From NCBI RefSeq assembly GCF_026241755.1, contig NZ_JAPJDA010000019.1, positions 1 to 64,000 on the forward strand: a DNA stretch of 64,000 bases, written 5' to 3'. Source of the DNA: Salinimicrobium profundisediminis. Its GTDB lineage: Bacteria > Bacteroidota > Bacteroidia > Flavobacteriales > Flavobacteriaceae. The position numbers and the translations under genes were made by a program. The notes beneath the pieces are model-generated. The model saw only the letters and a program-made list of their open reading frames with translations, was not told the DNA's origin and ran no database searches. This document shows, one piece after another, positions 1-64,000 of the stretch. Positions within the stretch are counted from its first letter, which is position 1, and every line of letters begins with the position of its first letter.

Positions 1-45
1 TTCTGCTCATAGCCTAAAAATAAGCAGCTATAACTTTTTATACAA

Positions 46-77
46 AAAAGAGGCTGCCTTTTCAGACAGCCTCTTTT
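46..77 (-). terminator. Intrinsic terminator after gldJ
   Basis: An 11-bp perfect stem (AAAAGAGGCTG with CAGCCTCTTTT) encloses a 10-base loop. A and T tracts flank it on both sides, so it can work in both directions. It lies about 20 bases past the gldJ stop codon. Confidence 0.85.
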
Positions 78-98
78 CATTAATATTTTGACTGAAGA

Positions 99-1781
99 TT
101 AATCTCTTGCGGTCTTGTTTTTATTTAAAGATTTTGAGCCTACACGAGACATCGCATTTCTAAACCCGATATAATCGGTTGCCATATCTTGTGGGAAATA
201 TCTTCTTTGAGCAGGATCTAACCAGTAAGCACGGTCTCTCCATGAACCTCCTTTATAAACCCTCACGTTGTCGTCTACTAAAGTTGTACGTCCTGTAGAC
301 TGATCATATTGAAGGCTTTGACCTCCCAGGCTGTCTACGCTGGCTGTATGAACCGGAGAGTTGTACATGCGTTTATTGGGATCTGCCGTGGCTTCATCTC
401 CAAAAGAGTCGTAGTACCTGCTGGAATTTCTGTCGCCATCTCTAAAGTTTCTCTGGTCACTTTCGTTGAAGTTGGTGCGCAGGTAAGTGTCTTCGGGTGT
501 GATTGGAACAGTTTTAATTTCTCCCGGAAGGTTTCTTGCTACTATTCTTCCATTGCTTAGAGTGTCATATTCTATTTCATCAACGCCTAAAACTTTCACA
601 GTTCCATCTTCGGTGATAGCGTGCTTTGTATACACGTTTCCGCGGTAGTAGTTAAAGTCGTTAAATTCGTCATCTACTATAGGGCGGTAAACGTCAGCAA
701 CCCACTCAGCCACGTTTCCGGCCATATCGTAAAGTCCGAAGTCATTTGGTTCGTAAGATTTTACTTCGGCAGTAATATCGGCACCATCATCGCTCCATCC
801 GGCAATTCCGCCGTAATCCCCATCTCCCTGCTTGAAGTTGGCCATTTGGTCACCACGTTTTCTGGCATCACCACTTCGGGTGTACTGGCTATCCCATGGA
901 TATTTTTTTCTTCCGCGGTAAACATTGTAATTTCTAATTCCCACAAGGGAAAGAGCTGCGTATTCCCATTCGGCTTCGGTAGGAAGACGATATTCTGGTA
1001 GCAACACTCCGTGTTTACGCTGTACGTAAAGGTTTTTTGCATCTGTCCCGTCGTCGGCGTTTCCTTCCACCTCAAAACGGTCCGCATTTTTACCACCCCT
1101 CAATATTTCTTCATCACCTCCATATACTTGATTAGGTGCGTTTAGATAAGTTTCTGTGCTAAAGCCCTGTCCGGGTTCAGCAGCAAAACGTGCGCCTTCA
1201 GCAGTATAACCCTGCTTTTCAAGACGCAGTTCGTTCACCCTGTCAGTTCTCCACTTACTAAATTCAACTGCCTGTATCCAGCTCACTCCCACTACAGGAT
1301 AGTTGGCGTATGCCGGGTGACGCAGGTAGTTATTGGTCATGGTTTCATTATAACCTAACCTGTTTCTCCATACAAGGGTATCGGGTAGGGCGCCATGATA
1401 AATATTTCTATATCTCTCTTCGCTTGGAGGGTATACCCTTTTAAGGTAATCGAGATATTCGAGGTACATTAGATTGGTCACTTCGGTCTCATCCATGTAA
1501 AAAGACTGAACGTGTTGTTGGGTGGGCGTGTTATTCCAGTCGTGCATCACATCATCCTGCACTCTTCCCATTGTAAAGGTTCCTCCTTCAACAAAGACGA
1601 GGCCTGGGCCTGCATCCTGCTCATCATAATCGGCATTGTAATTAAAACCACCCTCTTTGGAGTTGATGTCCCAACCCGTAGCCCGGGAGTTATCTTTGTA
1701 ATCCCTTGAGTTGTTACAGCTAAAAAGTCCAGCACTCAAAGCGATGGCAAAAAGAGCTTTTACAGCAACTTTATTTCTCAT
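99..1781 (-). CDS. gldJ: Gliding motility lipoprotein GldJ
   Basis: Outer-membrane-associated lipoprotein of the flavobacterial gliding machinery, also needed in that family for stable GldK and type IX secretion. The protein starts with a lipoprotein signal whose lipobox ends at Cys22 (LFSC). It then shows the formylglycine-generating-enzyme/SUMF1-like fold: VEGGTFTMG near residue 65, LPTEAEWEYAA near 265, DMAGNVAEW near 352, KGGSWRD near 507 and a C-terminal IGFRN. GldJ uses this fold structurally, and no sulfatase substrate is nearby. I chose the ATG at 1781; a GTG two codons upstream (1787) is also in frame. A TAnnTTTG box lies 52 bases upstream. The neighbour porV is divergent, and porU, which adjoins gldJ in F. 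johnsoniae, is missing. Length of about 560 residues is normal for the family. Confidence 0.95.
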   Translation of the reverse strand: MRNKVAVKALFAIALSAGLFSCNNSRDYKDNSRATGWDINSKEGGFNYNADYDEQDAGPGLVFVEGGTFTMGRVQDDVMHDWNNTPTQQHVQSFYMDETEVTNLMYLEYLDYLKRVYPPSEERYRNIYHGALPDTLVWRNRLGYNETMTNNYLRHPAYANYPVVGVSWIQAVEFSKWRTDRVNELRLEKQGYTAEGARFAAEPGQGFSTETYLNAPNQVYGGDEEILRGGKNADRFEVEGNADDGTDAKNLYVQRKHGVLLPEYRLPTEAEWEYAALSLVGIRNYNVYRGRKKYPWDSQYTRSGDARKRGDQMANFKQGDGDYGGIAGWSDDGADITAEVKSYEPNDFGLYDMAGNVAEWVADVYRPIVDDEFNDFNYYRGNVYTKHAITEDGTVKVLGVDEIEYDTLSNGRIVARNLPGEIKTVPITPEDTYLRTNFNESDQRNFRDGDRNSSRYYDSFGDEATADPNKRMYNSPVHTASVDSLGGQSLQYDQSTGRTTLVDDNVRVYKGGSWRDRAYWLDPAQRRYFPQDMATDYIGFRNAMSRVGSKSLNKNKTARD

Positions 1782-1832
1782 ATTCACATTATCTTTTATA
1801 GCAATTAAGGCTCTGCAATATAGTAATTAACG

Positions 1833-1840
1833 CAAAACTA
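1833..1840 (-). promoter_or_regulatory. Probable gldJ promoter -7 box
   Basis: The minus strand reads TAGTTTTG, an exact match to the Bacteroidota -7 consensus TAnnTTTG, 52 bases upstream of the gldJ ATG. No clear -33 TTTG is seen at the usual spacing, so this rests on the -7 box alone. Confidence 0.5.
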
Positions 1841-2175
1841 CCAAGATTATTTCAACTGAAACAGCATCCTGTAGTTTCCTGAAAATCTTTATGATAACGC
1901 ACCTTTTAGGTAATTATTTTATGGGCTGTAAAAACAGCTAATCAAACTTTGAGATGCATTAAGACGCAAAAGTAGTGGTTTTTTGATAACTTTTTTCTTT
2001 TCTTTAAGCTTGAGTTGAATTAGTTACAATTTAAAACTCTGTATTTTCGCTTATAACAGGTGTGATGGAAGAATTTAGAGTTGCTGCACAAGCTTCTGTT
2101 AAATTAAACGTTATAAGTAATATTATGGTAAAAGCAGAAATTCGGTTCGAATAATACATTCTAAAGGTTTTCAGG

Positions 2176-2183
2176 TATATTTG
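2176..2183 (+). promoter_or_regulatory. Probable porV promoter -7 box
   Basis: TATATTTG matches TAnnTTTG exactly and ends 18 bases before the porV ATG at 2202. It overlaps the upstream TTG (2181) that would otherwise be the longest-frame start, which argues that translation begins at 2202. Confidence 0.6.
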
Positions 2184-2201
2184 TTAATTATTAATAGTCT
2201 T

Positions 2202-3359
2202 ATGAAAAAAATTTCACTCTACACCTTTGCGGTGATTTTGCTCGTTGGTGGGAAATCTTTTGCTCAGGAAGAGCGTAACCGGGTGATCACCACGGCGGCT
2301 TCTACTTTAATGATAGCAGCCGATGCGCGTGCTGCAGGGTTGGGTGACCAGGGGGTGGCAACTTCTGCCGATGCCTACTCGCAACAGTGGAATCCGGCAA
2401 AATATGTTTTTGTGGAAAGTAAGCAAGGCCTGGGGGTGAATTATACTCCTTATTTGAGTGAGCTTGTAAATGATATCTTTCTTGGGAATGTTACCTATTA
2501 TAACCGAATAAGTGATAGAAGCGCCTTTGGAGCAAGTTTAAAGTATTTTAGCATGGGGAACATTGAGGCCCGTGACTATCCTGATGAAGTTGCGAGGATT
2601 CTCAGTCCGAATGAATTTACGCTCGACCTTTCATATGCCCTTAAGTTAAGTGATCATTTTTCTATGGCTGTGGCGGGAAGATTCCTTCGCTCCGATCTTA
2701 AGATTGCAGAACTTGATCCCGATGCCAGTGCGGCAAATACCTTTGGTGTAGATGTCTCAGCTTTTTACCAAAGTGACCGCATCACATTTACCCAGTTTGA
2801 CGGTCGCTGGAGAGCGGGTGTCAATATTGCGAACATAGGTCCTAAAATAAAATATGATGCTGGGGGGCAGGAAAACTTTATCCCCACAAATTTAAAACTT
2901 GGTGGTGGTTTTGATTTTATCCTTGATAATTCTAACCGGATAGGAACTTACCTCGAATTCAATAAGCTCCTGGTGCCTACCCCTAAAGATTTTGACAATG
3001 ACGGCGACAGGGATGCCGAAGATATTCAGGAATACAACTCTATAGGTGCTATTGAAGGAATTTTTAAATCTTTTGGAGATGCGCCCGATGGTTTTAGTGA
3101 AGAACTTAAGGAGGTTACTTATGCAATAGGGGCCGAGTATGTATATGAGGAAGTGTTTTCCCTTAGAACAGGATATTTCCATGAAAGCCCGGAAAAAGGT
3201 TCACGGGAATTTATTTCTTTTGGTGCCGGTTTTAGACATAATATTGTAGATATTGATCTTTCTTACCTCTTTTCAACTTCCGAAGTAGTGAGTCCGTTAG
3301 AAGGGACCTTGAGATTTGGGTTGACCTTTAACTTTGGAGAACAATACGCTCAATATTAG
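2202..3359 (+). CDS. porV: Type IX secretion outer membrane protein PorV (LptO)
   Basis: FadL-like beta-barrel of the outer membrane. In T9SS it picks up secreted proteins from the translocon and delivers them to the PorU sortase attachment complex. The 385-residue product has a signal peptide (about 20 residues, ending KSFAQ). The mature part begins with the family pattern VITTAASTLMIAADARAAG followed by GDQGVATSADAYSQQWNP. The C-terminus is a beta strand rich in aromatics (LRFGLTFNFGEQY). I start at ATG 2202 because the promoter box overlaps the upstream TTG at 2181. Downstream cdd-pdhA-pdhC-M28 matches the usual flavobacterial order, but porU is absent upstream. Confidence 0.95.
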   Translation: MKKISLYTFAVILLVGGKSFAQEERNRVITTAASTLMIAADARAAGLGDQGVATSADAYSQQWNPAKYVFVESKQGLGVNYTPYLSELVNDIFLGNVTYYNRISDRSAFGASLKYFSMGNIEARDYPDEVARILSPNEFTLDLSYALKLSDHFSMAVAGRFLRSDLKIAELDPDASAANTFGVDVSAFYQSDRITFTQFDGRWRAGVNIANIGPKIKYDAGGQENFIPTNLKLGGGFDFILDNSNRIGTYLEFNKLLVPTPKDFDNDGDRDAEDIQEYNSIGAIEGIFKSFGDAPDGFSEELKEVTYAIGAEYVYEEVFSLRTGYFHESPEKGSREFISFGAGFRHNIVDIDLSYLFSTSEVVSPLEGTLRFGLTFNFGEQYAQY

Positions 3360-3398
3360 TAGTAAGATTAAATTTCTGGTATTCTTTTGATTATTACC

Positions 3399-3406
3399 TA
3401 ACTTTG
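3399..3406 (+). promoter_or_regulatory. Promoter-like box upstream of cdd
   Basis: TAACTTTG is an exact TAnnTTTG match 75 bases before cdd. The strong terminator hairpin at 3432-3464 lies between it and the gene, so transcripts from here would meet that hairpin first. No clear -33 box. Confidence 0.4.
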
Positions 3407-3431
3407 TGCCTCAAAACGAGGAAATAACAAG

Positions 3432-3464
3432 CTCCCGGACTATTTTAGTTACGGGAGATTTTTT
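3432..3464 (+). terminator. Intrinsic terminator after porV / before cdd
   Basis: CTCCCG pairs with CGGGAG, extended inward by GACT/AGTT with one bulged A, and is followed by six T. It lies 73 bases past the porV stop and 18 bases before cdd. It most likely ends porV mRNA, but because a promoter-like box precedes it, it could also act as an attenuator for cdd. Confidence 0.8.
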
Positions 3465-3481
3465 CTAGATAAAGAACAGGA

Positions 3482-3964
3482 ATGAAAAAAATAACAATAA
3501 GTGCCGACCTTGTAGTCTACGAAAATAACGCTGAATTGCCCGATGATGTACAAAAACTGATGCAGGAGGCGATTGATGCAAGGGAGAAATCCTACTCTCC
3601 ATATTCACAATTTAAAGTAGGAGCCGCGATTCTTCTTGAAAATGGGGAAGTGGTAACCGGAAGTAATCAGGAAAATGCCTCCTATCCGGCGGGTTTATGT
3701 GCCGAAAGAACTGCAATCTTTTATGCAGGCGCAAAATACCCAAACACCAGGATCTTAAAAATGGCTTTAACGGCGCGATCTGAGAAGCAGGAAGTCGCTG
3801 TTCCCACCCCGCCCTGCGGGTCGTGCAGGCAGGCTATTGCCGAGTATGAAGTAAAGCAGGATCAGCCTATCGAGATCTTCTTTATGGGAGAGAAAGGCAA
3901 GGTGGTAAAGGCGCAATCTGTGTCCGATCTTTTGCCGCTCATATTTGACAGTACATACCTATAA
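3482..3964 (+). CDS. cdd: Cytidine deaminase
   Basis: Zinc enzyme of pyrimidine salvage that deaminates cytidine and deoxycytidine to uridine and deoxyuridine in the cytoplasm. The 160-residue product has the complete active site: Cys73-Ala-Glu75 (CAERTAIF) and PCGSCRQ with Cys112 and Cys115 as zinc ligands. SPYSQFKVGAAI at about 39-50 is the N-terminal substrate region. The roughly 30-residue N-terminal extension is usual in flavobacterial homologues. It sits between porV and pdhA with its own spacing on both sides, so it may be transcribed separately. Confidence 0.95.
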   Translation: MKKITISADLVVYENNAELPDDVQKLMQEAIDAREKSYSPYSQFKVGAAILLENGEVVTGSNQENASYPAGLCAERTAIFYAGAKYPNTRILKMALTARSEKQEVAVPTPPCGSCRQAIAEYEVKQDQPIEIFFMGEKGKVVKAQSVSDLLPLIFDSTYL

Positions 3965-4016
3965 CGTTTTCGCGCTTTTTCAATAGGAAACTGTTTTTAG
4001 TTCCTTTTGAAAATAG

Positions 4017-4024
4017 TATTTTTG
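4017..4024 (+). promoter_or_regulatory. Probable pdhA-pdhC promoter -7 box
   Basis: TATTTTTG is an exact TAnnTTTG match 48 bases before the pdhA ATG. No clear -33 TTTG at the canonical distance. Confidence 0.55.
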
Positions 4025-4072
4025 TGTTTCGCTTGGCGCAAGCATCGCTTAGCCTAAAAAATAAGTAGTTAA

Positions 4073-5071
4073 ATGAAGAAAATAACAAAAGCCACTTACA
4101 TAAAGTGGTATGAGGACATGCTGTTTTGGCGGAAGTTTGAAGACAAACTGGCTCAAGTGTATATTCAGCAAAAGGTAAGAGGTTTCTTGCACCTTTACAA
4201 CGGGCAGGAAGCAATACTTGCAGGTGCATTGCACGTAATGGATTTGTCAAAAGACAAAATGATCACTGCCTATAGAAACCACGTGCAGCCAATTGGGATG
4301 GGTGTGGATCCAAGAAGGGTGATGGCCGAGTTGTATGGAAAGAAAACCGGTACCTCTCACGGTATGGGTGGTTCCATGCATATTTTCTCAAAAGAGCACC
4401 GCTTTTATGGTGGGCATGGTATTGTTGGAGGTCAAATTCCTCTTGGTGCCGGTCTTGCCTTTGCAGATAAATATTTTAAAAGAGACGCAGTAACCTTAAC
4501 CTTTCTTGGTGATGGTGCTGCAAGACAGGGTTCCCTTCATGAAACTTTCACCATGGCTGTGAAATGGAACCTGCCTGTGGTTTTCTGTGTAGAGAACAAC
4601 GGGTATGCGATGGGTACCTCGGTGGCACGTACTTCAAAAAGTACAGAGATCTGGAAGCTGGGTCTTGGATATGACATGCCATGTGGGCCTGTTGATGCAA
4701 TGAATCCAGAAAAGGTAGCCGAAGCTCTTGACGAAGCTATTAAAAGAGCACGTAAAGGTGAAGGTCCAACCTTCCTTGAATTGAAAACGTATCGCTATCG
4801 TGGTCACTCTATGAGTGATGCACAGCAATACCGTACCAAAGAGGAGGTAGCCGAGTACCAAAAAATTGATCCTATTACCCAGGTGAAGGATATCATCAAA
4901 GAGAACAAGTACGCTACAGATAAAGAAATCAAGGCTATAGACAAGAAAGTTAAAGACCTGGTTGCTGAATGTGAGAAGTTTGCTGAAGAATCTGATTTTC
5001 CAGATGTGCAGCAGTTGTATGATGTAGTCTACGAACAAAAGGATTATCCGTTTTTACCCCATAAACTATAA
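4073..5071 (+). CDS. pdhA: Pyruvate dehydrogenase E1 component, alpha subunit
   Basis: Thiamine-diphosphate subunit of the pyruvate dehydrogenase complex, which oxidatively decarboxylates pyruvate and passes the acetyl group to E2. The 332-residue protein shows HGMGGSMH (about 96-103) and the ThDP motif GDG at 146-148 ending in NN at 175-176. The phosphorylation-loop region is RYRGHSMSD. It is followed after six bases by pdhC. The beta subunit (pdhB) and E3 are not in the window; a split location for pdhB is common in flavobacteria. The only close promoter box is at 4017. Confidence 0.95.
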   Translation: MKKITKATYIKWYEDMLFWRKFEDKLAQVYIQQKVRGFLHLYNGQEAILAGALHVMDLSKDKMITAYRNHVQPIGMGVDPRRVMAELYGKKTGTSHGMGGSMHIFSKEHRFYGGHGIVGGQIPLGAGLAFADKYFKRDAVTLTFLGDGAARQGSLHETFTMAVKWNLPVVFCVENNGYAMGTSVARTSKSTEIWKLGLGYDMPCGPVDAMNPEKVAEALDEAIKRARKGEGPTFLELKTYRYRGHSMSDAQQYRTKEEVAEYQKIDPITQVKDIIKENKYATDKEIKAIDKKVKDLVAECEKFAEESDFPDVQQLYDVVYEQKDYPFLPHKL

Positions 5072-5077
5072 AGAATT

Positions 5078-6730
5078 ATGGCTGAAGTAATTAAAATGCC
5101 GCGCCTTAGCGACACCATGGAAGAAGGTGTTGTTGCTAAGTGGCTAAAACAAAAAGGTGACAAAATTGAAGAAGGGGATATTCTTGCCGAAATCGAAACC
5201 GATAAGGCAACTATGGAATTTGAATCTTTCTACGAAGGTACCTTATTGCATATAGGAATTGAAGAAGGAGAAACTGCCCCTGTAGATACCCTACTGGCAA
5301 TAGTAGGAGAAGAAGGAGAGGATATTTCCTCACTTTTGGATGGGAAAGCAGATGCTCCTAAAGAAGATTCAAAATCTGAAACTGAAGAAAAACCTGAAGC
5401 TTCATCTGATTCAGATTCTTCTGAAGATGATGCTGAAGGAGGTGAAATTCCTGAAGGTGTAGAAGTAGTGAGAATGCCACGCCTTAGTGACACTATGGAA
5501 GAGGGAACAGTTGCTTCCTGGATCAAGAAAGAAGGAGATGAGGTTGAGGAAGGAGATATCCTTGCCGAAATTGAAACCGATAAAGCAACTATGGAGTTTG
5601 AATCTTTCTATTCCGGTACTTTATTGTACGTAGGGATTCAGGAAGGAGAAACTGCACCTGTAGATGCTGTTCTGGCTATTATTGGCCCAAAAGGAACAGA
5701 TGTTTCATCAATAGTTAAGTCGGGAGGGGCATCAAAACCTGCAGCTTCAAAAAGCACCGAAGAGAAAAAAGAAGAAAAGCCCGAAGCTTCTAAAGAGACT
5801 TCGCAAGAGGCTACAGCTTCAGATGGAAGTAGAATTTTCGCTTCGCCGCTTGCCAAAAAGATGGCCGATGATCTTGGTATCGATCTTTCTCAGGTAAAAG
5901 GTTCCGGAGAGAACAATCGTATTGTCAAAAAAGACATCGAGAATTATAAAACTTCAGGAAAAGCTGCCGAGGCAAAACCTGCTGCTGCGGCACAGCCTCT
6001 ACAACAGGCACAGCCGTCTCAGGTACAGGCTTACACTCCGGCCGGGGAAGAAAGTTTTGAAGAGGTGAAGAATTCTCAAATGCGCAAAACTATTGCGAAG
6101 AGACTTGCCGAATCTAAATATAACGCACCGCACTACTACCTAACTATTGAAGTAGATATGGCTAGTGCTATGGCTAACCGCAAACAGATCAATGAGATCC
6201 CAGACGTGAAGGTTTCCTTTAACGACCTGGTGATCAAAGCATCGGCGATGGCTTTGAGAAAACACCCAAAAGTGAATTCTCAATGGACAGGAGATACTAC
6301 TAAAATTGCGAAACACATCCATATGGGAGTTGCGGTAGCGGTTGAAGAAGGACTCGTTGTTCCGGTATTGAAATATGCAGATCAAATGTCGCTAACTCAA
6401 ATTGGCGGACAGGTAAGAGAACTTGCAGGTAAAGCTCGTAACAAGAAGTTGCAGCCCCAGGAAATGGAAGGCAGTACTTTTACGGTTTCTAATCTTGGAA
6501 TGTTCGGGATCACAGAATTTACCAGCATCATTAATCAGCCTAATTCCGCTATACTTTCAGTAGGAGCTATTGTTGAGAAGCCGGTAGTGAGAAATGGGCA
6601 AATTGTGGTAGGAAATACCATGAAGCTTACTCTTGCCTGCGATCACCGTACGGTAGATGGTGCAACCGGGGCTCAGTTCCTGGAAACACTTAAGACCTAT
6701 ATTGAAAATCCTGTGACCATGTTGGCCTAA
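5078..6730 (+). CDS. pdhC: Pyruvate dehydrogenase E2, dihydrolipoamide acetyltransferase
   Basis: Core of the pyruvate dehydrogenase complex, transferring acetyl from lipoyl-lysine to CoA. Domains in order: two nearly identical lipoyl domains (about 1-83 and 127-210), each with EIETDKATMEFESF and lipoyl lysines Lys43 and Lys169. These are joined by acidic Glu/Asp/Ser linkers. A peripheral subunit-binding domain follows (ASPLAKKMADDLGIDL, about 252-290), then an Ala/Pro/Gln linker, then the catalytic domain ending with CDHRTVDGATGAQF (catalytic His and Asp). At 550 residues it is typical of the two-lipoyl-domain form. It forms an operon with pdhA and ends at a strong terminator. Confidence 0.95.
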   Translation: MAEVIKMPRLSDTMEEGVVAKWLKQKGDKIEEGDILAEIETDKATMEFESFYEGTLLHIGIEEGETAPVDTLLAIVGEEGEDISSLLDGKADAPKEDSKSETEEKPEASSDSDSSEDDAEGGEIPEGVEVVRMPRLSDTMEEGTVASWIKKEGDEVEEGDILAEIETDKATMEFESFYSGTLLYVGIQEGETAPVDAVLAIIGPKGTDVSSIVKSGGASKPAASKSTEEKKEEKPEASKETSQEATASDGSRIFASPLAKKMADDLGIDLSQVKGSGENNRIVKKDIENYKTSGKAAEAKPAAAAQPLQQAQPSQVQAYTPAGEESFEEVKNSQMRKTIAKRLAESKYNAPHYYLTIEVDMASAMANRKQINEIPDVKVSFNDLVIKASAMALRKHPKVNSQWTGDTTKIAKHIHMGVAVAVEEGLVVPVLKYADQMSLTQIGGQVRELAGKARNKKLQPQEMEGSTFTVSNLGMFGITEFTSIINQPNSAILSVGAIVEKPVVRNGQIVVGNTMKLTLACDHRTVDGATGAQFLETLKTYIENPVTMLA

Positions 6731-6752
6731 GGAGATTTACAGACTAATAACG

Positions 6753-6781
6753 AAAAATCCCGCTTCTCGCGGGATTTTTTT
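6753..6781 (+). terminator. Intrinsic terminator after pdhC
   Basis: AAAAATCCCGC pairs with GCGGGATTTTT around a 5-base loop (TTCTC), followed by a T tract. It ends the pdhA-pdhC transcript and abuts the promoter-like box of the next gene. Confidence 0.9.
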
Positions 6782-6793
6782 ATCTTTAGCCGC

Positions 6794-7786
6794 ATGAGAA
6801 AATTCACCCTTACCGGTCTTGCAGCTGCAGGCTTTTTAGTTTTTACAGCCTGCGGGCAATCCAAACAAGTGGCTACTGAGACAGCCGCTGTTTCTTTTCA
6901 AAAAGAGAGTGTCAAAAATGCCATTTTAGAAGAGGATATTTCTTCAGCCTTAAAATATCTTTCTTCCGATGAACTTCAGGGAAGATCAACGGGTACAGAT
7001 GGTATAGAGAAAGCTGCTCAATATATAGAGAACGTGTTCAAAGAGCAGGGCGTAAAACCCTTTTTTGACACCTATAGAGATACCTTTGAGGTAAAAGGTT
7101 TGACAGGATATAATCTTGTAGGCCTTGTTGAGGGAACAGACCCTCAGTTAAAAGATCAATACATAATTGTGGGCGCGCATTACGATCATGTGGGACATGC
7201 CAAGCCTTTTGAAGGCGATTCCCTGGCCAATGGTGCCAATGACAATGCTTCGGGAACTACAGCGGTTTTGGAGCTGGCTAAATTCTTTGCTGAAAATCCG
7301 CCGAAAAGGAGCATGCTTTTCAGCCTTTTTTCTGCGGAAGAATTGGGGTTGGTAGGAGCTGCCGAATTAGCAAAAGAATTCAGAGCTGAAGGAATTGACC
7401 TCTACACCATGTTCAATATTGAAATGATTGGGGTGCCAATGAAGGGTAGAGATTACCTGGCGTACCTCACCGGATATGAAAATTCCAATTTAGCCGAAAA
7501 ATTCAATGAATATTCTGAAGCCCAGGTGCTGGGATTTCTGCCTGAAGCCAAGCAGTACAGTCTTTTCCAAAGAAGTGACAATTATCCCTTTTTTAAGGAA
7601 TTCAATGTGCCGGCACAAACCATCTCAACTTTCGACTTTACAAATTTTCCCTATTACCATCATGTAAAAGATGAATTTGAAGAAATGGATGTAGCTCATA
7701 TGGAAAACCTCATTGAAACCATAATTCCGGGAATTGCCGGTATGGCAAATAGCACCCAAAAAGAAATAAAACTTAAGGAGCAATGA
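6794..7786 (+). CDS. M28 family metallopeptidase lipoprotein
   Basis: Predicted cell-envelope aminopeptidase or carboxypeptidase of the M28 family. A lipoprotein signal ends at Cys20 (LVFTAC). Co-catalytic zinc residues are visible: His129 and Asp131 in GAHYDHVG, Asp150 in ANGANDNASG, Glu182-Glu183 in FSAEELGL, and a late His in PYYHHVKDE. The exact substrate cannot be told. A TATCTTTA box (one base off TAnnTTTG) at 6781-6788 ends only five bases before the ATG, implying a leaderless or nearly leaderless mRNA. It overlaps the next gene by four bases (ATGA) and heads a five-gene operon. A copy of the dispersed palindrome lies in codons 40-45. Confidence 0.9.
   Translation: MRKFTLTGLAAAGFLVFTACGQSKQVATETAAVSFQKESVKNAILEEDISSALKYLSSDELQGRSTGTDGIEKAAQYIENVFKEQGVKPFFDTYRDTFEVKGLTGYNLVGLVEGTDPQLKDQYIIVGAHYDHVGHAKPFEGDSLANGANDNASGTTAVLELAKFFAENPPKRSMLFSLFSAEELGLVGAAELAKEFRAEGIDLYTMFNIEMIGVPMKGRDYLAYLTGYENSNLAEKFNEYSEAQVLGFLPEAKQYSLFQRSDNYPFFKEFNVPAQTISTFDFTNFPYYHHVKDEFEEMDVAHMENLIETIIPGIAGMANSTQKEIKLKEQ
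6913..6929. repeat. Dispersed palindrome copy 1 (one mismatch)
   Basis: CAAAAATGCCATTTTAG differs from CAAAAATGNCATTTTTG at one position. It lies in the M28 peptidase gene, encoding KNAIL, with the first C in the third codon position. Confidence 0.7.
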
Positions 7787-8463
7787 AAAAGATTGTGATC
7801 ACCGGTACCAGCCGGGGGATAGGTTTAGAACTTGTAAAGATCCTGGCCCAGGCCGGGCATAAAGTACTTGCATTATCCCGAAATCAGGATGCTGTTAAGA
7901 AACTGGATCTTGAAAATGTGCATTTCTTTGAATTTGATATTACCAGTGAAGAAGACCTTCAGAAAGCTTCAGATTTTGTGAAGGAGCAATGGGGCGGCGT
8001 AGACATCCTGATAAATAATGCAGGTGCCATTATAAATAAACCTTTTGAAGAAATAACCTCCGAAGAGTTTGAAAGCGTGTACAAGGTGAATGTTTTTGGG
8101 GTTGCCGCTCTTACCAGAAAATTGTTGCCTTTAATAAGTAAAGAAGGGCATGTAGTTACCGTGAGCAGTATGGGCGGAGTGCAGGGTAGTATGAAATTTC
8201 CGGGTCTTTCGGCATATAGCTCGAGTAAAGGTGCAGTAATAACACTCACAGAACTCCTTGCTGAAGAATATAAAGAAAGCGGCCCCGCATTTAACGTACT
8301 TGCTTTGGGTGCGGTACAAACGGAAATGCTCCAGGAGGCTTTTCCAGGTTATAAGACACCTCTGCAACCCGCTGAGATGGCCCGGTACATCGCCGATTTC
8401 TCTCTTACCGGGAATAAATTTTACAACGGTAAGTTGTTACAGGTTTCCAGTAGTACACCATAA
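7783..8463 (+). CDS. SDR family oxidoreductase
   Basis: Short-chain dehydrogenase/reductase, NAD(P)-dependent, cytoplasmic. The 226-residue protein has the classical fold markers: TGTSRGIG at residues 7-14 (nucleotide binding), NNAG at 78-81, Ser128/Ser129, and the catalytic Tyr145 and Lys149 (YSSSK). The substrate is not predictable from sequence. Start overlaps the M28 peptidase stop by four bases, which indicates translational coupling. The SprT-like gene follows after five bases. Confidence 0.9.
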   Translation: MKKIVITGTSRGIGLELVKILAQAGHKVLALSRNQDAVKKLDLENVHFFEFDITSEEDLQKASDFVKEQWGGVDILINNAGAIINKPFEEITSEEFESVYKVNVFGVAALTRKLLPLISKEGHVVTVSSMGGVQGSMKFPGLSAYSSSKGAVITLTELLAEEYKESGPAFNVLALGAVQTEMLQEAFPGYKTPLQPAEMARYIADFSLTGNKFYNGKLLQVSSSTP

Positions 8464-8468
8464 CAGGA

Positions 8469-9074
8469 ATGAAGCATATACTTGAGAAATATATCCCTAC
8501 CCATGCTGTTGAACCAGTTTTTGGCTTAATTAAGGCCAATAATATTCACCTTAAAATTGTGAACGAAAGAAAAACCCGACATGGCGATTACCGCAGTTTG
8601 CCGGGAGGGGTTCATCAAATTACGGTGAATGCAAGTCTCAACGAGTATCGATTTCTTATTACGCTGGTTCATGAAATAGCACACCTGGTGGCTTTTGAAC
8701 ATTTTGGAAGGCAAATTAAACCTCATGGGGAGGAGTGGAAAAGGTGTTTCCAGAAGCTTATGCTTCCATTTATAAGACCCGAGATATTCCCGGTGCAGTT
8801 ACTGCCTTTAATTGCCAGGCACTTTAAAAATCCGAAGGCGAGCAGTGATACAGACGCTCATCTTTCGGTTGCCCTAAAACAGTTTGATGCCGAGAATGAC
8901 AAAAACTATATTTTTGAAATTCCGCAGGGAGGGGTTTTTAGAATATACAATGGCAGGATATTTAAAAAAGGCGAACGGCGTGTAAAAAGATATGAATGTG
9001 TAGAAGTGAAAACAGGCAGAATTTACCTGTTCCAGCCCAACGCAGAAGTGGAATTATTAAAAACAGCCAATTGA
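8469..9074 (+). CDS. SprT-like zinc metalloprotease domain protein
   Basis: Small cytoplasmic protein with the SprT/Spartan-type zincin signature: His68-Glu69-x-x-His72 (VHEIAH) and a third ligand His86 in HGEEW. In eukaryotes the family cuts DNA-protein crosslinks; the bacterial role is poorly known. The C-terminal part (about 100 residues) is basic but shows no clear four-cysteine zinc ribbon, unlike E. coli SprT. It is packed between the SDR gene (five bases) and manC (one base), so it is co-transcribed. No regulatory signal is visible. Confidence 0.85.
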   Translation: MKHILEKYIPTHAVEPVFGLIKANNIHLKIVNERKTRHGDYRSLPGGVHQITVNASLNEYRFLITLVHEIAHLVAFEHFGRQIKPHGEEWKRCFQKLMLPFIRPEIFPVQLLPLIARHFKNPKASSDTDAHLSVALKQFDAENDKNYIFEIPQGGVFRIYNGRIFKKGERRVKRYECVEVKTGRIYLFQPNAEVELLKTAN

Positions 9075-9075
9075 T

Positions 9076-10158
9076 ATGAAGGAGAATAATTTTGCAGTTT
9101 TAATGGCTGGCGGGGTAGGCTCCAGGTTTTGGCCAGTGAGCACTGCAGCAAAACCGAAACAGTTCAGGGATTTAATGGGTAAGGGGGAAACCCTTATTCA
9201 AACCACTTTTAAGCGCCTCACGCACTTAGTGCCTGCAAAGAATATATATGTACTCACCAATGAAGGTTATGAACACCTGGTGAAGGAGCAGTTGCCCGAG
9301 CTTGGCGAGGAACAAATTTTACTGGAACCGGTAATGCGTAATACCGCCCCGGCTGTGTTACTTGCGGCTCTAAAGATTAGAAAAAAAAACCGTGATGCGG
9401 TGATGGTCATGGCTCCCAGTGATCATTGGATAGAAGATGAACAGGCTTTCCTAGATGATATCACTATCGCTTTTGAAGCGGCACGGGAACAGGACAAGAT
9501 CCTTACTTTAGGGATAAAACCGACTTTTCCCAATACCGGTTATGGGTATATCAAATTCAATCCGTCGGCTCCGGGGAGAGTGAAGCCGGTGGAGTTATTT
9601 ACTGAAAAGCCTTCTTATGACGTCGCTAAAGATTTTCTAAAGAGTGGGAATTTCTTGTGGAATGCAGGCATCTTCGTCTGGAATGTAGATTATATAATCA
9701 GGTCATTTCAGAAAAACCTGGAACAAACTTTTGAGATCTTTTCAAAAGGGGAAGCTATATATAATACTTCCGAAGAAAAGAGTTTTATCAGGGAGAATTA
9801 TCTGGCAGCAGAAAATATTTCGATTGATTATGCCATTTTAGAGAAGGAACAGGGTACTATTGATGTGATCCCGGCTTCTTTTGACTGGAATGACCTGGGC
9901 ACCTGGGGTTCTCTTTATGAAGAGACAGGAAAGGATGAAGATGGTAACGTGGCGCTAAACGCCCGTCTTTTTGCTGAAAATGCCACGGGAAACCTGGTAT
10001 CTTCAGACAAAAATAAAGTGGTGGTCATTGAAGGATTGAAAGACTGTGTTATAGTAGACGAAAATGAGATTTTGCTCATTGTGCCGCGGGCAAAAGAGCA
10101 GGATATTAAAGGAATCAGAGAGCGGGTGAAAGAAAAATTCGGTCAAAATTTGGGCTAG
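9076..10158 (+). CDS. manC: Mannose-1-phosphate guanylyltransferase
   Basis: Makes GDP-mannose from mannose-1-phosphate and GTP for polysaccharides and glycoconjugates. The 360-residue protein has the nucleotidyltransferase signature GGVGSRFWPVS...KPKQF (about 12-25), MAPSDHW (about 113-119), FTEKP, FLWNAGIFVW and DWNDLGTWGSLYE. It ends without the phosphomannose isomerase domain found in long bifunctional homologues, so it is the monofunctional type. The gene symbol is by family (manC/cpsB type). It lies in the M28-SDR-SprT-DUF389 operon, one base after the SprT-like gene. Confidence 0.92.
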   Translation: MKENNFAVLMAGGVGSRFWPVSTAAKPKQFRDLMGKGETLIQTTFKRLTHLVPAKNIYVLTNEGYEHLVKEQLPELGEEQILLEPVMRNTAPAVLLAALKIRKKNRDAVMVMAPSDHWIEDEQAFLDDITIAFEAAREQDKILTLGIKPTFPNTGYGYIKFNPSAPGRVKPVELFTEKPSYDVAKDFLKSGNFLWNAGIFVWNVDYIIRSFQKNLEQTFEIFSKGEAIYNTSEEKSFIRENYLAAENISIDYAILEKEQGTIDVIPASFDWNDLGTWGSLYEETGKDEDGNVALNARLFAENATGNLVSSDKNKVVVIEGLKDCVIVDENEILLIVPRAKEQDIKGIRERVKEKFGQNLG

Positions 10159-10161
10159 AGA

Positions 10162-11586
10162 ATGGAAGATACATCAGGAAGTGGTACAGCAATGCCGGCA
10201 GGGCATGTGAACAAGGGCAAAACTGCTCTTCGGGAGATCAAGGAGTTTTTAAGGGAGCTTCTCGATATTCATGATGACACCGACAGGGAAACAACCCTGG
10301 AAACGGTGAAACGGGACATTTCCTTTAAAGGTCACAATGCCTGGATTCTCATATTCTCCATTTTTGTGGCTTCTATTGGCCTTAATGTGAGTAGTACTGC
10401 TGTGGTAATTGGTGCCATGCTTATTTCTCCTTTAATGGGGCCAATTGTAGGGATTGGTTTTTCTGTAGCTATAAATGATATTGATACTTTAAAACGAAGC
10501 CTCGTCAATTTAGGGGTGATGGTGTTCTTGAGTGTACTCACAGCTTATTTGTATTTTTTGATCTCTCCAATTAAAGAAGAAACACCTGAACTTGTAGCCA
10601 GGACTTATCCTACAATACTCGATGTTCTAATTGCCATTTTTGGAGGTTCGGCGCTTATTATAGCCAAAACAAAAAAAGGGGCGATTGCCAGTGTTATTAT
10701 GGGTGTGGCTATAGCCACGGCACTTATGCCGCCACTCTGTACGGTGGGATATGGGTTGGCGATAGCTAATTGGGAATATGCAGGGGGAGCTCTTTACCTG
10801 TTTACCATCAATTCCATTTTTATAGCCCTGTCCACTTTCCTAATGGCGAAACTACTGCGTTTCCCACTGGTTAAGTACGTGAACAGCAAGCGTAGAAGAA
10901 ACACCGCGCGTTTGGCTTCTTTGGTGGCAATCCTGGTAATGATACCCAGTATCATTTTATTTGTGAATCTACTGCGGGAACAGGTTTTTGTAAGTAAGAC
11001 AAAAGAATTTGTTCACGAGGTGGTGAATTATCCCGGGGCCGAAGTTGTTAAATTTGAACAGGATTACAAGACCAAGATCATTGAGATCTACCTGATTGGC
11101 CGGCCGGTGCCACAAGAGCAAATTGAACAGTGGGTACAGGCTATTACGCAGGTTCCCAACCTGGAGGATGTGGTGCTCGAAATACATCAGGGGTCTGACC
11201 AAAGTTCTGAACTGGCTAGCCGACTTTCTACCGAAGTGAGGGCAGGAATCCTTGAAGATCTTTATGTGAAAAATCAGCAACTGGTGGAGAATAAAGATGC
11301 CCGAATTCAGTTGCTCGAACAGGAGCTGGTAAAATATAGAAGTACCGGCATTCCTTTTGAAAGCGTTTCAAGAGAAGCCAAGATCAACTATTCCGAAATT
11401 CAGGAGATGAGCTATGCCAATAGTCTTGTCACGAACTTCTCGAAAATTGATACTATTCCTACCTTCAATGTAAAGTGGTCATCCAAATTGAATGCTGCAG
11501 CACGTAGATCTCAAATGAATAAGCTCGAAAAATGGTTACAGGTTCGCCTTTCGCTGGATACTCTTGTTGTAAGAACTGTAAATTAG
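10162..11586 (+). CDS. DUF389 family membrane protein
   Basis: Integral inner-membrane protein of unknown function (DUF389, TIGR00341-type). After a soluble N-terminus of about 60 residues come roughly six hydrophobic segments up to about residue 270. The family core is VASIGLNVSSTAVVIGAMLI followed by SPLMGPIVG. A 200-residue soluble C-terminal part follows, with a possible coiled-coil stretch around 375-405 (QLLEQELVKY). It is the last gene of the operon and converges on mlaF with only two bases between the stop codons. No intrinsic terminator is evident between them. Confidence 0.85.
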   Translation: MEDTSGSGTAMPAGHVNKGKTALREIKEFLRELLDIHDDTDRETTLETVKRDISFKGHNAWILIFSIFVASIGLNVSSTAVVIGAMLISPLMGPIVGIGFSVAINDIDTLKRSLVNLGVMVFLSVLTAYLYFLISPIKEETPELVARTYPTILDVLIAIFGGSALIIAKTKKGAIASVIMGVAIATALMPPLCTVGYGLAIANWEYAGGALYLFTINSIFIALSTFLMAKLLRFPLVKYVNSKRRRNTARLASLVAILVMIPSIILFVNLLREQVFVSKTKEFVHEVVNYPGAEVVKFEQDYKTKIIEIYLIGRPVPQEQIEQWVQAITQVPNLEDVVLEIHQGSDQSSELASRLSTEVRAGILEDLYVKNQQLVENKDARIQLLEQELVKYRSTGIPFESVSREAKINYSEIQEMSYANSLVTNFSKIDTIPTFNVKWSSKLNAAARRSQMNKLEKWLQVRLSLDTLVVRTVN

Positions 11587-11588
11587 CC

Positions 11589-12353
11589 TTAGAGGCCCTG
11601 TTGTTGGGCGTCCCGCACTTTCTTAAATAAATCTGAGGAGTAGACGAAATCTGTTACTGTTTTGTCGTCAGTTTTGAAAATCTGGCTTTTGTCCCCTTTC
11701 CATGCCAGTACCCCGTCTTTCAAAAAGGCGATATTTTCACCAATTTCCAGTACCGAGTTCATGTCGTGGGTAATCACTACCGTGGTGATATCATATTCCA
11801 CAGTGAGTTCGTGAATAAGATTATCTATCACCGTGGCAGTGCGTGGATCAAGCCCTGAGTTGGGTTCATCACAAAATAAGTATTTTGGACGATTCACAAT
11901 AGCCCGCGCAATAGCTACCCTTTTTTGCATCCCTCCACTTATTTCTGCCGGGTATTTGTTTCCCGAATCGGAAAGGTTCACTCTTTCAAGCACCTCATCA
12001 ACCCGGTCTTTAAGCTCTCTTTTTTTCTTTTTGGTAAACATTCTCAAAGGGAACATGACATTTTCCTGAACGGTCATGGAGTCAAACAAGGCTCCTCCCT
12101 GGAAGAGCATACCCATTTCCTGCCTCAGTTCCCTTTTTTGCTCATCGGTAAATGACGAATAGGCTTTTCCATCATACTCAATAGTACCTTCATCTGGAGT
12201 GAAGAGCCCAAGCATACTTTTCATCAAAACACTTTTACCTGAACCCGATTGCCCTATGATCAGGTTTGTCTTACCGGTTTCAAATACGAAATCAATACCC
12301 TTAAGGATATGCTCGTCATCAAAACTTTTCTTTAAACCTTTTACTTCGATCAT
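11589..12353 (-). CDS. mlaF: ABC transporter ATP-binding protein, MlaF-like
   Basis: ATPase of a phospholipid-trafficking ABC transporter that keeps outer membrane lipid asymmetry. The 254-residue protein contains Walker A GQSGSGKS (34-41), the ABC signature SGGMQKRVAIARA, Walker B LFCDEP and the switch histidine in VVITHDM. The MlaE-like permease gene immediately precedes it; its TAA stop and this ATG share one base (TAATG), so they are translationally coupled. The substrate-binding MCE protein (MlaD) is not in the window. Gene symbol is by family. Confidence 0.9.
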   Translation of the reverse strand: MIEVKGLKKSFDDEHILKGIDFVFETGKTNLIIGQSGSGKSVLMKSMLGLFTPDEGTIEYDGKAYSSFTDEQKRELRQEMGMLFQGGALFDSMTVQENVMFPLRMFTKKKKRELKDRVDEVLERVNLSDSGNKYPAEISGGMQKRVAIARAIVNRPKYLFCDEPNSGLDPRTATVIDNLIHELTVEYDITTVVITHDMNSVLEIGENIAFLKDGVLAWKGDKSQIFKTDDKTVTDFVYSSDLFKKVRDAQQQGL

Positions 12354-13090
12354 TAGCTAAGTAGTAATTGAGTTACTATGTAATTCGTAATAATAATAAC
12401 AACACTGGTCCATACAAAAGAGGTGGTACTTGCCTGTCCCACTTCCAAAGAACCTCCTTTCATGTAATAGCCATGGTAAGAAGGTACTGTGGCCAGTATA
12501 AAAGCAAAAAGGAAGGTTTTGAAAAACGCGTAAAATAGATGGTATGGATCAAATTCTTCCTGTAATCCCTGTAAAAAAACATCAGCTGGTACAAATCCTC
12601 CCATCACTGCTGCCGTGTAAGCTCCCATAATTCCCAGGAACATCGAAATAGCAATGAGAAATGGGTACGTGAGCATAGCAATAATCTTTGGGAAGACCAG
12701 GTAGTTGAGGGAATTGATCCCCATTACCTCGAGTGCATCTATTTGCTCGGTAACCCGCATTGAACCTATACTGGAAGTGATGAAAGATCCCACTTTTCCT
12801 GCCATAATGATAGAAATGAAAGTAGGGGCAAATTCCAGGATGATAGACTGTCTTGCTGCAAAAGCAATTAAACTTTTAGGGATTAACGGGTTGTTCAGGT
12901 TGAGTGCCGTTTGTAAAGCAACAACTGCACCTATAAAAAAGGATAGGAATGAAACAATTCCAAGAGACCCTATGATAACCACGTCTATTTCCTTAAAGAT
13001 CAGTTCTTTTAAAACCGAGCGTTTGGTCATTCTTCCAAACACACCCTTCAACATTAAAAAATATTCCCCAATAGACTGCAGGTATCTCAT
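12353..13090 (-). CDS. mlaE: ABC transporter permease, MlaE family
   Basis: Inner membrane permease of the Mla/MCE lipid transport system. The 245-residue protein has about five to six hydrophobic segments and the family signature around residues 110-150: GKVGSFITSSIGSMRVTEQI followed by DALEVMG. The start ATG at 13090 is the natural first Met (MRYLQSIGEYFL). It forms an operon with mlaF. It is divergent from pafA, with about 110 bases between the two start codons. Confidence 0.9.
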   Translation of the reverse strand: MRYLQSIGEYFLMLKGVFGRMTKRSVLKELIFKEIDVVIIGSLGIVSFLSFFIGAVVALQTALNLNNPLIPKSLIAFAARQSIILEFAPTFISIIMAGKVGSFITSSIGSMRVTEQIDALEVMGINSLNYLVFPKIIAMLTYPFLIAISMFLGIMGAYTAAVMGGFVPADVFLQGLQEEFDPYHLFYAFFKTFLFAFILATVPSYHGYYMKGGSLEVGQASTTSFVWTSVVIIITNYIVTQLLLS

Positions 13091-13201
13091 TGTAAGCTTT
13101 TGTTCTGGCTAAAATACTAATTTTTGAAAGAATGTATTTAAGCTTAACTTAATCTTTATACTCCTTAAACTTTGTATTTTTACAACACTAAAATTTATAT
13201 A

Positions 13202-14866
13202 ATGAGATATTTTATTCAGATTGTCCTGTTGTCCTTCTGTTTCTCGACAGTTAGTGCACAGGAAGCCCCTCAACGATCTTTTGATCCTGAAAAAGACCTT
13301 CATGCCACCCCAAAGCTCGTAGTGGGAGTGGTGGTAGACCAAATGCGATATGACTATATCACCAGGTTCTGGAACCACTTTGGTGATGATGGTTTTAAAA
13401 GGCTTGTTTCTGAAGGTTTTAACCTAAGGAACAACCATTTCAATTATATTCCTACATATACAGCGCCGGGACATGCTTCGGTTTATACTGGTACATCTCC
13501 TCAAACCCACGGAATTATTGGGAATAACTGGTATGATAAGTTTGATAAAGAATATGTGTATTGTGTAGAAGATCCCACAATAGATCCCGTGGGAACTGAA
13601 AACAAAGCCGGTAAAGTTTCACCCCACCGATTGATCACTACCACGGTGGCCGATGAAAACAGGCTGCATACACAAATGAGAGGGAAAACCATAGGTATAG
13701 CCTTAAAAGACAGAGGTGCCGTTCTTCCGGCAGGCCATACAGCCAATGCAGCGTACTGGTTTCATGGTCAGGATGAAGGCAGGTGGATCACCAGCTCTTT
13801 CTATACTAAGCAGTTACCTCAATGGGTGCAGAAATTTAATGCTTCAGGAAAAGCAGACAGCTATTTAAAGCCCTGGACTACTTTGGCTGACATTAATACT
13901 TACGTTGAAAGCGGTATTGATATCAACGATTTTGAAGGCGGCTTTAAAGGAAAAGCAGATACCGGATTTCCTTACGACCTAAAGTCTCTAAAAGAGCAAA
14001 ATGGAGGTTATGATATTTTAAAAGCTACTCCTTACGGAAACAGCCTTACTGCCGACTTTGCTATTGCAGCTCTTGATGGGGAACAATTGGGGCAGGATGC
14101 CGACACCGATTTCTTAACGGTAAGCTTCTCTTCAACAGATTATGTGGGGCATAACTTCGGCGTGAATTCAAAAGAGGTGCAGGATACTTACGTTAGGCTT
14201 GATCGTGATCTTGGAAAACTGCTGAAGGCGCTCGATCAAAAAGTAGGAGAGGGGAACTACACTTTGTTCCTTACTTCCGATCATGGGGGAGTTCAAGTAC
14301 CTGCTTACCTGGAAACCGTCGGGATTCCATCAGGCTATTTTGAGTGGGACAAGCTTAAAAAAGAGCTCAATAATTTCCTCAGCAGTAAATTTCAGAAAGA
14401 TAACCTTGTAGAGAACATTTCGAATAATCAAATCTTCTTCAACTACGATGAGGTCTTGAAAATGGACATTTCTTCTGAAAAACTTCAGCAGGAGATCATG
14501 CATTTTCTGCTTCAGTATGAAAATATCAGCATGGTGTTCACCAGAAGTCAGTTACAATCAGCCAGGTTTTCAGAAAAAATTGCATCGGCTGTTGATAACG
14601 GATTCAATCAAAAAAGGAGTGGTGATGTGGCGATAATTCTTGAACCTTCGGTGATTTCTTATTCCCGTACCGGCTCAACCCATGGTTCGGGTAATAACTA
14701 TGATACCCATGCGCCGCTTATTTTCTTCGGAAAAGGTATCAAAGCGGGCAACAGTCTCGAAAGAACCGAAATAGTAGATATTGCACCAACAATTTCGGCG
14801 CTATTGGGGATCCCGTTTCCTAATGGGGCTACAGGGCGGCCGTTATATATGGTCTTTGCCAGGTAG
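13202..14866 (+). CDS. pafA: Alkaline phosphatase PafA
   Basis: Secreted or periplasmic phosphate-irrepressible alkaline phosphatase of the PafA type, releasing phosphate from organic esters. Features: signal peptide (about 19 residues, ending STVSAQ), metal-binding Asp46 in VVVDQMRYD, nucleophile Thr87 in YTAPGHAS, SSTDYVGH, TSDHGG and the late metal His in STHGSGNNYDTHAPL. I use ATG 13202; an upstream TTG at 13172 overlaps a TATTTTTA promoter-like box (13175-13182). The stop codon abuts the stop of the convergent glycosyltransferase gene with no gap, and its terminator lies within that gene. Confidence 0.93.
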   Translation: MRYFIQIVLLSFCFSTVSAQEAPQRSFDPEKDLHATPKLVVGVVVDQMRYDYITRFWNHFGDDGFKRLVSEGFNLRNNHFNYIPTYTAPGHASVYTGTSPQTHGIIGNNWYDKFDKEYVYCVEDPTIDPVGTENKAGKVSPHRLITTTVADENRLHTQMRGKTIGIALKDRGAVLPAGHTANAAYWFHGQDEGRWITSSFYTKQLPQWVQKFNASGKADSYLKPWTTLADINTYVESGIDINDFEGGFKGKADTGFPYDLKSLKEQNGGYDILKATPYGNSLTADFAIAALDGEQLGQDADTDFLTVSFSSTDYVGHNFGVNSKEVQDTYVRLDRDLGKLLKALDQKVGEGNYTLFLTSDHGGVQVPAYLETVGIPSGYFEWDKLKKELNNFLSSKFQKDNLVENISNNQIFFNYDEVLKMDISSEKLQQEIMHFLLQYENISMVFTRSQLQSARFSEKIASAVDNGFNQKRSGDVAIILEPSVISYSRTGSTHGSGNNYDTHAPLIFFGKGIKAGNSLERTEIVDIAPTISALLGIPFPNGATGRPLYMVFAR

Positions 14867-15715
14867 CTAGAAGATTTTTGACAGCATTTTTTTATACCGG
14901 AGCCTTCTTATGAAGGCTCCTTCTTTTTTATCTACCAAAAATGGCATTTTTGAAGCCTTAGCCCTTCTATAGCCTTCCAGGTAATCTAATGCAAGTGCGG
15001 CATTTCCTTTTTTAAGCGCGAGCTTCACCGAAGCAATCGAAGTAATAACCCAGCCGTAGCGCAGCTTGTAAAAAGCTTCTCCCTGTTTCCATTTTGCGGC
15101 TTTGTTATAGGTGAATCCGGTGGGGCGAAGGTGTTTAACAGCCAGAGAGGCATCGGTTTTGATCTTCCAGCCGTGAAACTGTGCCAGTAATTCATCCACG
15201 GTATCCCAACCCATAGAAGGTTTAAGTCCGCCAATGTCTTTAAAACAGGCTTTTCGGTAAGCCTTTAAAGCTCCCCGAATATGGTCTTTTCCGGTTAAAT
15301 TTTCCAGCTGCCATTTTCCGTCTTTTTCAAGGTGGCAAAACCCTCCTGCCATTCCCACTTTTGGATCTTCCTTAAAATGCCTGCTAATGGTTTCGAGGTA
15401 GTCTTCTGGAAAGATCAAATCGGCATCAAATTTACAGATGACGTCGTAGTTTTGATCCAGCTGGTTTAATCCGTGGTTAAAGGCGTTTACCACCTTGCTT
15501 CCTGGCAAATGTGCTTCGGAAGAAGTGGTGCTCACAAGGGAAATGAAAGGGAATTTATCAGCATAATCTTTCACTACCTGTGCTGTAGCGTCCGAAGATT
15601 GGTCGTCAACCACTACCAGCTTTTTGGGCTGCAGGGTTTGTTCAGAAAGCGACTTCAGGGTTTGCCCTATAAATGCTGCCTCATTATGTGCAGGGATGAC
15701 GATGTAGAATTTCAC
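14867..15715 (-). CDS. Glycosyltransferase family 2
   Basis: Predicted inverting GT-A glycosyltransferase using a nucleotide sugar. The 282-residue protein starts with YIVIPAHNEAAFIGQTL and shows VVVDDQSSDAT (about 34-44), the metal-binding D-x-D as KFDADL near residue 95, and GWDTVDE further on. There is no membrane anchor. Acceptor and sugar are unknown. It is preceded on the same strand by a methyltransferase and a ketoacyl synthase III. The 3' end of the gene contains a plus-strand terminator for pafA and a perfect copy of the dispersed palindrome (encoding SKMPFL). Confidence 0.88.
   Translation of the reverse strand: MKFYIVIPAHNEAAFIGQTLKSLSEQTLQPKKLVVVDDQSSDATAQVVKDYADKFPFISLVSTTSSEAHLPGSKVVNAFNHGLNQLDQNYDVICKFDADLIFPEDYLETISRHFKEDPKVGMAGGFCHLEKDGKWQLENLTGKDHIRGALKAYRKACFKDIGGLKPSMGWDTVDELLAQFHGWKIKTDASLAVKHLRPTGFTYNKAAKWKQGEAFYKLRYGWVITSIASVKLALKKGNAALALDYLEGYRRAKASKMPFLVDKKEGAFIRRLRYKKMLSKIF
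14899..14929 (+). terminator. pafA terminator embedded in the glycosyltransferase gene
   Basis: On the plus strand GGAGCCTTC pairs perfectly with GAAGGCTCC around TTAT, followed by TTCTTTTTT. It lies 33 bases past the pafA stop but inside the last codons of the convergent glycosyltransferase gene, where the minus strand encodes KEGAFIRRL. Confidence 0.8.
14936..14952. repeat. Dispersed palindrome copy 2 (perfect)
   Basis: CAAAAATGGCATTTTTG, with 8-base arms around one central base. It lies within the glycosyltransferase gene, minus-strand coding SKMPFL, with the first C in the second codon position. Confidence 0.9.
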
Positions 15716-15828
15716 TGGTTCAAAACTTTCAGTAAAAGTACAATTTCTGAGCCTCTGTTTCCGAAGCAGGAGAGATTAGAGTATAACTGTAATTACGCTG
15801 TATATTGCTTCAATAGAAAAAGAGGTGT

Positions 15829-15845
15829 CAAAAATGGCATTTTTG
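15829..15845. repeat. Dispersed palindrome copy 3 (perfect, longest arms)
   Basis: CAAAAATGGCATTTTTG. Symmetry extends two more bases on each side (GT...AC, 15827-15847), giving 10-base arms. It lies in the 135-base gap between the methyltransferase and glycosyltransferase genes, a few bases beyond the methyltransferase stop. No T tract follows, so it does not look like a terminator. Confidence 0.9.
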
Positions 15846-15850
15846 ACGGG

Positions 15851-16372
15851 TTATTTTTTCTCGGCATACACTCCGTAGTAGCGGGGCGTGAACTGTCTAA
15901 GCAGCGGCCTTACTCCAATCTTCTTTACAGGGTTTGTCCATTTGTGCCGTTCCTTTATTTCCCAGCCGGCTTTCTCCAGCAGCCAGTCAAACTGCCAGTC
16001 TTCGAACTCATGGTAATGCCGGTCCCATTTATCGGTTTTACTGCGATAGGCGGGAGAGAACCACAGGCTTAACGGGATGGTAGTAACCAGTTTTTTAGCG
16101 CGTATGTCCCTAAGTACATTAAACGGGGCCACAAGATGCTCAAAGATCTCAAAGGCAGTGACAATTTCTGCATTAGAGTTTTTCACACTTGTGGTGTCCA
16201 AATCCAGGTCTTCTCCTGTAGTATTGGTGACCTGGTAGCCCTGTGCTTGCATTAGCTCACTAAACGGATTTCTCACGCCCAGGTCCAGAATACTGGCGGG
16301 AGCAGGAGCAACATGGGTCAAGAATTCAAGGGTTTCTTTATATCGCTTGTTCGGGAAACTCTTTTCGTACAT
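15851..16372 (-). CDS. Class I SAM-dependent methyltransferase
   Basis: Small (173 residues) Rossmann-fold methyltransferase. SILDLGVRNP at about 28-37 is the SAM-binding motif I region, AEIVTAFEIFEHL (about 68-80) the acidic motif II region, and LVTTIPLSLW the post-motif strand. The substrate is unknown; a C-terminal WDRHYHEFEDWQFDWLLEKA helix pair is typical of ubiE/type-11-like sugar or lipid methyltransferases. The ATG directly follows the KAS III stop (no gap), so the two are co-transcribed. Confidence 0.82.
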   Translation of the reverse strand: MYEKSFPNKRYKETLEFLTHVAPAPASILDLGVRNPFSELMQAQGYQVTNTTGEDLDLDTTSVKNSNAEIVTAFEIFEHLVAPFNVLRDIRAKKLVTTIPLSLWFSPAYRSKTDKWDRHYHEFEDWQFDWLLEKAGWEIKERHKWTNPVKKIGVRPLLRQFTPRYYGVYAEKK

Positions 16373-17431
16373 CTAGAACTGGTACACAATGGCATTAATA
16401 TTCATCCCGGCACCCACGCTGGCTAAAATGATCACATCTCCTTTTTCGAGGGTCTGGCCGTCCATCTTTTTCTTCAGGATAAGGTCGAGCAGGGTAGGTA
16501 CGGTAGCAACACTACTGTTGCCAAGTTTATCAATACTCATTGGCATTATACCCTCTGGCACCTGTTGCCCGTAAAGCCTGTAAAAACGTTTTACAATGGC
16601 TTCATCCATTTTCTCATTGGCCTGGTGAATGAGGATCTTCTTAATATCTTCTATCTTTTTGCCACTTTTCTCAAGGCAGCTCTTCATGGCATTAGGAACA
16701 TGGCTCAATGCAAATTCGTAGATCTTACGGCCGTGCATTTTAATGTATCGGCGGTCATCTGTAGCCTTAGCATTATTTGATTTTCCGAAGAAAATGAAAT
16801 TAGCTTCTTCAAACGAGTAAGTGGCACTTTCATGGGCCAGGATCCCTCCTTCTTCTTCGCTGGCTTCAATCACGGTAGCTCCTGCTCCATCTGAGTAGAT
16901 CATGGAGTCCCGGTCGTGCTTGTCTATTACCCGCGACAGAGTTTCCGAACCAATAACAAGGCATTTTTTTGCCATGCCGCTTTGTATGAAAGCTTTTGCC
17001 TGGATTACTGCTTCAACCCATCCCGGACAGCCAAAAAGTATATCATAAGCAACGCATTTTGGATTCTTAATGCGCAGTTTATGTTTTACCCTGGTGGCAA
17101 GACTGGGAACGGTGTCGCTCTGTAAGTCATTGTGAAGTACATCGCCATAGTTATGGGCAACGATTAGGTAATCGAGTTCTTCAGGATCAATCCCGGCATC
17201 TTCTATTGCACTGTTGGCAGCGAGATAAGCAATGTCAGAATTGTTAAGCTCATTATGCGCGTACCGCCTTTCGGCAATACCGGTTATAGCTTTAAATTTT
17301 TCAATGATAACTGCATTGGGTTGGGAAAAGGTGGAACCATCCTCATATAAAAATTCATGTTTTTGAAAGTCTGAATTTTTTTCAACTCTGCCTGGGATGT
17401 AACTTCCCACCCCTGTGATTTTTATGCTCAT
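16373..17431 (-). CDS. 3-oxoacyl-ACP synthase III family protein (ketosynthase III)
   Basis: Thiolase-fold condensing enzyme that joins an acyl-CoA starter to malonyl-ACP or a related partner. The 352-residue protein has the complete triad: Cys135 in LFGCPGW, His in IHQANEKMD (about 274) and Asn in LGNSSVAT (about 305), and ends with SVGAGMNINAIVYQF. It may be a fatty-acid FabH or a paralogue devoted to a special lipid or pigment. Its direct coupling to a methyltransferase and a glycosyltransferase, rather than to fab genes, favours the latter, but this is inference. Confidence 0.88.
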   Translation of the reverse strand: MSIKITGVGSYIPGRVEKNSDFQKHEFLYEDGSTFSQPNAVIIEKFKAITGIAERRYAHNELNNSDIAYLAANSAIEDAGIDPEELDYLIVAHNYGDVLHNDLQSDTVPSLATRVKHKLRIKNPKCVAYDILFGCPGWVEAVIQAKAFIQSGMAKKCLVIGSETLSRVIDKHDRDSMIYSDGAGATVIEASEEEGGILAHESATYSFEEANFIFFGKSNNAKATDDRRYIKMHGRKIYEFALSHVPNAMKSCLEKSGKKIEDIKKILIHQANEKMDEAIVKRFYRLYGQQVPEGIMPMSIDKLGNSSVATVPTLLDLILKKKMDGQTLEKGDVIILASVGAGMNINAIVYQF

Positions 17432-17616
17432 TCTGTGTCAGTTATAAAGTTGACAAGTCTCAAAATTAATAAATGTTATGCCGCTTTCCCTATATTTTTT
17501 ACATTAAAATACACTTTTGCGGCATCTGTAAAGGATTTGGTAAAAACTTCTACTATGATTAAAAATAGCGAAATTTTCTGCTTTTTTGTTAACGAATTGT
17601 TAATGAAAGCAAAGCT

Positions 17617-17645
17617 AAAAAAACCGGAGGTGATGTGCCTCCGGT
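17617..17645 (-). terminator. Intrinsic terminator after gcvP
   Basis: ACCGGAGG pairs with CCTCCGGT around a 7-base loop. On the minus strand it is followed by seven T. It lies 11 bases past the gcvP stop. Confidence 0.92.
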
Positions 17646-17655
17646 GTTTCTCTTT

Positions 17656-20508
17656 TTAATCTTCCATATATTCTTCTATGGGCGCACAGGTGCAAATGAG
17701 ATTCCTGTCTCCAAAGGCTTCATCAACTCTTCGAATGGAGGGCCAGAATTTGTTTTCGGCCAGGTAATCTATAGGAAAAGCTGCTTTTTGCCTTGTGTAT
17801 GGGAAATTCCACTCGTCGGTAGTCAACATTGCCAGCGTGTGAGGGGAATTCTTCAGTACATTGTTAGGTTCATCTTCTGTAGCTTCGTCAATTTCTTTAC
17901 GTATAGAGATAAGTGCGTCACAAAACCTGTCAAGTTCAGCTTTACTTTCACTTTCGGTAGGTTCTATCATCAAAGTTCCGGCAACAGGGAATGACACTGT
18001 TGGGGCGTGGAAGCCGTAATCAATAAGCCTTTTTGCAATATCGGTCACTTCAATTCCTTTGGCTTTAAATGGGCGGCAATCCACGATCATTTCGTGGGCA
18101 GCCCTTCCGCGTTCACCACTGTAAAGGGTTTTGTAGTGTTCTTCTATACGAGATTTGATGTAGTTGGCGTTTAAAATGGCAAATTGCGTCACCTTTTTAA
18201 GGCCTTCTGCACCCAGCATTTTGATATAGCCATAAGAGATAAGGCAAACCAGCGCAGATCCCCATGGAGCTGATGAAATTGCGGTAATAGCATCATCACC
18301 ACCTGTCTTTACTACCGGATTCCCTGGTAAGAACGGCACAAGTTGTTTTGCAACACATATGGGGCCAACACCCGGGCCGCCACCGCCATGCGGAATAGCA
18401 AAGGTTTTGTGAAGGTTGAGGTGGCAAACATCGGCGCCAATTGCTCCTGGACTGGTTAGGCCTACCTGTGCATTCATATTTGCACCATCCATATAAACCT
18501 GCCCGCCATACTGGTGGATAATATCGATAACCTCCATAATGGCCGACTCAAATACTCCGTGAGTTGAAGGATAAGTCACCATGAGTGCCGCCAGGTTATC
18601 TTTGTGTTTAAGGGCTTTTTCCTTAAGATCTTCTATGTCAATATTGCCCGATTCGGTAGACTTGGTAACTACCACTTTCATTCCGGCCATAACTGCTGAA
18701 GCAGGATTGGTACCGTGAGCTGATGATGGAATAAGACAAATATTCCTGTGAGATTCCCCGCGTGATTTGTGGTACTTACGAATCACCATGAGTCCGGCAT
18801 ATTCTCCCTGTGCGCCCGAGTTTGGCTGTAGGGAAGTGCCGGCAAATCCTGTAATTTCTGTGAGTTGTTCTTCCAGTTTTTTCAGAACAATTTGATAACC
18901 TTCTGCCTGCTCTACAGGAACAAAAGGATGCAGATTTCCCCACTGCGGATAGCTTATTGGGAGCATTTCGGCAGCGGCATTGAGCTTCATGGTGCATGAA
19001 CCCAGCGAGATCATGGAGTGATTAAGGGAAAGATCCTTACGCTCTAATTTTTTGATGTATCGCATCAACTCTGTTTCTGAATGATAAGAGTTGAAAACTT
19101 CATTTTTAAGAAATTCCGTTTTGCGTTCTACTGAAGCAGGAATGTAATTGTTTTCTGAAAGCTCAGTAGCTTTAATGGCTTCTTTACCGGCGGCTTCAGC
19201 AAAAATTTCAAGAATGGTATTTACATCATCAAGGTTTGTAGATTCATTCAGGGAAATTGCCACTACGTCTGAAGACGGGTAGTAGAAATTCACCTCATTT
19301 CGTTCTGCAATCTCCTTTACTTTCGCTGCTTCAGCTTTAATAAGTACAGTATCGAAAAATGTAGAATTCAGCTGGGAAAAACCTAATTTCTCAACATTTT
19401 CAGCAACAGTTGCGGCCAGGCTGTGAACCCTATTGGCAATGAATTTTAATCCGCGTGGGCCGTGGTAAACAGCGTACATACCTGCCATTACAGCTAAAAG
19501 TACCTGTGCGGTACAAATATTTGAGGTCGCTCTGTCTCTTTTAATATGTTGCTCCCGGGTTTGAAGTGCCATACGAAGGGCAAAGTTGCCATCGGTATCT
19601 TTGGTCACTCCAATAATTCGGCCGGGAATGCTTCTTTTGTATTCTTCTTTAGTGGCAAAATAGGCAGCATGAGGCCCGCCGTAACCTAACGGAATTCCGA
19701 AGCGCTGGGTAGTTCCCACTACCACGTCTACTCCAAATTCTCCAGGAGCACGTAGCTTCACAAGACTTAAAATGTCGGCAGCTACTGCGGTTTTTATATT
19801 GTGTTCTTTGGCTTTGGCAACAAATTGAGAATAATCGTACACCTGGCCCATTCTTCCGGGATACTGGAGAAAAGCTCCAAAAAACTCTTCGGAAAAATCG
19901 AATTCTTCATGATCTCCAATAACCAGTTCAATACCCAGCGGAATTGCACGGGTTTTAAGAAGATCTATAGTTTGCGGAAGTACAAGTTCTGAAACAAAGA
20001 ACTTATTGATATTATTTTTCTTTTGATCTCTTTCACGCACTTCATATAGCAAAGACATAGCTTCGGCGGCGGCAGTACCTTCATCAAGCAAAGAAGCATT
20101 AGCCAGTTCCATTCCGGTAAGATCGGCTATTACAGTCTGGAAGTTCAAAAGTGCTTCCAGCCTTCCCTGGGCAATCTCGGCCTGGTAAGGCGTGTAGGCG
20201 GTATACCAACCCGGATTCTCCAGAATGTTACGCTGAATTACAGGTGGGGTGATTGATTGGTGATAGCCAAGCCCAATATATGTCCTGAAAACCTTATTTT
20301 TGGCAGCCAGCGAGATGCTGTGGGCAATATATTCATGTTCGCTCATGGCCGGGGCAAGCTCAAGATCCTTTTTTAGGCGAATATCATCGGGCAGGGTTTC
20401 GTAGATTAGTTGATCTATTGAGTCAACTCCAATAGTCTCCAACATGTCCTTTAGATCATGTTCCCGTGGGCCTATATGACGTGTAGCAAAAGAAAAAGTA
20501 TTCATCAA
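17656..20508 (-). CDS. gcvP: Glycine dehydrogenase (decarboxylating), P protein
   Basis: PLP enzyme of the glycine cleavage system that decarboxylates glycine and loads the aminomethyl group on the H protein. The 950-residue length equals the fused alpha-beta type. Landmarks are RHIGPRE at the N-terminus, [11 protein letters not shown], the repeat-half boundary near [18 protein letters not shown], and the PLP lysine near residue 700 in [18 protein letters not shown]. It stands alone on its strand; gcvT and gcvH are elsewhere. A strong terminator follows. The divergent UbiA-like gene starts 113 bases upstream. Confidence 0.97.
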
Positions 20509-20620
20509 GTAAAAGTTGTGTTTTGAAGGGCGAAAATAAGCATTTTCAACCTAATTTTTAGTGATTTAAAACAGCAAGATTGGTAAAGTTTTTAAGCTCT
20601 GGCCTGTTGCCTTTACAGTT

Positions 20621-21433
20621 GTGAAAAAAATATTTGATTTCTATATTAATAGCAGTATTCACGTGGCTTTAGCGGTGGTTTCGCTTTGCCTTGTAACTGT
20701 GCTGCATTTTGGAGGGCAAATTGACCCTGGCCTGCTGGTTTTTATCTTTTTTGCAGTGGTAACAGGATACAATTTTGTGAAGTATGCCGCAGTAGCCGGC
20801 CTGCATCACCGAACACTCACCCGCGGACTCAAAAACATTCAGATATTTTCTCTTTTTTGCTTTACCGGGTTGCTCATTTCTTCTTTTTTTATTGATTTCA
20901 AAATCCTGCTGCTAAGTGCCTTTTTTGGATCCCTAACTGCGCTTTATGCCCTGCCTGTCTTCAGCAAAAGAAGAAATTTGAGAAGCATCTCGGGCATTAA
21001 GATATTCATTATTGGTATTGTGTGGGCCGGGGTGACCGTAGTGCTTCCCGGAATAGGTGTCAAAAATGCCATTTTTGGAGACCTGTTTCTCGAAATGTTT
21101 CAGCGGTTTTTGTTGGTGCTGGTCTGGATCCTGCCGTTCGAGATAAGGGACTTAAAGTACGACCTGGAGCAGTTGGGAACCCTTCCGCAGCGAATAGGGG
21201 TTACCAGGACTAAAATCGTGGGCCTGCTGCTACTGGGGGTGGTAATTGTGACAGAACTTTTAAAAACTTCAGGGTCACAGGCCTCTTTTAATGCTTTGGT
21301 TGTAATGTGTCTTCTAACTGCCTTTTTTGTAATGGCCAGTAAAGAACACCGAAGCCGCTACTTTACCGCTTTTTGGGTGGAAGCAATTCCCATCTTATGG
21401 CTGGTGATTCTTTTAATGTTAAAAGTCTTTTGA
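20621..21433 (+). CDS. UbiA-like integral membrane protein, function unknown
   Basis: A 270-residue membrane protein with about eight hydrophobic segments, reminiscent of the UbiA prenyltransferase superfamily in hydropathy and in the small polar loops (for example GYNFVKYAAVAGLHHR and FEIRDLKYDLEQLGTLPQRI). The second contains a DxxxD-like acidic motif in the place of UbiA motif II. The first acidic motif NDxxD is not recognisable, so activity is doubtful. The frame starts with GTG at 20621, followed by KKIFDFYINSS. Its 3' end overlaps the convergent zinc-finger gene by 15 bases. A perfect dispersed palindrome lies inside (encoding KNAIF). Confidence 0.7.
   Translation: MKKIFDFYINSSIHVALAVVSLCLVTVLHFGGQIDPGLLVFIFFAVVTGYNFVKYAAVAGLHHRTLTRGLKNIQIFSLFCFTGLLISSFFIDFKILLLSAFFGSLTALYALPVFSKRRNLRSISGIKIFIIGIVWAGVTVVLPGIGVKNAIFGDLFLEMFQRFLLVLVWILPFEIRDLKYDLEQLGTLPQRIGVTRTKIVGLLLLGVVIVTELLKTSGSQASFNALVVMCLLTAFFVMASKEHRSRYFTAFWVEAIPILWLVILLMLKVF
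21061..21077. repeat. Dispersed palindrome copy 4 (perfect)
   Basis: CAAAAATGCCATTTTTG within the UbiA-like gene, encoding KNAIF with the first C in the third codon position. The base before is T (GTC codon), the same left flank GTGT as copy 3. Confidence 0.9.
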
Positions 21434-21679
21434 AGTTCCGTTTTTGATCTTATTTCTGAAAACTTCCTTTTCCTGTGAAGAGCAGGTTTTAATATCAGCT
21501 TTTTTCAGAAGAGCACTTAGTTTCTGGTTATTGTGGAAGTAATCATTACAGGTTCGGCAAAAGTAGAGGTGGAGCTTCAGTCTTAACTTTTCAATAAAAC
21601 CGGCCTCTTTATATTCGGCCTTTGTGCAAACTTTTTCTGCTTCGGCGCAGCTAAGTTTCATAAAATGTAATCTCTTCAT
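21419..21679 (-). CDS. Small zinc-finger (zf-HC2-like) protein, putative anti-sigma partner
   Basis: An 86-residue cytoplasmic protein with the pattern Cys-x(6)-Cys near the start (KLSCAEAEKVC) and a C-terminal HLYFCRTC, matching the ZAS/zf-HC2 zinc-binding module (H-x3-C-x2-C) of anti-sigma factors. There is no transmembrane segment. It begins one base after the stop of the ECF sigma factor, the standard place for its regulator, which supports the role. A second in-frame ATG at 21661 (MKLSC) could be the real start. The 3' end overlaps the convergent UbiA-like gene by 15 bases. Confidence 0.72.
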   Translation of the reverse strand: MKRLHFMKLSCAEAEKVCTKAEYKEAGFIEKLRLKLHLYFCRTCNDYFHNNQKLSALLKKADIKTCSSQEKEVFRNKIKNGTSKDF

Positions 21680-21680
21680 G

Positions 21681-22232
21681 CTAAAACCAATTTTTCTCCA
21701 GGCATTTAGCCAGAGAAGTTCTGGCCCTGTGAATAATCACCCAAAGGTTAGACGGACTAATTTCAAATTCATTACAAATGGTTTCGGTATCTACACCATC
21801 AATGGTCTTCATTTTAAAAATGGCTGCCTGTTTTTCATTGAGCTGGTCAACACAATCCAGAATGGCAAGCCCCAGTTCGTGGTTTTCCATCTCGTCTTCG
21901 GCTGTCATGAGAGAAAGGTCGGCTACCCTTTCTTCCAGCCAGTCACCTTCATTGTCGCTGTCGCGGAATTGCATTTTAACTTCGGCCTGTCCTTTTTGGG
22001 AATTGTTCCGGCGGTAATGGTCAATGATCTTTCGTTTTAAGATTGAAATGAGCCAGGTTCTTTCCGAAGCTTCTCCCTTAAAATTTTTCATGGAGTTGAG
22101 CCCGGCCAGGAAGGTTTCAGAAACAAGATCGTTTGCCATTTCCCGGTCATTTATGCGCACAATGGTGTAGTTGAACAGGTAATCTGCATACCTGTCTACC
22201 CATTTTTCTGGATTAATGCTGTTTGCTTCCAT
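21681..22232 (-). CDS. ECF-type sigma-70 family RNA polymerase sigma factor
   Basis: A 183-residue alternative sigma factor. Region 2 spans about 18-75 (DYLFNYTIVRIND, then SERTWLISILKRKIIDHYRR, the -10 binding helix). An acidic linker of about 40 residues follows. Region 4 (about 128-180) has LNEKQAAIFKMKTIDG and the recognition helix near SPSNLWVIIHRARTSL. It is followed immediately by a small zinc-finger protein likely to control it. No auto-regulatory promoter was identified in the 92-base gap upstream. Confidence 0.9.
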   Translation of the reverse strand: MEANSINPEKWVDRYADYLFNYTIVRINDREMANDLVSETFLAGLNSMKNFKGEASERTWLISILKRKIIDHYRRNNSQKGQAEVKMQFRDSDNEGDWLEERVADLSLMTAEDEMENHELGLAILDCVDQLNEKQAAIFKMKTIDGVDTETICNEFEISPSNLWVIIHRARTSLAKCLEKNWF

Positions 22233-22324
22233 AATTGGCCGGTTCTCTCAAAAATAGCAAAAGATTTGGTTAATGCTTTTGTGCATTCGCCAAACCTTCT
22301 GCTTATTTTGTAGTATATACTGTC

Positions 22325-24358
22325 TTATTTCTTCGGAAGCAGTCCTGCTCTGCGCAACAAGGCTTCGGGAGCAGCCTCTTTTCCCCTGAAGCGTTTGTAC
22401 AAGGTCAACGGGTGCTCGGTGCCTCCCTGAGAAAGTACGGTTTCCCTGAATTTATTGGCGGTTTCCCTGTCAAAAATGCCATTTTCAGTAAAGAATTCAA
22501 AAGCATCGGCGTCCAGTACTTCTGCCCATTTATAGGAATAGTAACCGGCAGCATAGCCTCCCTGGAAGATATGTGAAAACGAAGTGCTCATGCAGTTCTC
22601 TTTCACTTCAGGATAAAGCTGTGTAGTCTCAAAGGCTTTTTCTTCATGGGCTTTAACATCATCAATGCCTGAAGGATCTTTGCTGTGCCAGCTCATGTCA
22701 AGAATTCCAAAACTAAGCTGTCTTAAAGTGGCCATGCCTTCATGGAAGGTAGCCGAATCTTTGATCTTTTGAATAAGATCATCGGGGATCACTTCGCCGG
22801 TCTCGTAATGGGTGGCGAAAAGTTTCAACGCATCTTTCTCATAGCACCAGTTTTCGAGTACCTGGCTTGGAAGTTCGACAAAATCCCAGAAAACGTTAGT
22901 GCCCGAAATACTTGGATAAATTGTATCGGCCAACATGCCGTGAAGGGCGTGACCAAATTCATGGAAGAGGGTAGTAACCTCGTTGAACGTGAGCAGAGAT
23001 GGCTCTTCATCTGTAGGTTTTGTGAAATTGCAGACTATAGAAATATGTGGGCGCTCATTTTTACCTTTTTGGCGATATTGAGATTTGTAAGATGTCATCC
23101 ATGCGCCACCACGCTTGCCTTCCCGCGGATGGAAATCGGCGTAAAAAAGGGCAATTTCCTTACCTTCTTCGTCAGTAACGAGGTAGGTTTGCACCTCAGG
23201 ATGATAGGTTTCTGCCTCAAAGACCTGTTGGAAATTGAGACCATAAAGTTTTTCGGCTACGATAAAGACACCTTTGATGACGTTGTTGAGCTCAAAATAA
23301 GGCTTGAGCTGTTCATCGTCGAGGTCAAAAAGTTTTTGCTTCAGTTTTTCTGAATAATAGGCCGCATCCCATTTTTCGAGTCGGTCGATCTGGTCAAGGT
23401 CCTGCGCAAAACTCTCAAGTTCATGAAATTCCTTTTCGGCTGCCGGTTTGGCTTTTTCCAAAAGTTCTTCCATGAAGGAATTTACTTTTTCTGGAGTTTC
23501 GGCCATGCGTTCTTCCAGTTTGAAATGCGCATAGGTTGGATAACCCAAAAGATTCGCCTTTTTATGCCGCAGTTTTACAATTTGCAGCACATTCTCCCTA
23601 TTGTCAAGCTCGTCTCCGTGAAAACCCTTAGCTCCAAAAGCAATGGCAAGTTCTTTGCGCAGCGCTCTGCTTTTGGCATATTTCATAAACGGGATGTAGC
23701 TGGGGTAATGAAGGTTAAAGATCCATCCTTCTTTATTCTTTTCTTTTGCCAGCATCTTCGCTGCGGTACGGGCACCTTTGGGCAGGCCTTCAAGATCTTC
23801 TTCGCGGGTGATATGGAGTTCGTACCTGTTAGTTTCGGCCAGCACGTTTTCTCCAAAGTTGAGGCTTAAAGAAGCCAGTTTTTTATCCAGTTCTCGTAGC
23901 TCCTGCTTTTGCCCGGCATCAAGGTTCGCACCGTTGCGTTTAAACATCTTGTACTTCTTGTCCAGCAAGGTGCTTTGTTCAATGCTGAGGTTGAGGCTGT
24001 CTTTGTTTTCATAAACCGCTTTTACCTTTTGAAAAAGTACCGGATCCTGGATAATGTCATTTTTGAAGTCGGTTAATACCGGGGATATTTCCTGGGCCAG
24101 TTTCTGAATTTCTTCATTGGTCTCGGCTGAGTTAATATTGAAGAAGATGCTGGTAATTCTGTCAAGTTGTTCTCCTGCAAACTCAAGGGCTTCTACGGTG
24201 TTTTCAAAAGTAGGGGCTGCACTTGAAGCAGTGATTTGCTCAATATCCTGTTGCGCCCGCCTGATAGCTTCTTCTATGGCCGGTTTGTAGTGCCCGGTTT
24301 TTATTTTCATAAAAGGAGCGGTATCGAATTTTTCCAGGAGTGGATTTCTTTCTGTCAT
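22325..24358 (-). CDS. M3 family oligopeptidase (Dcp-like)
   Basis: Zinc oligopeptidase of the thimet/peptidyl-dipeptidase family, 677 residues. The active site HEFGHALH sits near residue 465 (TLFHEFGHALHGM). Other family signatures are LLTFNEV before it and GGYAAGYYSYKWAEVLDADAF (about 605-625) with the substrate-binding tyrosines. The N-terminus (MTERNPLLEKFDTAPF) has no signal peptide, so it acts in the cytoplasm on short peptides. It stands as a single transcription unit with about 90 bases on one side and 200 on the other. A two-mismatch copy of the dispersed palindrome lies near the 3' end. Confidence 0.93.
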   Translation of the reverse strand: MTERNPLLEKFDTAPFMKIKTGHYKPAIEEAIRRAQQDIEQITASSAAPTFENTVEALEFAGEQLDRITSIFFNINSAETNEEIQKLAQEISPVLTDFKNDIIQDPVLFQKVKAVYENKDSLNLSIEQSTLLDKKYKMFKRNGANLDAGQKQELRELDKKLASLSLNFGENVLAETNRYELHITREEDLEGLPKGARTAAKMLAKEKNKEGWIFNLHYPSYIPFMKYAKSRALRKELAIAFGAKGFHGDELDNRENVLQIVKLRHKKANLLGYPTYAHFKLEERMAETPEKVNSFMEELLEKAKPAAEKEFHELESFAQDLDQIDRLEKWDAAYYSEKLKQKLFDLDDEQLKPYFELNNVIKGVFIVAEKLYGLNFQQVFEAETYHPEVQTYLVTDEEGKEIALFYADFHPREGKRGGAWMTSYKSQYRQKGKNERPHISIVCNFTKPTDEEPSLLTFNEVTTLFHEFGHALHGMLADTIYPSISGTNVFWDFVELPSQVLENWCYEKDALKLFATHYETGEVIPDDLIQKIKDSATFHEGMATLRQLSFGILDMSWHSKDPSGIDDVKAHEEKAFETTQLYPEVKENCMSTSFSHIFQGGYAAGYYSYKWAEVLDADAFEFFTENGIFDRETANKFRETVLSQGGTEHPLTLYKRFRGKEAAPEALLRRAGLLPKK
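22471..22487. repeat. Dispersed palindrome copy 5 (two mismatches)
   Basis: CAAAAATGCCATTTTCA. The left arm is perfect and the last two bases of the right arm differ. It lies in the M3 peptidase gene, where the minus strand encodes ENGIF. Confidence 0.55.
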
Positions 24359-24540
24359 ATAGCTTGAATAATTGACTTAATAGAATGCGTTTTAACGAAA
24401 TTTTTTGGAAAAGTTCGGAAAATTCTAAAATTATTCTTTACTTCACATTTCCCAAATTACTAAAGTCAGTAGCTTTTAGGTTTTTGATTAATATATTTAG
24501 AATGGTTAATAAATACTATTAAAACAACGAATGCTACTTT

Positions 24541-24564
24541 AAAGCCACGTGAAAACGTGGCTTT
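24541..24564 (-). terminator. Hairpin terminator after purE
   Basis: AAAGCCACGT pairs perfectly with ACGTGGCTTT; the plus-strand loop is GAAA. It overlaps the purE stop by one base. The T tract on the minus strand is short, so termination strength is uncertain. Confidence 0.6.
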
Positions 24565-25049
24565 TATTTTTTAATGCTTTTTGCGCCCTCAATTACTTTC
24601 TGTTTTAGGTCTTCCTTGTAATCTACGATTTTTTGAAGCACGTCCTGGTTTGAGCTACCAAGAATTTGCGCTGCCAGGATACCTGCATTTTTGGCTCCGT
24701 TGAGGGCTACAGTGGCTACAGGAACTCCTCCCGGCATTTGTAGAATAGACAATACAGAATCCCAGCCATCAATAGAATTACTCGATTTTACCGGCACCCC
24801 AATAACCGGCAGGGGGGAAAGAGATGCAATCATTCCCGGAAGGTGCGCGGCGCCACCGGCACCTGCAATAATTACATTTATACCGCGGGTATGAGCATTT
24901 TTCCCATAATCAAAAAGTTTGTCGGGGGTACGGTGAGCAGAAACTATATCTACTTCAACTTCTACATCAAAGGACTTTAATATATCTATTGCTTCCTGCA
25001 TTACCGGCATATCGCTGGTGCTGCCCATAATAATTCCTACTTTGCTCAT
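24564..25049 (-). CDS. purE: N5-carboxyaminoimidazole ribonucleotide mutase PurE
   Basis: Class I PurE, which converts N5-CAIR to CAIR in purine synthesis, acting after PurK. The 161-residue product shows GSTSDMPVM at the N-terminus, SAHRTPD around residue 45 and GAGGAAHLPGM around 75. I start at ATG 25049 (MSKVGIIMGS), the usual family start. A TTG ten codons upstream would begin inside the palindrome at 25062-25094. It follows purK on the same strand after 51 bases, the palindrome lying between them. Confidence 0.95.
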   Translation of the reverse strand: MSKVGIIMGSTSDMPVMQEAIDILKSFDVEVEVDIVSAHRTPDKLFDYGKNAHTRGINVIIAGAGGAAHLPGMIASLSPLPVIGVPVKSSNSIDGWDSVLSILQMPGGVPVATVALNGAKNAGILAAQILGSSNQDVLQKIVDYKEDLKQKVIEGAKSIKK

Positions 25050-25061
25050 ATAATAAATTTT

Positions 25062-25094
25062 AGACCTCACAGGTTTCAAAAACCTGTGAGGTCT
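25062..25094. repeat. 15-bp perfect inverted repeat between purK and purE
   Basis: AGACCTCACAGGTTT and AAACCTGTGAGGTCT form a perfect 15-base stem around a 3-base loop (CAA). There is no T tract on the purK-purE strand; on the plus strand GTTTTGTT follows. It is probably a REP-like intergenic palindrome, possibly also a partial terminator or processing hairpin between the two pur genes. Confidence 0.9.
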
Positions 25095-25100
25095 GTTTTG

Positions 25101-26258
25101 TTATTCGCTAATTACTCTAATTTTATTTTTGACCTCTTCAGCAATTTGTCTAGCTTTAGAAAGATCGGCATTTACTATGGTAACATGACCCATTTTTCTG
25201 AAAGGGCGGGTAATTTTTTTTCCGTAGATATGAGGGGTGACCCCTTTTAGTTTCATGATTTCGGAGATGTTCTCGTAAACCACATTTCCCGAAAAACCTT
25301 CTTCGCCTACCAGGTTCACCATTACGCCGCCGGCCTTACTTTCGGTATCTCCCAAAGGAAGATCTAGAATGGCTCTCAAATGCTGCTCAAACTGGTTGGT
25401 GAATGCTGCTTCTATGCTGTAGTGGCCGCTGTTGTGAGGCCGGGGCGCAACTTCGTTAACCAGGATCCCGTCTTCTTCTGTCTGGAACATTTCAACCGCC
25501 AGTAAACCAATGTGTTCATAGGCCCTTGAAACTTTTTCGGCAACTTTTCTCGCTTTTTCGGCTACCGCGGCATCAATCCGGGCCGGGCAAATCACGTATT
25601 CTACCTGGTTGGCTTCGGGATGAAATTCCATCTCAACCACAGGGTAGGTCTTTACCTCTCCCGATGGGTTGCGAGCCACAATTACTGCAAGTTCGTTCTT
25701 AAAAGGGATGAGATCTTCAGCAATACAGGCAGTTTCGGGTAAATCTTCGGCTGTTTGGAGGTTCTTGACCACTGCAACACCTTTACCGTCGTAACCTCCC
25801 GTTGTACTTTTCCACACAAGAGGCAGGGAAATTTCCCCTTTTTGAAGACCTTCCAAAAATGCCATTTTTGAGGAGTATTTCTGGTAAAGGGCAGTAGGGA
25901 CTTCGTGGCTGGTAAAGAAATCTTTTTGTACGCCTTTGTCCTGAATCTTCTTCAAGGTTTTGGATGAAGGATAGACTTCTATTCCTTCAGACTCTAATTT
26001 TTCAAGAGCTTCTACATTGACTGCTTCAATCTCAAAGGTGAGCACATCTGCTTTTCTTCCGAAGTTCACTACAGTGTCAAAATCCATGAGATCGCCGCGG
26101 GTAAATTCATCACAGGCAATCCTGCAGGGCGCTTCGGCATTAGGATCGAGTACAATGGTGCGAATGTCAAACTTTCGGGTTTCGTAAAGGAGCATTTTTC
26201 CAAGCTGGCCTCCACCGAGTATTCCGAGGGTGAAATCTGAAGAAAAATAATTGATCAT
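25101..26258 (-). CDS. purK: 5-(carboxyamino)imidazole ribonucleotide synthase PurK
   Basis: ATP-grasp enzyme that makes N5-CAIR from AIR, bicarbonate and ATP. The 385-residue protein has the N-terminal LGILGGGQLGKML (12-24), the ATP-grasp core WKSTTGGYDGKGVAVV (about 148-163), FKNELAVIVARN, and ATP/metal residues in NEVAPRPHNSGHYSIEA (about 265-281). It heads the purK-purE pair. A perfect copy of the dispersed palindrome is inside the gene (encoding SKMAFL). The start MINYFSSDF is the first Met of the frame. Confidence 0.95.
   Translation of the reverse strand: MINYFSSDFTLGILGGGQLGKMLLYETRKFDIRTIVLDPNAEAPCRIACDEFTRGDLMDFDTVVNFGRKADVLTFEIEAVNVEALEKLESEGIEVYPSSKTLKKIQDKGVQKDFFTSHEVPTALYQKYSSKMAFLEGLQKGEISLPLVWKSTTGGYDGKGVAVVKNLQTAEDLPETACIAEDLIPFKNELAVIVARNPSGEVKTYPVVEMEFHPEANQVEYVICPARIDAAVAEKARKVAEKVSRAYEHIGLLAVEMFQTEEDGILVNEVAPRPHNSGHYSIEAAFTNQFEQHLRAILDLPLGDTESKAGGVMVNLVGEEGFSGNVVYENISEIMKLKGVTPHIYGKKITRPFRKMGHVTIVNADLSKARQIAEEVKNKIRVISE
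25854..25870. repeat. Dispersed palindrome copy 6 (perfect)
   Basis: CAAAAATGCCATTTTTG within purK. The minus strand encodes SKMAFL, with the first C in the second codon position, as in copies 2 and 8. Confidence 0.9.
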
Positions 26259-26358
26259 TAATGAGGTGTTTCAGCAAAAATAATTTTAAAAATCTGAAAT
26301 GCCGCAAGATTCAGTTATAAATGCGCAGGGTTTGGCATCCTGAGTTGATTGGAATATG

Positions 26359-26366
26359 TATCTTTG
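26359..26366 (+). promoter_or_regulatory. Probable hpt-adk promoter -7 box
   Basis: TATCTTTG matches TAnnTTTG exactly, 21 bases before the TTG start at 26388. A TTTG at 26331-26334 lies 24 bases upstream, slightly more than the usual 19. Any start codon upstream of this box would not be transcribed. Confidence 0.6.
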
Positions 26367-26387
26367 CTTCCCAAAAATATTTTTGTT

Positions 26388-27497
26388 TTGGTACAACTAC
26401 ACGATCTAAAATTTACTCCTTTTATTTCTGAAGCCGAAATCAACATCGGTATAGAAAAAGTGGCTGCGCAGATAAATGCCGATTTTGAAAATAAAACACC
26501 AGTTTTTCTGGGGGTTTTAAACGGGGCTTTTCTCTTTGCGGCCGAAGTTATTAAGAGATTTAAGGGCGACTGTGAAGTGAACTTTGTGAAGCTAAGTTCT
26601 TATGAAGGTACGGGAACCACAGGTAATGTAGAGTTTTTAATGGGGCTTACCAGTTCTTTGAAAGGTCGTAATGTAGTGGTGATAGAGGATATTGTGGACA
26701 CTGGAAATACTCTTGAGAGCCTCGACAGGATTCTTAAGAGCGAAGAAGTGAACCTATATAAAATTGCAACTTTATTTTACAAGCCGGCATCCTACAAGAA
26801 AAGCCTTCCCATAGATTACGTGGGGATGGAAATTCCGAATGATTTTATAGTAGGATATGGTCTTGATTATGATGGGCTGGGCAGGAATCTCACCCAGGTC
26901 TATAAACTTAAAAACAGTAAAATGACAAACATTGTTTTGTTTGGGCCTCCTGGTGCAGGTAAAGGAACCCAGGCAGCTGTCCTTAAAGATCATTACAACC
27001 TTAAACACATTTCTACAGGCGATGTCTTTAGGTACAACATTAAAAATGAAACTGAACTTGGTAAGCTTGCAAAAGCCTATATGGATAAAGGCCAACTGGT
27101 GCCCGATAGCATTACCATAGATATGCTGAAGGCTGAAGTAAGACAGTCAAACGGAGGGAATGGCTTCATTTTCGACGGATTTCCACGTACGGTTGCACAG
27201 GCCGAAGCTCTTGAAGAATTTCTTCAGGAAGAGGGAACCCAGGTTAGTGCCATGATCGCTTTGGAAGTAGATGACGAGATCCTGGTGGAGCGTTTGCTTG
27301 AGCGGGGGAAAACTTCGGGACGACCAGATGACGCTAATGAACTTGTTATTCGCAAAAGGATAAAAGTTTATTACGAAGAAACTGCGATCCTGAAACAATT
27401 CTATTTGAAGCAGGATAAATATTTTGGCATAAACGGAGTAGGCTCTATTCAGGAGATCACTGCGCGTTTAAAAGAAGCTATTGACCAGCTGGTATAA
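26388..27497 (+). CDS. adk: Hypoxanthine phosphoribosyltransferase-adenylate kinase fusion
   Basis: Two-domain purine enzyme known in Flavobacteriia. Residues 1-175 are a hypoxanthine phosphoribosyltransferase (PRPP loop VVVIEDIVDTGNT, 96-108). Residues 180-369 are an adenylate kinase (P-loop GPPGAGKGTQ at 186-195, STGDVFR, DGFPRT, RLLERGKTSGRPDD). The short insert between the last two motifs means the minimal-LID form. No ATG exists before residue 85, and the promoter box at 26359 excludes the farther TTG at 26349. TTG at 26388 gives the family-like start VQLHDLKF. Fusing salvage of hypoxanthine with nucleotide interconversion is plausible but not proven as a channel. obg follows after 30 bases. 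Confidence 0.92.
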   Translation: MVQLHDLKFTPFISEAEINIGIEKVAAQINADFENKTPVFLGVLNGAFLFAAEVIKRFKGDCEVNFVKLSSYEGTGTTGNVEFLMGLTSSLKGRNVVVIEDIVDTGNTLESLDRILKSEEVNLYKIATLFYKPASYKKSLPIDYVGMEIPNDFIVGYGLDYDGLGRNLTQVYKLKNSKMTNIVLFGPPGAGKGTQAAVLKDHYNLKHISTGDVFRYNIKNETELGKLAKAYMDKGQLVPDSITIDMLKAEVRQSNGGNGFIFDGFPRTVAQAEALEEFLQEEGTQVSAMIALEVDDEILVERLLERGKTSGRPDDANELVIRKRIKVYYEETAILKQFYLKQDKYFGINGVGSIQEITARLKEAIDQLV

Positions 27498-27527
27498 GAA
27501 ATACCACAGGTGTAAAGATGATAAAGG

Positions 27528-28538
27528 ATGACTGAAGGGAATTTTGTTGATTACGTTAAGATACACGTATCCTCGGGTAATGGAGGTAAAGGATCGGCTC
27601 ACCTGCACCGTGAAAAGTACGTTGCAAAAGGCGGGCCCGATGGAGGGGATGGAGGCCGTGGAGGCCATGTGATCCTAAGAGGGAACAAAAACCTTTGGAC
27701 GCTTTTTCACCTCAAATTTAAGAGGCATGTTAAAGCCGGGCACGGCGAACACGGAAGTAAACAGCGAAGCACCGGTGCCGATGGGCAGGATGAGATCATT
27801 GAAGTGCCGCTAGGAACGGTTATTCGTGATACCGAAACCCAAAATATTCTTCACGAGATAACGGAAGATGGGCAGGAGATCATTGTTGCTGAAGGCGGAA
27901 AAGGAGGACTGGGTAACTGGCATTTTAAATCTTCAACCAATCAAACCCCGCGATATGCGCAGCCTGGAATTCCCGGTGAGGAAGAGGATATAACCCTTGA
28001 GCTAAAGATCCTTGCTGATGTTGGTCTTGTAGGTTTTCCCAACGCCGGAAAGTCCACTTTACTTTCGGTGATCACAGCAGCCAAGCCAAAAATAGCCGAT
28101 TACGAGTTTACTACGCTAAAGCCCAATTTGGGAATTGTTGAATATCGTGACTTTAAAACCTTTGTGGTGGCCGATATTCCCGGAATTATTGAAGGGGCAG
28201 CTGAAGGAAAGGGTATTGGGCACAGGTTCTTAAGGCATATTGAGCGCAACTCAACACTCTTGTTTTTAATTCCTGCCGATGCAAAGGATATAAAGGAGCA
28301 GTACGAGATCCTGGTAGATGAGCTAAGACGCTACAATCCGGAACTTCTTGATAAAGACCGTTTGGTAGCCATTTCAAAAAGCGATATGCTTGATGCCGAA
28401 TTAAAGGCTGAAATGACCACGCAACTTGACCGCGAACTCAATGCGCCGTATATCTTCATATCATCTGTAGCGCAGCAAGGTTTGACCCAGCTTAAAGATA
28501 AGCTTTGGGAAATGCTGAATAAAGAGGAGTCTGTTTAA
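27528..28538 (+). CDS. obg: GTPase ObgE/CgtA
   Basis: Essential ribosome-associated GTPase for large-subunit maturation. The 336-residue protein has the glycine-rich Obg fold (about 1-158, with [15 protein letters not shown]), then the G domain: G1 [11 protein letters not shown] near 168-178, G2 [12 protein letters not shown]3 DIPGIIEGA, and NKXD-like ISKSDM. It ends at about residue 330 without the C-terminal OCT domain. The start ATG ([12 protein letters not shown]) is family-typical. It follows the hpt-adk gene on the same strand. Confidence 0.95.
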
Positions 28539-28563
28539 TTCCTGTTAATGTCTTAGTTTTCAG

Positions 28564-28595
28564 TGGTGTTTTCTTTAATTTTAAGGAAAACACCA
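28564..28595 (+). promoter_or_regulatory. Hairpin touching the DUF4136 start codon
   Basis: TGGTGTTTTC pairs perfectly with GAAAACACCA around a 12-base loop. It ends two bases before the ATG at 28598, with no T tract after it. It would overlay the ribosome binding region, so it may modulate translation, or it may simply separate the transcript from obg. Confidence 0.6.
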
Positions 28596-28597
28596 GT

Positions 28598-29119
28598 ATG
28601 AGACTATTAAAAATATGTTGTTTATGCTTCATTATGAGCGGCTGTGGAGGACCACGGGCGGCTTTTGACTACGATGAGCAGACAAACTTTTCCACTTACA
28701 ATAGTATAAGCATCTATCCGGAAGTGCTTTCGGGTCTAAGTGAGTTAGATGAAGACCGGCTGCTAAATAGCATGGAAAGGGCTTTACAGGAGAGGGATTT
28801 ATTTGCCTCGACAACTCCCGACCTATTCCTAAACGTCTATACCGAACAATACCAGGAGCCCAGCCGTAACCGTCTTGGGGTGGGAATAGGTGGTACCGGT
28901 GGGAATGTGGGGGTAGGAGTGAGCGGGGGTATACCATTAGGAGGCCCTGAGAGTTTCCTTCAGCTTACTTTTGATCTTATAGACGTTGAACGGGACGAAC
29001 TGGTTTGGCAAGCTGTTGTTAACAGCAAATTTAATCCCAACTGGAGCCCTGCACAAAGACAACAACAGTTTGATAAAATAGTGGAAGAAGCTTTAGAAGG
29101 TTACCCTCCAAAAAGGTGA
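28598..29119 (+). CDS. DUF4136 family lipoprotein
   Basis: A 173-residue outer-envelope lipoprotein of unknown function. The lipoprotein signal ends at Cys16 (FIMSGC). The body matches the DUF4136 pattern: FDYDEQTNFSTYNSISIYP at about 23-41, a beta-rich region with a Gly-rich loop (GVGIGGTGGNVGVGVSGG near 95-112), and a C-terminal FNPNWSPAQRQQQFDKIVEEA with YPPKR as the last residues. It follows obg after 59 bases that include a hairpin next to the start. Confidence 0.85.
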   Translation: MRLLKICCLCFIMSGCGGPRAAFDYDEQTNFSTYNSISIYPEVLSGLSELDEDRLLNSMERALQERDLFASTTPDLFLNVYTEQYQEPSRNRLGVGIGGTGGNVGVGVSGGIPLGGPESFLQLTFDLIDVERDELVWQAVVNSKFNPNWSPAQRQQQFDKIVEEALEGYPPKR

Positions 29120-29247
29120 TTTTGGACTCATTTTTTTTGGGAGTAAAATTTCTTCGGGTTAATGCCATGAAGCATTTGGAATAAATATATTTTCTAATTC
29201 TATAGATATTTATTCAATAGAAAGTTTTGTATATATCCTTTCAGAAT

Positions 29248-29273
29248 AAAAAAGGCCCCGATTTCTCGGGGCC
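29248..29273 (-). terminator. Terminator of the adhesin-porP-ompA operon
   Basis: GGCCCCG pairs with CGGGGCC around ATTTCT. On the minus strand it is followed by six T. It lies about 30 bases past the OmpA-like gene's stop codon. Confidence 0.92.
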
Positions 29274-29303
29274 CTTCTTTTTGGCTGGTTAGTTAATTGT
29301 AGC

Positions 29304-30992
29304 CTAGTTTTGGTCGTCATCGGCTGCTTCAGGCTGATCTTGCAGGTAAGGAGTACTTCCTGTAATTTCAGTGAATTCACTTCGTCTATTGCGGGCATAT
29401 TCAGCAGCAGTACACATATTAGGTCTTGTACAGTCATTCAATGGTACTTCTTCACCATATCCTTTTGGCACTAACCTATCACGGCTTATTCCCTGAGACA
29501 CTAGATACTCGAGAGTAGATTCAGCACGACGCTGAGAAAGATCCATGTTGTATTTATCAGATCCACGGGCATCGGCATGAGATCCAATTTCGATTTTAAG
29601 CATTGGATAGTTCTTCATGATCTCAGCTACGCGGTTAAGAGTAGGTTCAGACTCAGATTTGATGGTTGCTTTATCGAAATCAAAGTAGATGTTTCCAACT
29701 CCTGCGATTTGTCTTCTTCCGGTTTCAGGATTGATCTCCATTTCATCTTTTGGAAGGATTGGAGGTGTGTAATCTTCTCTGGTGAAAGCGTAAAGGTTAT
29801 CAGACCCTCTTCTGTTGGAAGCAAGATATCCTTTTTCTTCTCCTTCTTTAAGTACAAAAGCAAAGTCATCAAATTCACTGTTTAGAGAATTTCCAAGGTT
29901 TTGAGCCTCTCCAAAAGTTCCATTTGTTTGTTCACTTTTAAATACATCAAGGTTTCCGTAGCCCATGTGGCCATCAGAAGTAAAATATAGAGTTCCGTCA
30001 TTAGCAATGTAAGGGAACTGCTCGCGGTGAGCAGTGTTTACATTTGGCCCCAGGTTTACTGGTTCTCCAAATGTTCCGTCTTCATTAATAGCCACGCTGT
30101 AGATGTCAAATGATCCCATAGATCCTGGCATATCACTTGCGAAATACAGGGTAGAGCCGTCTTCACTTAAAGTTGGGTGCTCTACAGAATACTGGTCGCT
30201 GGTGAAAGGCAAAGCTTCAATGTTTGTCCACTCGCCATCAACAAGCTCGGCACGGTAGATTCTAATTGTAGCTACAGGTACTTCGGCCCAGTCAACCTTA
30301 ACCCTTCTTGAGTTAGTACGGTCAAAGTACATGGTTTTTCCATCGGTAGAAAAAGCAGCTGAACTTTCGTGAGTGTCGGTATTAATCTTGTCGTTGAACA
30401 AAGCGATGTTGCTAAGGTTACCTTCATCATCAATATCGGCTACGTAAAGGTCAAGATAAGGTTTCTTGTTCCATGCGTAAATAGGACGATCCTGATTGCG
30501 GGTAGAAGCAAAAACGATACGGTCACCCATAAAGGTAATTCCGAAGTCTGAAGAAGCTGCATTCTGCATTACCTGGTTTGTAGTGTAGGTATGAGATACA
30601 GCAGTATCAAGCTTTGCAGTCCACTCTTCAAAATCTACCGTACTGTTGTAGTACTGGCTAAAGTATTTGTCGGCTTCTTCGTCCTGTCCTGTAGCACGTA
30701 GTGAATGCGCAAACCTGAAAGAATATTCGGGTGCAACGCTACCGTCGTTGTACTTCAGAAAAAGGCTGCGGTAAGTTTCGGCCGCATTACCCATTCTGTT
30801 TGTATAGAAATAGGAGTCTCCTAATTTCTGAAGGACTTCCTGATCCTTATCCTGAACTAACCGGAATTCTTCAGAAGCGTCCATATAGGCTCTCTGGTTA
30901 AATAAACGGTTAGCTTTCTTTATCTGAGAACTCTGGGCCACGGCCGAGAATCCAATAAGGACAGCTAAAAGTGTGGTATAAAGTTTTTTCAT
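29304..30992 (-). CDS. OmpA family protein with TPR and PD40 repeats (PorE/SprD-like)
   Basis: Periplasmic or outer-membrane protein of 562 residues. Order: signal peptide (about 20 residues, ending SAVAQ), TPR-like helices (about 22-120), a WD40-like PD40 beta-propeller (about 150-410; repeats such as STDGKTMYFDRTNS, SEDGSTLYFASDMPGS and ANDGTLYFTSDGHMG), and an OmpA peptidoglycan-binding domain (about 435-540: YFDFDKATI, GSHADARGSDKYNMDLSQRR). This is the build of PorE and SprD-type proteins of T9SS surface systems. It is last in an operon behind the type-B adhesin and PorP/SprF, so it probably anchors that complex to peptidoglycan. Confidence 0.9.
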   Translation of the reverse strand: MKKLYTTLLAVLIGFSAVAQSSQIKKANRLFNQRAYMDASEEFRLVQDKDQEVLQKLGDSYFYTNRMGNAAETYRSLFLKYNDGSVAPEYSFRFAHSLRATGQDEEADKYFSQYYNSTVDFEEWTAKLDTAVSHTYTTNQVMQNAASSDFGITFMGDRIVFASTRNQDRPIYAWNKKPYLDLYVADIDDEGNLSNIALFNDKINTDTHESSAAFSTDGKTMYFDRTNSRRVKVDWAEVPVATIRIYRAELVDGEWTNIEALPFTSDQYSVEHPTLSEDGSTLYFASDMPGSMGSFDIYSVAINEDGTFGEPVNLGPNVNTAHREQFPYIANDGTLYFTSDGHMGYGNLDVFKSEQTNGTFGEAQNLGNSLNSEFDDFAFVLKEGEEKGYLASNRRGSDNLYAFTREDYTPPILPKDEMEINPETGRRQIAGVGNIYFDFDKATIKSESEPTLNRVAEIMKNYPMLKIEIGSHADARGSDKYNMDLSQRRAESTLEYLVSQGISRDRLVPKGYGEEVPLNDCTRPNMCTAAEYARNRRSEFTEITGSTPYLQDQPEAADDDQN

Positions 30993-31004
30993 GTTTCTTA
31001 GGTT

Positions 31005-31949
31005 TTAGAAGAATCTTGGGGATACGTTGTAACCTTTTGAAAGGCCAAGGAGGTCAAGGTCAAAAAGTACCATGATTTCATGTGTGCCATCATTAAAGTC
31101 ACTTAGGTTTCCTGTTGTATAGTCATAGGCGTAACCTATTCTAAGTTCAGGAGTAACTCTAAAGTTCACCAATCCACTTACTGTTTCATCAAAACGGTAA
31201 GCTACACCTGCTTCAAAACGGTTGTAAAGAAGCACGTTTGCTGTAATGTCAACAGAAAGAGGAGCTCCTTCTACTGCACGGGCCATAAAGGCCGGTTTAA
31301 GCTTTAGGTTTTGGTTAAGGTCGAATACATACCCCCCGGTAAGGAAGTAATGGATATTTTCCTCTCCCAAACGAGCCAGTCCTGTTTCGTTTTCAAGGTG
31401 TTTTGATGTGAAAAGGTTTGGAGCCGATAGACCTACATAGTATTTATCACCAAACCAGTAAGCACCAACACCAAAGTTTGGAAATGCTTCACTAACGTTT
31501 TGAGCGGCAGGATCAACCTGTTCGTTATTCCCGGTTTCAAGAGCAGTGAGGTTTGCGTCAAAGAAAGTAACCCCTGCTTTCACCCCAAAAGATAATTTTG
31601 AAGTTTCTGATACCGGAAGGACATAAGCCACATCGGCATAAAGGTTGTTTTCTTTAACAATATCTCCAATCTCGTCGTGGACTATGGAGATACCTGCTTC
31701 AATCCTTTCGCTAAGCCCGGTGTGGGCAAAGAAATTGGCAGTTTCAGGAGCTCCGTCCATTCCGGCCCATTGGTTTCTGTAAACGCCACCAACGTTTAGC
31801 ATTCCCAGGTCATCTAATGCATAAGCAGGATTTATCACGCTCATGTTATACATATACTGGGTATACATGGGATCTTGTTGTGCATTACCCTTTAGTGAAA
31901 AAAGGGCAATGCAAACAACTGTAAAAATTTTTATAAAAGAATTTCTCAT
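31005..31949 (-). CDS. PorP/SprF family type IX secretion membrane protein
   Basis: Outer membrane beta-barrel partner of a T9SS cargo. The 314-residue protein has a signal peptide (FSLKGNAQ) and begins its mature part with the family pattern QDPMYTQYMYNMSVINPAYA. NQWAGMDGAPET follows, and the end is RIGYAYDYTTGNLSDFNDGTHEI. I start at ATG 31949 (MRNSFIKIF) rather than the TTG at 31967. SprF-like proteins are known to be needed for secretion of neighbouring type-B C-terminal-domain proteins, and such a protein lies 20 bases upstream. Confidence 0.93.
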   Translation of the reverse strand: MRNSFIKIFTVVCIALFSLKGNAQQDPMYTQYMYNMSVINPAYALDDLGMLNVGGVYRNQWAGMDGAPETANFFAHTGLSERIEAGISIVHDEIGDIVKENNLYADVAYVLPVSETSKLSFGVKAGVTFFDANLTALETGNNEQVDPAAQNVSEAFPNFGVGAYWFGDKYYVGLSAPNLFTSKHLENETGLARLGEENIHYFLTGGYVFDLNQNLKLKPAFMARAVEGAPLSVDITANVLLYNRFEAGVAYRFDETVSGLVNFRVTPELRIGYAYDYTTGNLSDFNDGTHEIMVLFDLDLLGLSKGYNVSPRFF

Positions 31950-31969
31950 TTGTTTCGAATATTTCAAAA

Positions 31970-34900
31970 TTATCTGCTTAAGTACACTCTACCTTGAATA
32001 GGAGCGGTCTGTCCGTCGTTATAGTTTAGGATATAGAAGTAAACTCCTACTGGAAGTACTCCGCTTCCGAATGATCCTTCCGAAGAAGTGCCATCCCATC
32101 CCTGAGATTTTCCAACCTGGCCTTTATATACAGGCTCACCCCATCTATTGTAGATCTCCATCATGTGATTTGGATATTCCGAAGAAATGTTCTGAATTAC
32201 AAACCTGTCATTAATGGCATCACCGTTTGGAGAGAATATTTCAGGAATAACAATCTCGCAATTGGATAGATTTACCTGTACAGGAGTTCTTGTAGAACTT
32301 TCGCATCCAGTAGTTGCATCAACGGCAGCGGCGAATAAAGTTGTGCCGTTTTGCAGCGGAGTGGATGGAGATACAGTTTCTGAACCTGTAGCGGTAGTGT
32401 ACCATACAAGATCTCCGTTAGCAATAACGCTACCTTCAAGGTCACCTACTGTCAAATCCTGACCGGCGCATAGTTGTTCTGGTTCAGTTACCAAAGATGG
32501 TGCGTCTACATCATTTAAAGTTACAGTTACGGCAGTAGCATCAGATACACAACCAGTAGTGTTTGTTTGTGTAACATAGTATGTTTTTGCAGTAAGCACT
32601 TGTGTAGCATCTACCTCTGTTTGAAGTGTTTCATCAGAATAAACAGTAAACACTGCGTCGGCTTCACCAGAAATTTCAAGATCGGCTACAGTCGCATTGC
32701 TGGCAGCGCAACCATCAAATGGAGTCACTGTTGGGGCGGCTGGAGTGTTTTCTCCGTTACATTCTGGTTCTTGAGTTCCAACAATTACAGTCACTGTAGC
32801 TGAAGCAGAACATCCGTTGTCGCTAGTTACAGTATAAGTATATACGCCTTCTGCATCGGTTGCAGGATCAAAAGTTGCATCAACTTCGTCACCATCAAAA
32901 GTCCAGGTTCCACCAGTTTCAGGTGTTCCTCCAAGTTCGGCAAAAAGGTCTACTGTTTCTGTTGCATCTTCTTCAAGATTTACAGTAGCATTTTGTCCGG
33001 CGTCAGGGTTTTCAAGAACTGTAACCGTAAGTACGGCAGAATCTGTACACTGCCCGGTTCCTACTGTGTAAGTAGTGGTGAAGTCTCCAAATTTGCTGTT
33101 GATATTGTAATCATCTATGATTTCCTGAATGGTTGGGTTAAAGCTTCCATTTGTATCCACTCCTGATTCAAGAAGGCTTATATAAAGATTTCTTACACCT
33201 GCATTGGAGAGATTTTCTACTTCAGAATTACAAACTTCTACTGAGTTGTCTGCTCCTGCATTGGCAGTGTTAGCAGTTACATTAACAGTAAAGGTAGTAG
33301 AAGCACTTCCTTCTATACAACTTTCAGTATCACCTTCTTCAACGGTGTAAGTGATGGTGAAAGCACCTTCTTCAGATACGTCCAACATACCATCAGTAAT
33401 TACTCCTGAAGCATCAGAGAAAGTTCCGCCTAAAGTGTTGTCATTGTTAAGGAAATCAAACAGGTTAAGGGTTCCTTCGGCAGTACAGGTTGTAATATCA
33501 TTAATGTCACCTGTACTTGCAGGTTCAGTAGGTACTATTGTTACCGTTAGTTCTACTGAGTCGGTACACTCTCCATTGGTAAGGGTGTAGGTTGTTGTGA
33601 AATCACCTAATCCATCTTCATCAGCCTGGTACATAGCTGAAATCTCAGCTGGAGTTGGGCTAAAAGTTCCATCTACGGATACTCCTGCATCCAAAAGTCC
33701 GAGGTAGAATTTCCTTATTTCGTCGATACTTGGGAAAGTAGTTTGTACATCAGTTTCACAAACATCTGCTGAACTGTCTGTTCCGGCATCTACAATACCT
33801 GTGCAAGGATCAGTTGATACTGTAACAGTAACAGTAGCTGAATCCATACAACCTTCATAGCCCACAGTGTAAGTAAAAGTTCCTGGTTCGTCTGTAGCTG
33901 GATCAAAAGTTCCGTCTCCGTTACTCCAGGTTCCACCTTGCTGTGCGTTTTCCCCTAAATATTCAAATAGGGTAACTTCATCGTCTTCTGTAGTTAAAGT
34001 AACAGTAGCGTCATCACCGGCAAAAGCTTCAGCGACTACATTTACTGTTAACTCATACGTTTGTGCGTCAGGGGCGGTGTAAACAGTGGTGAATTCTCCT
34101 AGTTTGTCAGCATCAGCCTGATACATTTCAGAAATTTGCCTTGGTGTCGGATTAAAAGTACCATTTGTTGCGACACCTGTAGGAAGAAGTCTAAGATAGA
34201 ATTTCCTTATTTCATCATAGCTTGGGAAGAAAGTATCAACATCTCCTGCACAAACTATAGCATACCCACTACCCGGCGTTGTTGGATCTGTTGGGTCGTT
34301 TACAATTACGGTTACGGTTGCAGAATCCATACAGGTTTCATATCCTACTGTATAAGTAAAAGTTCCAGCTTCGTCTGTGGCTGGATCAAAAGTTCCATTT
34401 CCGTTACTCCAGGTTCCACCTCTAAGTGCATTTTCGCCTAAGTAAGTAAATAAATCTACTGGCTCATCATCTGTAGTAAGAGTTATGGTAGCATCATCTC
34501 CTGCTTCAGCTTCAGTTACAACATTAATGGTGAGTTCATAAGATTCACCATTTACTGTGTAAGTAGTTGTAAACTCTCCCAAACCATCTTCATCTGCCTG
34601 GTAAATATCAGCCATTTGAGCAGGAGTAGGATTAAAGGATCCATTTGTTGCTACACCAGAAGGGAGTAATCTTAAATAGTATTTTCTGATTTCGTCCACA
34701 CTTGGGAAAAAGGTTTGTACATCTCTAAGACATACCACACTAACTCCAGGGGAGACTACAGAATCTGTAGTTAGGGTAACAACTACAGAAGCAGAATCTG
34801 TACAGCCGTCTGTGCCTACAATATAGGTGTAAGTTCCTGCTGCATCTGTGGCAGGATTAAAAGTTCCATTACCAGAACTCCATGTTCCTTCTGTTTGTGC

Positions 34901-36637
34901 ATTTTCTCCCAATAAAGTGAATAGATCTACCGGAGCATCATCAGGGCTTAACGTAATAGTGTTATCATTTCCTGCATTTGCATCCTCAATAACGGTAATG
35001 GATATTGCAGCTGTATCTTCACATTCTCCTTCACCTACAGTATAAGTACCGGTAATAATAACTGGCTCAGTGAGTGGATTGCCGGGAAATATGAATTGTT
35101 GTAGTCCACTAAAATCTCCTTCAAATGTTCCATCAAGATCTCTATCTCCAAGCCATTCTGCAAGTACTTCCATACCTGCTGTTGGATCTGGATTTTGTGA
35201 CTCTGGATCTTGAGCATTTATAATTTGCTGTACAAGAGCTTCAATTTCAGTACGGCAGAAGGTCTCATTCACATCTTCACCTGCATTAGCCTCACAAGGG
35301 GCTACTGTAATAGTGAATATTGCAGAATCTTCTCCCGAAATACATCCTGAAGTTTCATCTACTGTATAGGTCACAGTGTAAACACCAGCACCTGTCTGGG
35401 ATGGGTCAAATAGTCCATCAGGATACCCTTCAAATGTTCCAAAAGTTTGTGCTTCTGAAGTAAGGAAGGAGTACAAATTCTGTGTTTCATCATCAATTGC
35501 GAACTCCAAAGAGACATCCTGTCCCGCATTAGCTTCTTCTGAAGCTATAACAGATATTGTAAGGTCTACCTGGTCACAACCTACAGTGTAAGTGGTGGTA
35601 AAATCTCCCAGCCCGTCGTTATCATTTTGGTATTGAGTTGCCATTTGAGCGGGAGTAGGATTGAATGTTCCGTTTGTAGGAACTTCTTCGCCTAATAAGC
35701 TTAAATAGTAGTTTTCAATGGCATCAACACTTGGGAAAGTTTCCTGAACATCAAGTTCGCAAACTATTCCAGGGCCTGTAGTCTCAAGTTCTACAGCTGG
35801 TGTTACAGTTACAGTAACAGCTAATCGATCAAAACTTTCACAAGTACTTCCTACCGAAGATACATAGTAAGTGCGGCCATCTACTAATTCAGCAGTAGAG
35901 GCTAATCTTGTTCCTCCTGCGGTATAGTATCTATTGTTGCCGGTGGCGACAATATCTGCAAGAGTAGGATTGTTTATTGCGCAAAACTCTTGTGCTTCAT
36001 CACCTGTTGGAGCTGGTTCGTTAGATAAAATTATCTCAACACTGTTTAAACTGGAAATACAACCATCAGGTCCTTCCTGCCCTACCCAGTAAGTAGTTCC
36101 ATTTACAAGCTCAGTACTCTGAGTTAATACCTCTTCCTGAAAAGCATCAGCATACCATATAATTTTACCGCTATTATCTGCACTGGTTCGAATGTCTGCT
36201 AAAGTTAAATTAGAATCGTTAACATCCTCAACACAAAAATTTAGCTGAGGTAGAGAAGAACCAGGATCAGCTTGTCTCATGGTGTTTTCATAGATTCCTA
36301 AGATTCTAGGAGCACCAAACACTGTTACTGTCACAGCAGGTCTTGTAGAACATTGCCCAGTAGAAGAACCAGCATAAAAAATATTTATACCGTCTGGAAT
36401 AAATTCATCATTACCAAAAGGTTGTGTGGCATCTTCGCTCGCATACCATACCACATCAGATCCTGAAGAAACCTCAAGACTTCCAAAGGTTGGTTCTTCA
36501 GTATCGCAAAAACTTTGCGAACTTAGTTCATCCTCTACAGTAGGACAGCTCTGTCCATACATGTAGGTTCCGGTCATAAAAAATAAGGCAAAAAAGAATA
36601 GTGGTATTCTCATTTTACCCAGAGTAAAAATTTGCAT
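31970..36637 (-). CDS. Giant repeat adhesin with type-B T9SS sorting domain
   Basis: A 1555-residue secreted surface protein. A signal peptide (MRIPLFFFALFFMTGTYMYG; ATG at 36637 or 36613) leads into a long array of Ig-like or PKD-like modules. Five copies of a roughly 75-residue module carry D-V-x-x-x-FPS-x-x-x-I-R-x-x-YL-x-LL, then NGTFNPTPAQ, then LGDFTTTYTV. They alternate with a module containing GGTWSNGNGTFDPATDEAGT. The last 90 residues are the gliding-motility-associated type-B sorting domain (IPEIFSPNGDAINDRFVI, YNRWGEPVYKG, GVYFYIL). It probably works as an adhesin or gliding surface protein. Composition is Thr/Asp/Gly-rich and acidic, with few Lys. Confidence 0.9.
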   Translation of the reverse strand: MQIFTLGKMRIPLFFFALFFMTGTYMYGQSCPTVEDELSSQSFCDTEEPTFGSLEVSSGSDVVWYASEDATQPFGNDEFIPDGINIFYAGSSTGQCSTRPAVTVTVFGAPRILGIYENTMRQADPGSSLPQLNFCVEDVNDSNLTLADIRTSADNSGKIIWYADAFQEEVLTQSTELVNGTTYWVGQEGPDGCISSLNSVEIILSNEPAPTGDEAQEFCAINNPTLADIVATGNNRYYTAGGTRLASTAELVDGRTYYVSSVGSTCESFDRLAVTVTVTPAVELETTGPGIVCELDVQETFPSVDAIENYYLSLLGEEVPTNGTFNPTPAQMATQYQNDNDGLGDFTTTYTVGCDQVDLTISVIASEEANAGQDVSLEFAIDDETQNLYSFLTSEAQTFGTFEGYPDGLFDPSQTGAGVYTVTYTVDETSGCISGEDSAIFTITVAPCEANAGEDVNETFCRTEIEALVQQIINAQDPESQNPDPTAGMEVLAEWLGDRDLDGTFEGDFSGLQQFIFPGNPLTEPVIITGTYTVGEGECEDTAAISITVIEDANAGNDNTITLSPDDAPVDLFTLLGENAQTEGTWSSGNGTFNPATDAAGTYTYIVGTDGCTDSASVVVTLTTDSVVSPGVSVVCLRDVQTFFPSVDEIRKYYLRLLPSGVATNGSFNPTPAQMADIYQADEDGLGEFTTTYTVNGESYELTINVVTEAEAGDDATITLTTDDEPVDLFTYLGENALRGGTWSNGNGTFDPATDEAGTFTYTVGYETCMDSATVTVIVNDPTDPTTPGSGYAIVCAGDVDTFFPSYDEIRKFYLRLLPTGVATNGTFNPTPRQISEMYQADADKLGEFTTVYTAPDAQTYELTVNVVAEAFAGDDATVTLTTEDDEVTLFEYLGENAQQGGTWSNGDGTFDPATDEPGTFTYTVGYEGCMDSATVTVTVSTDPCTGIVDAGTDSSADVCETDVQTTFPSIDEIRKFYLGLLDAGVSVDGTFSPTPAEISAMYQADEDGLGDFTTTYTLTNGECTDSVELTVTIVPTEPASTGDINDITTCTAEGTLNLFDFLNNDNTLGGTFSDASGVITDGMLDVSEEGAFTITYTVEEGDTESCIEGSASTTFTVNVTANTANAGADNSVEVCNSEVENLSNAGVRNLYISLLESGVDTNGSFNPTIQEIIDDYNINSKFGDFTTTYTVGTGQCTDSAVLTVTVLENPDAGQNATVNLEEDATETVDLFAELGGTPETGGTWTFDGDEVDATFDPATDAEGVYTYTVTSDNGCSASATVTVIVGTQEPECNGENTPAAPTVTPFDGCAASNATVADLEISGEADAVFTVYSDETLQTEVDATQVLTAKTYYVTQTNTTGCVSDATAVTVTLNDVDAPSLVTEPEQLCAGQDLTVGDLEGSVIANGDLVWYTTATGSETVSPSTPLQNGTTLFAAAVDATTGCESSTRTPVQVNLSNCEIVIPEIFSPNGDAINDRFVIQNISSEYPNHMMEIYNRWGEPVYKGQVGKSQGWDGTSSEGSFGSGVLPVGVYFYILNYNDGQTAPIQGRVYLSR
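33239..34738 (-). repeat. Three tandem ~490-bp units in the adhesin gene
   Basis: Units start at the codon before Val-Cys of VVCLRDV (34738), IVCAGDV (34258) and DVCETDV (33766), with periods of 480, 492 and 528 bases. Further diverged copies begin at about 35767 (IVCELDV) and 33238 (EVCNSEV). Each holds one FPS-type module followed by a second beta-rich module. The two 34 kb units are the most alike. Confidence 0.85.
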
Positions 36638-36992
36638 AGGCTTTAAGTGTTAAATTTAATCAATTGCATTTTAGGATTTATAGTTCAAATATAAAGTAAA
36701 CATTCATTTTAAAACTTAAACTCCTGTTAAGGGAAAAGTCTAAAGAGAATGTAGCCGAAACTACTATATATTGCTGAGGTAGGGGAGGTTAAAAGTACGA
36801 CTTTTTCGTTAATAAAATTTTTTTAGGAGTTTTTTTACATCTAATAAGTTAAAAGTGTTTTTCGTCCATATAAATTAACTCACAGTTGGACATAAGAATT
36901 CACTTTTTGTTACAGATTTTCAGAAGTTTTTTTTGCAATACTTCACAGGCAGTCTTTCTTCCTATTCTTTTATATTTACTCAAAAATTAATA
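36638..36992. other. Divergent adhesin-mpl intergenic region
   Basis: These 355 AT-rich bases separate divergent transcription units. A minus-strand TATATTTG box (36686-36693) faces the adhesin. A plus-strand TATATTTA near match (36971-36978) lies 14 bases before mpl. No gene or strong hairpin was seen. Confidence 0.6.
36686..36693 (-). promoter_or_regulatory. Probable promoter of the adhesin operon
   Basis: The minus strand reads TATATTTG, an exact TAnnTTTG match 49 bases upstream of the ATG at 36637. No -33 TTTG at the canonical distance. Confidence 0.55.
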
Positions 36993-38348
36993 ATGCGGCT
37001 ACATTTTATAGCAATTGGGGGAAGTGCCATGCATAACCTTGCCCTTGCTCTTCACGAAAAAGGATATAAAATCACAGGTAGTGATGATGTCATTTATGAA
37101 CCTTCCAAAACCCGATTAAACAACAAAGGCCTGCTGCCAAAGCAATTTGGGTGGTTTCCCGAAAAAATCACCAAAGACCTCGATGCTGTTATCCTCGGAA
37201 TGCATGCCCGGGAAGATAATCCCGAATTGGCAAGAGCAAAAGAACTGGAACTTCCTATATACTCTTATCCCGAATTTTTATTCGAACAATCTAAAGAAAA
37301 GACAAGAGTGGTTATTGGCGGTTCTCATGGTAAAACTACAATAACCTCAATGATTCTACATGTGATGAACTACCATCACAAGAATGTGGATTTTATGGTA
37401 GGTGCTCAATTGGAAGGATTTGAGAATATGGTCCACTTAACCCAGGAAAATGATTTTATAGTGCTTGAGGGTGATGAGTATTTATCCTCTCCTATAGACA
37501 GGCGTCCAAAGTTTCATCTTTATAAACCTAACATCGCTTTCCTTAGCGGAATTGCCTGGGATCATATCAACGTATTTCCAACTTTTGATGAGTATCTGGA
37601 GCAATTCAAAATCTTCATAGATTCTATAGTTAAAGGAGGTATCCTGGTATATAATGAGGAGGATCAACACCTGAAGCAACTGGTGGAAGAATCTACGAAC
37701 ACCATTAGAAAGCATTCTTACAGAACGCCAGATTATCACGTGGAGAACGAAAATACACTTTTGCATACGCCCGAAGGTGATATGCCTGTTGCCGTTTTTG
37801 GTGAACACAACCTTCAAAATTTAGCAGGTGCAAAATGGATTTGTCAACACATGGGTATAGACGAAGAAGACTTTTATGAAGCTATTGCTTCTTTTAAAGG
37901 CGCTTCAAAAAGGTTGGAAAAGATAGTAGAAACCAAAAACACTGTCGTATTTAAAGATTTTGCACATAGTCCTTCAAAGGTGATGGCAACTACTAAAGCT
38001 GTGAAGGAACAGTATCCGGACAGAAAGGTGGTTGCATGTCTTGAACTTCACACCTACAGCAGTCTAAATGCCAATTTTCTTAAACAGTACGAATCTTCTC
38101 TGAATGCAGCCGATGAAGCTGTGGTTTTCTTTTCCCCCGAAGCGGTAGAAAATAAGAAGTTGGAGCCCATTTCTAAAGAACAAATTTTTGAAGCTTTTTC
38201 CCGAACAGATCTAACGGTTTACACTAATGCACTGGAGTTTAAAAATTACTTGCAAGAACAGCAGTATGATCATAAAGTGCTTTTGTTAATGAGTAGTGGT
38301 AATTACGGAGGTTTAAATTTTGATGAGATCAAGAACTGGGTATCCTAA
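36993..38348 (+). CDS. mpl: UDP-N-acetylmuramate:L-Ala-gamma-D-Glu-meso-DAP ligase Mpl
   Basis: Murein recycling ligase that reattaches the tripeptide to UDP-MurNAc in the cytoplasm. The 451-residue protein has the Mur-ligase N-terminus HFIAIGGSAMHNLALAL (4-20) and the P-loop GGSHGKTT near 109-116. The central domain follows with EGDEYLSSP and GIAWDHINVFP, then FAHSPSKVMAT and LELHTYSSLN in the C-terminal domain. I chose ATG 36993; the open frame extends 20 codons further upstream from a TTG at 36933. The stop codon is part of a one-mismatch copy of the dispersed palindrome. Confidence 0.92.
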   Translation: MRLHFIAIGGSAMHNLALALHEKGYKITGSDDVIYEPSKTRLNNKGLLPKQFGWFPEKITKDLDAVILGMHAREDNPELARAKELELPIYSYPEFLFEQSKEKTRVVIGGSHGKTTITSMILHVMNYHHKNVDFMVGAQLEGFENMVHLTQENDFIVLEGDEYLSSPIDRRPKFHLYKPNIAFLSGIAWDHINVFPTFDEYLEQFKIFIDSIVKGGILVYNEEDQHLKQLVEESTNTIRKHSYRTPDYHVENENTLLHTPEGDMPVAVFGEHNLQNLAGAKWICQHMGIDEEDFYEAIASFKGASKRLEKIVETKNTVVFKDFAHSPSKVMATTKAVKEQYPDRKVVACLELHTYSSLNANFLKQYESSLNAADEAVVFFSPEAVENKKLEPISKEQIFEAFSRTDLTVYTNALEFKNYLQEQQYDHKVLLLMSSGNYGGLNFDEIKNWVS

Positions 38349-38361
38349 AATGGCATTTTTG
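38345..38361. repeat. Dispersed palindrome copy 7 (one mismatch)
   Basis: CTAAAATGGCATTTTTG differs from the consensus at the second base only. It includes the mpl stop codon (TAA at 38346-38348) and extends into the 52-base gap before radC. Confidence 0.7.
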
Positions 38362-38400
38362 GAATAGCTTCATTTTGTTATCTTTAGAGAAATTGAGCCA

Positions 38401-39102
38401 ATGGATTCTCAGAAATCAAAAGCCTTTACAATTAAACACTGGGCAGAGGGAGACAGGCCCAGGGAGAAACTCCTTCAAAAGGGCAGGGAGTTTTTAAGTG
38501 ATGCCGAGTTGCTGGCAATTCTCATTGGCTCGGGGAGTAGAAACGAATCGGCAGTTGAAGTCTGTAAAAAAGTTCTGTTCAAAGCTGAAGATAATCTAAA
38601 TGAACTGGGAAGGTTTTCAGTAAAACAGCTCATGGAAGTAAAAGGTATTGGTGAAGCTAAAGCTTTAACCATAGTGGCTGCACTGGAGTTGGGTAGAAGA
38701 CGGAGGTCTTCTGAAGCTCTCGAAAAGAAAAGGATATCTTCAAGTGCTTCAGTTTTTGAGCTTATGCAGCCAAAGATAGGGGAGTTGCCTCATGAAGAAT
38801 TCTGGATTCTCTACCTCAATAATTCCAATAAAGTCATTCAGGAGTTGCCCCTAAGCAAAGGTGGCATAACGGGAACTTTGGTAGATGTGCGTTTGGCCTA
38901 CAAACAGGCCCTGAATTTAGGTGCCACGGCGACAATACTGGTGCATAACCATCCCTCAGGCAACCTTAACCCAAGTACGGCAGATAAACAACTTACCCAA
39001 AAATTTAAGACAGCCGGGGAATCGCTTGATATAAAAGTTCTGGATCATTTAATAATAACCGAAAAATCCTATTTCAGCTTTGCTGATGAAGGTTTGTTGT
39101 AA
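38401..39102 (+). CDS. radC: RadC family JAB-domain protein
   Basis: RadC/UPF0758 protein, 233 residues. An N-terminal helix-hairpin-helix-like part (about 1-100: LSDAELLAILIGSGS, VKGIGEAKA) precedes a JAB/MPN metalloprotease-like domain with HNHPSGNLNPSTAD (from about residue 183), which keeps the H-x-H-x(7)-S-x(2)-D zinc motif. The historical link to DNA repair is disputed and its biochemical role is unsettled. It lies between mpl and the deacetylase-like gene, in the same direction. Confidence 0.93.
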   Translation: MDSQKSKAFTIKHWAEGDRPREKLLQKGREFLSDAELLAILIGSGSRNESAVEVCKKVLFKAEDNLNELGRFSVKQLMEVKGIGEAKALTIVAALELGRRRRSSEALEKKRISSSASVFELMQPKIGELPHEEFWILYLNNSNKVIQELPLSKGGITGTLVDVRLAYKQALNLGATATILVHNHPSGNLNPSTADKQLTQKFKTAGESLDIKVLDHLIITEKSYFSFADEGLL

Positions 39103-39111
39103 TACATATTT

Positions 39112-40401
39112 ATGCTGCTGGTATACACCCAAAAAATTACACCTAGAATTACTTATGTATTTAAACACGTATGTACTCAAATTTTAGGTTTGCCTGTTGG
39201 CTTCACATCAAAGATTGAAGAATTTGTGGCCCATGAAGGCATGAAGCTCTCCTACGGAAAGCAGAGTCTGGCAAATGAGGTCTTTATTCAGAATGTAGAT
39301 CTTTTGCTGGAGCAGGGAATGAACGATCTTGAAGTAAAGGTTCAGGAATGGGATGGGGTACCCTGTTTTTTTGCGGTGGGAGAAACCAGCTCGATCCCCT
39401 TTGACATTTTTGCGGCTTCTTTTTACCTGCTTAGCCGGTACGAAGAATATCTGCCGCATGTAAAAGACAAAGAAGGTAGATTTCAGGCGAGTGAAAGTCT
39501 GGCTTTTCAGGAAGGTTTTCTTGAAAAACCGGTCATTGATATTTGGGCGCAAAAATTCCGGCAGGTTCTAAGTGATAAATTTCCGAATCAAAAATTTCCG
39601 AAGAGACAGTTCACCACTCAAACTATCGTCGCTGTCACTGAAGCTTACTGCTATAAAAAAAAGGGAATTGTAAGAGTGGTTTTGGGATTGTTGCTGGATC
39701 TAATTAGGTTTAAACCCAAGTACGTGTTGCACCGGTTGCAGGTAATGACCAAAATGAAAAAAGATCCTTATGATATTTACACAAAGGTCATCCAGTTTTT
39801 GAAAAAATACCGTGTGCCCATGAAGTTCATGTTTCAGGTAAGCGATTTTTCTACTTACGACAGGAATATCAACCACAATCGGTTGGAGCTGCAAAGCCTC
39901 ATTAAATCGGTAGCCGATTATGCCGAAGTTGGCCTGCAGCCGGGATATTATGCAAATCAAAAATTCGGGGTTTTAAAGGAAGAAAAAAAGCGAATGGAGG
40001 AAATTATTAAGAGGCCGGTAGAGAGTGCGATCAACAATCATTATAATTTGTTGCTGCCCGATACCTATAACCACATGGTAGAACTTGAATTTCAAAAAGA
40101 TTTCTCCATGGGCTATCCCGAGGCTGTAGGCTTACGGGCAGGCACCTGTACTCCTTTTTTGTTCTATGATCTCAATTTTGAAATCACCACGCCATTACTC
40201 GTGAATCCATACGCCATTAATTCTGAAGCTTTCGGAAAATTAAAAGAAAATGAAATAGAGTATAAGGTTCTCGAAATAAAACGACAAATCTCTATGGTTG
40301 AAGGAAAATTAATTTCCGTATTTACGAATAAAGATTTTTCCGAATATGCCAATGCAAGAAGGAATTTTTCAATTTTAAAGATGCTTAATGAAATTCAGTA
40401 A
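39112..40401 (+). CDS. Polysaccharide deacetylase-like protein (DUF7033 type), possibly inactive
   Basis: A 429-residue cytoplasmic protein resembling flavobacterial NodB-fold deacetylase-like proteins with an N-terminal DUF7033-like part (IPFDIFAASFYLLSRYEEYL at about 96-115). The late motif GLRAGTCTPFLFYDL (about 343-357) is well kept. The first NodB motif, where homologues usually carry Asp residues, here reads QTIVAVTEAYCY (about 170-181) with no Asp. The middle motif reads NNHYN. It may therefore be a pseudo-enzyme, or I may have mis-aligned it. The 3' end overlaps yjjG by 14 bases. Family call is fairly secure, activity is not. Confidence 0.7.
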   Translation: MLLVYTQKITPRITYVFKHVCTQILGLPVGFTSKIEEFVAHEGMKLSYGKQSLANEVFIQNVDLLLEQGMNDLEVKVQEWDGVPCFFAVGETSSIPFDIFAASFYLLSRYEEYLPHVKDKEGRFQASESLAFQEGFLEKPVIDIWAQKFRQVLSDKFPNQKFPKRQFTTQTIVAVTEAYCYKKKGIVRVVLGLLLDLIRFKPKYVLHRLQVMTKMKKDPYDIYTKVIQFLKKYRVPMKFMFQVSDFSTYDRNINHNRLELQSLIKSVADYAEVGLQPGYYANQKFGVLKEEKKRMEEIIKRPVESAINNHYNLLLPDTYNHMVELEFQKDFSMGYPEAVGLRAGTCTPFLFYDLNFEITTPLLVNPYAINSEAFGKLKENEIEYKVLEIKRQISMVEGKLISVFTNKDFSEYANARRNFSILKMLNEIQ

Positions 40402-41077
40402 CATTCGTCACATATTTTTTGATCTCGATCATACCTTATGGGATTTTGACCGCAACTCGGGGCTTGCCTTTAATTCAATTTTTGAAAAGCACCAGATAAA
40501 AGTGAGGCTCGAGGAGTTTCTTGCAATATATGCGCCCATAAATGCCAATTACTGGAAGCTGTATAGAGATGACAAGGTCACACAAGAAGATCTTCGCTAT
40601 GGCCGGCTGCGTGACTCTTTTAAAGGTATGAATGTAAATGTTACAGATTCTCAGATAAAACAGCTAAGTATAGATTATATTGAGCATTTGCCGAAACATA
40701 ATTACCTGCTTGCCGGCACGGTTGAAGTGCTCGATTACCTGCGCCCGCTATATAAACTGCACATCATCACCAATGGGTTTAAAGAAGTTCAGTATAAAAA
40801 ACTGGAAAGTTCAGGCATCCTCAAATATTTTTCTTCCATTACTACTTCTGAAGATGTGGGAGTGAAAAAACCCAATCCAAAAATCTTTGAAGTCGCTCTA
40901 GGAAAGGCGGAAGCAAAAGTGGAAGAAAGTATCATGATAGGTGATAATCTTGAAGCTGATATTTTAGGTGCCAAAGACTTCGGAATGCAGGCTATACTGT
41001 ATAACTACTATAAAACTGAATATGCTACAGATCATCATCAGGTGATGGAAATGAAGGAATTAACCCGCTATTTGTAA
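40388..41077 (+). CDS. yjjG: YjjG family HAD pyrimidine 5'-nucleotidase
   Basis: Haloacid-dehalogenase phosphatase that removes phosphate from non-canonical pyrimidine nucleotides in the YjjG family. The 229-residue protein has catalytic Asp12 and Asp14 (FFDLDHTLWDFD), motif II in IITNGF, motif III Lys within the GVKKPNPKIFEVAL stretch, and motif IV IGDNLEADILGA. Its ATG lies inside the end of the previous gene (14-base overlap), suggesting coupling. Confidence 0.88.
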   Translation: MKFSNIRHIFFDLDHTLWDFDRNSGLAFNSIFEKHQIKVRLEEFLAIYAPINANYWKLYRDDKVTQEDLRYGRLRDSFKGMNVNVTDSQIKQLSIDYIEHLPKHNYLLAGTVEVLDYLRPLYKLHIITNGFKEVQYKKLESSGILKYFSSITTSEDVGVKKPNPKIFEVALGKAEAKVEESIMIGDNLEADILGAKDFGMQAILYNYYKTEYATDHHQVMEMKELTRYL

Positions 41078-41112
41078 TAAGCAGAAGTAAATTTCGTTAG
41101 ATTTAGAACTGT

Positions 41113-41661
41113 ATGAAGATGTCCTGGAGAAATTGCTTTTCAAAAATGGCCTTTTTGGCACTCCTCACAGTCTGTACTTCCTGTGTTAAGGATGTTGATC
41201 TTGACCAGACTGATGAGATTGTGCTCTCACCCGAAGCCGCCGTCGATCTTATTTTCTTTGATCTTGTTGATGAAGAATTCAACGTTGTCTCTAGCAGCGG
41301 GGTAACAGCAAAAGACGAAACCAGGCTCGATTTTCTAGATGATGACTACATACAAAATGACCTGGTGCGGGCCGATTTCAACTTCAGGTTCACCAACACC
41401 TTTGAGAGTCACTTAACTGCAATTATAAGATTTCTTTCCCCTGCAAACGGGGTGCAGCATACTGTCCTGGTTTCAATTCCCCGTGGAAGTATAGAAACAC
41501 CGTCAGTAGTAGATTACACCGAAATTATTAATGAAGCCCAGATAAATAGAATAAGAAGAAGTATAAAAGTGTCTGTTGAAGTAACAAGACATGACCCGTC
41601 GGCGGTTGCAGGATCTTTGCAGCTCGCTTCAAAAGGGTTTTTCTACTTTGAATTCAAATAA
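41113..41661 (+). CDS. Predicted lipoprotein of unknown family
   Basis: I do not recognise a family. The 182-residue product has a lipoprotein-type signal with Cys21 or Cys24 as the lipidated residue (LLTVCTSC), then an acidic, beta-rich body (LDFLDDDYIQNDLVRADFNF, then FRFTNTFESHLTAIIRF). The stop and the next ATG share one base (TAATG). With the following beta-barrel-like protein and a third secreted protein it forms an envelope operon, so it may be an outer membrane lipoprotein partner. A one-mismatch palindrome copy encodes SKMAFL inside the signal peptide. Confidence 0.75.
   Translation: MKMSWRNCFSKMAFLALLTVCTSCVKDVDLDQTDEIVLSPEAAVDLIFFDLVDEEFNVVSSSGVTAKDETRLDFLDDDYIQNDLVRADFNFRFTNTFESHLTAIIRFLSPANGVQHTVLVSIPRGSIETPSVVDYTEIINEAQINRIRRSIKVSVEVTRHDPSAVAGSLQLASKGFFYFEFK
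41141..41157. repeat. Dispersed palindrome copy 8 (one mismatch)
   Basis: CAAAAATGGCCTTTTTG differs from the consensus only at the first A of the right arm. It lies in the signal-peptide codons (SKMAFL) of the lipoprotein gene. Confidence 0.65.
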
Positions 41662-43052
41662 TGAGAGTATTTTTCTTCCTCTTCATATTAACGCTTTCTC
41701 AGGGAATATTGGCCCAAAACAAACAGCTGCTGTACAATTTTGACGATTTGCCTCAAACCCTTTTACTAAATCCGGGAGCCGAAACCAATTTTGATATGCA
41801 TCTTGGCCTTCCGCTTTTGTCACAGATCCATCTGTCTGCAGGGTCTTCAGGCGTGAATATGTATGACATTTTCAGGGAGGATGGAGGTTCCATTAATGAC
41901 AGAATTAGAAAAACGTTGCACAAGCTTTCCAAAAATGATTTTTTTACAGTCAACCAGCAACTTGAGATCTTTTCTATTGGTTGGCGTGACCAGCGAAGAA
42001 GGTATTATACAGCCGGGATTTACCAGGAATTTGATGCCTTTGTGTACTTTCCCAAAGATCCTGCGGTGCTGGCTTATGAAGGGAATAAAAATTACATCGG
42101 GCGAAATTTCGATTTTTCGGATGCTGCTTTCACTGCCGAGGTGCTCAACGTTTTTCACCTGGGTTTTACCAATTATTATTCTGAAGATTTAAACTACGGT
42201 TTCCGCGGAAAAATTTATTCCGGAATTTTTAATGCCCACAGTGTAGATAATACCGGCATTTTTAGAACCGAACTTTCCCCTGAAGGCCCCAACCTTTACC
42301 GGCATTATATGTCGCAGGTCGATATCTTGATAAACACAGCCGGGTGGGACGAACTTACAGATTCTGATGCTACCAACAGGCAACTTATGGCAAGCTTCTT
42401 AAAAAAGGCATTTTTGGGAGGTAATATTGGGTTGGGCCTCGATGCCGGCTTCACCTGGTATCCTTCAGATCAATACAGGGTAACCGCGAGCCTGCTGGAT
42501 ATTGGCTTTATGCGACAAACTAAAAATGTAGAAAATTACAGGTATTACGGAGATTACCAAACCGATGGGATTGAGCTGCTTTTTCCGGGTACGCGTGAGT
42601 ATTGGGACGAGTGGGAAGACAATCTGGATAAAAACCTGAAAGATGAAACCTTGACCAATTCTTACACCACATGGCGACCTGTAAAGTTCAATGCCTCGGT
42701 AGATTTCGGGTTTTCTGAAAATGCCGAACCCTGTAACTGCTACAGGCCAATGGGCAGGAGAAGATATTTTAACCATCTTGGAGCCCAGTTTTTCGCTGTA
42801 AAACGGCCCCGGGGGCTCAACTTTGCCACCACCCTTTACTACGATAAAACCTTTAATAATAACTTTAGAGGAAAAATTACTTATACAGCCGATTCCTATT
42901 CGTTTTCAAATATCGGGCTCCTGTTTTCTGCCAGACTTTCCAATTTTAATGTTTATCTTGCTGCAGATAATCTTCTGGATTATACCAATCTCGCCAAGGC
43001 GCAGAATGCTTCGGTGCAGCTTGGGGTCCAACTAATGTTTAGCAGGGAATGA
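41661..43052 (+). CDS. DUF5723-like outer membrane beta-barrel protein
   Basis: A 463-residue protein with a signal peptide ending SQGILAQ. The mature body is rich in alternating aromatic and polar residues and ends in amphipathic strands (ASVQLGVQLMF), typical of outer membrane barrels. DQRRRYYTAGIYQEFDAFVY and the bipartite layout fit the DUF5723 family of Bacteroidota, whose function is unknown. It is translationally coupled on both sides: TAATG with the lipoprotein upstream and a four-base overlap with the gene downstream. Confidence 0.75.
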   Translation: MRVFFFLFILTLSQGILAQNKQLLYNFDDLPQTLLLNPGAETNFDMHLGLPLLSQIHLSAGSSGVNMYDIFREDGGSINDRIRKTLHKLSKNDFFTVNQQLEIFSIGWRDQRRRYYTAGIYQEFDAFVYFPKDPAVLAYEGNKNYIGRNFDFSDAAFTAEVLNVFHLGFTNYYSEDLNYGFRGKIYSGIFNAHSVDNTGIFRTELSPEGPNLYRHYMSQVDILINTAGWDELTDSDATNRQLMASFLKKAFLGGNIGLGLDAGFTWYPSDQYRVTASLLDIGFMRQTKNVENYRYYGDYQTDGIELLFPGTREYWDEWEDNLDKNLKDETLTNSYTTWRPVKFNASVDFGFSENAEPCNCYRPMGRRRYFNHLGAQFFAVKRPRGLNFATTLYYDKTFNNNFRGKITYTADSYSFSNIGLLFSARLSNFNVYLAADNLLDYTNLAKAQNASVQLGVQLMFSRE

Positions 43053-43966
43053 GAACCATTTTTTTCTTTTTTGTCTTTTTATTCGGAATAACAAGTAACA
43101 CTTTTGGGCAGGATGTCAATAAGTACAAATATGTGCTGGTACCACAGGAATTTGAATTCCTGAAGCATCCAAACCAGTATCAGGTAAACGCACTTACCGC
43201 TTTCTTGTTAGAAAAATATGGTTTTGACGCACTTTACGAAGAGAAGATCCCGGCTAATATGGGACTTTGTGATGTGCTTAAAGTCAATGTTCATAATGAA
43301 TCGAGCCTATTTCGTTCCAGGCTTTACGTCACTTTAGAAAACTGTAATGATGAGGTGGTGTTCACTTCAAAAACAGGATCGAGCAGGGAGAAGAACTATA
43401 AAAAATCCTATCATGAAGCTTTAAGGGAAGCTTTTACTTCTTTTGAAGGGGCAGAACTTATAAAAAGCGGGTTTGCTGTTGCGGAAACTTCTGCGGAAAA
43501 AAATCCTGCTGAAGTTGTAATAGATCCTGTACCCGCGGCCAAAGATATTCAGGAAGAAGCTTCCGAAGTAATTATAGATCCTGTACCGGCTGTTAATAAT
43601 ACTCAGGAACAGGCTTCTGAAGTTGTTGTTGATCCTGTGGTAACTTCCGAAGAAATAGAAGAAGCTACAGAAGAATCTTCGGCACTTCCTGAAGTAGTTC
43701 AGAAGAATGAGAATTTGCAGTTTGTAAATGGTGCAATCACCTATAAACTGGTGAAAACACCGGCTGGTTATGACCTTTACAGGGAAGGAGAACCAGGTAA
43801 ATTTGGAACTTTACTCAAATCGGGTGGGGGAGAGAATTACCTTTATTCTTCAAAAAACATCTCCGGAAATGCCTTTTTTGACACCCATGGAAACCTGGTC
43901 GTTGAATATCTTGATCCTAATTCCCAGCAACTCATCAGCGTAAAATATTCTCAGAAAGGTCAATAA
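43049..43966 (+). CDS. Secreted protein with 18-residue acidic-proline repeats
   Basis: No family recognised. The 305-residue product has a signal peptide (ITSNTFGQ) and an N-terminal domain (about 22-140) that ends near KSYHEALREAFTSFEG. A repeat linker follows (about 155-208, three units of EVVIDPVPAAKDIQEEAS type), then a C-terminal domain (about 228-305: NGAITYKLVKTPAGYDLYRE). The stop overlaps the convergent rarA stop region by seven bases. It is third in the 41-44 kb envelope operon. The Pro/Glu linker suggests a periplasm-spanning spacer, which is inference. Confidence 0.72.
   Translation: MRTIFFFFVFLFGITSNTFGQDVNKYKYVLVPQEFEFLKHPNQYQVNALTAFLLEKYGFDALYEEKIPANMGLCDVLKVNVHNESSLFRSRLYVTLENCNDEVVFTSKTGSSREKNYKKSYHEALREAFTSFEGAELIKSGFAVAETSAEKNPAEVVIDPVPAAKDIQEEASEVIIDPVPAVNNTQEQASEVVVDPVVTSEEIEEATEESSALPEVVQKNENLQFVNGAITYKLVKTPAGYDLYREGEPGKFGTLLKSGGGENYLYSSKNISGNAFFDTHGNLVVEYLDPNSQQLISVKYSQKGQ
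43511..43672 (+). repeat. Three tandem 54-bp units
   Basis: Units at 43511-43564, 43565-43618 and 43619-43672 each encode 18 residues starting EVV/EVI/EVV plus a DPV core. The first two are close; the third has drifted. They form the linker of the secreted protein. Confidence 0.85.
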
Positions 43967-45237
43967 CCGTATTTGCCTTTCCAGCGTTTTTGCAGAAAAT
44001 CCCTTTGTGCCTGCTCCCGCTGATTATTCCCGGGACGAAAGAACGCATGATTGCTTATTTCCTTCGGAAGAAATTCGGCTGCGGCAAAATTATTTTCATA
44101 ATTATGGGCGTATTTATAATCTTCTCCATATCCTAAATCTTTCATGAGCTTGGTGGGCGCATTTCGTATGGCCAAAGGCACAGGAAGATTCCCGGTCTTT
44201 TTTACCATCGCCTGGGCCTCGTTGATAGCCATGTAAGAAGCGTTCGATTTTGGGGAAGTGGCCAGGTAAATACAGCACTGGCTTAAAATGATCCTGGATT
44301 CGGGGTGGCCAATGGTAGAAACAGCCTGAAAAGTGTTATTTGCGAGGATCAAAGCCGTGGGGTTCGCATTGCCAATATCTTCGGAAGCCAAAATGAGTAA
44401 GCGGCGGGCAATGAATTTCACATCCTCGCCACCTTCTATCATTCGGGCCAGCCAGTACACAGCTGCATTGGGATCACTACCCCTTATCGATTTGATAAAA
44501 GCCGAAATTATATCATAGTGCTGCTCCCCGGTCTTGTCATAAAGCACCGTGTTTTGCTGAACTTTGTTCATCACCATATCGTTGGTGATCACTACTTTGT
44601 CTTCTTCTTCAGAAGTAACCACGAGTTCAAAAATGTTGAGCAACTTTCGGGCATCACCGCCGCTAAGTCTTAGTAGCGCCTCTGTTTCCTGTAATTCAAT
44701 CTGTTTTTTGGAGATGACTTCGTCTTCAGATATCGCTCTTTTCAGCAAAGCAATAAGATCGTCTTTTGAGAAAGAGTTGAGTACGTAAACCTGGCTTCGT
44801 GAGAGTAAAGCGGGAATAACTTCAAAACTTGGGTTCTCGGTTGTTGCTCCAATGAGGGTGATCCAGCCTTTTTCTACTGCACCTAAAAGCGAATCCTGCT
44901 GAGATTTACTAAACCTGTGAATTTCATCTATAAAGAGAATAGGATTTTTTGTGGTGAAGAGGCCGTCGCTTTTTTTTGCTTTTTCTATAACTTCCCTTAC
45001 ATCTTTAACGCCGCTGCTAATGGCGCTAAGGGTAAAGAACGGGCGGCCAGATTCGGTAGCTATAATATTTGCCAGGGTGGTTTTACCCACTCCCGGAGGC
45101 CCCCAAAAAATAATGCTGGGTATGATGTCCCTCTTAATTTGTTTGCGAAGAGCGGCATCAGGCCCCACCAGGTGTTGCTGCGATAAGTAATCATCTAATG
45201 TTAGGGGACGTAATCTTTCGGCTAAAGGTTTATTCAT
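43960..45237 (-). CDS. rarA: Replication-associated recombination protein RarA (MgsA)
   Basis: AAA+ ATPase acting at stalled replication forks, related to clamp loaders. The 425-residue protein has Walker [10 protein letters not shown] (46-54), Walker [16 protein letters not shown] (about 104-118), sensor 1 [10 protein letters not shown], and the tetramerisation region [20 protein letters not shown], with [14 protein letters not shown] after it. It is convergent with the envelope operon and overlaps its last gene by seven bases at the 3' end. Confidence 0.95.
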
Positions 45238-45341
45238 GAGGTAAAAATAGTAAATTGAGTACTCTTGCAGAAAATGCAGGCGGTATAAGTTTTCTTAGTG
45301 ACGAACTGGCAGCATGAGGTTCTTTTCAAAAAAATGTGTGT

Positions 45342-45358
45342 TAAAAATGTCATTTTTG
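45342..45358. repeat. Dispersed palindrome copy 9 (one mismatch)
   Basis: TAAAAATGTCATTTTTG, with T instead of C at the first base; the inner 15 bases are symmetric. It lies between rarA and the rhomboid gene, about 54 bases before the rhomboid ATG. This copy has T in the centre. Confidence 0.7.
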
Positions 45359-45411
45359 AAAGGTATTTGAACAGCAGTTTTAATTGGTTAACTTTTTGCA
45401 AAGCCAAAGGT

Positions 45412-46161
45412 ATGAGAGTACAAAAATCAGCAAATTCTGAACCATTTGTTTTCACTACGGGGGTGGTGGGCTATCCCCTGATCTTTGTACTGGCTATTTG
45501 GATAGTATTTTGGATGGAAATACGCTTTGGGTGGGACTTCACGAGCTTTGGAATTTACCCGCGAACCCTTGAGGGGCTTAGAGGTATAATTTTTTCCCCT
45601 TTTATACACAGTGGGATAAAGCATTTGTTTCACAATACGGTTCCGCTGTTCGTTCTTACGCTTTCCCTCTTTTACTTTTACCGGAAATTAAGCTGGAAAA
45701 TCCTCTTTTTTGGGCTCCTGCTGTCGGGGTTCCTTACATGGCTTATTGGGAGGCCCGCTTTTCATATAGGGGCTTCAGGAATGATCTATGTGCTGGCGGG
45801 ATTTTTATTCTTTAAAGGTATTTTCTCGAGATACTTCAGACTGGTAGCTCTTTCCCTGATCGTGGTTTTTCTTTACGGCGGACTTTTATGGTACATCACA
45901 CCAATTGATCCTAAAATTTCGTGGGAAGGTCACCTGGCGGGGCTTCTTTCAGGATTGATCTTTGCACTCATTTACAGGCAGAATGTTGCCCGTGCCCCAA
46001 AATATGAATGGGAAAAAGAAACTTATAGGGAAGAAGAAGACCCTTTTATGCGGCATTTTGACGAAAACGGGAACTTCATTGAAAACCCCGATGGAGAGGA
46101 CGAGCCGCTATATGTTTACCATTATAAACGAGAGGAAAAGGACAGGCCAAAGGAAGAGTAA
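45412..46161 (+). CDS. Rhomboid family intramembrane serine protease
   Basis: Six-helix inner-membrane protease that cuts within or next to transmembrane segments. The 249-residue protein has catalytic Ser122 in HIGASGMIY and His174 in WEGHLAGLLSG, plus HSGIKHLFHNTVPL in the second conserved segment (about 66-79). A charged cytoplasmic tail (about 188-249, many Glu and Lys) ends the protein. I start at ATG 45412 (MRVQKSANSE) because the upstream extension from 45298 is not rhomboid-like and carries a palindrome copy. Substrates are unknown. Confidence 0.88.
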   Translation: MRVQKSANSEPFVFTTGVVGYPLIFVLAIWIVFWMEIRFGWDFTSFGIYPRTLEGLRGIIFSPFIHSGIKHLFHNTVPLFVLTLSLFYFYRKLSWKILFFGLLLSGFLTWLIGRPAFHIGASGMIYVLAGFLFFKGIFSRYFRLVALSLIVVFLYGGLLWYITPIDPKISWEGHLAGLLSGLIFALIYRQNVARAPKYEWEKETYREEEDPFMRHFDENGNFIENPDGEDEPLYVYHYKREEKDRPKEE

Positions 46162-46168
46162 TATTTTG

Positions 46169-46906
46169 CTAATCCAGTCTCTGTCGCATCACTTCATAAA
46201 GAAAAGCACCACAGGCTACAGAAACATTTAAGCTGCCAATACTGCCCTGCATGGGGAGTTTGGCTTTGTCGTCAACCAGCTTGAGCACAGATTCAGAAAT
46301 TCCTTTGCCTTCATTTCCCATTACCATTGCCGTGGGCTCTTTAAAATCTACGGAATAAAGCAGCTTGTCGGTCTTTTCTGTGGCTGCTACCACTTTAATG
46401 CCCGAGCCCTGCATGTAGAAAATGGCATCTTTGATATGATCTACCTTGATAAGCGGAATTTTAAAGATCGCCCCGGCAGAAGTCTTCACCGTATCGGCAG
46501 TTACGGGAGCGCCCCCTTTTTTCTGAATGATAATTGCGTTTACACCACAACATTCGGCAGTTCTAATGATCGCACCAAAATTCCGAACATCATCTACCTG
46601 ATCAAGTAAAAGAAAGAGCGGGGCGGTTTCCTGTTGAAGCGCCTTTTCAACTTCAGAAGCAAGATCGGCAAATTGAACGGGCGAGATCTTTGCCACAACA
46701 CCCTGGTGATTTCCTTTTACCAGTCGGTTCAACTTTTCTACAGGGACGTAAGAAATGTTGTATTCGCCAGATTTAGTTTTTTGCTGTAATTCCTGAAATA
46801 ACTGGCCGCTAAGACCTTTTTGAACAAAGATCTTGTCTATGGTCTCATTATTCTGAATGGCTTCAATTACGGCACGTATTCCAAAAATGGTGGTTGTATC
46901 TTTCAT
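46169..46906 (-). CDS. rlmB: 23S rRNA (guanosine(2251)-2'-O)-methyltransferase RlmB
   Basis: SPOUT (TrmH-type) RNA 2'-O-methyltransferase. The 245-residue protein has an N-terminal RNA-binding substrate domain (IFGIRAVIEAIQ near 7-18), then motif 1 DVRNFGAIIRTAECCG (about 103-118), motif 2 MVMGNEGKGIS and motif 3 LNVSVACGAFLYEV. It could in principle be a TrmH paralogue acting on tRNA, but the N-terminal domain fits RlmB. Convergent with the rhomboid gene, seven bases apart. Confidence 0.9.
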   Translation of the reverse strand: MKDTTTIFGIRAVIEAIQNNETIDKIFVQKGLSGQLFQELQQKTKSGEYNISYVPVEKLNRLVKGNHQGVVAKISPVQFADLASEVEKALQQETAPLFLLLDQVDDVRNFGAIIRTAECCGVNAIIIQKKGGAPVTADTVKTSAGAIFKIPLIKVDHIKDAIFYMQGSGIKVVAATEKTDKLLYSVDFKEPTAMVMGNEGKGISESVLKLVDDKAKLPMQGSIGSLNVSVACGAFLYEVMRQRLD

Positions 46907-46958
46907 GGTGCAAAGATAGAGATAAATGAATGGCTGCCGAAAACTCTTGAAAATTACT

Positions 46959-48707
46959 TTATTCTTCAGCCTGCACTGTAAAAGTTCTTTTTACAGACAC
47001 AGGTTTTCCTGAATTTGTGAACCCTTCAAGATGAATTTCAAAAGTTCCGGGAACATCAGAAGTGAAGAAATCCATATTTTCTTCGGAAGAATCTATTTCT
47101 ACTGAAGGCACCCACAGAAGTTGTGTTCTTAGATCTGGAATCCTTGACAGTGGATTATCTGAAGAAGTGGCATAAGACTGTTTAAAATAGTTCTTGCCGG
47201 CTTCAGGAAGTTTCATTGCTACTCTTTTAATGTAATCCTGGTTTAAAGTTTCAGAAAAATTTCCCTCGATCGTTTCAACATCAACAATTCCGGCGAAAAT
47301 ATGAGAGCCTAAAAAGAAGTTATCCCTCAAAATCTTTATGCTCTTCACGTATTTTGCCGGGTAGTTGATCAAGAGGTCGTGATCTTGTACCATAGCGCCG
47401 TCTACGATAAGCAGCGCCGGAAGATAAAAATTCGTTGCGCCGTCTGTCTGGTTTATCACGAATTGAGAGCCGTCTTTGCTCCTGGCCAGGTGGGCAAACA
47501 TGACAATTTCAACCATTGTTTCTTTTATAGTGGGAAACCGGGTGTAGTCATCCAGATTGTAGACGGTAGGCTCTTGAGTGTAAAAAGGTTCTTTTTCAGT
47601 TATAACTTTTAAAGTGTCGGGTTTAACGCTGTAATATGCATTTTCAATCTGAACCTGTACGCTGCGGTCAAGAATATAATCTTTCATGGCAGGGGTAATC
47701 TTAAAATCGGCGAACTTCAAATCAGGATTGGAGATTTGAGGTAAAGGATCAAGTTTGATCTCATAATTTTCGGTTTCATCTCCTAAAATTTGCATTAAAG
47801 CTTCGGGGGTGTCGTAGGCTTCATCTAAATTGAGATAGAATTTCCCCTGCTTGTTTGTAGTTGCGATCTTGAGCATGTAATCTTCACCCGGAAGGGAGAA
47901 AGCCAGTTTCTTTCCTGATAAATTGCGGGCTGCTTCTGGCGTTTTTGCCACAATTCGGCCGGAGATGAGATTGCCTCTTGCTTCAGGAAGAAAGACGGAA
48001 TCTATTTTTTGACGTGTAGCAGGAAAAGAAAGGTCAAAATTTTCAGAAGTAAATTTCTTCGGAATAGAAATACTATCTGTTTTTCTAACGGAAAGCGAAT
48101 AATCTCCCGGAACCCCTTCTAGATCTACTGCAACTTTCTCTCTCCTGCCAAAAATGTCATTTTCCAGAATGATTTTTACAGGGCTATTTTCACTCTTAAC
48201 TGAATTTTTTCCTGAGTCAGGATTTGGAGATATGGACGGGATTTCTTCAGAAGTTGATAAAATGGCCGAAGAATCGCCGCGATATGGATTAACTATGGCC
48301 ACATCACCTGCGAAATAAGTGTCGTGATTCCTCATCCAGTTGGAATAGCTCAATAATTTGTAATTTCCGGATGGTACCGTGGTAGGAATAAAGAAATCTC
48401 CCTGCGCCTGTCCGTTTTTCAGCAGGAGTTTGTGCTTGAAAATGCTATTTCCATCTTCACTTATTAATTCTACATAAGCGACTTTGCTCACTCCGCTGAA
48501 TTCCTCCGTATCCTTTTCAAGATTGTAGAGCTTATAATACAGGTATTCCCCCGGAAAAAGCAAGGAGGAATTGTAGTGGACAAAAATCTTTTCCTGCGGA
48601 ACTTTTTCGAGCAGTGCTGCACCGGCTGAACTATCTACTGCCTGTGCAAAAAAATGCAGCGGGAGTAAGAAACAGGTAAGTGTGAAAAAAAGGTATTTCA
48701 TATTCAT
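46959..48707 (-). CDS. Secreted protein with a TonB-plug-like C-terminal region
   Basis: A 583-residue secreted protein with a signal peptide (MKYLFFTLTCFLLPLHFFAQ). Its N-terminal part is macroglobulin/MG2-like (EKIFVHYNSSLLFPGEYLYY at about 37-56 and VPSGNYKLLSYSNWMRN). The C-terminal part has PALLIVDGAMVQDHD and a VKSIKILRDN...IFAGIVDVET stretch, the pattern of a TonB receptor plug domain without the barrel. The ATG at 48707 follows the DUF4249 stop by one base. It belongs with the DUF4249 lipoprotein and TonB receptor upstream; this grouping is common in Bacteroidota but its substrate is unknown. A two-mismatch palindrome copy encodes ENDIF. Confidence 0.75.
   Translation of the reverse strand: MNMKYLFFTLTCFLLPLHFFAQAVDSSAGAALLEKVPQEKIFVHYNSSLLFPGEYLYYKLYNLEKDTEEFSGVSKVAYVELISEDGNSIFKHKLLLKNGQAQGDFFIPTTVPSGNYKLLSYSNWMRNHDTYFAGDVAIVNPYRGDSSAILSTSEEIPSISPNPDSGKNSVKSENSPVKIILENDIFGRREKVAVDLEGVPGDYSLSVRKTDSISIPKKFTSENFDLSFPATRQKIDSVFLPEARGNLISGRIVAKTPEAARNLSGKKLAFSLPGEDYMLKIATTNKQGKFYLNLDEAYDTPEALMQILGDETENYEIKLDPLPQISNPDLKFADFKITPAMKDYILDRSVQVQIENAYYSVKPDTLKVITEKEPFYTQEPTVYNLDDYTRFPTIKETMVEIVMFAHLARSKDGSQFVINQTDGATNFYLPALLIVDGAMVQDHDLLINYPAKYVKSIKILRDNFFLGSHIFAGIVDVETIEGNFSETLNQDYIKRVAMKLPEAGKNYFKQSYATSSDNPLSRIPDLRTQLLWVPSVEIDSSEENMDFFTSDVPGTFEIHLEGFTNSGKPVSVKRTFTVQAEE
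48149..48165. repeat. Dispersed palindrome copy 10 (two mismatches)
   Basis: CAAAAATGTCATTTTCC has a perfect left arm; the last two bases of the right arm differ, as in copy 5. It lies in the plug-like gene (minus strand ENDIF). Confidence 0.55.
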
Positions 48708-48708
48708 T

Positions 48709-49905
48709 TTATTCAGTCCAAAAATCGGGTGCCTGGTTGGTGCCATAAACGGTGCAGTCTACACATTCGGTGGCAATAACTCTCATGGGGCCTTCGCCTA
48801 ATTCCCCCGGAACAGGTGCCCCGGCCATGCTGTAATATCGAACTGTACCACCTTTGATCATACCAATTGGGGTGTCATAGTTCTCTCCCGGCCTAAATAT
48901 TAAACAAGATTCGGGAAATTGTGGTCGGCGTTCATCAAATTCAAAGAAATCATGATAGTTAAAAAATACCCTTTTTGAAGAGGTAGAGGAGAGGGTAAAG
49001 AAGCCTATAACTTTCTCATCTTCATTAGCAGCCCGAATATTACCACTTACAAAACCCGGCTGCGTTGGGCTCAAAACACTTCCTGAACCCGAGATTTTCT
49101 TAAGGGTAGAATAATAAGAAAAGGCTTCGGGAGTTAAAGAATATTGTTTTACCAAAATGCTGTAACGCTGGGCCAGTACAGGGTTTTCTTGGTCTATGAA
49201 TCGCACTACGAAAGATTTGAGATCATTCTCGCTAAGGGAACTTGTGTTAGAGATAATTATTTCTTTAGACGGCACCGTGTTGTAACATACCGTTTCCTGA
49301 CGGGTATTTGGAACCACACTCCAGTCGTTTCCCTCAAACTTTATGGTATTGCGCACCGTATATGGAGAGACAATTTTATAGGTTTCTTCATACTCGTATA
49401 ACGCATACCTTGAGGCCGAAGAAGTATATTCACTGTCTACCATTAGTGCAACTCCATCTTCTCCCTGGTAGAAACTGCGTTCGGCATAAAGATTATCGAT
49501 TTTAGCTCCCGGGATCAAAGTGGCGGGATCTGAAATATAAGAGCTTCCATCCCGGGTATCGATTTGAAGCTGGTAAGTGCGTTGTGGCCCGGCAGCAAAT
49601 TTGGTGCTGGAAAGATAAGTTCCCGGTGTATCTGATTCGTAGAACTGAAATTGGGTGCCTGTATCATCGGTTACGGTAACAGTTGCATTTGTTTCTGCAG
49701 CAGGTATTTGCTTTTCGAGTTCGTAGGTGCGTGTGAGCCTGACTTCCTGGGTTTTGAGTTCATCGGTAATTAAAGCTTCTACAACCAGAAGGTTCTCATA
49801 AGTTTCTGTTTCAAATTCGTATGGCTCCACACAGCTGTTAGTGATCATTGAAAAAATGAACAAAAGAAACAGGCGAATGACAGATTTAGTGTTGATACAT
49901 TTCAT
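48709..49905 (-). CDS. DUF4249 domain-containing lipoprotein
   Basis: A 398-residue outer membrane lipoprotein (lipobox ending Cys25, MITNSC). The N-terminal Ig-like half has YENLLVVEALITDE (about 37-50) and LTRTYELEKQIPAAETNATV, typical of DUF4249. DUF4249 proteins are encoded next to TonB-dependent receptors and are thought to take the role SusD plays for SusC. Here it sits 12 bases after the receptor gene and one base before the plug-like gene. The substrate cannot be told. Confidence 0.87.
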   Translation of the reverse strand: MKCINTKSVIRLFLLFIFSMITNSCVEPYEFETETYENLLVVEALITDELKTQEVRLTRTYELEKQIPAAETNATVTVTDDTGTQFQFYESDTPGTYLSSTKFAAGPQRTYQLQIDTRDGSSYISDPATLIPGAKIDNLYAERSFYQGEDGVALMVDSEYTSSASRYALYEYEETYKIVSPYTVRNTIKFEGNDWSVVPNTRQETVCYNTVPSKEIIISNTSSLSENDLKSFVVRFIDQENPVLAQRYSILVKQYSLTPEAFSYYSTLKKISGSGSVLSPTQPGFVSGNIRAANEDEKVIGFFTLSSTSSKRVFFNYHDFFEFDERRPQFPESCLIFRPGENYDTPIGMIKGGTVRYYSMAGAPVPGELGEGPMRVIATECVDCTVYGTNQAPDFWTE

Positions 49906-49917
49906 ATTCTCTCCGCT

Positions 49918-52680
49918 TTAAAATCTGAAATTATAGGTGATTGTAGGTACCGGAATTGAAAAAATAGAGCTTTTATAAGCTTTTACTTCTCCTTCTTCAG
50001 TCACAAAAAATACTGAATACGGATTGTTTCTTCCCAATACGTTGTAAACTGAAATATTCCAGAAACTGTGTGCAAATTTCTTGATCTTGTGATTTCCTTC
50101 TACGTTAAAACTGAGGTCAAGGCGGTAGTAATCTGGAATCCTGAATTTGTTTCGGTCGCTGTAAAGCACATATTCAATTCCATTTTGATAGTATTTCCCG
50201 GTGGGGAAGGTGACGGGGCGCCCGGTTTGATATACAAAATTAGCTGAGAAACTGAACCGATGGGTTAGTTTATAATTGGCTACTATGCTTAGGTCATGAG
50301 GTTTATCGTAATTGGCGGGAAAAAATTCGCCGTTATTCACCTGCTGTTCATTAAAAGCTCCGTTGAGTTTTAGTTCAGATTTGGAGTAGGTGTAGCCCAG
50401 CCATCCGTTCAATCGGCCTTCGGTTTTTTTCAGAAGAAATTCGGCTCCAAAAGAGCGGCCTTCTCCCTGTAAAACTTCAGTTTCAATATTTTCATTCAGA
50501 AAAAGTTGCGCTCCCACTTTGTAATCAAGGATATTACTTGATTCTTTGTAATAACCTTCTACACTCACTTCATACATATTGTTGTTGAAGTTCTTGTAAA
50601 GCCCAAAAGAATATTGGTGGGCACGTTGAGGCTTTATATTTTTATCGGTGAGTTTGTAAGTATCGGTAGGGGAGACCGTGGTGTTGTTAGAAAGGGTGTG
50701 AATATACTGGTAAGCATTGTTGTAACTAAGCTTTAAGGAAAGATCGGGAAGCAGGAAATAACGTGCCGAGAGGCGTACTTCGGGTCCGCCGTAGGTTTCC
50801 ATAACTTCATTTTTTCCGTAGTGAACGGTATCAATTACAGTAGCTTCAGATTTTGGAAGGCCTTCTTCATAAATTTTCTGGTTCTTTTCACCAAGTGCGG
50901 CATAATGAGAATAGCGAAGGCCGCCGCTAAGAAGCAGTTTGTCATTAACTGTAAAATTATCGGCAAGATAGATAGCAGACTCCAGGCCTTTTTCCTTAGC
51001 AATCTCAAGGGGTTGAATAATAGATTCGCTTCCCAGAGGCTCTATTTTACCGGGGTGCACATTATAGAGCTTGGTTGAAATTCCATAATCAAATTTATGA
51101 GCAGCACTATGAAGGTACCTCATGTTCAATTTTACTTCAGTTTCATTGATCTTATAACCTGAAGTAAAGTTATTGTTGAATTCGCTTTCGTAATCTATAT
51201 CAAAGTTATAATGGCTGTTGGTGAGGATAAGGCTACCGTCATTTTTTTCATTAAACTTATGATTGAGTTTCATGGAGAACAGCAGGTTCTGATAGTTAAA
51301 GAGAGAATCAGAAGTAATGCTGTAGTTGTCACGGCTGAGGTAGCCGGTGGTCTTTAAGCTGGTCCTGTCATTAAATTTGTGGTTATACTTTGCAATGACA
51401 TCGTAAAAGGAAGCTTTGCTGTCTTTTAGGGATTCTTCGTCCAGGTTTTTTAAAATCCAGTCGGAATAGGTGCTTCTTCCGCCAATGAGTAACCCCGATT
51501 TCTCTTTAATCACCGGAATTTCAAGAGCAACATTGCTGGTTACCGGCCCCACCGAAACTTCTCCTGCAAATTTCTGGGTATTTGCATCTTTGGAGGTGAT
51601 ATCAAAAACTGAAGAAAGCCTGCCACCAAACCGCGCCGGGATATTTCCTTTATAAATGGTCATGTCTCCAGTGGTAAAAGGATTTACGGCAGAGAAAATT
51701 CCGAAGAAATGAGCAGGATTGTAAAGCACTGCATCATCTATCAAAATGAGGTTTTGGTCGGTTTTCCCGCCCCTTACGTTAAACCCTGCAGATCCCTCAC
51801 CCGTGGTGGAAATTCCCGGAAGAGTAACTGCTACTTTCATAACATCCCTTTCTCCCAGGACCAGGGGTATATTTTTGATTTCACTTATGTCAATATCTTC
51901 TGTGCCCCCAATGGCATCTTCTACGTTCTCGGCCTGGTTAGAATCTACCAATACTTCTCCCAATAGTTCATAATCTTCCTTAAGGCTTAAGTTGTAAGTG
52001 CCGTCGCTAAAGATGACCAGCCGGGTCACCACGTCTTCATTTCCCAAAGATCTTGTCTCTAAAAGGTGTTCTCCTGCTGGCAATCTCAGGTTATAATTTC
52101 CATTGATATCGGTAACTGTACCTATAGTTGTTCCCTGAACAATGATAGAAAGGTTGGAGATAGGTTCTCCAGTTTCCTGGTTTGTTGCCTGCCCACTTAA
52201 GTTGAAAGTTCCGGTGCCTGAAGTCTGAGTTTCTTTACCTATAAATATTGTCTTGCTTGTTGCTTTGGGGCTGTTGCTTTGAGTGTAGAAAACAGGATTA
52301 TATTCTTTAATCTCTTTTGGTCTTTCAGGAGCTATTTGTGTCGTGTCTGGGAAGAACCCCTGAGGTAATTGATTATATATAATATTGCTTTTTGTGATGA
52401 CCACTCTGTTGTTGTCTAGAAAGTAGTAATTGAGAAGAGTTTGCTCAAGTACCTTTTTTAAGACTTCAGATACAGGGGTTTGGTTGTAGTTGGCTGTTAC
52501 CTGTGTGCCTTTTACCCATTCTTCTACATAAAAAAAGTGGAAGCCTGTTTGCTGTTCTATTTCGCCAAAAACCTGTTCTAAGGTAGTTTGTTCTAAAGAA
52601 AGAGAAACTTTAGGAGATTCTTCCTGAGCCGTGAGGTGCTGCAGAGAAAAAAGTATTAGCAGGGTAACAAAATTCTTCAA
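49918..52680 (-). CDS. TonB-dependent receptor with STN domain
   Basis: A 920-residue outer membrane importer. Order: signal peptide (about 18 residues, HLTAQ), secretin/TonB short N-terminal STN domain (about 25-100, VKGTQVTANYNQTPVSEVLK), carboxypeptidase-like domain (about 155-245, GTTIGTVTDINGNYNL), plug (about 250-370, GFNVRGGKTDQNLILIDDAV, then FFGIFSAVNPF) and a 22-strand barrel ending TITYNFRF. STN domains normally contact a FecR anti-sigma protein, but none is encoded here. It lies between a small secreted protein (1-base gap) and DUF4249. Confidence 0.9.
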   Translation of the reverse strand: MKNFVTLLILFSLQHLTAQEESPKVSLSLEQTTLEQVFGEIEQQTGFHFFYVEEWVKGTQVTANYNQTPVSEVLKKVLEQTLLNYYFLDNNRVVITKSNIIYNQLPQGFFPDTTQIAPERPKEIKEYNPVFYTQSNSPKATSKTIFIGKETQTSGTGTFNLSGQATNQETGEPISNLSIIVQGTTIGTVTDINGNYNLRLPAGEHLLETRSLGNEDVVTRLVIFSDGTYNLSLKEDYELLGEVLVDSNQAENVEDAIGGTEDIDISEIKNIPLVLGERDVMKVAVTLPGISTTGEGSAGFNVRGGKTDQNLILIDDAVLYNPAHFFGIFSAVNPFTTGDMTIYKGNIPARFGGRLSSVFDITSKDANTQKFAGEVSVGPVTSNVALEIPVIKEKSGLLIGGRSTYSDWILKNLDEESLKDSKASFYDVIAKYNHKFNDRTSLKTTGYLSRDNYSITSDSLFNYQNLLFSMKLNHKFNEKNDGSLILTNSHYNFDIDYESEFNNNFTSGYKINETEVKLNMRYLHSAAHKFDYGISTKLYNVHPGKIEPLGSESIIQPLEIAKEKGLESAIYLADNFTVNDKLLLSGGLRYSHYAALGEKNQKIYEEGLPKSEATVIDTVHYGKNEVMETYGGPEVRLSARYFLLPDLSLKLSYNNAYQYIHTLSNNTTVSPTDTYKLTDKNIKPQRAHQYSFGLYKNFNNNMYEVSVEGYYKESSNILDYKVGAQLFLNENIETEVLQGEGRSFGAEFLLKKTEGRLNGWLGYTYSKSELKLNGAFNEQQVNNGEFFPANYDKPHDLSIVANYKLTHRFSFSANFVYQTGRPVTFPTGKYYQNGIEYVLYSDRNKFRIPDYYRLDLSFNVEGNHKIKKFAHSFWNISVYNVLGRNNPYSVFFVTEEGEVKAYKSSIFSIPVPTITYNFRF

Positions 52681-52681
52681 A

Positions 52682-53407
52682 TTAGTTAAGGTTTAATTCT
52701 GAAGTTGATAGAATGAGGCTTTGAAACAGGAGAGTCAAAAATTTGTCGGGATTTTCCCTTTTTAGAGAGGAATTAGATCTGTAAAAATTTTGAATTTGCT
52801 CTTCCTTGTTAGGGAACAGTTTACGAACGGATCTTTGGGAGTCAATTTCTTCGGGATTCCCATTGATCGAAACAAAATATTCGGGGGTATCTTCTTTGAA
52901 CTCGAAGTAGGTAAAATTTTGATCTAAATGTTTTTTTATTTTCTTGCGATGCTTCTTTAGCAAGAGAATATCATTGCCTTCCAGTAGAATTTCATAGAAC
53001 TGAGGTTTTTCATCTGAAGTTCCTTTCAGGGCAATAAAGCTATGCCCATCAATATTAAAAACCTGTACATTTTCTTTGTGCAATTGGATGAGTGTAGCAC
53101 CTCCGGCTGTAGGAATCCGTGTTAGCAGAAGATCATCAAAGATGTTGTATCGTAAATCAAGGTTGGAGTAGGGTTGGCCGTCATATATCACATTACCATT
53201 TAAGTATTCCATGGTTTGAAAATACTTGTGATCATCACTACGTATTATATGCTGCTCCACGTATTCTATACCATTTGCGAGATCTGTATTTTGAATGTGG
53301 ATTACAGAATCGAAGAGTTCATAAACAGGCTCTACTGCTGTTTGAGAAAAGCTTGTAGCAGGATAGAGGAGAAGCAGAGATAGAAACTGTCTAAAGTTTT
53401 TTTTCAT
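52682..53407 (-). CDS. Secreted protein of unknown function, first gene of the TonB locus
   Basis: A 241-residue protein with a signal peptide (YPATSFSQ). The middle shows GNVIYDGQPYSNLDLRYNIF followed by LIQLHKENVQVFNIDGHSF. This beta-rich pattern recurs in Bacteroidota secreted proteins that precede TonB receptors, but I know no function. It is separated from the receptor by one base, so both are co-transcribed. The C-terminal half is Lys-rich (LLLKKHRKKIKKHLDQ). No promoter box was found in the upstream gap. Confidence 0.7.
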   Translation of the reverse strand: MKKNFRQFLSLLLLYPATSFSQTAVEPVYELFDSVIHIQNTDLANGIEYVEQHIIRSDDHKYFQTMEYLNGNVIYDGQPYSNLDLRYNIFDDLLLTRIPTAGGATLIQLHKENVQVFNIDGHSFIALKGTSDEKPQFYEILLEGNDILLLKKHRKKIKKHLDQNFTYFEFKEDTPEYFVSINGNPEEIDSQRSVRKLFPNKEEQIQNFYRSNSSLKRENPDKFLTLLFQSLILSTSELNLN

Positions 53408-53729
53408 TTAAAGAAAGGCTGGTGAAGTATAAGAGGGGAAATTAGCATTTTTATAACATAATGAGAAGTGTTTTTCATTTTTTCCTACATTTTTTTGTTT
53501 TGTAATGCTCTTTATGGAAACTTTTTGCTGAAACTCCAGATTTATAAGATAGACGATCTAAATGGAATTTTAGAGGAGTTACTTATATATTGCATCTTTT
53601 CAACTTTCATTAAATCAGGTAAGAAGTTAATCGTCCACCTAATGAGGCAAAATTTAAAAGCCTTTTTATATTAAAAAAGGCTGCCCATTTGGACAGCCTT
53701 TTTCTTAGACAATTGTAAATTCTTTTGGA
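53408..53729. other. Gap between the TonB locus and the SusCD pair
   Basis: These 322 bases hold a terminator for susD near one end (53674-53703) and the upstream region of the 241-residue gene at the other. A 68-codon plus-strand frame (53468-53674) has no ribosome binding site or recognisable protein and is not called. No TAnnTTTG box on the minus strand near 53407. Confidence 0.6.
53674..53703 (-). terminator. Terminator after the SusCD operon
   Basis: AAAAAGGCTG pairs with CAGCCTTTTT, with an inner CC/GG pair. On the minus strand six T follow. It lies about 27 bases past the susD-like stop. Confidence 0.9.
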
Positions 53730-55160
53730 TTAATCCTGATCCCAGAAAATTCTAGTTTGTTGCTCGTCTCCACCTATAGCACTAGAAGCGGCTTCCCAGT
53801 TTGCACTGTTTAAAGTAGCTTCGCTTACAGGATAAGTGAATCTTAATGGTACCGGAAGACCAGACTGTGCTGCATTAGGTAATTCAGGTACATCTAATTT
53901 TCTCCAGGTAGACCAGGCTTCAAAACCGCGGTTGTATAAAGCGATCCATTTTTGAACACCAATTTTTTCTATCCAGTTTGCCTGGCTGTAGGCAACTGCT
54001 GGTTGTGCAATGTAGGCATCGGCTTCAGCTTCAGTTCCATCCCAATAAAGAATAGATGAAGTAATGGCTTCGTTATAATGAGTTTCTGCATCTTCGCTAA
54101 TATAACTTCTGGCGGCAGCTTCCGCGATTAGAAATTCGACTTCAGTATAATCTAAAAGTACACCTTCTAAAGTCGGGTCTTCAAAACGCTCGCTATAAAT
54201 TGTGCTGTTACTTTGAGTGTTTCCGTTGGCACCGTAAGTTCCCCCATCATAAACACCTTCTCCAAGATTTTGAGCAAAATAATCATCTCTTCTTGGGTCA
54301 TCAAGTGCGTTCATTTTATCAACTATTGTGTTAGCTGCAACGAAATCGGCACGACCAGATTGTACAAGGTCTTCCCAAATAGGGTTGGTGTTTGGAGCTG
54401 ATGCTTCATAATCCATTGACGCATTGTCTGCATGAGACTCAAATACTCCTGCCTGAATGGCTTCTGTTGCCATCTTAGCAGCTTTGGTATCATCTACATT
54501 AGCGTATCTTAAAGCTAGACGTAGTTTCAAAGAGTTAGCAAATTTTGCCCATTGGCCGGCATCCCCATTATAAAGGTAATCGGCCTGACCAAATCCACCG
54601 GCTCCATCAGTAAGCTGGGTAATAGCAGCATCTAATCGAGTTACGATATCTGCATAAATTGCAGCGTCATCATCATAAACAGGAGTACTGTTTTCAAGAT
54701 CCAGAGCTTCTGTGTAAGGAATATCACCAAAAGTGTCTACCAGAACATGCCATGTGAAGACCTGTAGTACTTCAATCATAGCCAATTGGTTTTGAATTTG
54801 GGCTTCAGACAGAGAAGAGTCTGGATTTTCATTTATAATCATGGCTGCTTCATCCAGATCTTTAAGAACATCTCGATAAAGAATTATCCATTGGGCACCA
54901 TTTATATCTCTTTCCACGAGATTATAGTTCGCTTCATCGGTATATGTGGTTTCAGTCCAATATTGGGCCACAAGTTTAAAAATTCCCCTGTTAACATTTG
55001 TGCTGACCATTTGGTCAATCAAATTTTTGGTAGCATTAGAGAACAATACATCGGCCGGTACTTCTGTAGGGGCTTTTGTATCGACATTCACTTCTGATAA
55101 GTCATCAGAACATGCTACAACCCCTGTAGCCAGTAATATGATTAAAAATAGTTTCTTCAT
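53730..55160 (-). CDS. SusD/RagB-like nutrient-binding outer membrane lipoprotein
   Basis: A 476-residue surface lipoprotein (Cys17, ATGVVACSD) that caps a SusC-type TonB receptor and binds its ligand. AQYWTETTYTDEANYNL (about 66-82) and the VFTWHVLVDTFGDIPYTEAL segment (about 136-155) match the SusD-like_2 group. The C-terminal segment WIALYNRGFEAWSTWRKLDVP (about 406-426) is also typical of it. It follows the SusC gene after ten bases. No polysaccharide lyase, glycosidase or peptidase adjoins, so the substrate is unknown; this SusD group is often linked to peptides or glycans. Confidence 0.93.
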   Translation of the reverse strand: MKKLFLIILLATGVVACSDDLSEVNVDTKAPTEVPADVLFSNATKNLIDQMVSTNVNRGIFKLVAQYWTETTYTDEANYNLVERDINGAQWIILYRDVLKDLDEAAMIINENPDSSLSEAQIQNQLAMIEVLQVFTWHVLVDTFGDIPYTEALDLENSTPVYDDDAAIYADIVTRLDAAITQLTDGAGGFGQADYLYNGDAGQWAKFANSLKLRLALRYANVDDTKAAKMATEAIQAGVFESHADNASMDYEASAPNTNPIWEDLVQSGRADFVAANTIVDKMNALDDPRRDDYFAQNLGEGVYDGGTYGANGNTQSNSTIYSERFEDPTLEGVLLDYTEVEFLIAEAAARSYISEDAETHYNEAITSSILYWDGTEAEADAYIAQPAVAYSQANWIEKIGVQKWIALYNRGFEAWSTWRKLDVPELPNAAQSGLPVPLRFTYPVSEATLNSANWEAASSAIGGDEQQTRIFWDQD

Positions 55161-55170
55161 GATATTTTTT

Positions 55171-58100
55171 TTAGAATTGTAGTCTTACGTTAAAACCGTA
55201 CTCTCTGGCAGTTGGAATTGCTCCAGACTGGTATCCCTGAATATTTCCAGAACTTAATCCTGCTTCAGGATCTGAGTAAGGAATGTTTTTGTCAATGATC
55301 CACAAGTTTCTTCCTACTGCAGACAGGGTTACGTCTGTCATAGAGATTTTTTCAGCGATAGAGTTTGGTAAAGAATAAGATAAAGTAGCTTCTCTTAATT
55401 TAACATAACTTGCGTCATAAACATGATAAGCATTAGGTGCATAACCATAACCTATAGCATTGGCGTAGTTACTCATAGAGGTTCTGGTTGTATTCGGAGT
55501 TCCATCAGGATTAACTCCTTCCAATAAGATACCTCCGCCTTCTGATACAGGATCTCTCTTTGGATTGCCTAATTCATTAAGTCCTGCAGTGTTTACAGGT
55601 ACACCTGTAGCATAACCGTACCATGTGTCAAGAGAGAACACACTTCCACCTTCCTGGATATCGATTAGGAAGCTGAAGGCAATATCTTTATATGAGAAAG
55701 TATTGCTTATCCCCGCTTTCCAGTCTGGGTTAATATCCCCAAGTGGCTGTGGAGTTCCATCTACAACAAAACGACCGTTGTTTGGATTAATAACAGGACC
55801 ACTTCCATCTTCTAAATAAGTGTAGTTAGTTCCCCAAATTGTACCGTAAGGTTTTCCTACTGTAGCGTTAATAGAAACTCCTCCCTGGAGTGATGCCAGC
55901 TCGAGGTTTTGGTTACCTCCGTACAAGGATAGCACTTCACTTTCGTTAGTAAACCAGTTACCATTAATTCTCCATTCAAAATCGTCGGTTCTAATTGGGC
56001 TTACGTGTAAGCTGGCTTCAAAACCTTTGTTTTCAATTTCTCCGGCATTTACCCATCTCGAAGTATAACCTGTTGCACCTGTAATAGTAACAGGCATTAG
56101 TTGATCCTGAGAATTTGACTGGTAAGCAGCCACATCAAAACCTACACGTCTATTAAAGAACTCCATTTCTAAACCAACTTCCCAACTTGTAGTGGTTTCG
56201 TTTTTAAGATCTGGGTTATTAGCAGTGCTACTTACTGAATAAAGCGGAGTCCTGAAGTTTGTAGGGTTGTCATAAACATTCTGAACTGATAATGGTGGTG
56301 CATAGTTACCTACCTCAGCGTAGTTGGCACGAAGTTTACCAAATGATAACCAGTCGTTGTTAAGGAATTCTGAAAATACAACACTTGTAGAAACAGACGG
56401 ATAGAAGTAAGAGTTGTTTTCTTCTGGTAGTGAGGAAGATTCGTCAACCCTTGCAGTTGCATCAAGGAAAAGTAAGTTTCTATAACCAAATGATGCGCTG
56501 GCGAAATAACCGTTAGTATGTAGTTCTTCAAAGCTTTCTGTTGGTGGCTCTAAAAGGTTCTGTGAATTTGATAAAGCGAAAAGACCAGGAATTACCAAAC
56601 CACCGGTAGTGCTGGCTCTCATTTGACGGAATGTCTGTCTTCTAGCCGTGGCACCTAATAGACCTGAAAGGTTAAGGTCTTCAGAAAGATCATAATCAAA
56701 GTTTAAAAGTAAATCGTAGTTGAGCTCGGTATAGCTGGCATCATATCTACGGTAGTGTGAAACTCCGTTACTTCCAACGTTTCTCCTCTCTTCTCTTAAG
56801 TCATTATAAGTATCCATAGACACCCGTCCTGTAGCAGTAAACCAGTCAGTAAATTCGTAGTTTAGGTTGAAATTTCCATACACCCTATCTCTAACATCTG
56901 TTTGATAATTCTCATAAAGCTGCCAGTATGGGTTATCAGTATAGATAGGACTAAAGTTGCCACCTTCTGCATTTGCATAATTCCAGGTGATGTTTCTTCC
57001 GGTAGAGAAATAAGCATCTTTTTGAGCTTCAAAATCTACGTTTGCCTGGTTCCACTGGCGCATAGACTGGAAAATGTTTGTTCCACTATAACCTGTTCCG
57101 TAACGTCCTTTACCATCAGTGTTGGTATAAGTTGCAGTTACTCCTGCAGTAAGTTTTTCGGTGAAATCGTGAGTAGCTTTTACATCTACTGTGTTTCTCT
57201 TAATGTTACTGTTTGGAAGAATACCTTCCTGGTCATAAAGGGTATAACCCAATCTATAAGTACTTCGGTCTGTTCCTCCATCAAGAGAGATGCTGTGGTT
57301 GTATGAAACCCCTGTTCTAAAGATAGATTCGGGTCCATTTTCAGCGGCTGTCCATGGGGTAGCCTGTAGATAGTTTGGAGATTCAGGATAAAATGCATCC
57401 CATTGGAAAACCATCAGGCTGGGGTCAAATCTTCCACCAAAAGAAGCATCTTCTGTAAATGGAACTACCAAATCGTCTGTTCCGTCACCATCAACATCCC
57501 ATTCGTTAAAGTAAGCATCCTCGTTTGGGCCATAAAAAGCTCCGTATCCGGCACCATACTCTTTCTGATATTCAACAAAAGTATCATCATCCATTTCAGA
57601 AAAAGTTACTCCACTGGAAATGGTAACTCCAATATCATCGTTCTTTTGTCCTGATTTTGTAGTTATAATGATTACCCCATTCGCGGCACGAGACCCATAT
57701 AGTGCAGATGCTGCAGCCCCTTTAAGAACGTTTACAGACGCAACGTCATCTGGATTGATATCCATGGCTGCGTTACCGTAATCGTACCCGCCTCCACCTC
57801 GCTGTTGAGTAGAGGTGTTAGTGTTTTCATTGCTAATTGGCACTCCGTCTACTACGAATAAAGGCTGGTTGTTTCCAGTCAATGAAGTATAACCACGGAT
57901 GATCACGTTTGAAGAACCACCAAGAGTACTACTCTTTTTGATATCCAAACCTGATACTTTACCAGATAAGGAGTTAATGAAGTTACCTTCTTTTGCCGTG
58001 TTTACTTCGGCTCCGCTAACTTCTTCGGTAGCATAACCTAAAGATCTTTTTTCACGCGAAATCCCGAGAGCGGTTACTACAACTTCTTCAAGTTGAGCGG

Positions 58101-58398
58101 CATCTGGTTTTAAGATCACATCAATTGTGTCTACGTTCGTAACAGGATATTCTGCGGTTTGCATTCCCAGATAGGAAAATACCAGTACTTCGCCCTGACT
58201 TACTTCGAGGGAGTAATTCCCGTCAAAATCTGTCTGTACTCCCTTGGTAGTACCTTTAACAAGTACGTTCACCCCCGGGAGAGGCATCCCATTAGCATCA
58301 GTCACAGTACCCGATACTGTGAGGTCTTGTTGTGCAAAGGTAACTTGCACAACTAACGCCAATAATAGCGTTAGCATTCCACTTAATTTTGTTTTCAT
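55171..58398 (-). CDS. SusC/RagA family TonB-linked outer membrane protein
   Basis: A 1075-residue nutrient transporter of the outer membrane. Order: signal peptide (VQVTFAQ), carboxypeptidase-like domain (about 25-105, VSGTVTDANGMPLPGVNV, TKGVQTDFDGNYSL), plug (about 110-240: LEEVVVTALGISREKRSLGY, GGSSNVIIRGYTSLTGNNQP, LYGSRAANGVIIITTKSG) and a C-terminal barrel with DWKAGISNTFSYKDIAFSF and a final EYGFNVRLQF. There is no STN domain, so it is not a sigma-signalling type. It is transcribed with the SusD gene, and its upstream gap is shared with the divergent rpsL operon. Confidence 0.95.
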   Translation of the reverse strand: MKTKLSGMLTLLLALVVQVTFAQQDLTVSGTVTDANGMPLPGVNVLVKGTTKGVQTDFDGNYSLEVSQGEVLVFSYLGMQTAEYPVTNVDTIDVILKPDAAQLEEVVVTALGISREKRSLGYATEEVSGAEVNTAKEGNFINSLSGKVSGLDIKKSSTLGGSSNVIIRGYTSLTGNNQPLFVVDGVPISNENTNTSTQQRGGGGYDYGNAAMDINPDDVASVNVLKGAAASALYGSRAANGVIIITTKSGQKNDDIGVTISSGVTFSEMDDDTFVEYQKEYGAGYGAFYGPNEDAYFNEWDVDGDGTDDLVVPFTEDASFGGRFDPSLMVFQWDAFYPESPNYLQATPWTAAENGPESIFRTGVSYNHSISLDGGTDRSTYRLGYTLYDQEGILPNSNIKRNTVDVKATHDFTEKLTAGVTATYTNTDGKGRYGTGYSGTNIFQSMRQWNQANVDFEAQKDAYFSTGRNITWNYANAEGGNFSPIYTDNPYWQLYENYQTDVRDRVYGNFNLNYEFTDWFTATGRVSMDTYNDLREERRNVGSNGVSHYRRYDASYTELNYDLLLNFDYDLSEDLNLSGLLGATARRQTFRQMRASTTGGLVIPGLFALSNSQNLLEPPTESFEELHTNGYFASASFGYRNLLFLDATARVDESSSLPEENNSYFYPSVSTSVVFSEFLNNDWLSFGKLRANYAEVGNYAPPLSVQNVYDNPTNFRTPLYSVSSTANNPDLKNETTTSWEVGLEMEFFNRRVGFDVAAYQSNSQDQLMPVTITGATGYTSRWVNAGEIENKGFEASLHVSPIRTDDFEWRINGNWFTNESEVLSLYGGNQNLELASLQGGVSINATVGKPYGTIWGTNYTYLEDGSGPVINPNNGRFVVDGTPQPLGDINPDWKAGISNTFSYKDIAFSFLIDIQEGGSVFSLDTWYGYATGVPVNTAGLNELGNPKRDPVSEGGGILLEGVNPDGTPNTTRTSMSNYANAIGYGYAPNAYHVYDASYVKLREATLSYSLPNSIAEKISMTDVTLSAVGRNLWIIDKNIPYSDPEAGLSSGNIQGYQSGAIPTAREYGFNVRLQF

Positions 58399-58861
58399 TT
58401 TAATGATTTGTTTGAATTAGCCAGTGCCAAATTTGAAGATAAATTGTCATCCTGACAACTTTTTCTCTTTAAAAGTTTAGTTTAATCTTAAAAATGACTC
58501 AATATTTAAGCTTTCATTAACGTTTTCAAGCTCTTTTGTGCATTTAATGTAGTGGCTTCATTCTCAGAGAGGAACATGCTGTGTTTTTAAGTGTGATCAA
58601 TATCATTTGTGGGGTTAAATAAATTTGGTAAAAAAATTTTTTATACCGGAGAAAAATCCAAAATGAAAATTTTTTTTAATAAAAAGCTGAAAGTGTTCTC
58701 AGGGTGTCAAAAATGGTAAAAAACAAGGGTGGTTTTTTCTTTTTGATAATGCCTCTGAAAATTAATTGCTTAAGATTTGAATTATTGGGTTTTATTTCTA
58801 CCTTTGCAGACCTTTTTAGAAAAGGGTTTATATCAAATAAATAATTAGTGTAAAAGAAATT
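58399..58861. other. Divergent susC-rpsL intergenic region
   Basis: These 463 AT-rich bases have no gene. The plus strand carries the rpsL promoter (58776-58806). A half copy of the dispersed palindrome (TCAAAAATGG near 58708) lies in the middle. No TAnnTTTG box facing susC was seen. Confidence 0.65.
58776..58806 (+). promoter_or_regulatory. rpsL operon promoter, canonical Bacteroidota type
   Basis: TTTG (58776-58779), exactly 19 bases, then TACCTTTG (58799-58806). This matches the consensus TTTG-N19-TAnnTTTG in both boxes and spacing. It lies 55 bases upstream of the rpsL ATG. Confidence 0.8.
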
Positions 58862-59236
58862 ATGCCAACAATTTCACAATTAGTACGAAAAGGAAGAGCC
58901 ACAATTACCAAGAAGAGTAAATCGGCTGCTTTGGACTCGTGCCCTCAAAGACGGGGAGTATGTACTCGTGTTTACACCACTACACCTAAAAAACCAAACT
59001 CTGCAATGCGTAAAGTAGCAAGGGTTAGGTTGACTAATGGTAAAGAGGTGAACGCTTACATCCCTGGTGAAGGTCACAACCTCCAGGAGCACTCGATAGT
59101 ATTGGTTAGAGGCGGAAGAGTTAAAGATTTGCCTGGAGTTAGGTATCATATTGTGCGTGGTGCTCTGGATACTGCCGGTGTTGCAGGAAGAACCCAGAGG
59201 CGTTCAAAGTATGGTGCTAAAAAGCCTAAGAAATAA
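58862..59236 (+). CDS. rpsL: 30S ribosomal protein S12
   Basis: Decoding-centre ribosomal protein, 124 residues. [11 protein letters not shown] opens the protein and [15 protein letters not shown] (about 43-57) holds the conserved streptomycin-site lysine. [19 protein letters not shown] (about 84-102) carries the second. The end is [12 protein letters not shown]. It is the first gene of the str cluster, with a consensus promoter 55 bases upstream, and rpsG follows after 45 bases. Confidence 0.98.
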
Positions 59237-59281
59237 TTTTATTTCCAGGGCAAGTAACAATTAACTTATTACAAAGAAGAA

Positions 59282-59758
59282 ATGAGAAAAAGACAGGCGA
59301 AAAAAAGGCCACTTTTACCAGATCCAAAGTTTAATGATCAGTTAGTAACGCGTTTTGTTAACATGATGATGTGGGATGGTAAAAAATCTGTTGCCTTTAA
59401 AGTTTTCTATGATGCTATTGCTATCGTAGAAGAGAAAAAACAGGATGAAGAAAAAACTGCACTTGAGCTATGGAAAGATGCTCTTTCTAATGTTATGCCT
59501 CACGTTGAAGTGCGTAGCCGTAGAGTAGGTGGTGCTACTTTTCAAATTCCAATGCAAATTAGACCAGATCGTAAGGTTTCAACTGCTATGAAGTGGTTGA
59601 TCTCTTATTCGAGGAAGCGTAACGAGAAATCTATGGCCCAAAGACTTGCGTCTGAGATTCTTGCTGCAGCTAAAGAAGAAGGTGCGGCTGTTAAGAAAAG
59701 AGTGGATACTCACAAGATGGCTGAAGCTAACAAAGCATTCTCTCACTTTAGATTCTAA
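59282..59758 (+). CDS. rpsG: 30S ribosomal protein S7
   Basis: Assembly-initiating protein of the 30S head, 158 residues. [20 protein letters not shown] starts the protein, [16 protein letters not shown] lies at about 78-93, and [13 protein letters not shown] ends it. fusA follows after three bases. No unusual features. Confidence 0.98.
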
Positions 59759-59761
59759 AAA

Positions 59762-61873
59762 ATGGCACAAAGAGATTTAAAATTTACAAGAAATATTGGT
59801 ATTGCTGCGCACATTGATGCTGGTAAGACCACAACTACAGAGCGTATACTTTTCTACACCGGAATAAGTCATAAGATTGGTGAGGTGCACGATGGTGCGG
59901 CTACTATGGACTGGATGGAGCAGGAGCAGGAGCGTGGTATTACTATTACTTCTGCGGCTACGCATTGTAAGTGGATGTACCGCGACCAGGAATACACTGT
60001 TAATATTATTGATACTCCGGGACACGTTGACTTTACCGTAGAGGTAGAGCGTTCACTTCGTGTTCTTGATGGTATGGTTGCTCTTTTCAGTGCGGTTGAT
60101 GGTGTTGAGCCTCAATCTGAAACTGTATGGAGGCAAGCCGATAAATACCGTGTACCAAGACTTGGTTTTGTGAATAAGATGGACCGTCAGGGTGCAGACT
60201 TTTTCAATGTATGTAATCAGGTTAGAGAGATGCTAGGTGGAAACCCGGTGCCTCTTCAAGTGCCAATTGGTGATGAGGTAGACTTTAAAGGAGTCGTTGA
60301 CCTTATTGCTAAAAAGGCTATCATCTGGAATGAAGAAGACTACGGAATGACTTATGAGACCATTGATATCCCTGCGGAATTAATGGATGATGTGAATAAG
60401 TATAGAGCTCAGCTTGTAGAGGCAGTTGCCGAGTATGATGAGGCTCTTATGGAGAAATTCTTCGAAGATGAAGATTCAATTACTGAAGATGAGATCATTG
60501 CTGCTCTAAGGGCTGCAACCATAGATATGTCTATCATCCCAATGATGTGTGGTTCTTCTTTTAAGAATAAAGGAGTCCAGGCTATGTTGGATGCGGTGAT
60601 GCGTTACCTTCCGTCTCCAGTAGATGTGGAAGCTATTGTTGGGGTTAATCCTGATACAGAGAAAGAAGAGAGCCGTAAGCCTCATGTTGATTCTCCTTTT
60701 TCAGCTTTAGCTTTTAAAATTGCTACAGATCCCTTTGTTGGTCGTTTAGCTTTCTTTAGAGTTTATTCGGGAGCATTAGATGCTGGTTCATATGTTCAGA
60801 ATAACCGTTCCGGAAAAAAAGAACGTATTTCACGTATCTATCAGATGCATGCTAATAAACAACAGCCAATTGACAGAATTGAAGCTGGTGATATTGGTGC
60901 GGCTGTTGGATTTAAAGATATTAAAACAGGAGATACTTTGACTGATGAGAAACACCCTATCGTGCTTGAATCAATGTCTTTCCCTGATCCTGTAATTGGT
61001 ATTTCTGTTGAGCCTAAAACCAAGGCAGATGTTGATAAAATGGGTATGGCTTTGGCGAAATTAGCTGAAGAAGATCCAACTTTCCAGGTTAAGACTGATG
61101 AAGTTTCTGGGCAAACCATTATTTCAGGAATGGGTGAGCTTCACCTTGAAATTCTTGTAGATCGTTTGAAAAGAGAATTTAAGGTTGAGGTAAATGAAGG
61201 TCAACCACGTGTTGAGTATAAAGAAACTGTTACTAAAGATGCAGATCATAGAGAAGTTTACAAAAAGCAATCTGGTGGTCGTGGTAAGTTTGGTGATATT
61301 GTATTCACATTAGGGCCTGCAGATGAAGACTTTAAAGGTCCTGGGCTTCAGTTTGTTGACGAGATCAAAGGTGGGCGTATTCCAAAAGAATTCATTCCAT
61401 CAGTTGAAAAAGGATTCAAGGAAGCTATGAAAACCGGGCCTATGGCAGGTTTCACAATGGATACTTTAAAAGTAGTTCTTAAGGATGGATCTTTCCACCC
61501 TGTAGATTCAGATCAGCTTTCTTTTGAATTGGCTGCAAAAATGGGATATAAGGTTGCTGCTAAAAAAGCAGGAGCTGTAATCCTTGAGCCAATCATGAAA
61601 GTTGAAGTGGTTACCCCAGAAGAGAATATGGGTGATATAGTAGGGGATTTAAACAGACGTCGTGGACAGGTAAATAATATGTCTGACAGGTCTGGTGCAA
61701 AAGTTATTAAAGCTGAAGTGCCATTATCTGAAATGTTTGGATATGTTACTACCTTGCGTACCTTATCTTCAGGACGTGCAACTTCTACTATGGAATTTTC
61801 TCACTATGCCGAGACTCCTTCTAATATTTCAGAATCGATCATGAAGGCAGAAAAGGGAACCGCTAACGATTAA
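59762..61873 (+). CDS. fusA: Elongation factor G
   Basis: Translocation GTPase, 703 residues. G1 [17 protein letters not shown] (about 17-33), G2 [14 protein letters not shown]3 [16 protein letters not shown] and G4 [10 protein letters not shown] are all intact, followed by domains II-V ending [20 protein letters not shown]. It lies in str-cluster order after rpsG. There is no tuf gene downstream, unlike in E. coli; rpsJ follows after 12 bases. Confidence 0.98.
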
Positions 61874-61885
61874 TTTATCAGGAAA

Positions 61886-62191
61886 ATGAGTCAAAAAATC
61901 AGAATAAAACTAAAATCTTACGATCACAACCTGGTAGACAAATCTGCCGAGAAGATTGTAAAAACCGTAAAAAGTACGGGAGCTGTGGTAACTGGTCCTA
62001 TTCCGTTGCCAACTCACAAGAAGATATTTACTGTATTGCGTTCTCCGCACGTTAACAAAAAGTCTAGAGAGCAGTTTCAGTTAAGCTCATATAAGAGGTT
62101 ACTGGATATTTACAGTTCTTCTTCAAAAACGATCGATGCTCTTATGAAGCTTGAATTGCCAAGTGGAGTAGAGGTTGAGATTAAAGTGTGA
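61886..62191 (+). CDS. rpsJ: 30S ribosomal protein S10
   Basis: A 101-residue 30S head protein, also the NusE partner in transcription antitermination. [20 protein letters not shown] (about 4-23), [20 protein letters not shown] (about 38-57) and a final [12 protein letters not shown] fit the family. It links directly to fusA. The gap to rplC (158 bases) is unusually long for this operon and holds a palindrome and a terminator-like hairpin. Confidence 0.98.
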
Positions 62192-62197
62192 TCGTAG

Positions 62198-62219
62198 GAG
62201 ACAAAGCATGCTTTGTCTC
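62198..62219. repeat. 22-bp perfect palindrome between rpsJ and rplC (REP-like)
   Basis: GAGACAAAGCA joined directly to TGCTTTGTCTC, perfectly self-complementary, seven bases past the rpsJ stop. The following bases include a second imperfect inverted pair (TCCCGAG with GCGAGGGA). The form resembles REP-type intergenic palindromes of Bacteroidota genomes. No T tract follows. Confidence 0.85.
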
Positions 62220-62276
62220 GACAATTGTACGCAACATGTCCCGAGCTGTAAGCGAGGGAAAAACGGTGAAAAATAC

Positions 62277-62316
62277 ATTCAGGATTGGAAGTGTTTTTCA
62301 ATCCTGAATATTTTTT
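62277..62316 (+). terminator. Terminator or attenuator hairpin before rplC
   Basis: ATTCAGGATTG pairs perfectly with CAATCCTGAAT around an 11-base loop, followed by ATTTTTT. It is a full intrinsic terminator shape within the S10 operon, 34 bases before rplC. As no promoter box follows it, downstream genes need read-through, so a regulated attenuator (for example by L4 or NusG/S10) is possible. Confidence 0.75.
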
Positions 62317-62349
62317 AAATAAATATAAATTAATAACTAATAATTAATT

Positions 62350-62961
62350 ATGTCTGGGTTAATAGGAAAAAAGATTGGCATGACCAGCATTTTTGACGAG
62401 AACGGGAAGAACATTCCTTGTACCGTTATTGAAGCAGGACCATGCGTAATTACCCAAGTCAGAACCAAAGAGGTTGACGGGTATGAAGCTCTTCAACTTG
62501 GTTTCGATGACAAAAAGACTGCTAATAAAGCTGCCGAAGGGCACGCTAAAAAAGCCGGAGCCGCAGCAATGCGCAAAGTCGTTGAATTCAAGGGATTTGA
62601 AGGAGAGTATAAACTAGGTGATGCAATCACTGTAGAGCATTTTGCTGAAGGCGAATTTGTAGACGTTTCCGGTGTTTCTAAAGGAAAAGGTTTTCAAGGT
62701 GTTGTTAAACGTCACGGTTTTGGTGGGGTTGGACAGGCTACTCATGGTCAGCACAACAGATTAAGAGCTCCTGGTTCTATTGGTGCTGCTTCTTATCCTG
62801 CGAGAGTTTTCAAAGGTATGAGAATGGCCGGAAGAATGGGTGGCGAAAAAGTAAAAGTAGAAAACCTGAGAGTTCTAAAAGTAATAGCCGATAAGAACCT
62901 ACTTGTAGTAAGTGGAGCTATACCGGGACATAAGAACTCTTACGTAATCATTCAGAAGTAA
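62350..62961 (+). CDS. rplC: 50S ribosomal protein L3
   Basis: Early-assembling 50S protein near the peptidyl-transferase centre. The 203-residue product has [20 protein letters not shown] at the N-terminus and the extended loop [20 protein letters not shown] (about 117-136), with [20 protein letters not shown] after it. Its stop overlaps the rplD start by one base (TAATG). The leader contains the hairpin at 62277-62316. Confidence 0.98.
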
Positions 62962-63590
62962 TGGAAGTAGCAGTTTTAGATATAAAAGGAAAAGAAACAG
63001 GAAGAAAGGCAAACCTTTCTGATGCTGTTTTTGCAGTAGAGCCTAACAACCATGCTGTTTATCTTGATGTGAAGCAGTATCTGGCCAATCAACGCCAGGG
63101 AACTCACAAAGCTAAGGAACGTGCAGAGATTGCTGGTTCTACGCGTAAGATTAAGAAACAAAAAGGAACAGGTACTGCCCGTGCGGGAAGTATCAAGTCT
63201 CCTATTTTTAAAGGTGGAGGTAGAGTTTTTGGTCCAAGACCAAGAAGTTATTCATTTAAGTTGAATAAAACCCTAAAAAGACTGGCTAGAAAATCTGCCC
63301 TGTCTATGAAGGCAAATGATAACTCCATTATGGTAGTTGAAGATTTTTCATTTGATACTCCAAAAACTAAAAACTTCATCGATGTGTTGAAGGCTTTAGG
63401 ACTGGAAGGTAAAAAATCTTTGATAGTGTTGGGTGACTCGAATAAAAACGTATATTTGTCGTCACGCAATTTAAAGACCTCTGAGGTTGTAAGTTCTTCA
63501 GAATTAAGTACTTACAAAATTTTAAACGCTAACAACTTAGTGTTTTTAGAGGGGTCTCTAGAAGGAATTGAGTCGAATCTAAGTAAATAA
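62961..63590 (+). CDS. rplD: 50S ribosomal protein L4
   Basis: 50S protein lining the exit tunnel, 209 residues. [20 protein letters not shown] (about 33-52) and [20 protein letters not shown] (about 65-84), with [13 protein letters not shown] after it, form the conserved loop. L4 is the known autoregulator of the S10 operon in gamma-proteobacteria; whether it acts on the hairpin before rplC here is open. Coupled to rplC by TAATG and five bases before rplW. Confidence 0.98.
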
Positions 63591-63595
63591 GCATT

Positions 63596-63886
63596 ATGAG
63601 TATCTTAATAAAACCTATTATTACAGAGAAGGCTACAGCAGATAGCGAGCTTAACAATAAGTACGCTTTTGTAGTTGATAATAAGGCGAATAAGATTGAA
63701 ATTAAAGACGCAGTTGAGTCTGCTTATGGTGTTTCAGTTACTAAAGTTCGTACAATTAACGTCCGCCCAGACAGAAAAACCCGTTATACAAAAACGGGTG
63801 TTGTTACTGGTAAAACCAGTGCTTATAAAAAAGCACTAGTACAGGTGGCGGAAGGTGAAACTATTGATTTATATAGTAATCTTTAA
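63596..63886 (+). CDS. rplW: 50S ribosomal protein L23
   Basis: Tunnel-exit protein that docks SRP and trigger factor, 96 residues. SILIKPIITEKATADSELNN opens it, and KYAFVVDNKANKIEIKDAVE (about 23-42) and VTKVRTINVRPDRKTR follow. It is normal in length, with nine bases to rplB. Confidence 0.97.
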   Translation: MSILIKPIITEKATADSELNNKYAFVVDNKANKIEIKDAVESAYGVSVTKVRTINVRPDRKTRYTKTGVVTGKTSAYKKALVQVAEGETIDLYSNL

Positions 63887-63895
63887 GATTAAAGA

Positions 63896-64000
63896 ATGTC
63901 AGTTAGAAAATTAAAACCAATTACCCCTGGTCAGCGTTTTAGAGTAGTGAACGGATTTGACGCGATCACTACTGATAAGCCGGAGAAAAGTTTATTGGCT
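63896..64000 (+). CDS. rplB: 50S ribosomal protein L2, 5' part (cut by window end)
   Basis: The first 35 codons run to the window edge: [20 protein letters not shown] is the conserved L2 N-terminus. The frame is open at the end. It continues the S10 operon in the expected order L3-L4-L23-L2. Confidence 0.95.

Follow-up and report, generated by a model that had tools for sequence, protein, structure and literature searches.

A dispersed palindrome limited to the genus Salinimicrobium as a candidate DNA uptake signal

Genomes of the genus Salinimicrobium carry a 17-letter palindrome, CAAAAATGNCATTTTTG, which is limited to this one genus and present there in hundreds of near-perfect copies. It forms the core of a near-palindrome of about 41 bp with phased A-tracts, found in coding and intergenic copies alike. 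The leading reading is that of an uptake signal, and the main rival that of a binding site for a nucleoid-type protein. According to the former, which we propose tentatively and rate at a little short of an even chance, the palindrome serves a natural-transformation system in Salinimicrobium, with a pair of surface proteins as its reader, and its sites are spread by drive. Among the papers listed by our literature searches, judged mostly by titles and abstract openings, none described the motif, nor an uptake signal that is palindromic or comes from Bacteroidota.

Copies in the window and across the genus

The window, a stretch of 64,000 nucleotides from Salinimicrobium profundisediminis, contains 11 copies with at most two mismatches and seven further copies with three mismatches, two of which are included in the following list; no strand is assigned to any copy.

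6913..6929: one-mismatch copy, in gene 6794-7786 (+), presumably peptidase-like
14936..14952: perfect copy, in the 3' part of gene 14867-15715 (-), which we take to be glycosyltransferase-like
15829..15845: perfect copy, intergenic, 5 nt past the stop codon of gene 15851-16372 (-)
21061..21077: perfect copy, coding, in 20621-21433 (+); orthologous places compared in nine genomes
22471..22487: two-mismatch copy, in gene 22325-24358 (-), presumably an M3-type peptidase
24049..24065: three-mismatch copy, a weak match and perhaps fortuitous
25854..25870: perfect copy, in gene 25101-26258 (-), which we assume to be purK-like
38345..38361: one-mismatch copy, overlapping the stop codon of a gene ending at 38348
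41141..41157: one-mismatch copy, close to the 5' end of gene 41113-41661 (+)
42400..42416: two-mismatch copy, in gene 41661-43052 (+)
45342..45358: one-mismatch copy, at the 5' end of ORF 45298-46161; perfect in two relatives
46417..46433: three-mismatch copy, a weak match and perhaps fortuitous
48149..48165: two-mismatch copy, in gene 46959-48746 (-)

On recount, all palindrome coordinates in the preliminary description of this DNA were correct, as were its lists of perfect, one-mismatch and two-mismatch copies; only the copy at 42400, graded there as weaker, in fact has two mismatches. By a simple ORF call, nine of the 11 copies with at most two mismatches lie in open reading frames, where they occupy two reading phases, as had been described; the remaining two are those at 15829 and 38345. 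The motif had been said to be far more frequent than chance, and this holds at both scales. With up to three mismatches, the window yields 18 matches, against a mean of 1.73 and a maximum of 6 in 100 dinucleotide shuffles. The genome-wide count, which the description had proposed as a check, is far above its control, with 192 perfect copies against none for the reversed pattern and 698 against 9 when up to two mismatches are allowed. In stretches of two genomes, the excess over an order-3 Markov expectation declines from 25- and 32-fold at two mismatches to about sixfold at three, 1.8-fold at four, 1.2-fold at five and about onefold at six, a gradient that is reported for uptake sequences, but also for other constrained words (PMC1939737).

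Outside Salinimicrobium, the palindrome is at background. Among 393 genomes of other Flavobacteriaceae genera, 11 contain a single perfect copy and the other 382 lack any, and the counts with up to two mismatches (0-38) resemble those of the control (0-28). Equally strong words of their own were not found for five other genera in 80-kb samples (G299, G097, G341, G154 and G143), which we scanned with low power for 10-mers, gapped palindromes and gapped 5+5 words; in one such scan, stretches of N invalidated the row for the Salinimicrobium genome G393. Viral contigs gave 21 matches to the palindrome, one copy apiece.

Within the genus, 12 genomes were compared. Two of them, G397 and G403, which represent its two deepest branches, have background site counts. 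G393 contains 55 perfect copies, or 361 if two mismatches are allowed, and G007 is site-poor, with 6 and 112, respectively, and about 33 per Mb in 180 kb outside its array contigs.

The extended site, its conservation and its placement

The A-tracts lie at positions -12 to -8 and 1 to 5, in phase with the core, and are present in coding copies too. Outside the core, coding and intergenic copies have a similar flank preference, though it is weaker in the coding ones. A further palindromic element about 20 bp outward was also considered, but failed in the wider flank profile.

Orthologous sites were compared for a small sample of 10 perfect sites from three of six source genomes, several of them mutually orthologous. 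At most two mismatches are kept in 48 of 62 pairwise comparisons, whereas only 5072 of 12755 control 17-mers keep 14 of 16 positions. This is so despite the flanks of the sites being more divergent than the control stretches, which answers the earlier suggestion to compare sites with their flanks in relatives; the DNA uptake sequences (DUS) of Neisseriaceae are likewise conserved within permissive flanks (PMC2397512). Since coding and intergenic copies share the flank preference and the core survives the divergence of its surroundings, we agree with the preliminary description that the constraint is on DNA and not on protein.

Where species differ at orthologous sites, they do so by substitutions, with a gap in only two of the 62 comparisons. 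This argues against a tiny REP-like palindrome moved by a Y1/RAYT transposase, a reading which hundreds of palindromic, often intergenic copies might otherwise suggest. Matches to the Y1 family (PF01797) occur in nine of the 12 genomes, and both background-count genomes are among the three without, but the third of these is G393 with its many sites, while G007 has four Y1 matches and only six perfect copies. As copies also reside inside genes, we consider the mobile element, one of the candidates named at the outset, very improbable.

The placement of perfect copies is uneven: 27 are found in 17.7 kb of convergent gaps, 32 in 60.9 kb of tandem gaps, 4 in 26.5 kb of divergent gaps and 21 in 957 kb of coding sequence. 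Copies are commoner, and also more perfect, behind stop codons and in convergent gaps; others sit in tolerant reading frames. In tandem gaps of at least 200 nt, the stop codon is no more than 50 nt away from 10 of 33 sites, compared with 5.0 +/- 2.0 expected.

Such locations would suit transcription terminators with a favoured stem sequence, and of the 94 intergenic copies that have no more than one mismatch, 19 indeed fold at -16 kcal/mol or below, 14 of these being among the 35 convergent ones. As a general explanation, however, we rejected the hairpin, given that strong folds are confined to this minority and that the outer arms look independent: clear GG/CC is found on both sides in 31 of 103 sites, 18 of the same type and 13 mixed, so that most stems cannot extend. 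Moreover, the 61 coding copies with at most one mismatch fold weakly (mean -6.3 versus -10.0 for intergenic copies) in spite of the same flank preference, and a T-run of at least four follows only 50 of the 94 intergenic copies. The earlier statement that the copies are not terminators is supported for most of them, and a terminator function for the copies at large seems quite improbable.

The main rival of the uptake reading is a DNA-binding protein. In this scenario, a putative genus-specific cytoplasmic protein, nucleoid-associated or acting as a roadblock, would bind every few kb, bend about 41 bp and be excluded from promoters, and it might block readthrough at gene ends. The perfect symmetry fits a homodimer, and the contrast between convergent and divergent gaps, the crowding behind stop codons and the long footprint with its A-tracts, coding copies included, are consistent with it. 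So is a lean towards the origin in the complete genome G241, in which the ori half, placed from skew only, holds 63 of the 100 perfect G/C-centred copies listed (of 104; p 0.012, or 0.039 if the four others fall in the ter half). Yet this lean is gone among copies with up to two mismatches (63 in 340 kb versus 58 in 280 kb), and the binding protein alone leaves the coincidence with an uptake-like operon, described below, unexplained. On balance, we regard it as possible, but rather unlikely.

Overall, the ori/ter bias is weak and inconsistent, and a segregation role tied to it, which had been among the first suggestions, finds no consistent support. Dispersed palindromes such as the sites of Noc, SlmA and MatP or parS, which serve chromosome proteins, are biased to or from ori or ter, whereas the palindrome described here shows only the faint and inconsistent lean just mentioned. 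It differs from the strand-polar KOPS and Chi, as no polarity along replichores was detected (among 100 listed sites, the central base read on the leading strand is G in 55, p 0.37). Low-GC stretches of G241, which may include recently acquired DNA, are about threefold poorer in sites (9 in 120 kb versus 101 in 440 kb, p 2.8e-4), with a cut-off picked after the data were seen; a rank correlation gave p 0.11.

A Riemerella-like gene pair and the uptake reading

The strongest link to uptake is suggested by our analysis of a gene pair, consisting of a receptor-like protein and a DUF5689 protein, that resembles a transformation pair of Riemerella. It is present in 10 of the 12 genomes; no such pair was found in G397 and G403, whose site counts are at background, the latter being an assembly of only 74% completeness. 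At the syntenic place of G397, all that remains of the DUF5689 gene is its final 49 residues, and of the adjacent nuclease gene the final 77, and from these 3' remnants we conclude that the operon was lost there. As the two genomes are the deepest branches of the genus, the association of operon and sites rests on one or two lineage events; furthermore, the Y1 family is missing from both, so the absence of a family there is not rare.

Riemerella belongs to Flavobacteriaceae, as does Salinimicrobium, and transformation is thus established in the family: Riemerella columbina prefers its own DNA, and RS04915/RS04920 are essential for the transformation of R. anatipestifer (PMC7965970, PMC8459023). 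The likeness lies in a carboxypeptidase-regulatory-domain protein encoded upstream of, and on the same strand as, a DUF5689 and choice-of-anchor-J protein (PMC8459023), that is, in domains and order rather than in an alignment with the Riemerella proteins. In the receptor-like protein, an N-terminal carboxypeptidase-regulatory domain was matched, whereas the barrel and TonB-receptor families gave no match. Its partner, with DUF5689 and choice-of-anchor-J domains, scores 192.8 bits against the NCBIfam family M949_1556, below the cut-off of 475; the Riemerella gene of this name is cited for lipopolysaccharide synthesis (PMC6142336). A search with an alignment of DUF5689 proteins (nine of the 10) yielded no similar solved structure at E values up to 1. 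For Riemerella, the own-DNA preference is described without an established signal (PMC7965970). Uptake is a candidate function for the Salinimicrobium pair.

If the palindrome is an uptake signal, Salinimicrobium would probably be competent and the site probably the element recognised. The surface complex of the receptor-like and the DUF5689/choice-of-anchor-J protein, the probable recognising partner, would bind DNA with the symmetric site of about 41 bp, whose phased A-tracts could ease the bending of DNA at an outer-membrane pore. The nucleases encoded alongside the pair may process the DNA, and ComEC, DprA and RecA would complete transformation. Because fragments with good sites would be taken up and recombined more often, molecular drive would probably multiply sites in those parts of the chromosome that can accommodate them, namely tolerant frames, the DNA behind stop codons and convergent gaps; once the surface genes are lost, the drive would stop. 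More generally, Bacteroidota might have an uptake signal of their own kind, a long, symmetric and bendable site for which a receptor-like protein and its DUF5689 partner, instead of a pilin, act as readers at the outer membrane, with Salinimicrobium genomes filled by drive until some lineages lost the surface genes. This wider proposal is the more speculative one, and we would not call it likely.

In favour of the uptake reading, the clade limit, the mismatch gradient and the conservation of sites in divergent flanks are all as expected for signals of the DUS and USS type. Several observations count against it, besides the few lineage events and the missing Y1 family noted above. The RS04915/RS04920-type pair is reported to be widespread in Flavobacteriaceae (PMC8459023), while the palindrome is at background in the other genera; G007 has the full operon, yet few sites; and TTTCTNCGGAA, another word dispersed through Salinimicrobium genomes, is over-represented irrespective of the operon, G397 included.

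Comparison with known dispersed words

The uptake signals in the literature we consulted belong to Neisseriaceae and Pasteurellaceae. The DUS of Neisseriaceae is a clade-limited short word that occurs many times within and between genes, is missing from recently gained ones and often forms inverted pairs in terminators (PMC2397512). By comparison, the palindrome here is longer and symmetric, it occurs in Bacteroidota at about one copy per 6 kb rather than one per 1.1-1.5 kb, and its proposed receptor is not the pilin ComP. The uptake signal sequence (USS) of Pasteurellaceae combines a core with AT-rich flanks at helical spacing (PMC12616744), which the phased A-tracts of the palindrome recall, but the USS lacks symmetry and has its AT-rich regions to one side of the core, whereas our palindrome is alike on both sides. 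Known uptake sequences are described as non-palindromic and mostly without a bias downstream of genes (PMC1939737), and CAAAAATGNCATTTTTG differs in both respects.

If the uptake reading is true, own-DNA recognition is a trait that can be achieved via a different surface machine; if the palindrome is a binding site instead, the genus has an abundant, undescribed sequence-specific chromosome protein. In either case, something must bind a motif that is present about 700 times, and no binder is named in the literature that our searches listed. With a strong candidate signal and a like-built operon that accompanies it and is lost in one lineage with background counts, own-DNA recognition in Bacteroidota becomes directly testable.

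Finally, the motif might be maintained in some other way, for example linked to methylation or repair, as proposed for HIP1 of cyanobacteria. The usual methyltransferase site is far shorter than the palindrome, and we consider this improbable. HIP1 is likewise a highly iterated, dispersed and lineage-limited palindrome, but it has 8 bp, is tied to methyltransferases (PMC4390886) and is far more numerous, with 5648 copies of its 10-bp form in Synechocystis. Upkeep of this kind would be in line with the clustering of TTTCTNCGGAA by the palindrome, as 12 of its 153 copies are located within 60 bp of it, compared with 3.0 expected, and 25 within 100 bp, compared with 4.8.

Abundance and range of the palindrome

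The dispersed 17-letter palindrome is genuine, limited to the genus, far above chance and maintained at the DNA level. In the window, 18 copies are present, four perfect (14936, 15829, 21061 and 25854), four with one mismatch, three with two and seven with three, whereas 100 dinucleotide-shuffled versions averaged 1.73 and never had more than 6; the positions and the excess given in the preliminary description are both borne out. The genome-wide count that it had proposed is likewise far above control: the 4,036,307 bp of this genome (101 contigs, the window being C12) hold 192 perfect copies and 698 with up to two mismatches, against 0 and 9 for the reversed pattern. In a survey of 397 genomes of the family, this one included, the four genomes of the same genus hold 192, 140, 55 and 6 perfect copies, while 11 of the 393 from other genera hold one and 382 none; with up to two mismatches, these other-genus genomes have 0 to 38 copies and the control pattern 0 to 28. 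Among named genomes, at least 101 stretches carry the palindrome; of the matches listed, 45 are from Salinimicrobium and the others are spread across many organisms.

Table. Palindrome counts in 12 genomes of the genus (G000, this genome). Both counts cover both strands, and in the R-centred count one site may count twice; controls for the R-centred counts are 2 to 12.
Genome G-centred R-centred, up to two mismatches
G000 131 1114
G241 104 1048
G401 40 474
G393 31 532
G404 30 553
G402 29 553
G399 26 584
G398 21 451
G400 15 438
G007 1 154
G397 1 52
G403 0 2

The excess is graded. A tally in 456 kb of G000 stretches, a non-random sample picked partly for known sites, gave 55, 27, 31 and 57 copies with 0, 1, 2 and 3 mismatches. 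Relative to an order-3 Markov expectation, in which 3 Mb held no copy with 0 or 1 mismatch, the excess in G000 declines smoothly from 25-fold at two mismatches through 6.4, 1.8 and 1.24 to 1.03 at six; stretches spread round the complete genome G241 gave 32, 6.1, 1.8, 1.2 and 1.06.

Conservation extends about 12 bases past each end: position -1 is a pyrimidine, -2 is not A, -3 is mostly T, -4 and -5 are mostly C or G, -6 is A or G, and -8 to -12 are A-rich, AGGT or ACCT being a common flank. At 31 of 103 sites each side carries a clear GG or CC (GG/GG 9, CC/CC 9, mixed 13). Since a hairpin needs matching arms and the flanks are often mixed, the outer flank looks like an element of DNA recognition or bendability.

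Placement and persistence of the sites

Gene calls from a simple hexamer model, made over 1.076 Mb drawn from G000 and G241, place 85 perfect copies: 21 coding (about 0.02 per kb), 27 in convergent gaps (1.5), 32 in tandem gaps (0.5), four in divergent gaps (0.15) and one unassigned. The corresponding numbers for the G241 part alone, whose stretches were not picked for sites, are 10, 9, 9 and 2. Coding copies with up to two mismatches (n = 108) favour phase 2 (68) over phase 1 (31) and phase 0 (9), the last of which would introduce Cys, Trp or stop codons. Tandem gaps no shorter than 200 nt contain 33 sites, 10 of them at most 50 nt from the stop codon (expected 5.0, sd 2.0). The earlier view that the copies are not terminators stands for most of them; among 94 intergenic copies carrying no more than one mismatch, 19 fold at -16 kcal/mol or lower, 14 of these in 35 convergent gaps, and such a minority may double as terminators. 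Placement and symmetry are both consistent with a site for a cytoplasmic DNA-binding protein, the main rival reading, which we hold somewhat less likely than the uptake signal proposed below.

Across ten relatives, alignment of the orthologous region shows a core that is often retained or regained with altered flanks. At 21061, one relative has a perfect core with a different centre base and different flanks, and the site at 45342, one mismatch in the window, is perfect in two relatives; at other window sites the core is lost in relatives. Among 62 pairwise comparisons (six source genomes, three of which contribute 10 perfect sites from this region, several mutually orthologous), 48 keep at most two mismatches, 12 have three or more and two have a gap, whereas 5072 of 12755 control 17-mers retain 14 of 16 positions. 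This proposed comparison of sites with flanks came out on the side of conservation. The constraint had been ascribed to DNA rather than protein, which agrees with a core that outlasts its flanks and with a flank preference that is similar in intergenic and coding copies, if weaker in the latter. By these alignments the sites do not originate by insertion, and this speaks against the tiny mobile palindrome suggested earlier.

G241 is a single contig of 3.51 Mb, with ori and ter set by GC-skew sign changes near 1.65 and 3.3 Mb. The map uses 100 of its 104 G/C-centred perfect sites, which number 2 to 13 per 250-kb bin and thin out to one side of ter, at 0-0.75 Mb. Mapping against ori, ter and strand, also proposed earlier, gave a divided answer: the ori-nearer half holds 63 of the 100 listed sites (p = 0.012; 0.039 if the four unlisted sites are all opposite), but copies with up to two mismatches in 31 G241 stretches do not lean to ori (340 kb near ori hold 63 and 280 kb near ter 58), and the centre base favours neither strand in G241 (55 of 100 sites, p = 0.37). 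Six G241 stretches below 41.5% GC, a post hoc cut, hold 9 sites in 120 kb versus 101 in 440 kb for the 22 others (p = 2.8e-4); across G241 stretches, the rank correlation of site density with GC is 0.31 (p = 0.11).

The DUF5689 operon and a possible link to DNA uptake

In Riemerella anatipestifer, RS04915 (outer membrane, carboxypeptidase-regulatory domain) adjoins RS04920 (DUF5689, choice-of-anchor J); each is essential to transformation, and pairs of this type are widespread in Flavobacteriaceae, according to the accessible part of PMC8459023. R. columbina prefers its own DNA, and the accessible text of PMC7965970 gives no established signal for this. In G000, a DUF5689 gene lies downstream of the gene for a 932-aa protein with a carboxypeptidase-regulatory domain (PF13715, PF13620). 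Its length, its domain and a remote resemblance to outer-membrane receptors lead us to read it as one; the family search gave no match to a barrel family in it. Next to the pair are a divergent endonuclease/exonuclease/phosphatase gene and one for endonuclease I, and these could be the as yet unassigned nuclease of the Riemerella model (PMC8459023).

L263:11375-14902, nuclease-like genes (family matches Exo_endo_phos_3 and Endonuclease_1) flanking the receptor-like/DUF5689 pair
L299:5386-5811 (G397, contig C5), operon deletion scar: two gene ends remain, one coding for 49 C-terminal residues of the DUF5689 protein and one for 77 of the nuclease, with a 48-bp interval
L158 and L159 (G007, contigs C8 and C15), integron-like cassette array: small orphan ORFs and attC-like repeats, judged by eye

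DUF5689 is present in 10 of the 12 genus genomes and missing from G397 and G403, the only two whose palindrome counts are at background. The nine other DUF5689-bearing genomes carry orthologs of that gene, of the receptor-like gene and of the first nuclease gene, at 57-90% identity. In G397, 760 bp separate the flanking genes, against about 5.4 kb elsewhere, and the remnant gene ends between them show that the operon was lost there by deletion. The visible part of the locus in G403, a genome 74% complete, is also without it, and in both genomes the receptor-like proteins encoded nearby are distant paralogs (24-26% identity). G403 is placed in the same genus, yet its M3 peptidase is 70% identical to that of the window, about the distance of some other genera of the family.

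A DNA-uptake signal is the reading that fits most of the facts, chiefly the graded excess, the operon loss and the permissive placement; we propose it tentatively, as a real possibility short of an even chance. Compared with known uptake signals, the palindromic form and gene-end bias are atypical, going by the accessible part of PMC1939737; inverted DUS pairs in terminators are reported in that of PMC2397512.

In a one-protein tree, the earliest branches in the genus are G403 and, next, G397 (second step, support 87/77) and the ten operon-bearing species form one group (100/99), so that the coincidence of operon and palindrome amounts to one or two events, not twelve. Y1 transposases, the one other family searched in the genus and a check of the REP/RAYT reading, have no match in G397, G403 and G393, the first two of which are also the operon-less genomes. 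Although pairs of the Riemerella type are reported across much of the family (PMC8459023), in other Flavobacteriaceae genera the palindrome is at background, and a search of small samples for a substitute word found none. G007 has the operon and few sites outside two small contigs, C8 and C15, which carry about one near-copy per kb and look like integron cassette arrays. Many of their attC-like repeats hold a palindrome near-copy between the repeat arms.

Further dispersed repeats

The genus, including G397, is also enriched in a second word, TTTCTNCGGAA: the 13-mer TTTCTNCGGAA(G), with up to one mismatch, occurs 143, 161 and 61 times per Mb in G000, G007 and G397, against 13, 6 and 0 for the reversed control. 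A dispersed word can thus persist without the operon. It occurs within genes on both strands, has no replichore strand bias and clusters by the palindrome (60 bp or less away in 12 of 153 cases, 3.0 expected).

Window 7329, 14722, 22328, 47078 and 48054, + strand, examples of TTTCTNCGGAA(G)
Window 25062-25094, second dispersed element, a 33-bp near-perfect hairpin AGACCTCACAGGTTT..AAACCTGTGAGGTCT that looks REP-like; many matches in genus genomes, including G397
Window 24478-24517, further short repeated piece; many matches in genus genomes
L117:19250-19860 (G000, contig C16), tandem repeat with a unit of about 155 bp and a palindrome copy in each unit

At the cut-off used, the piece at 24478-24517 is the sole copy in the G000 stretches. 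Local duplications like the tandem repeat in L117 are also present in L118 and L120.
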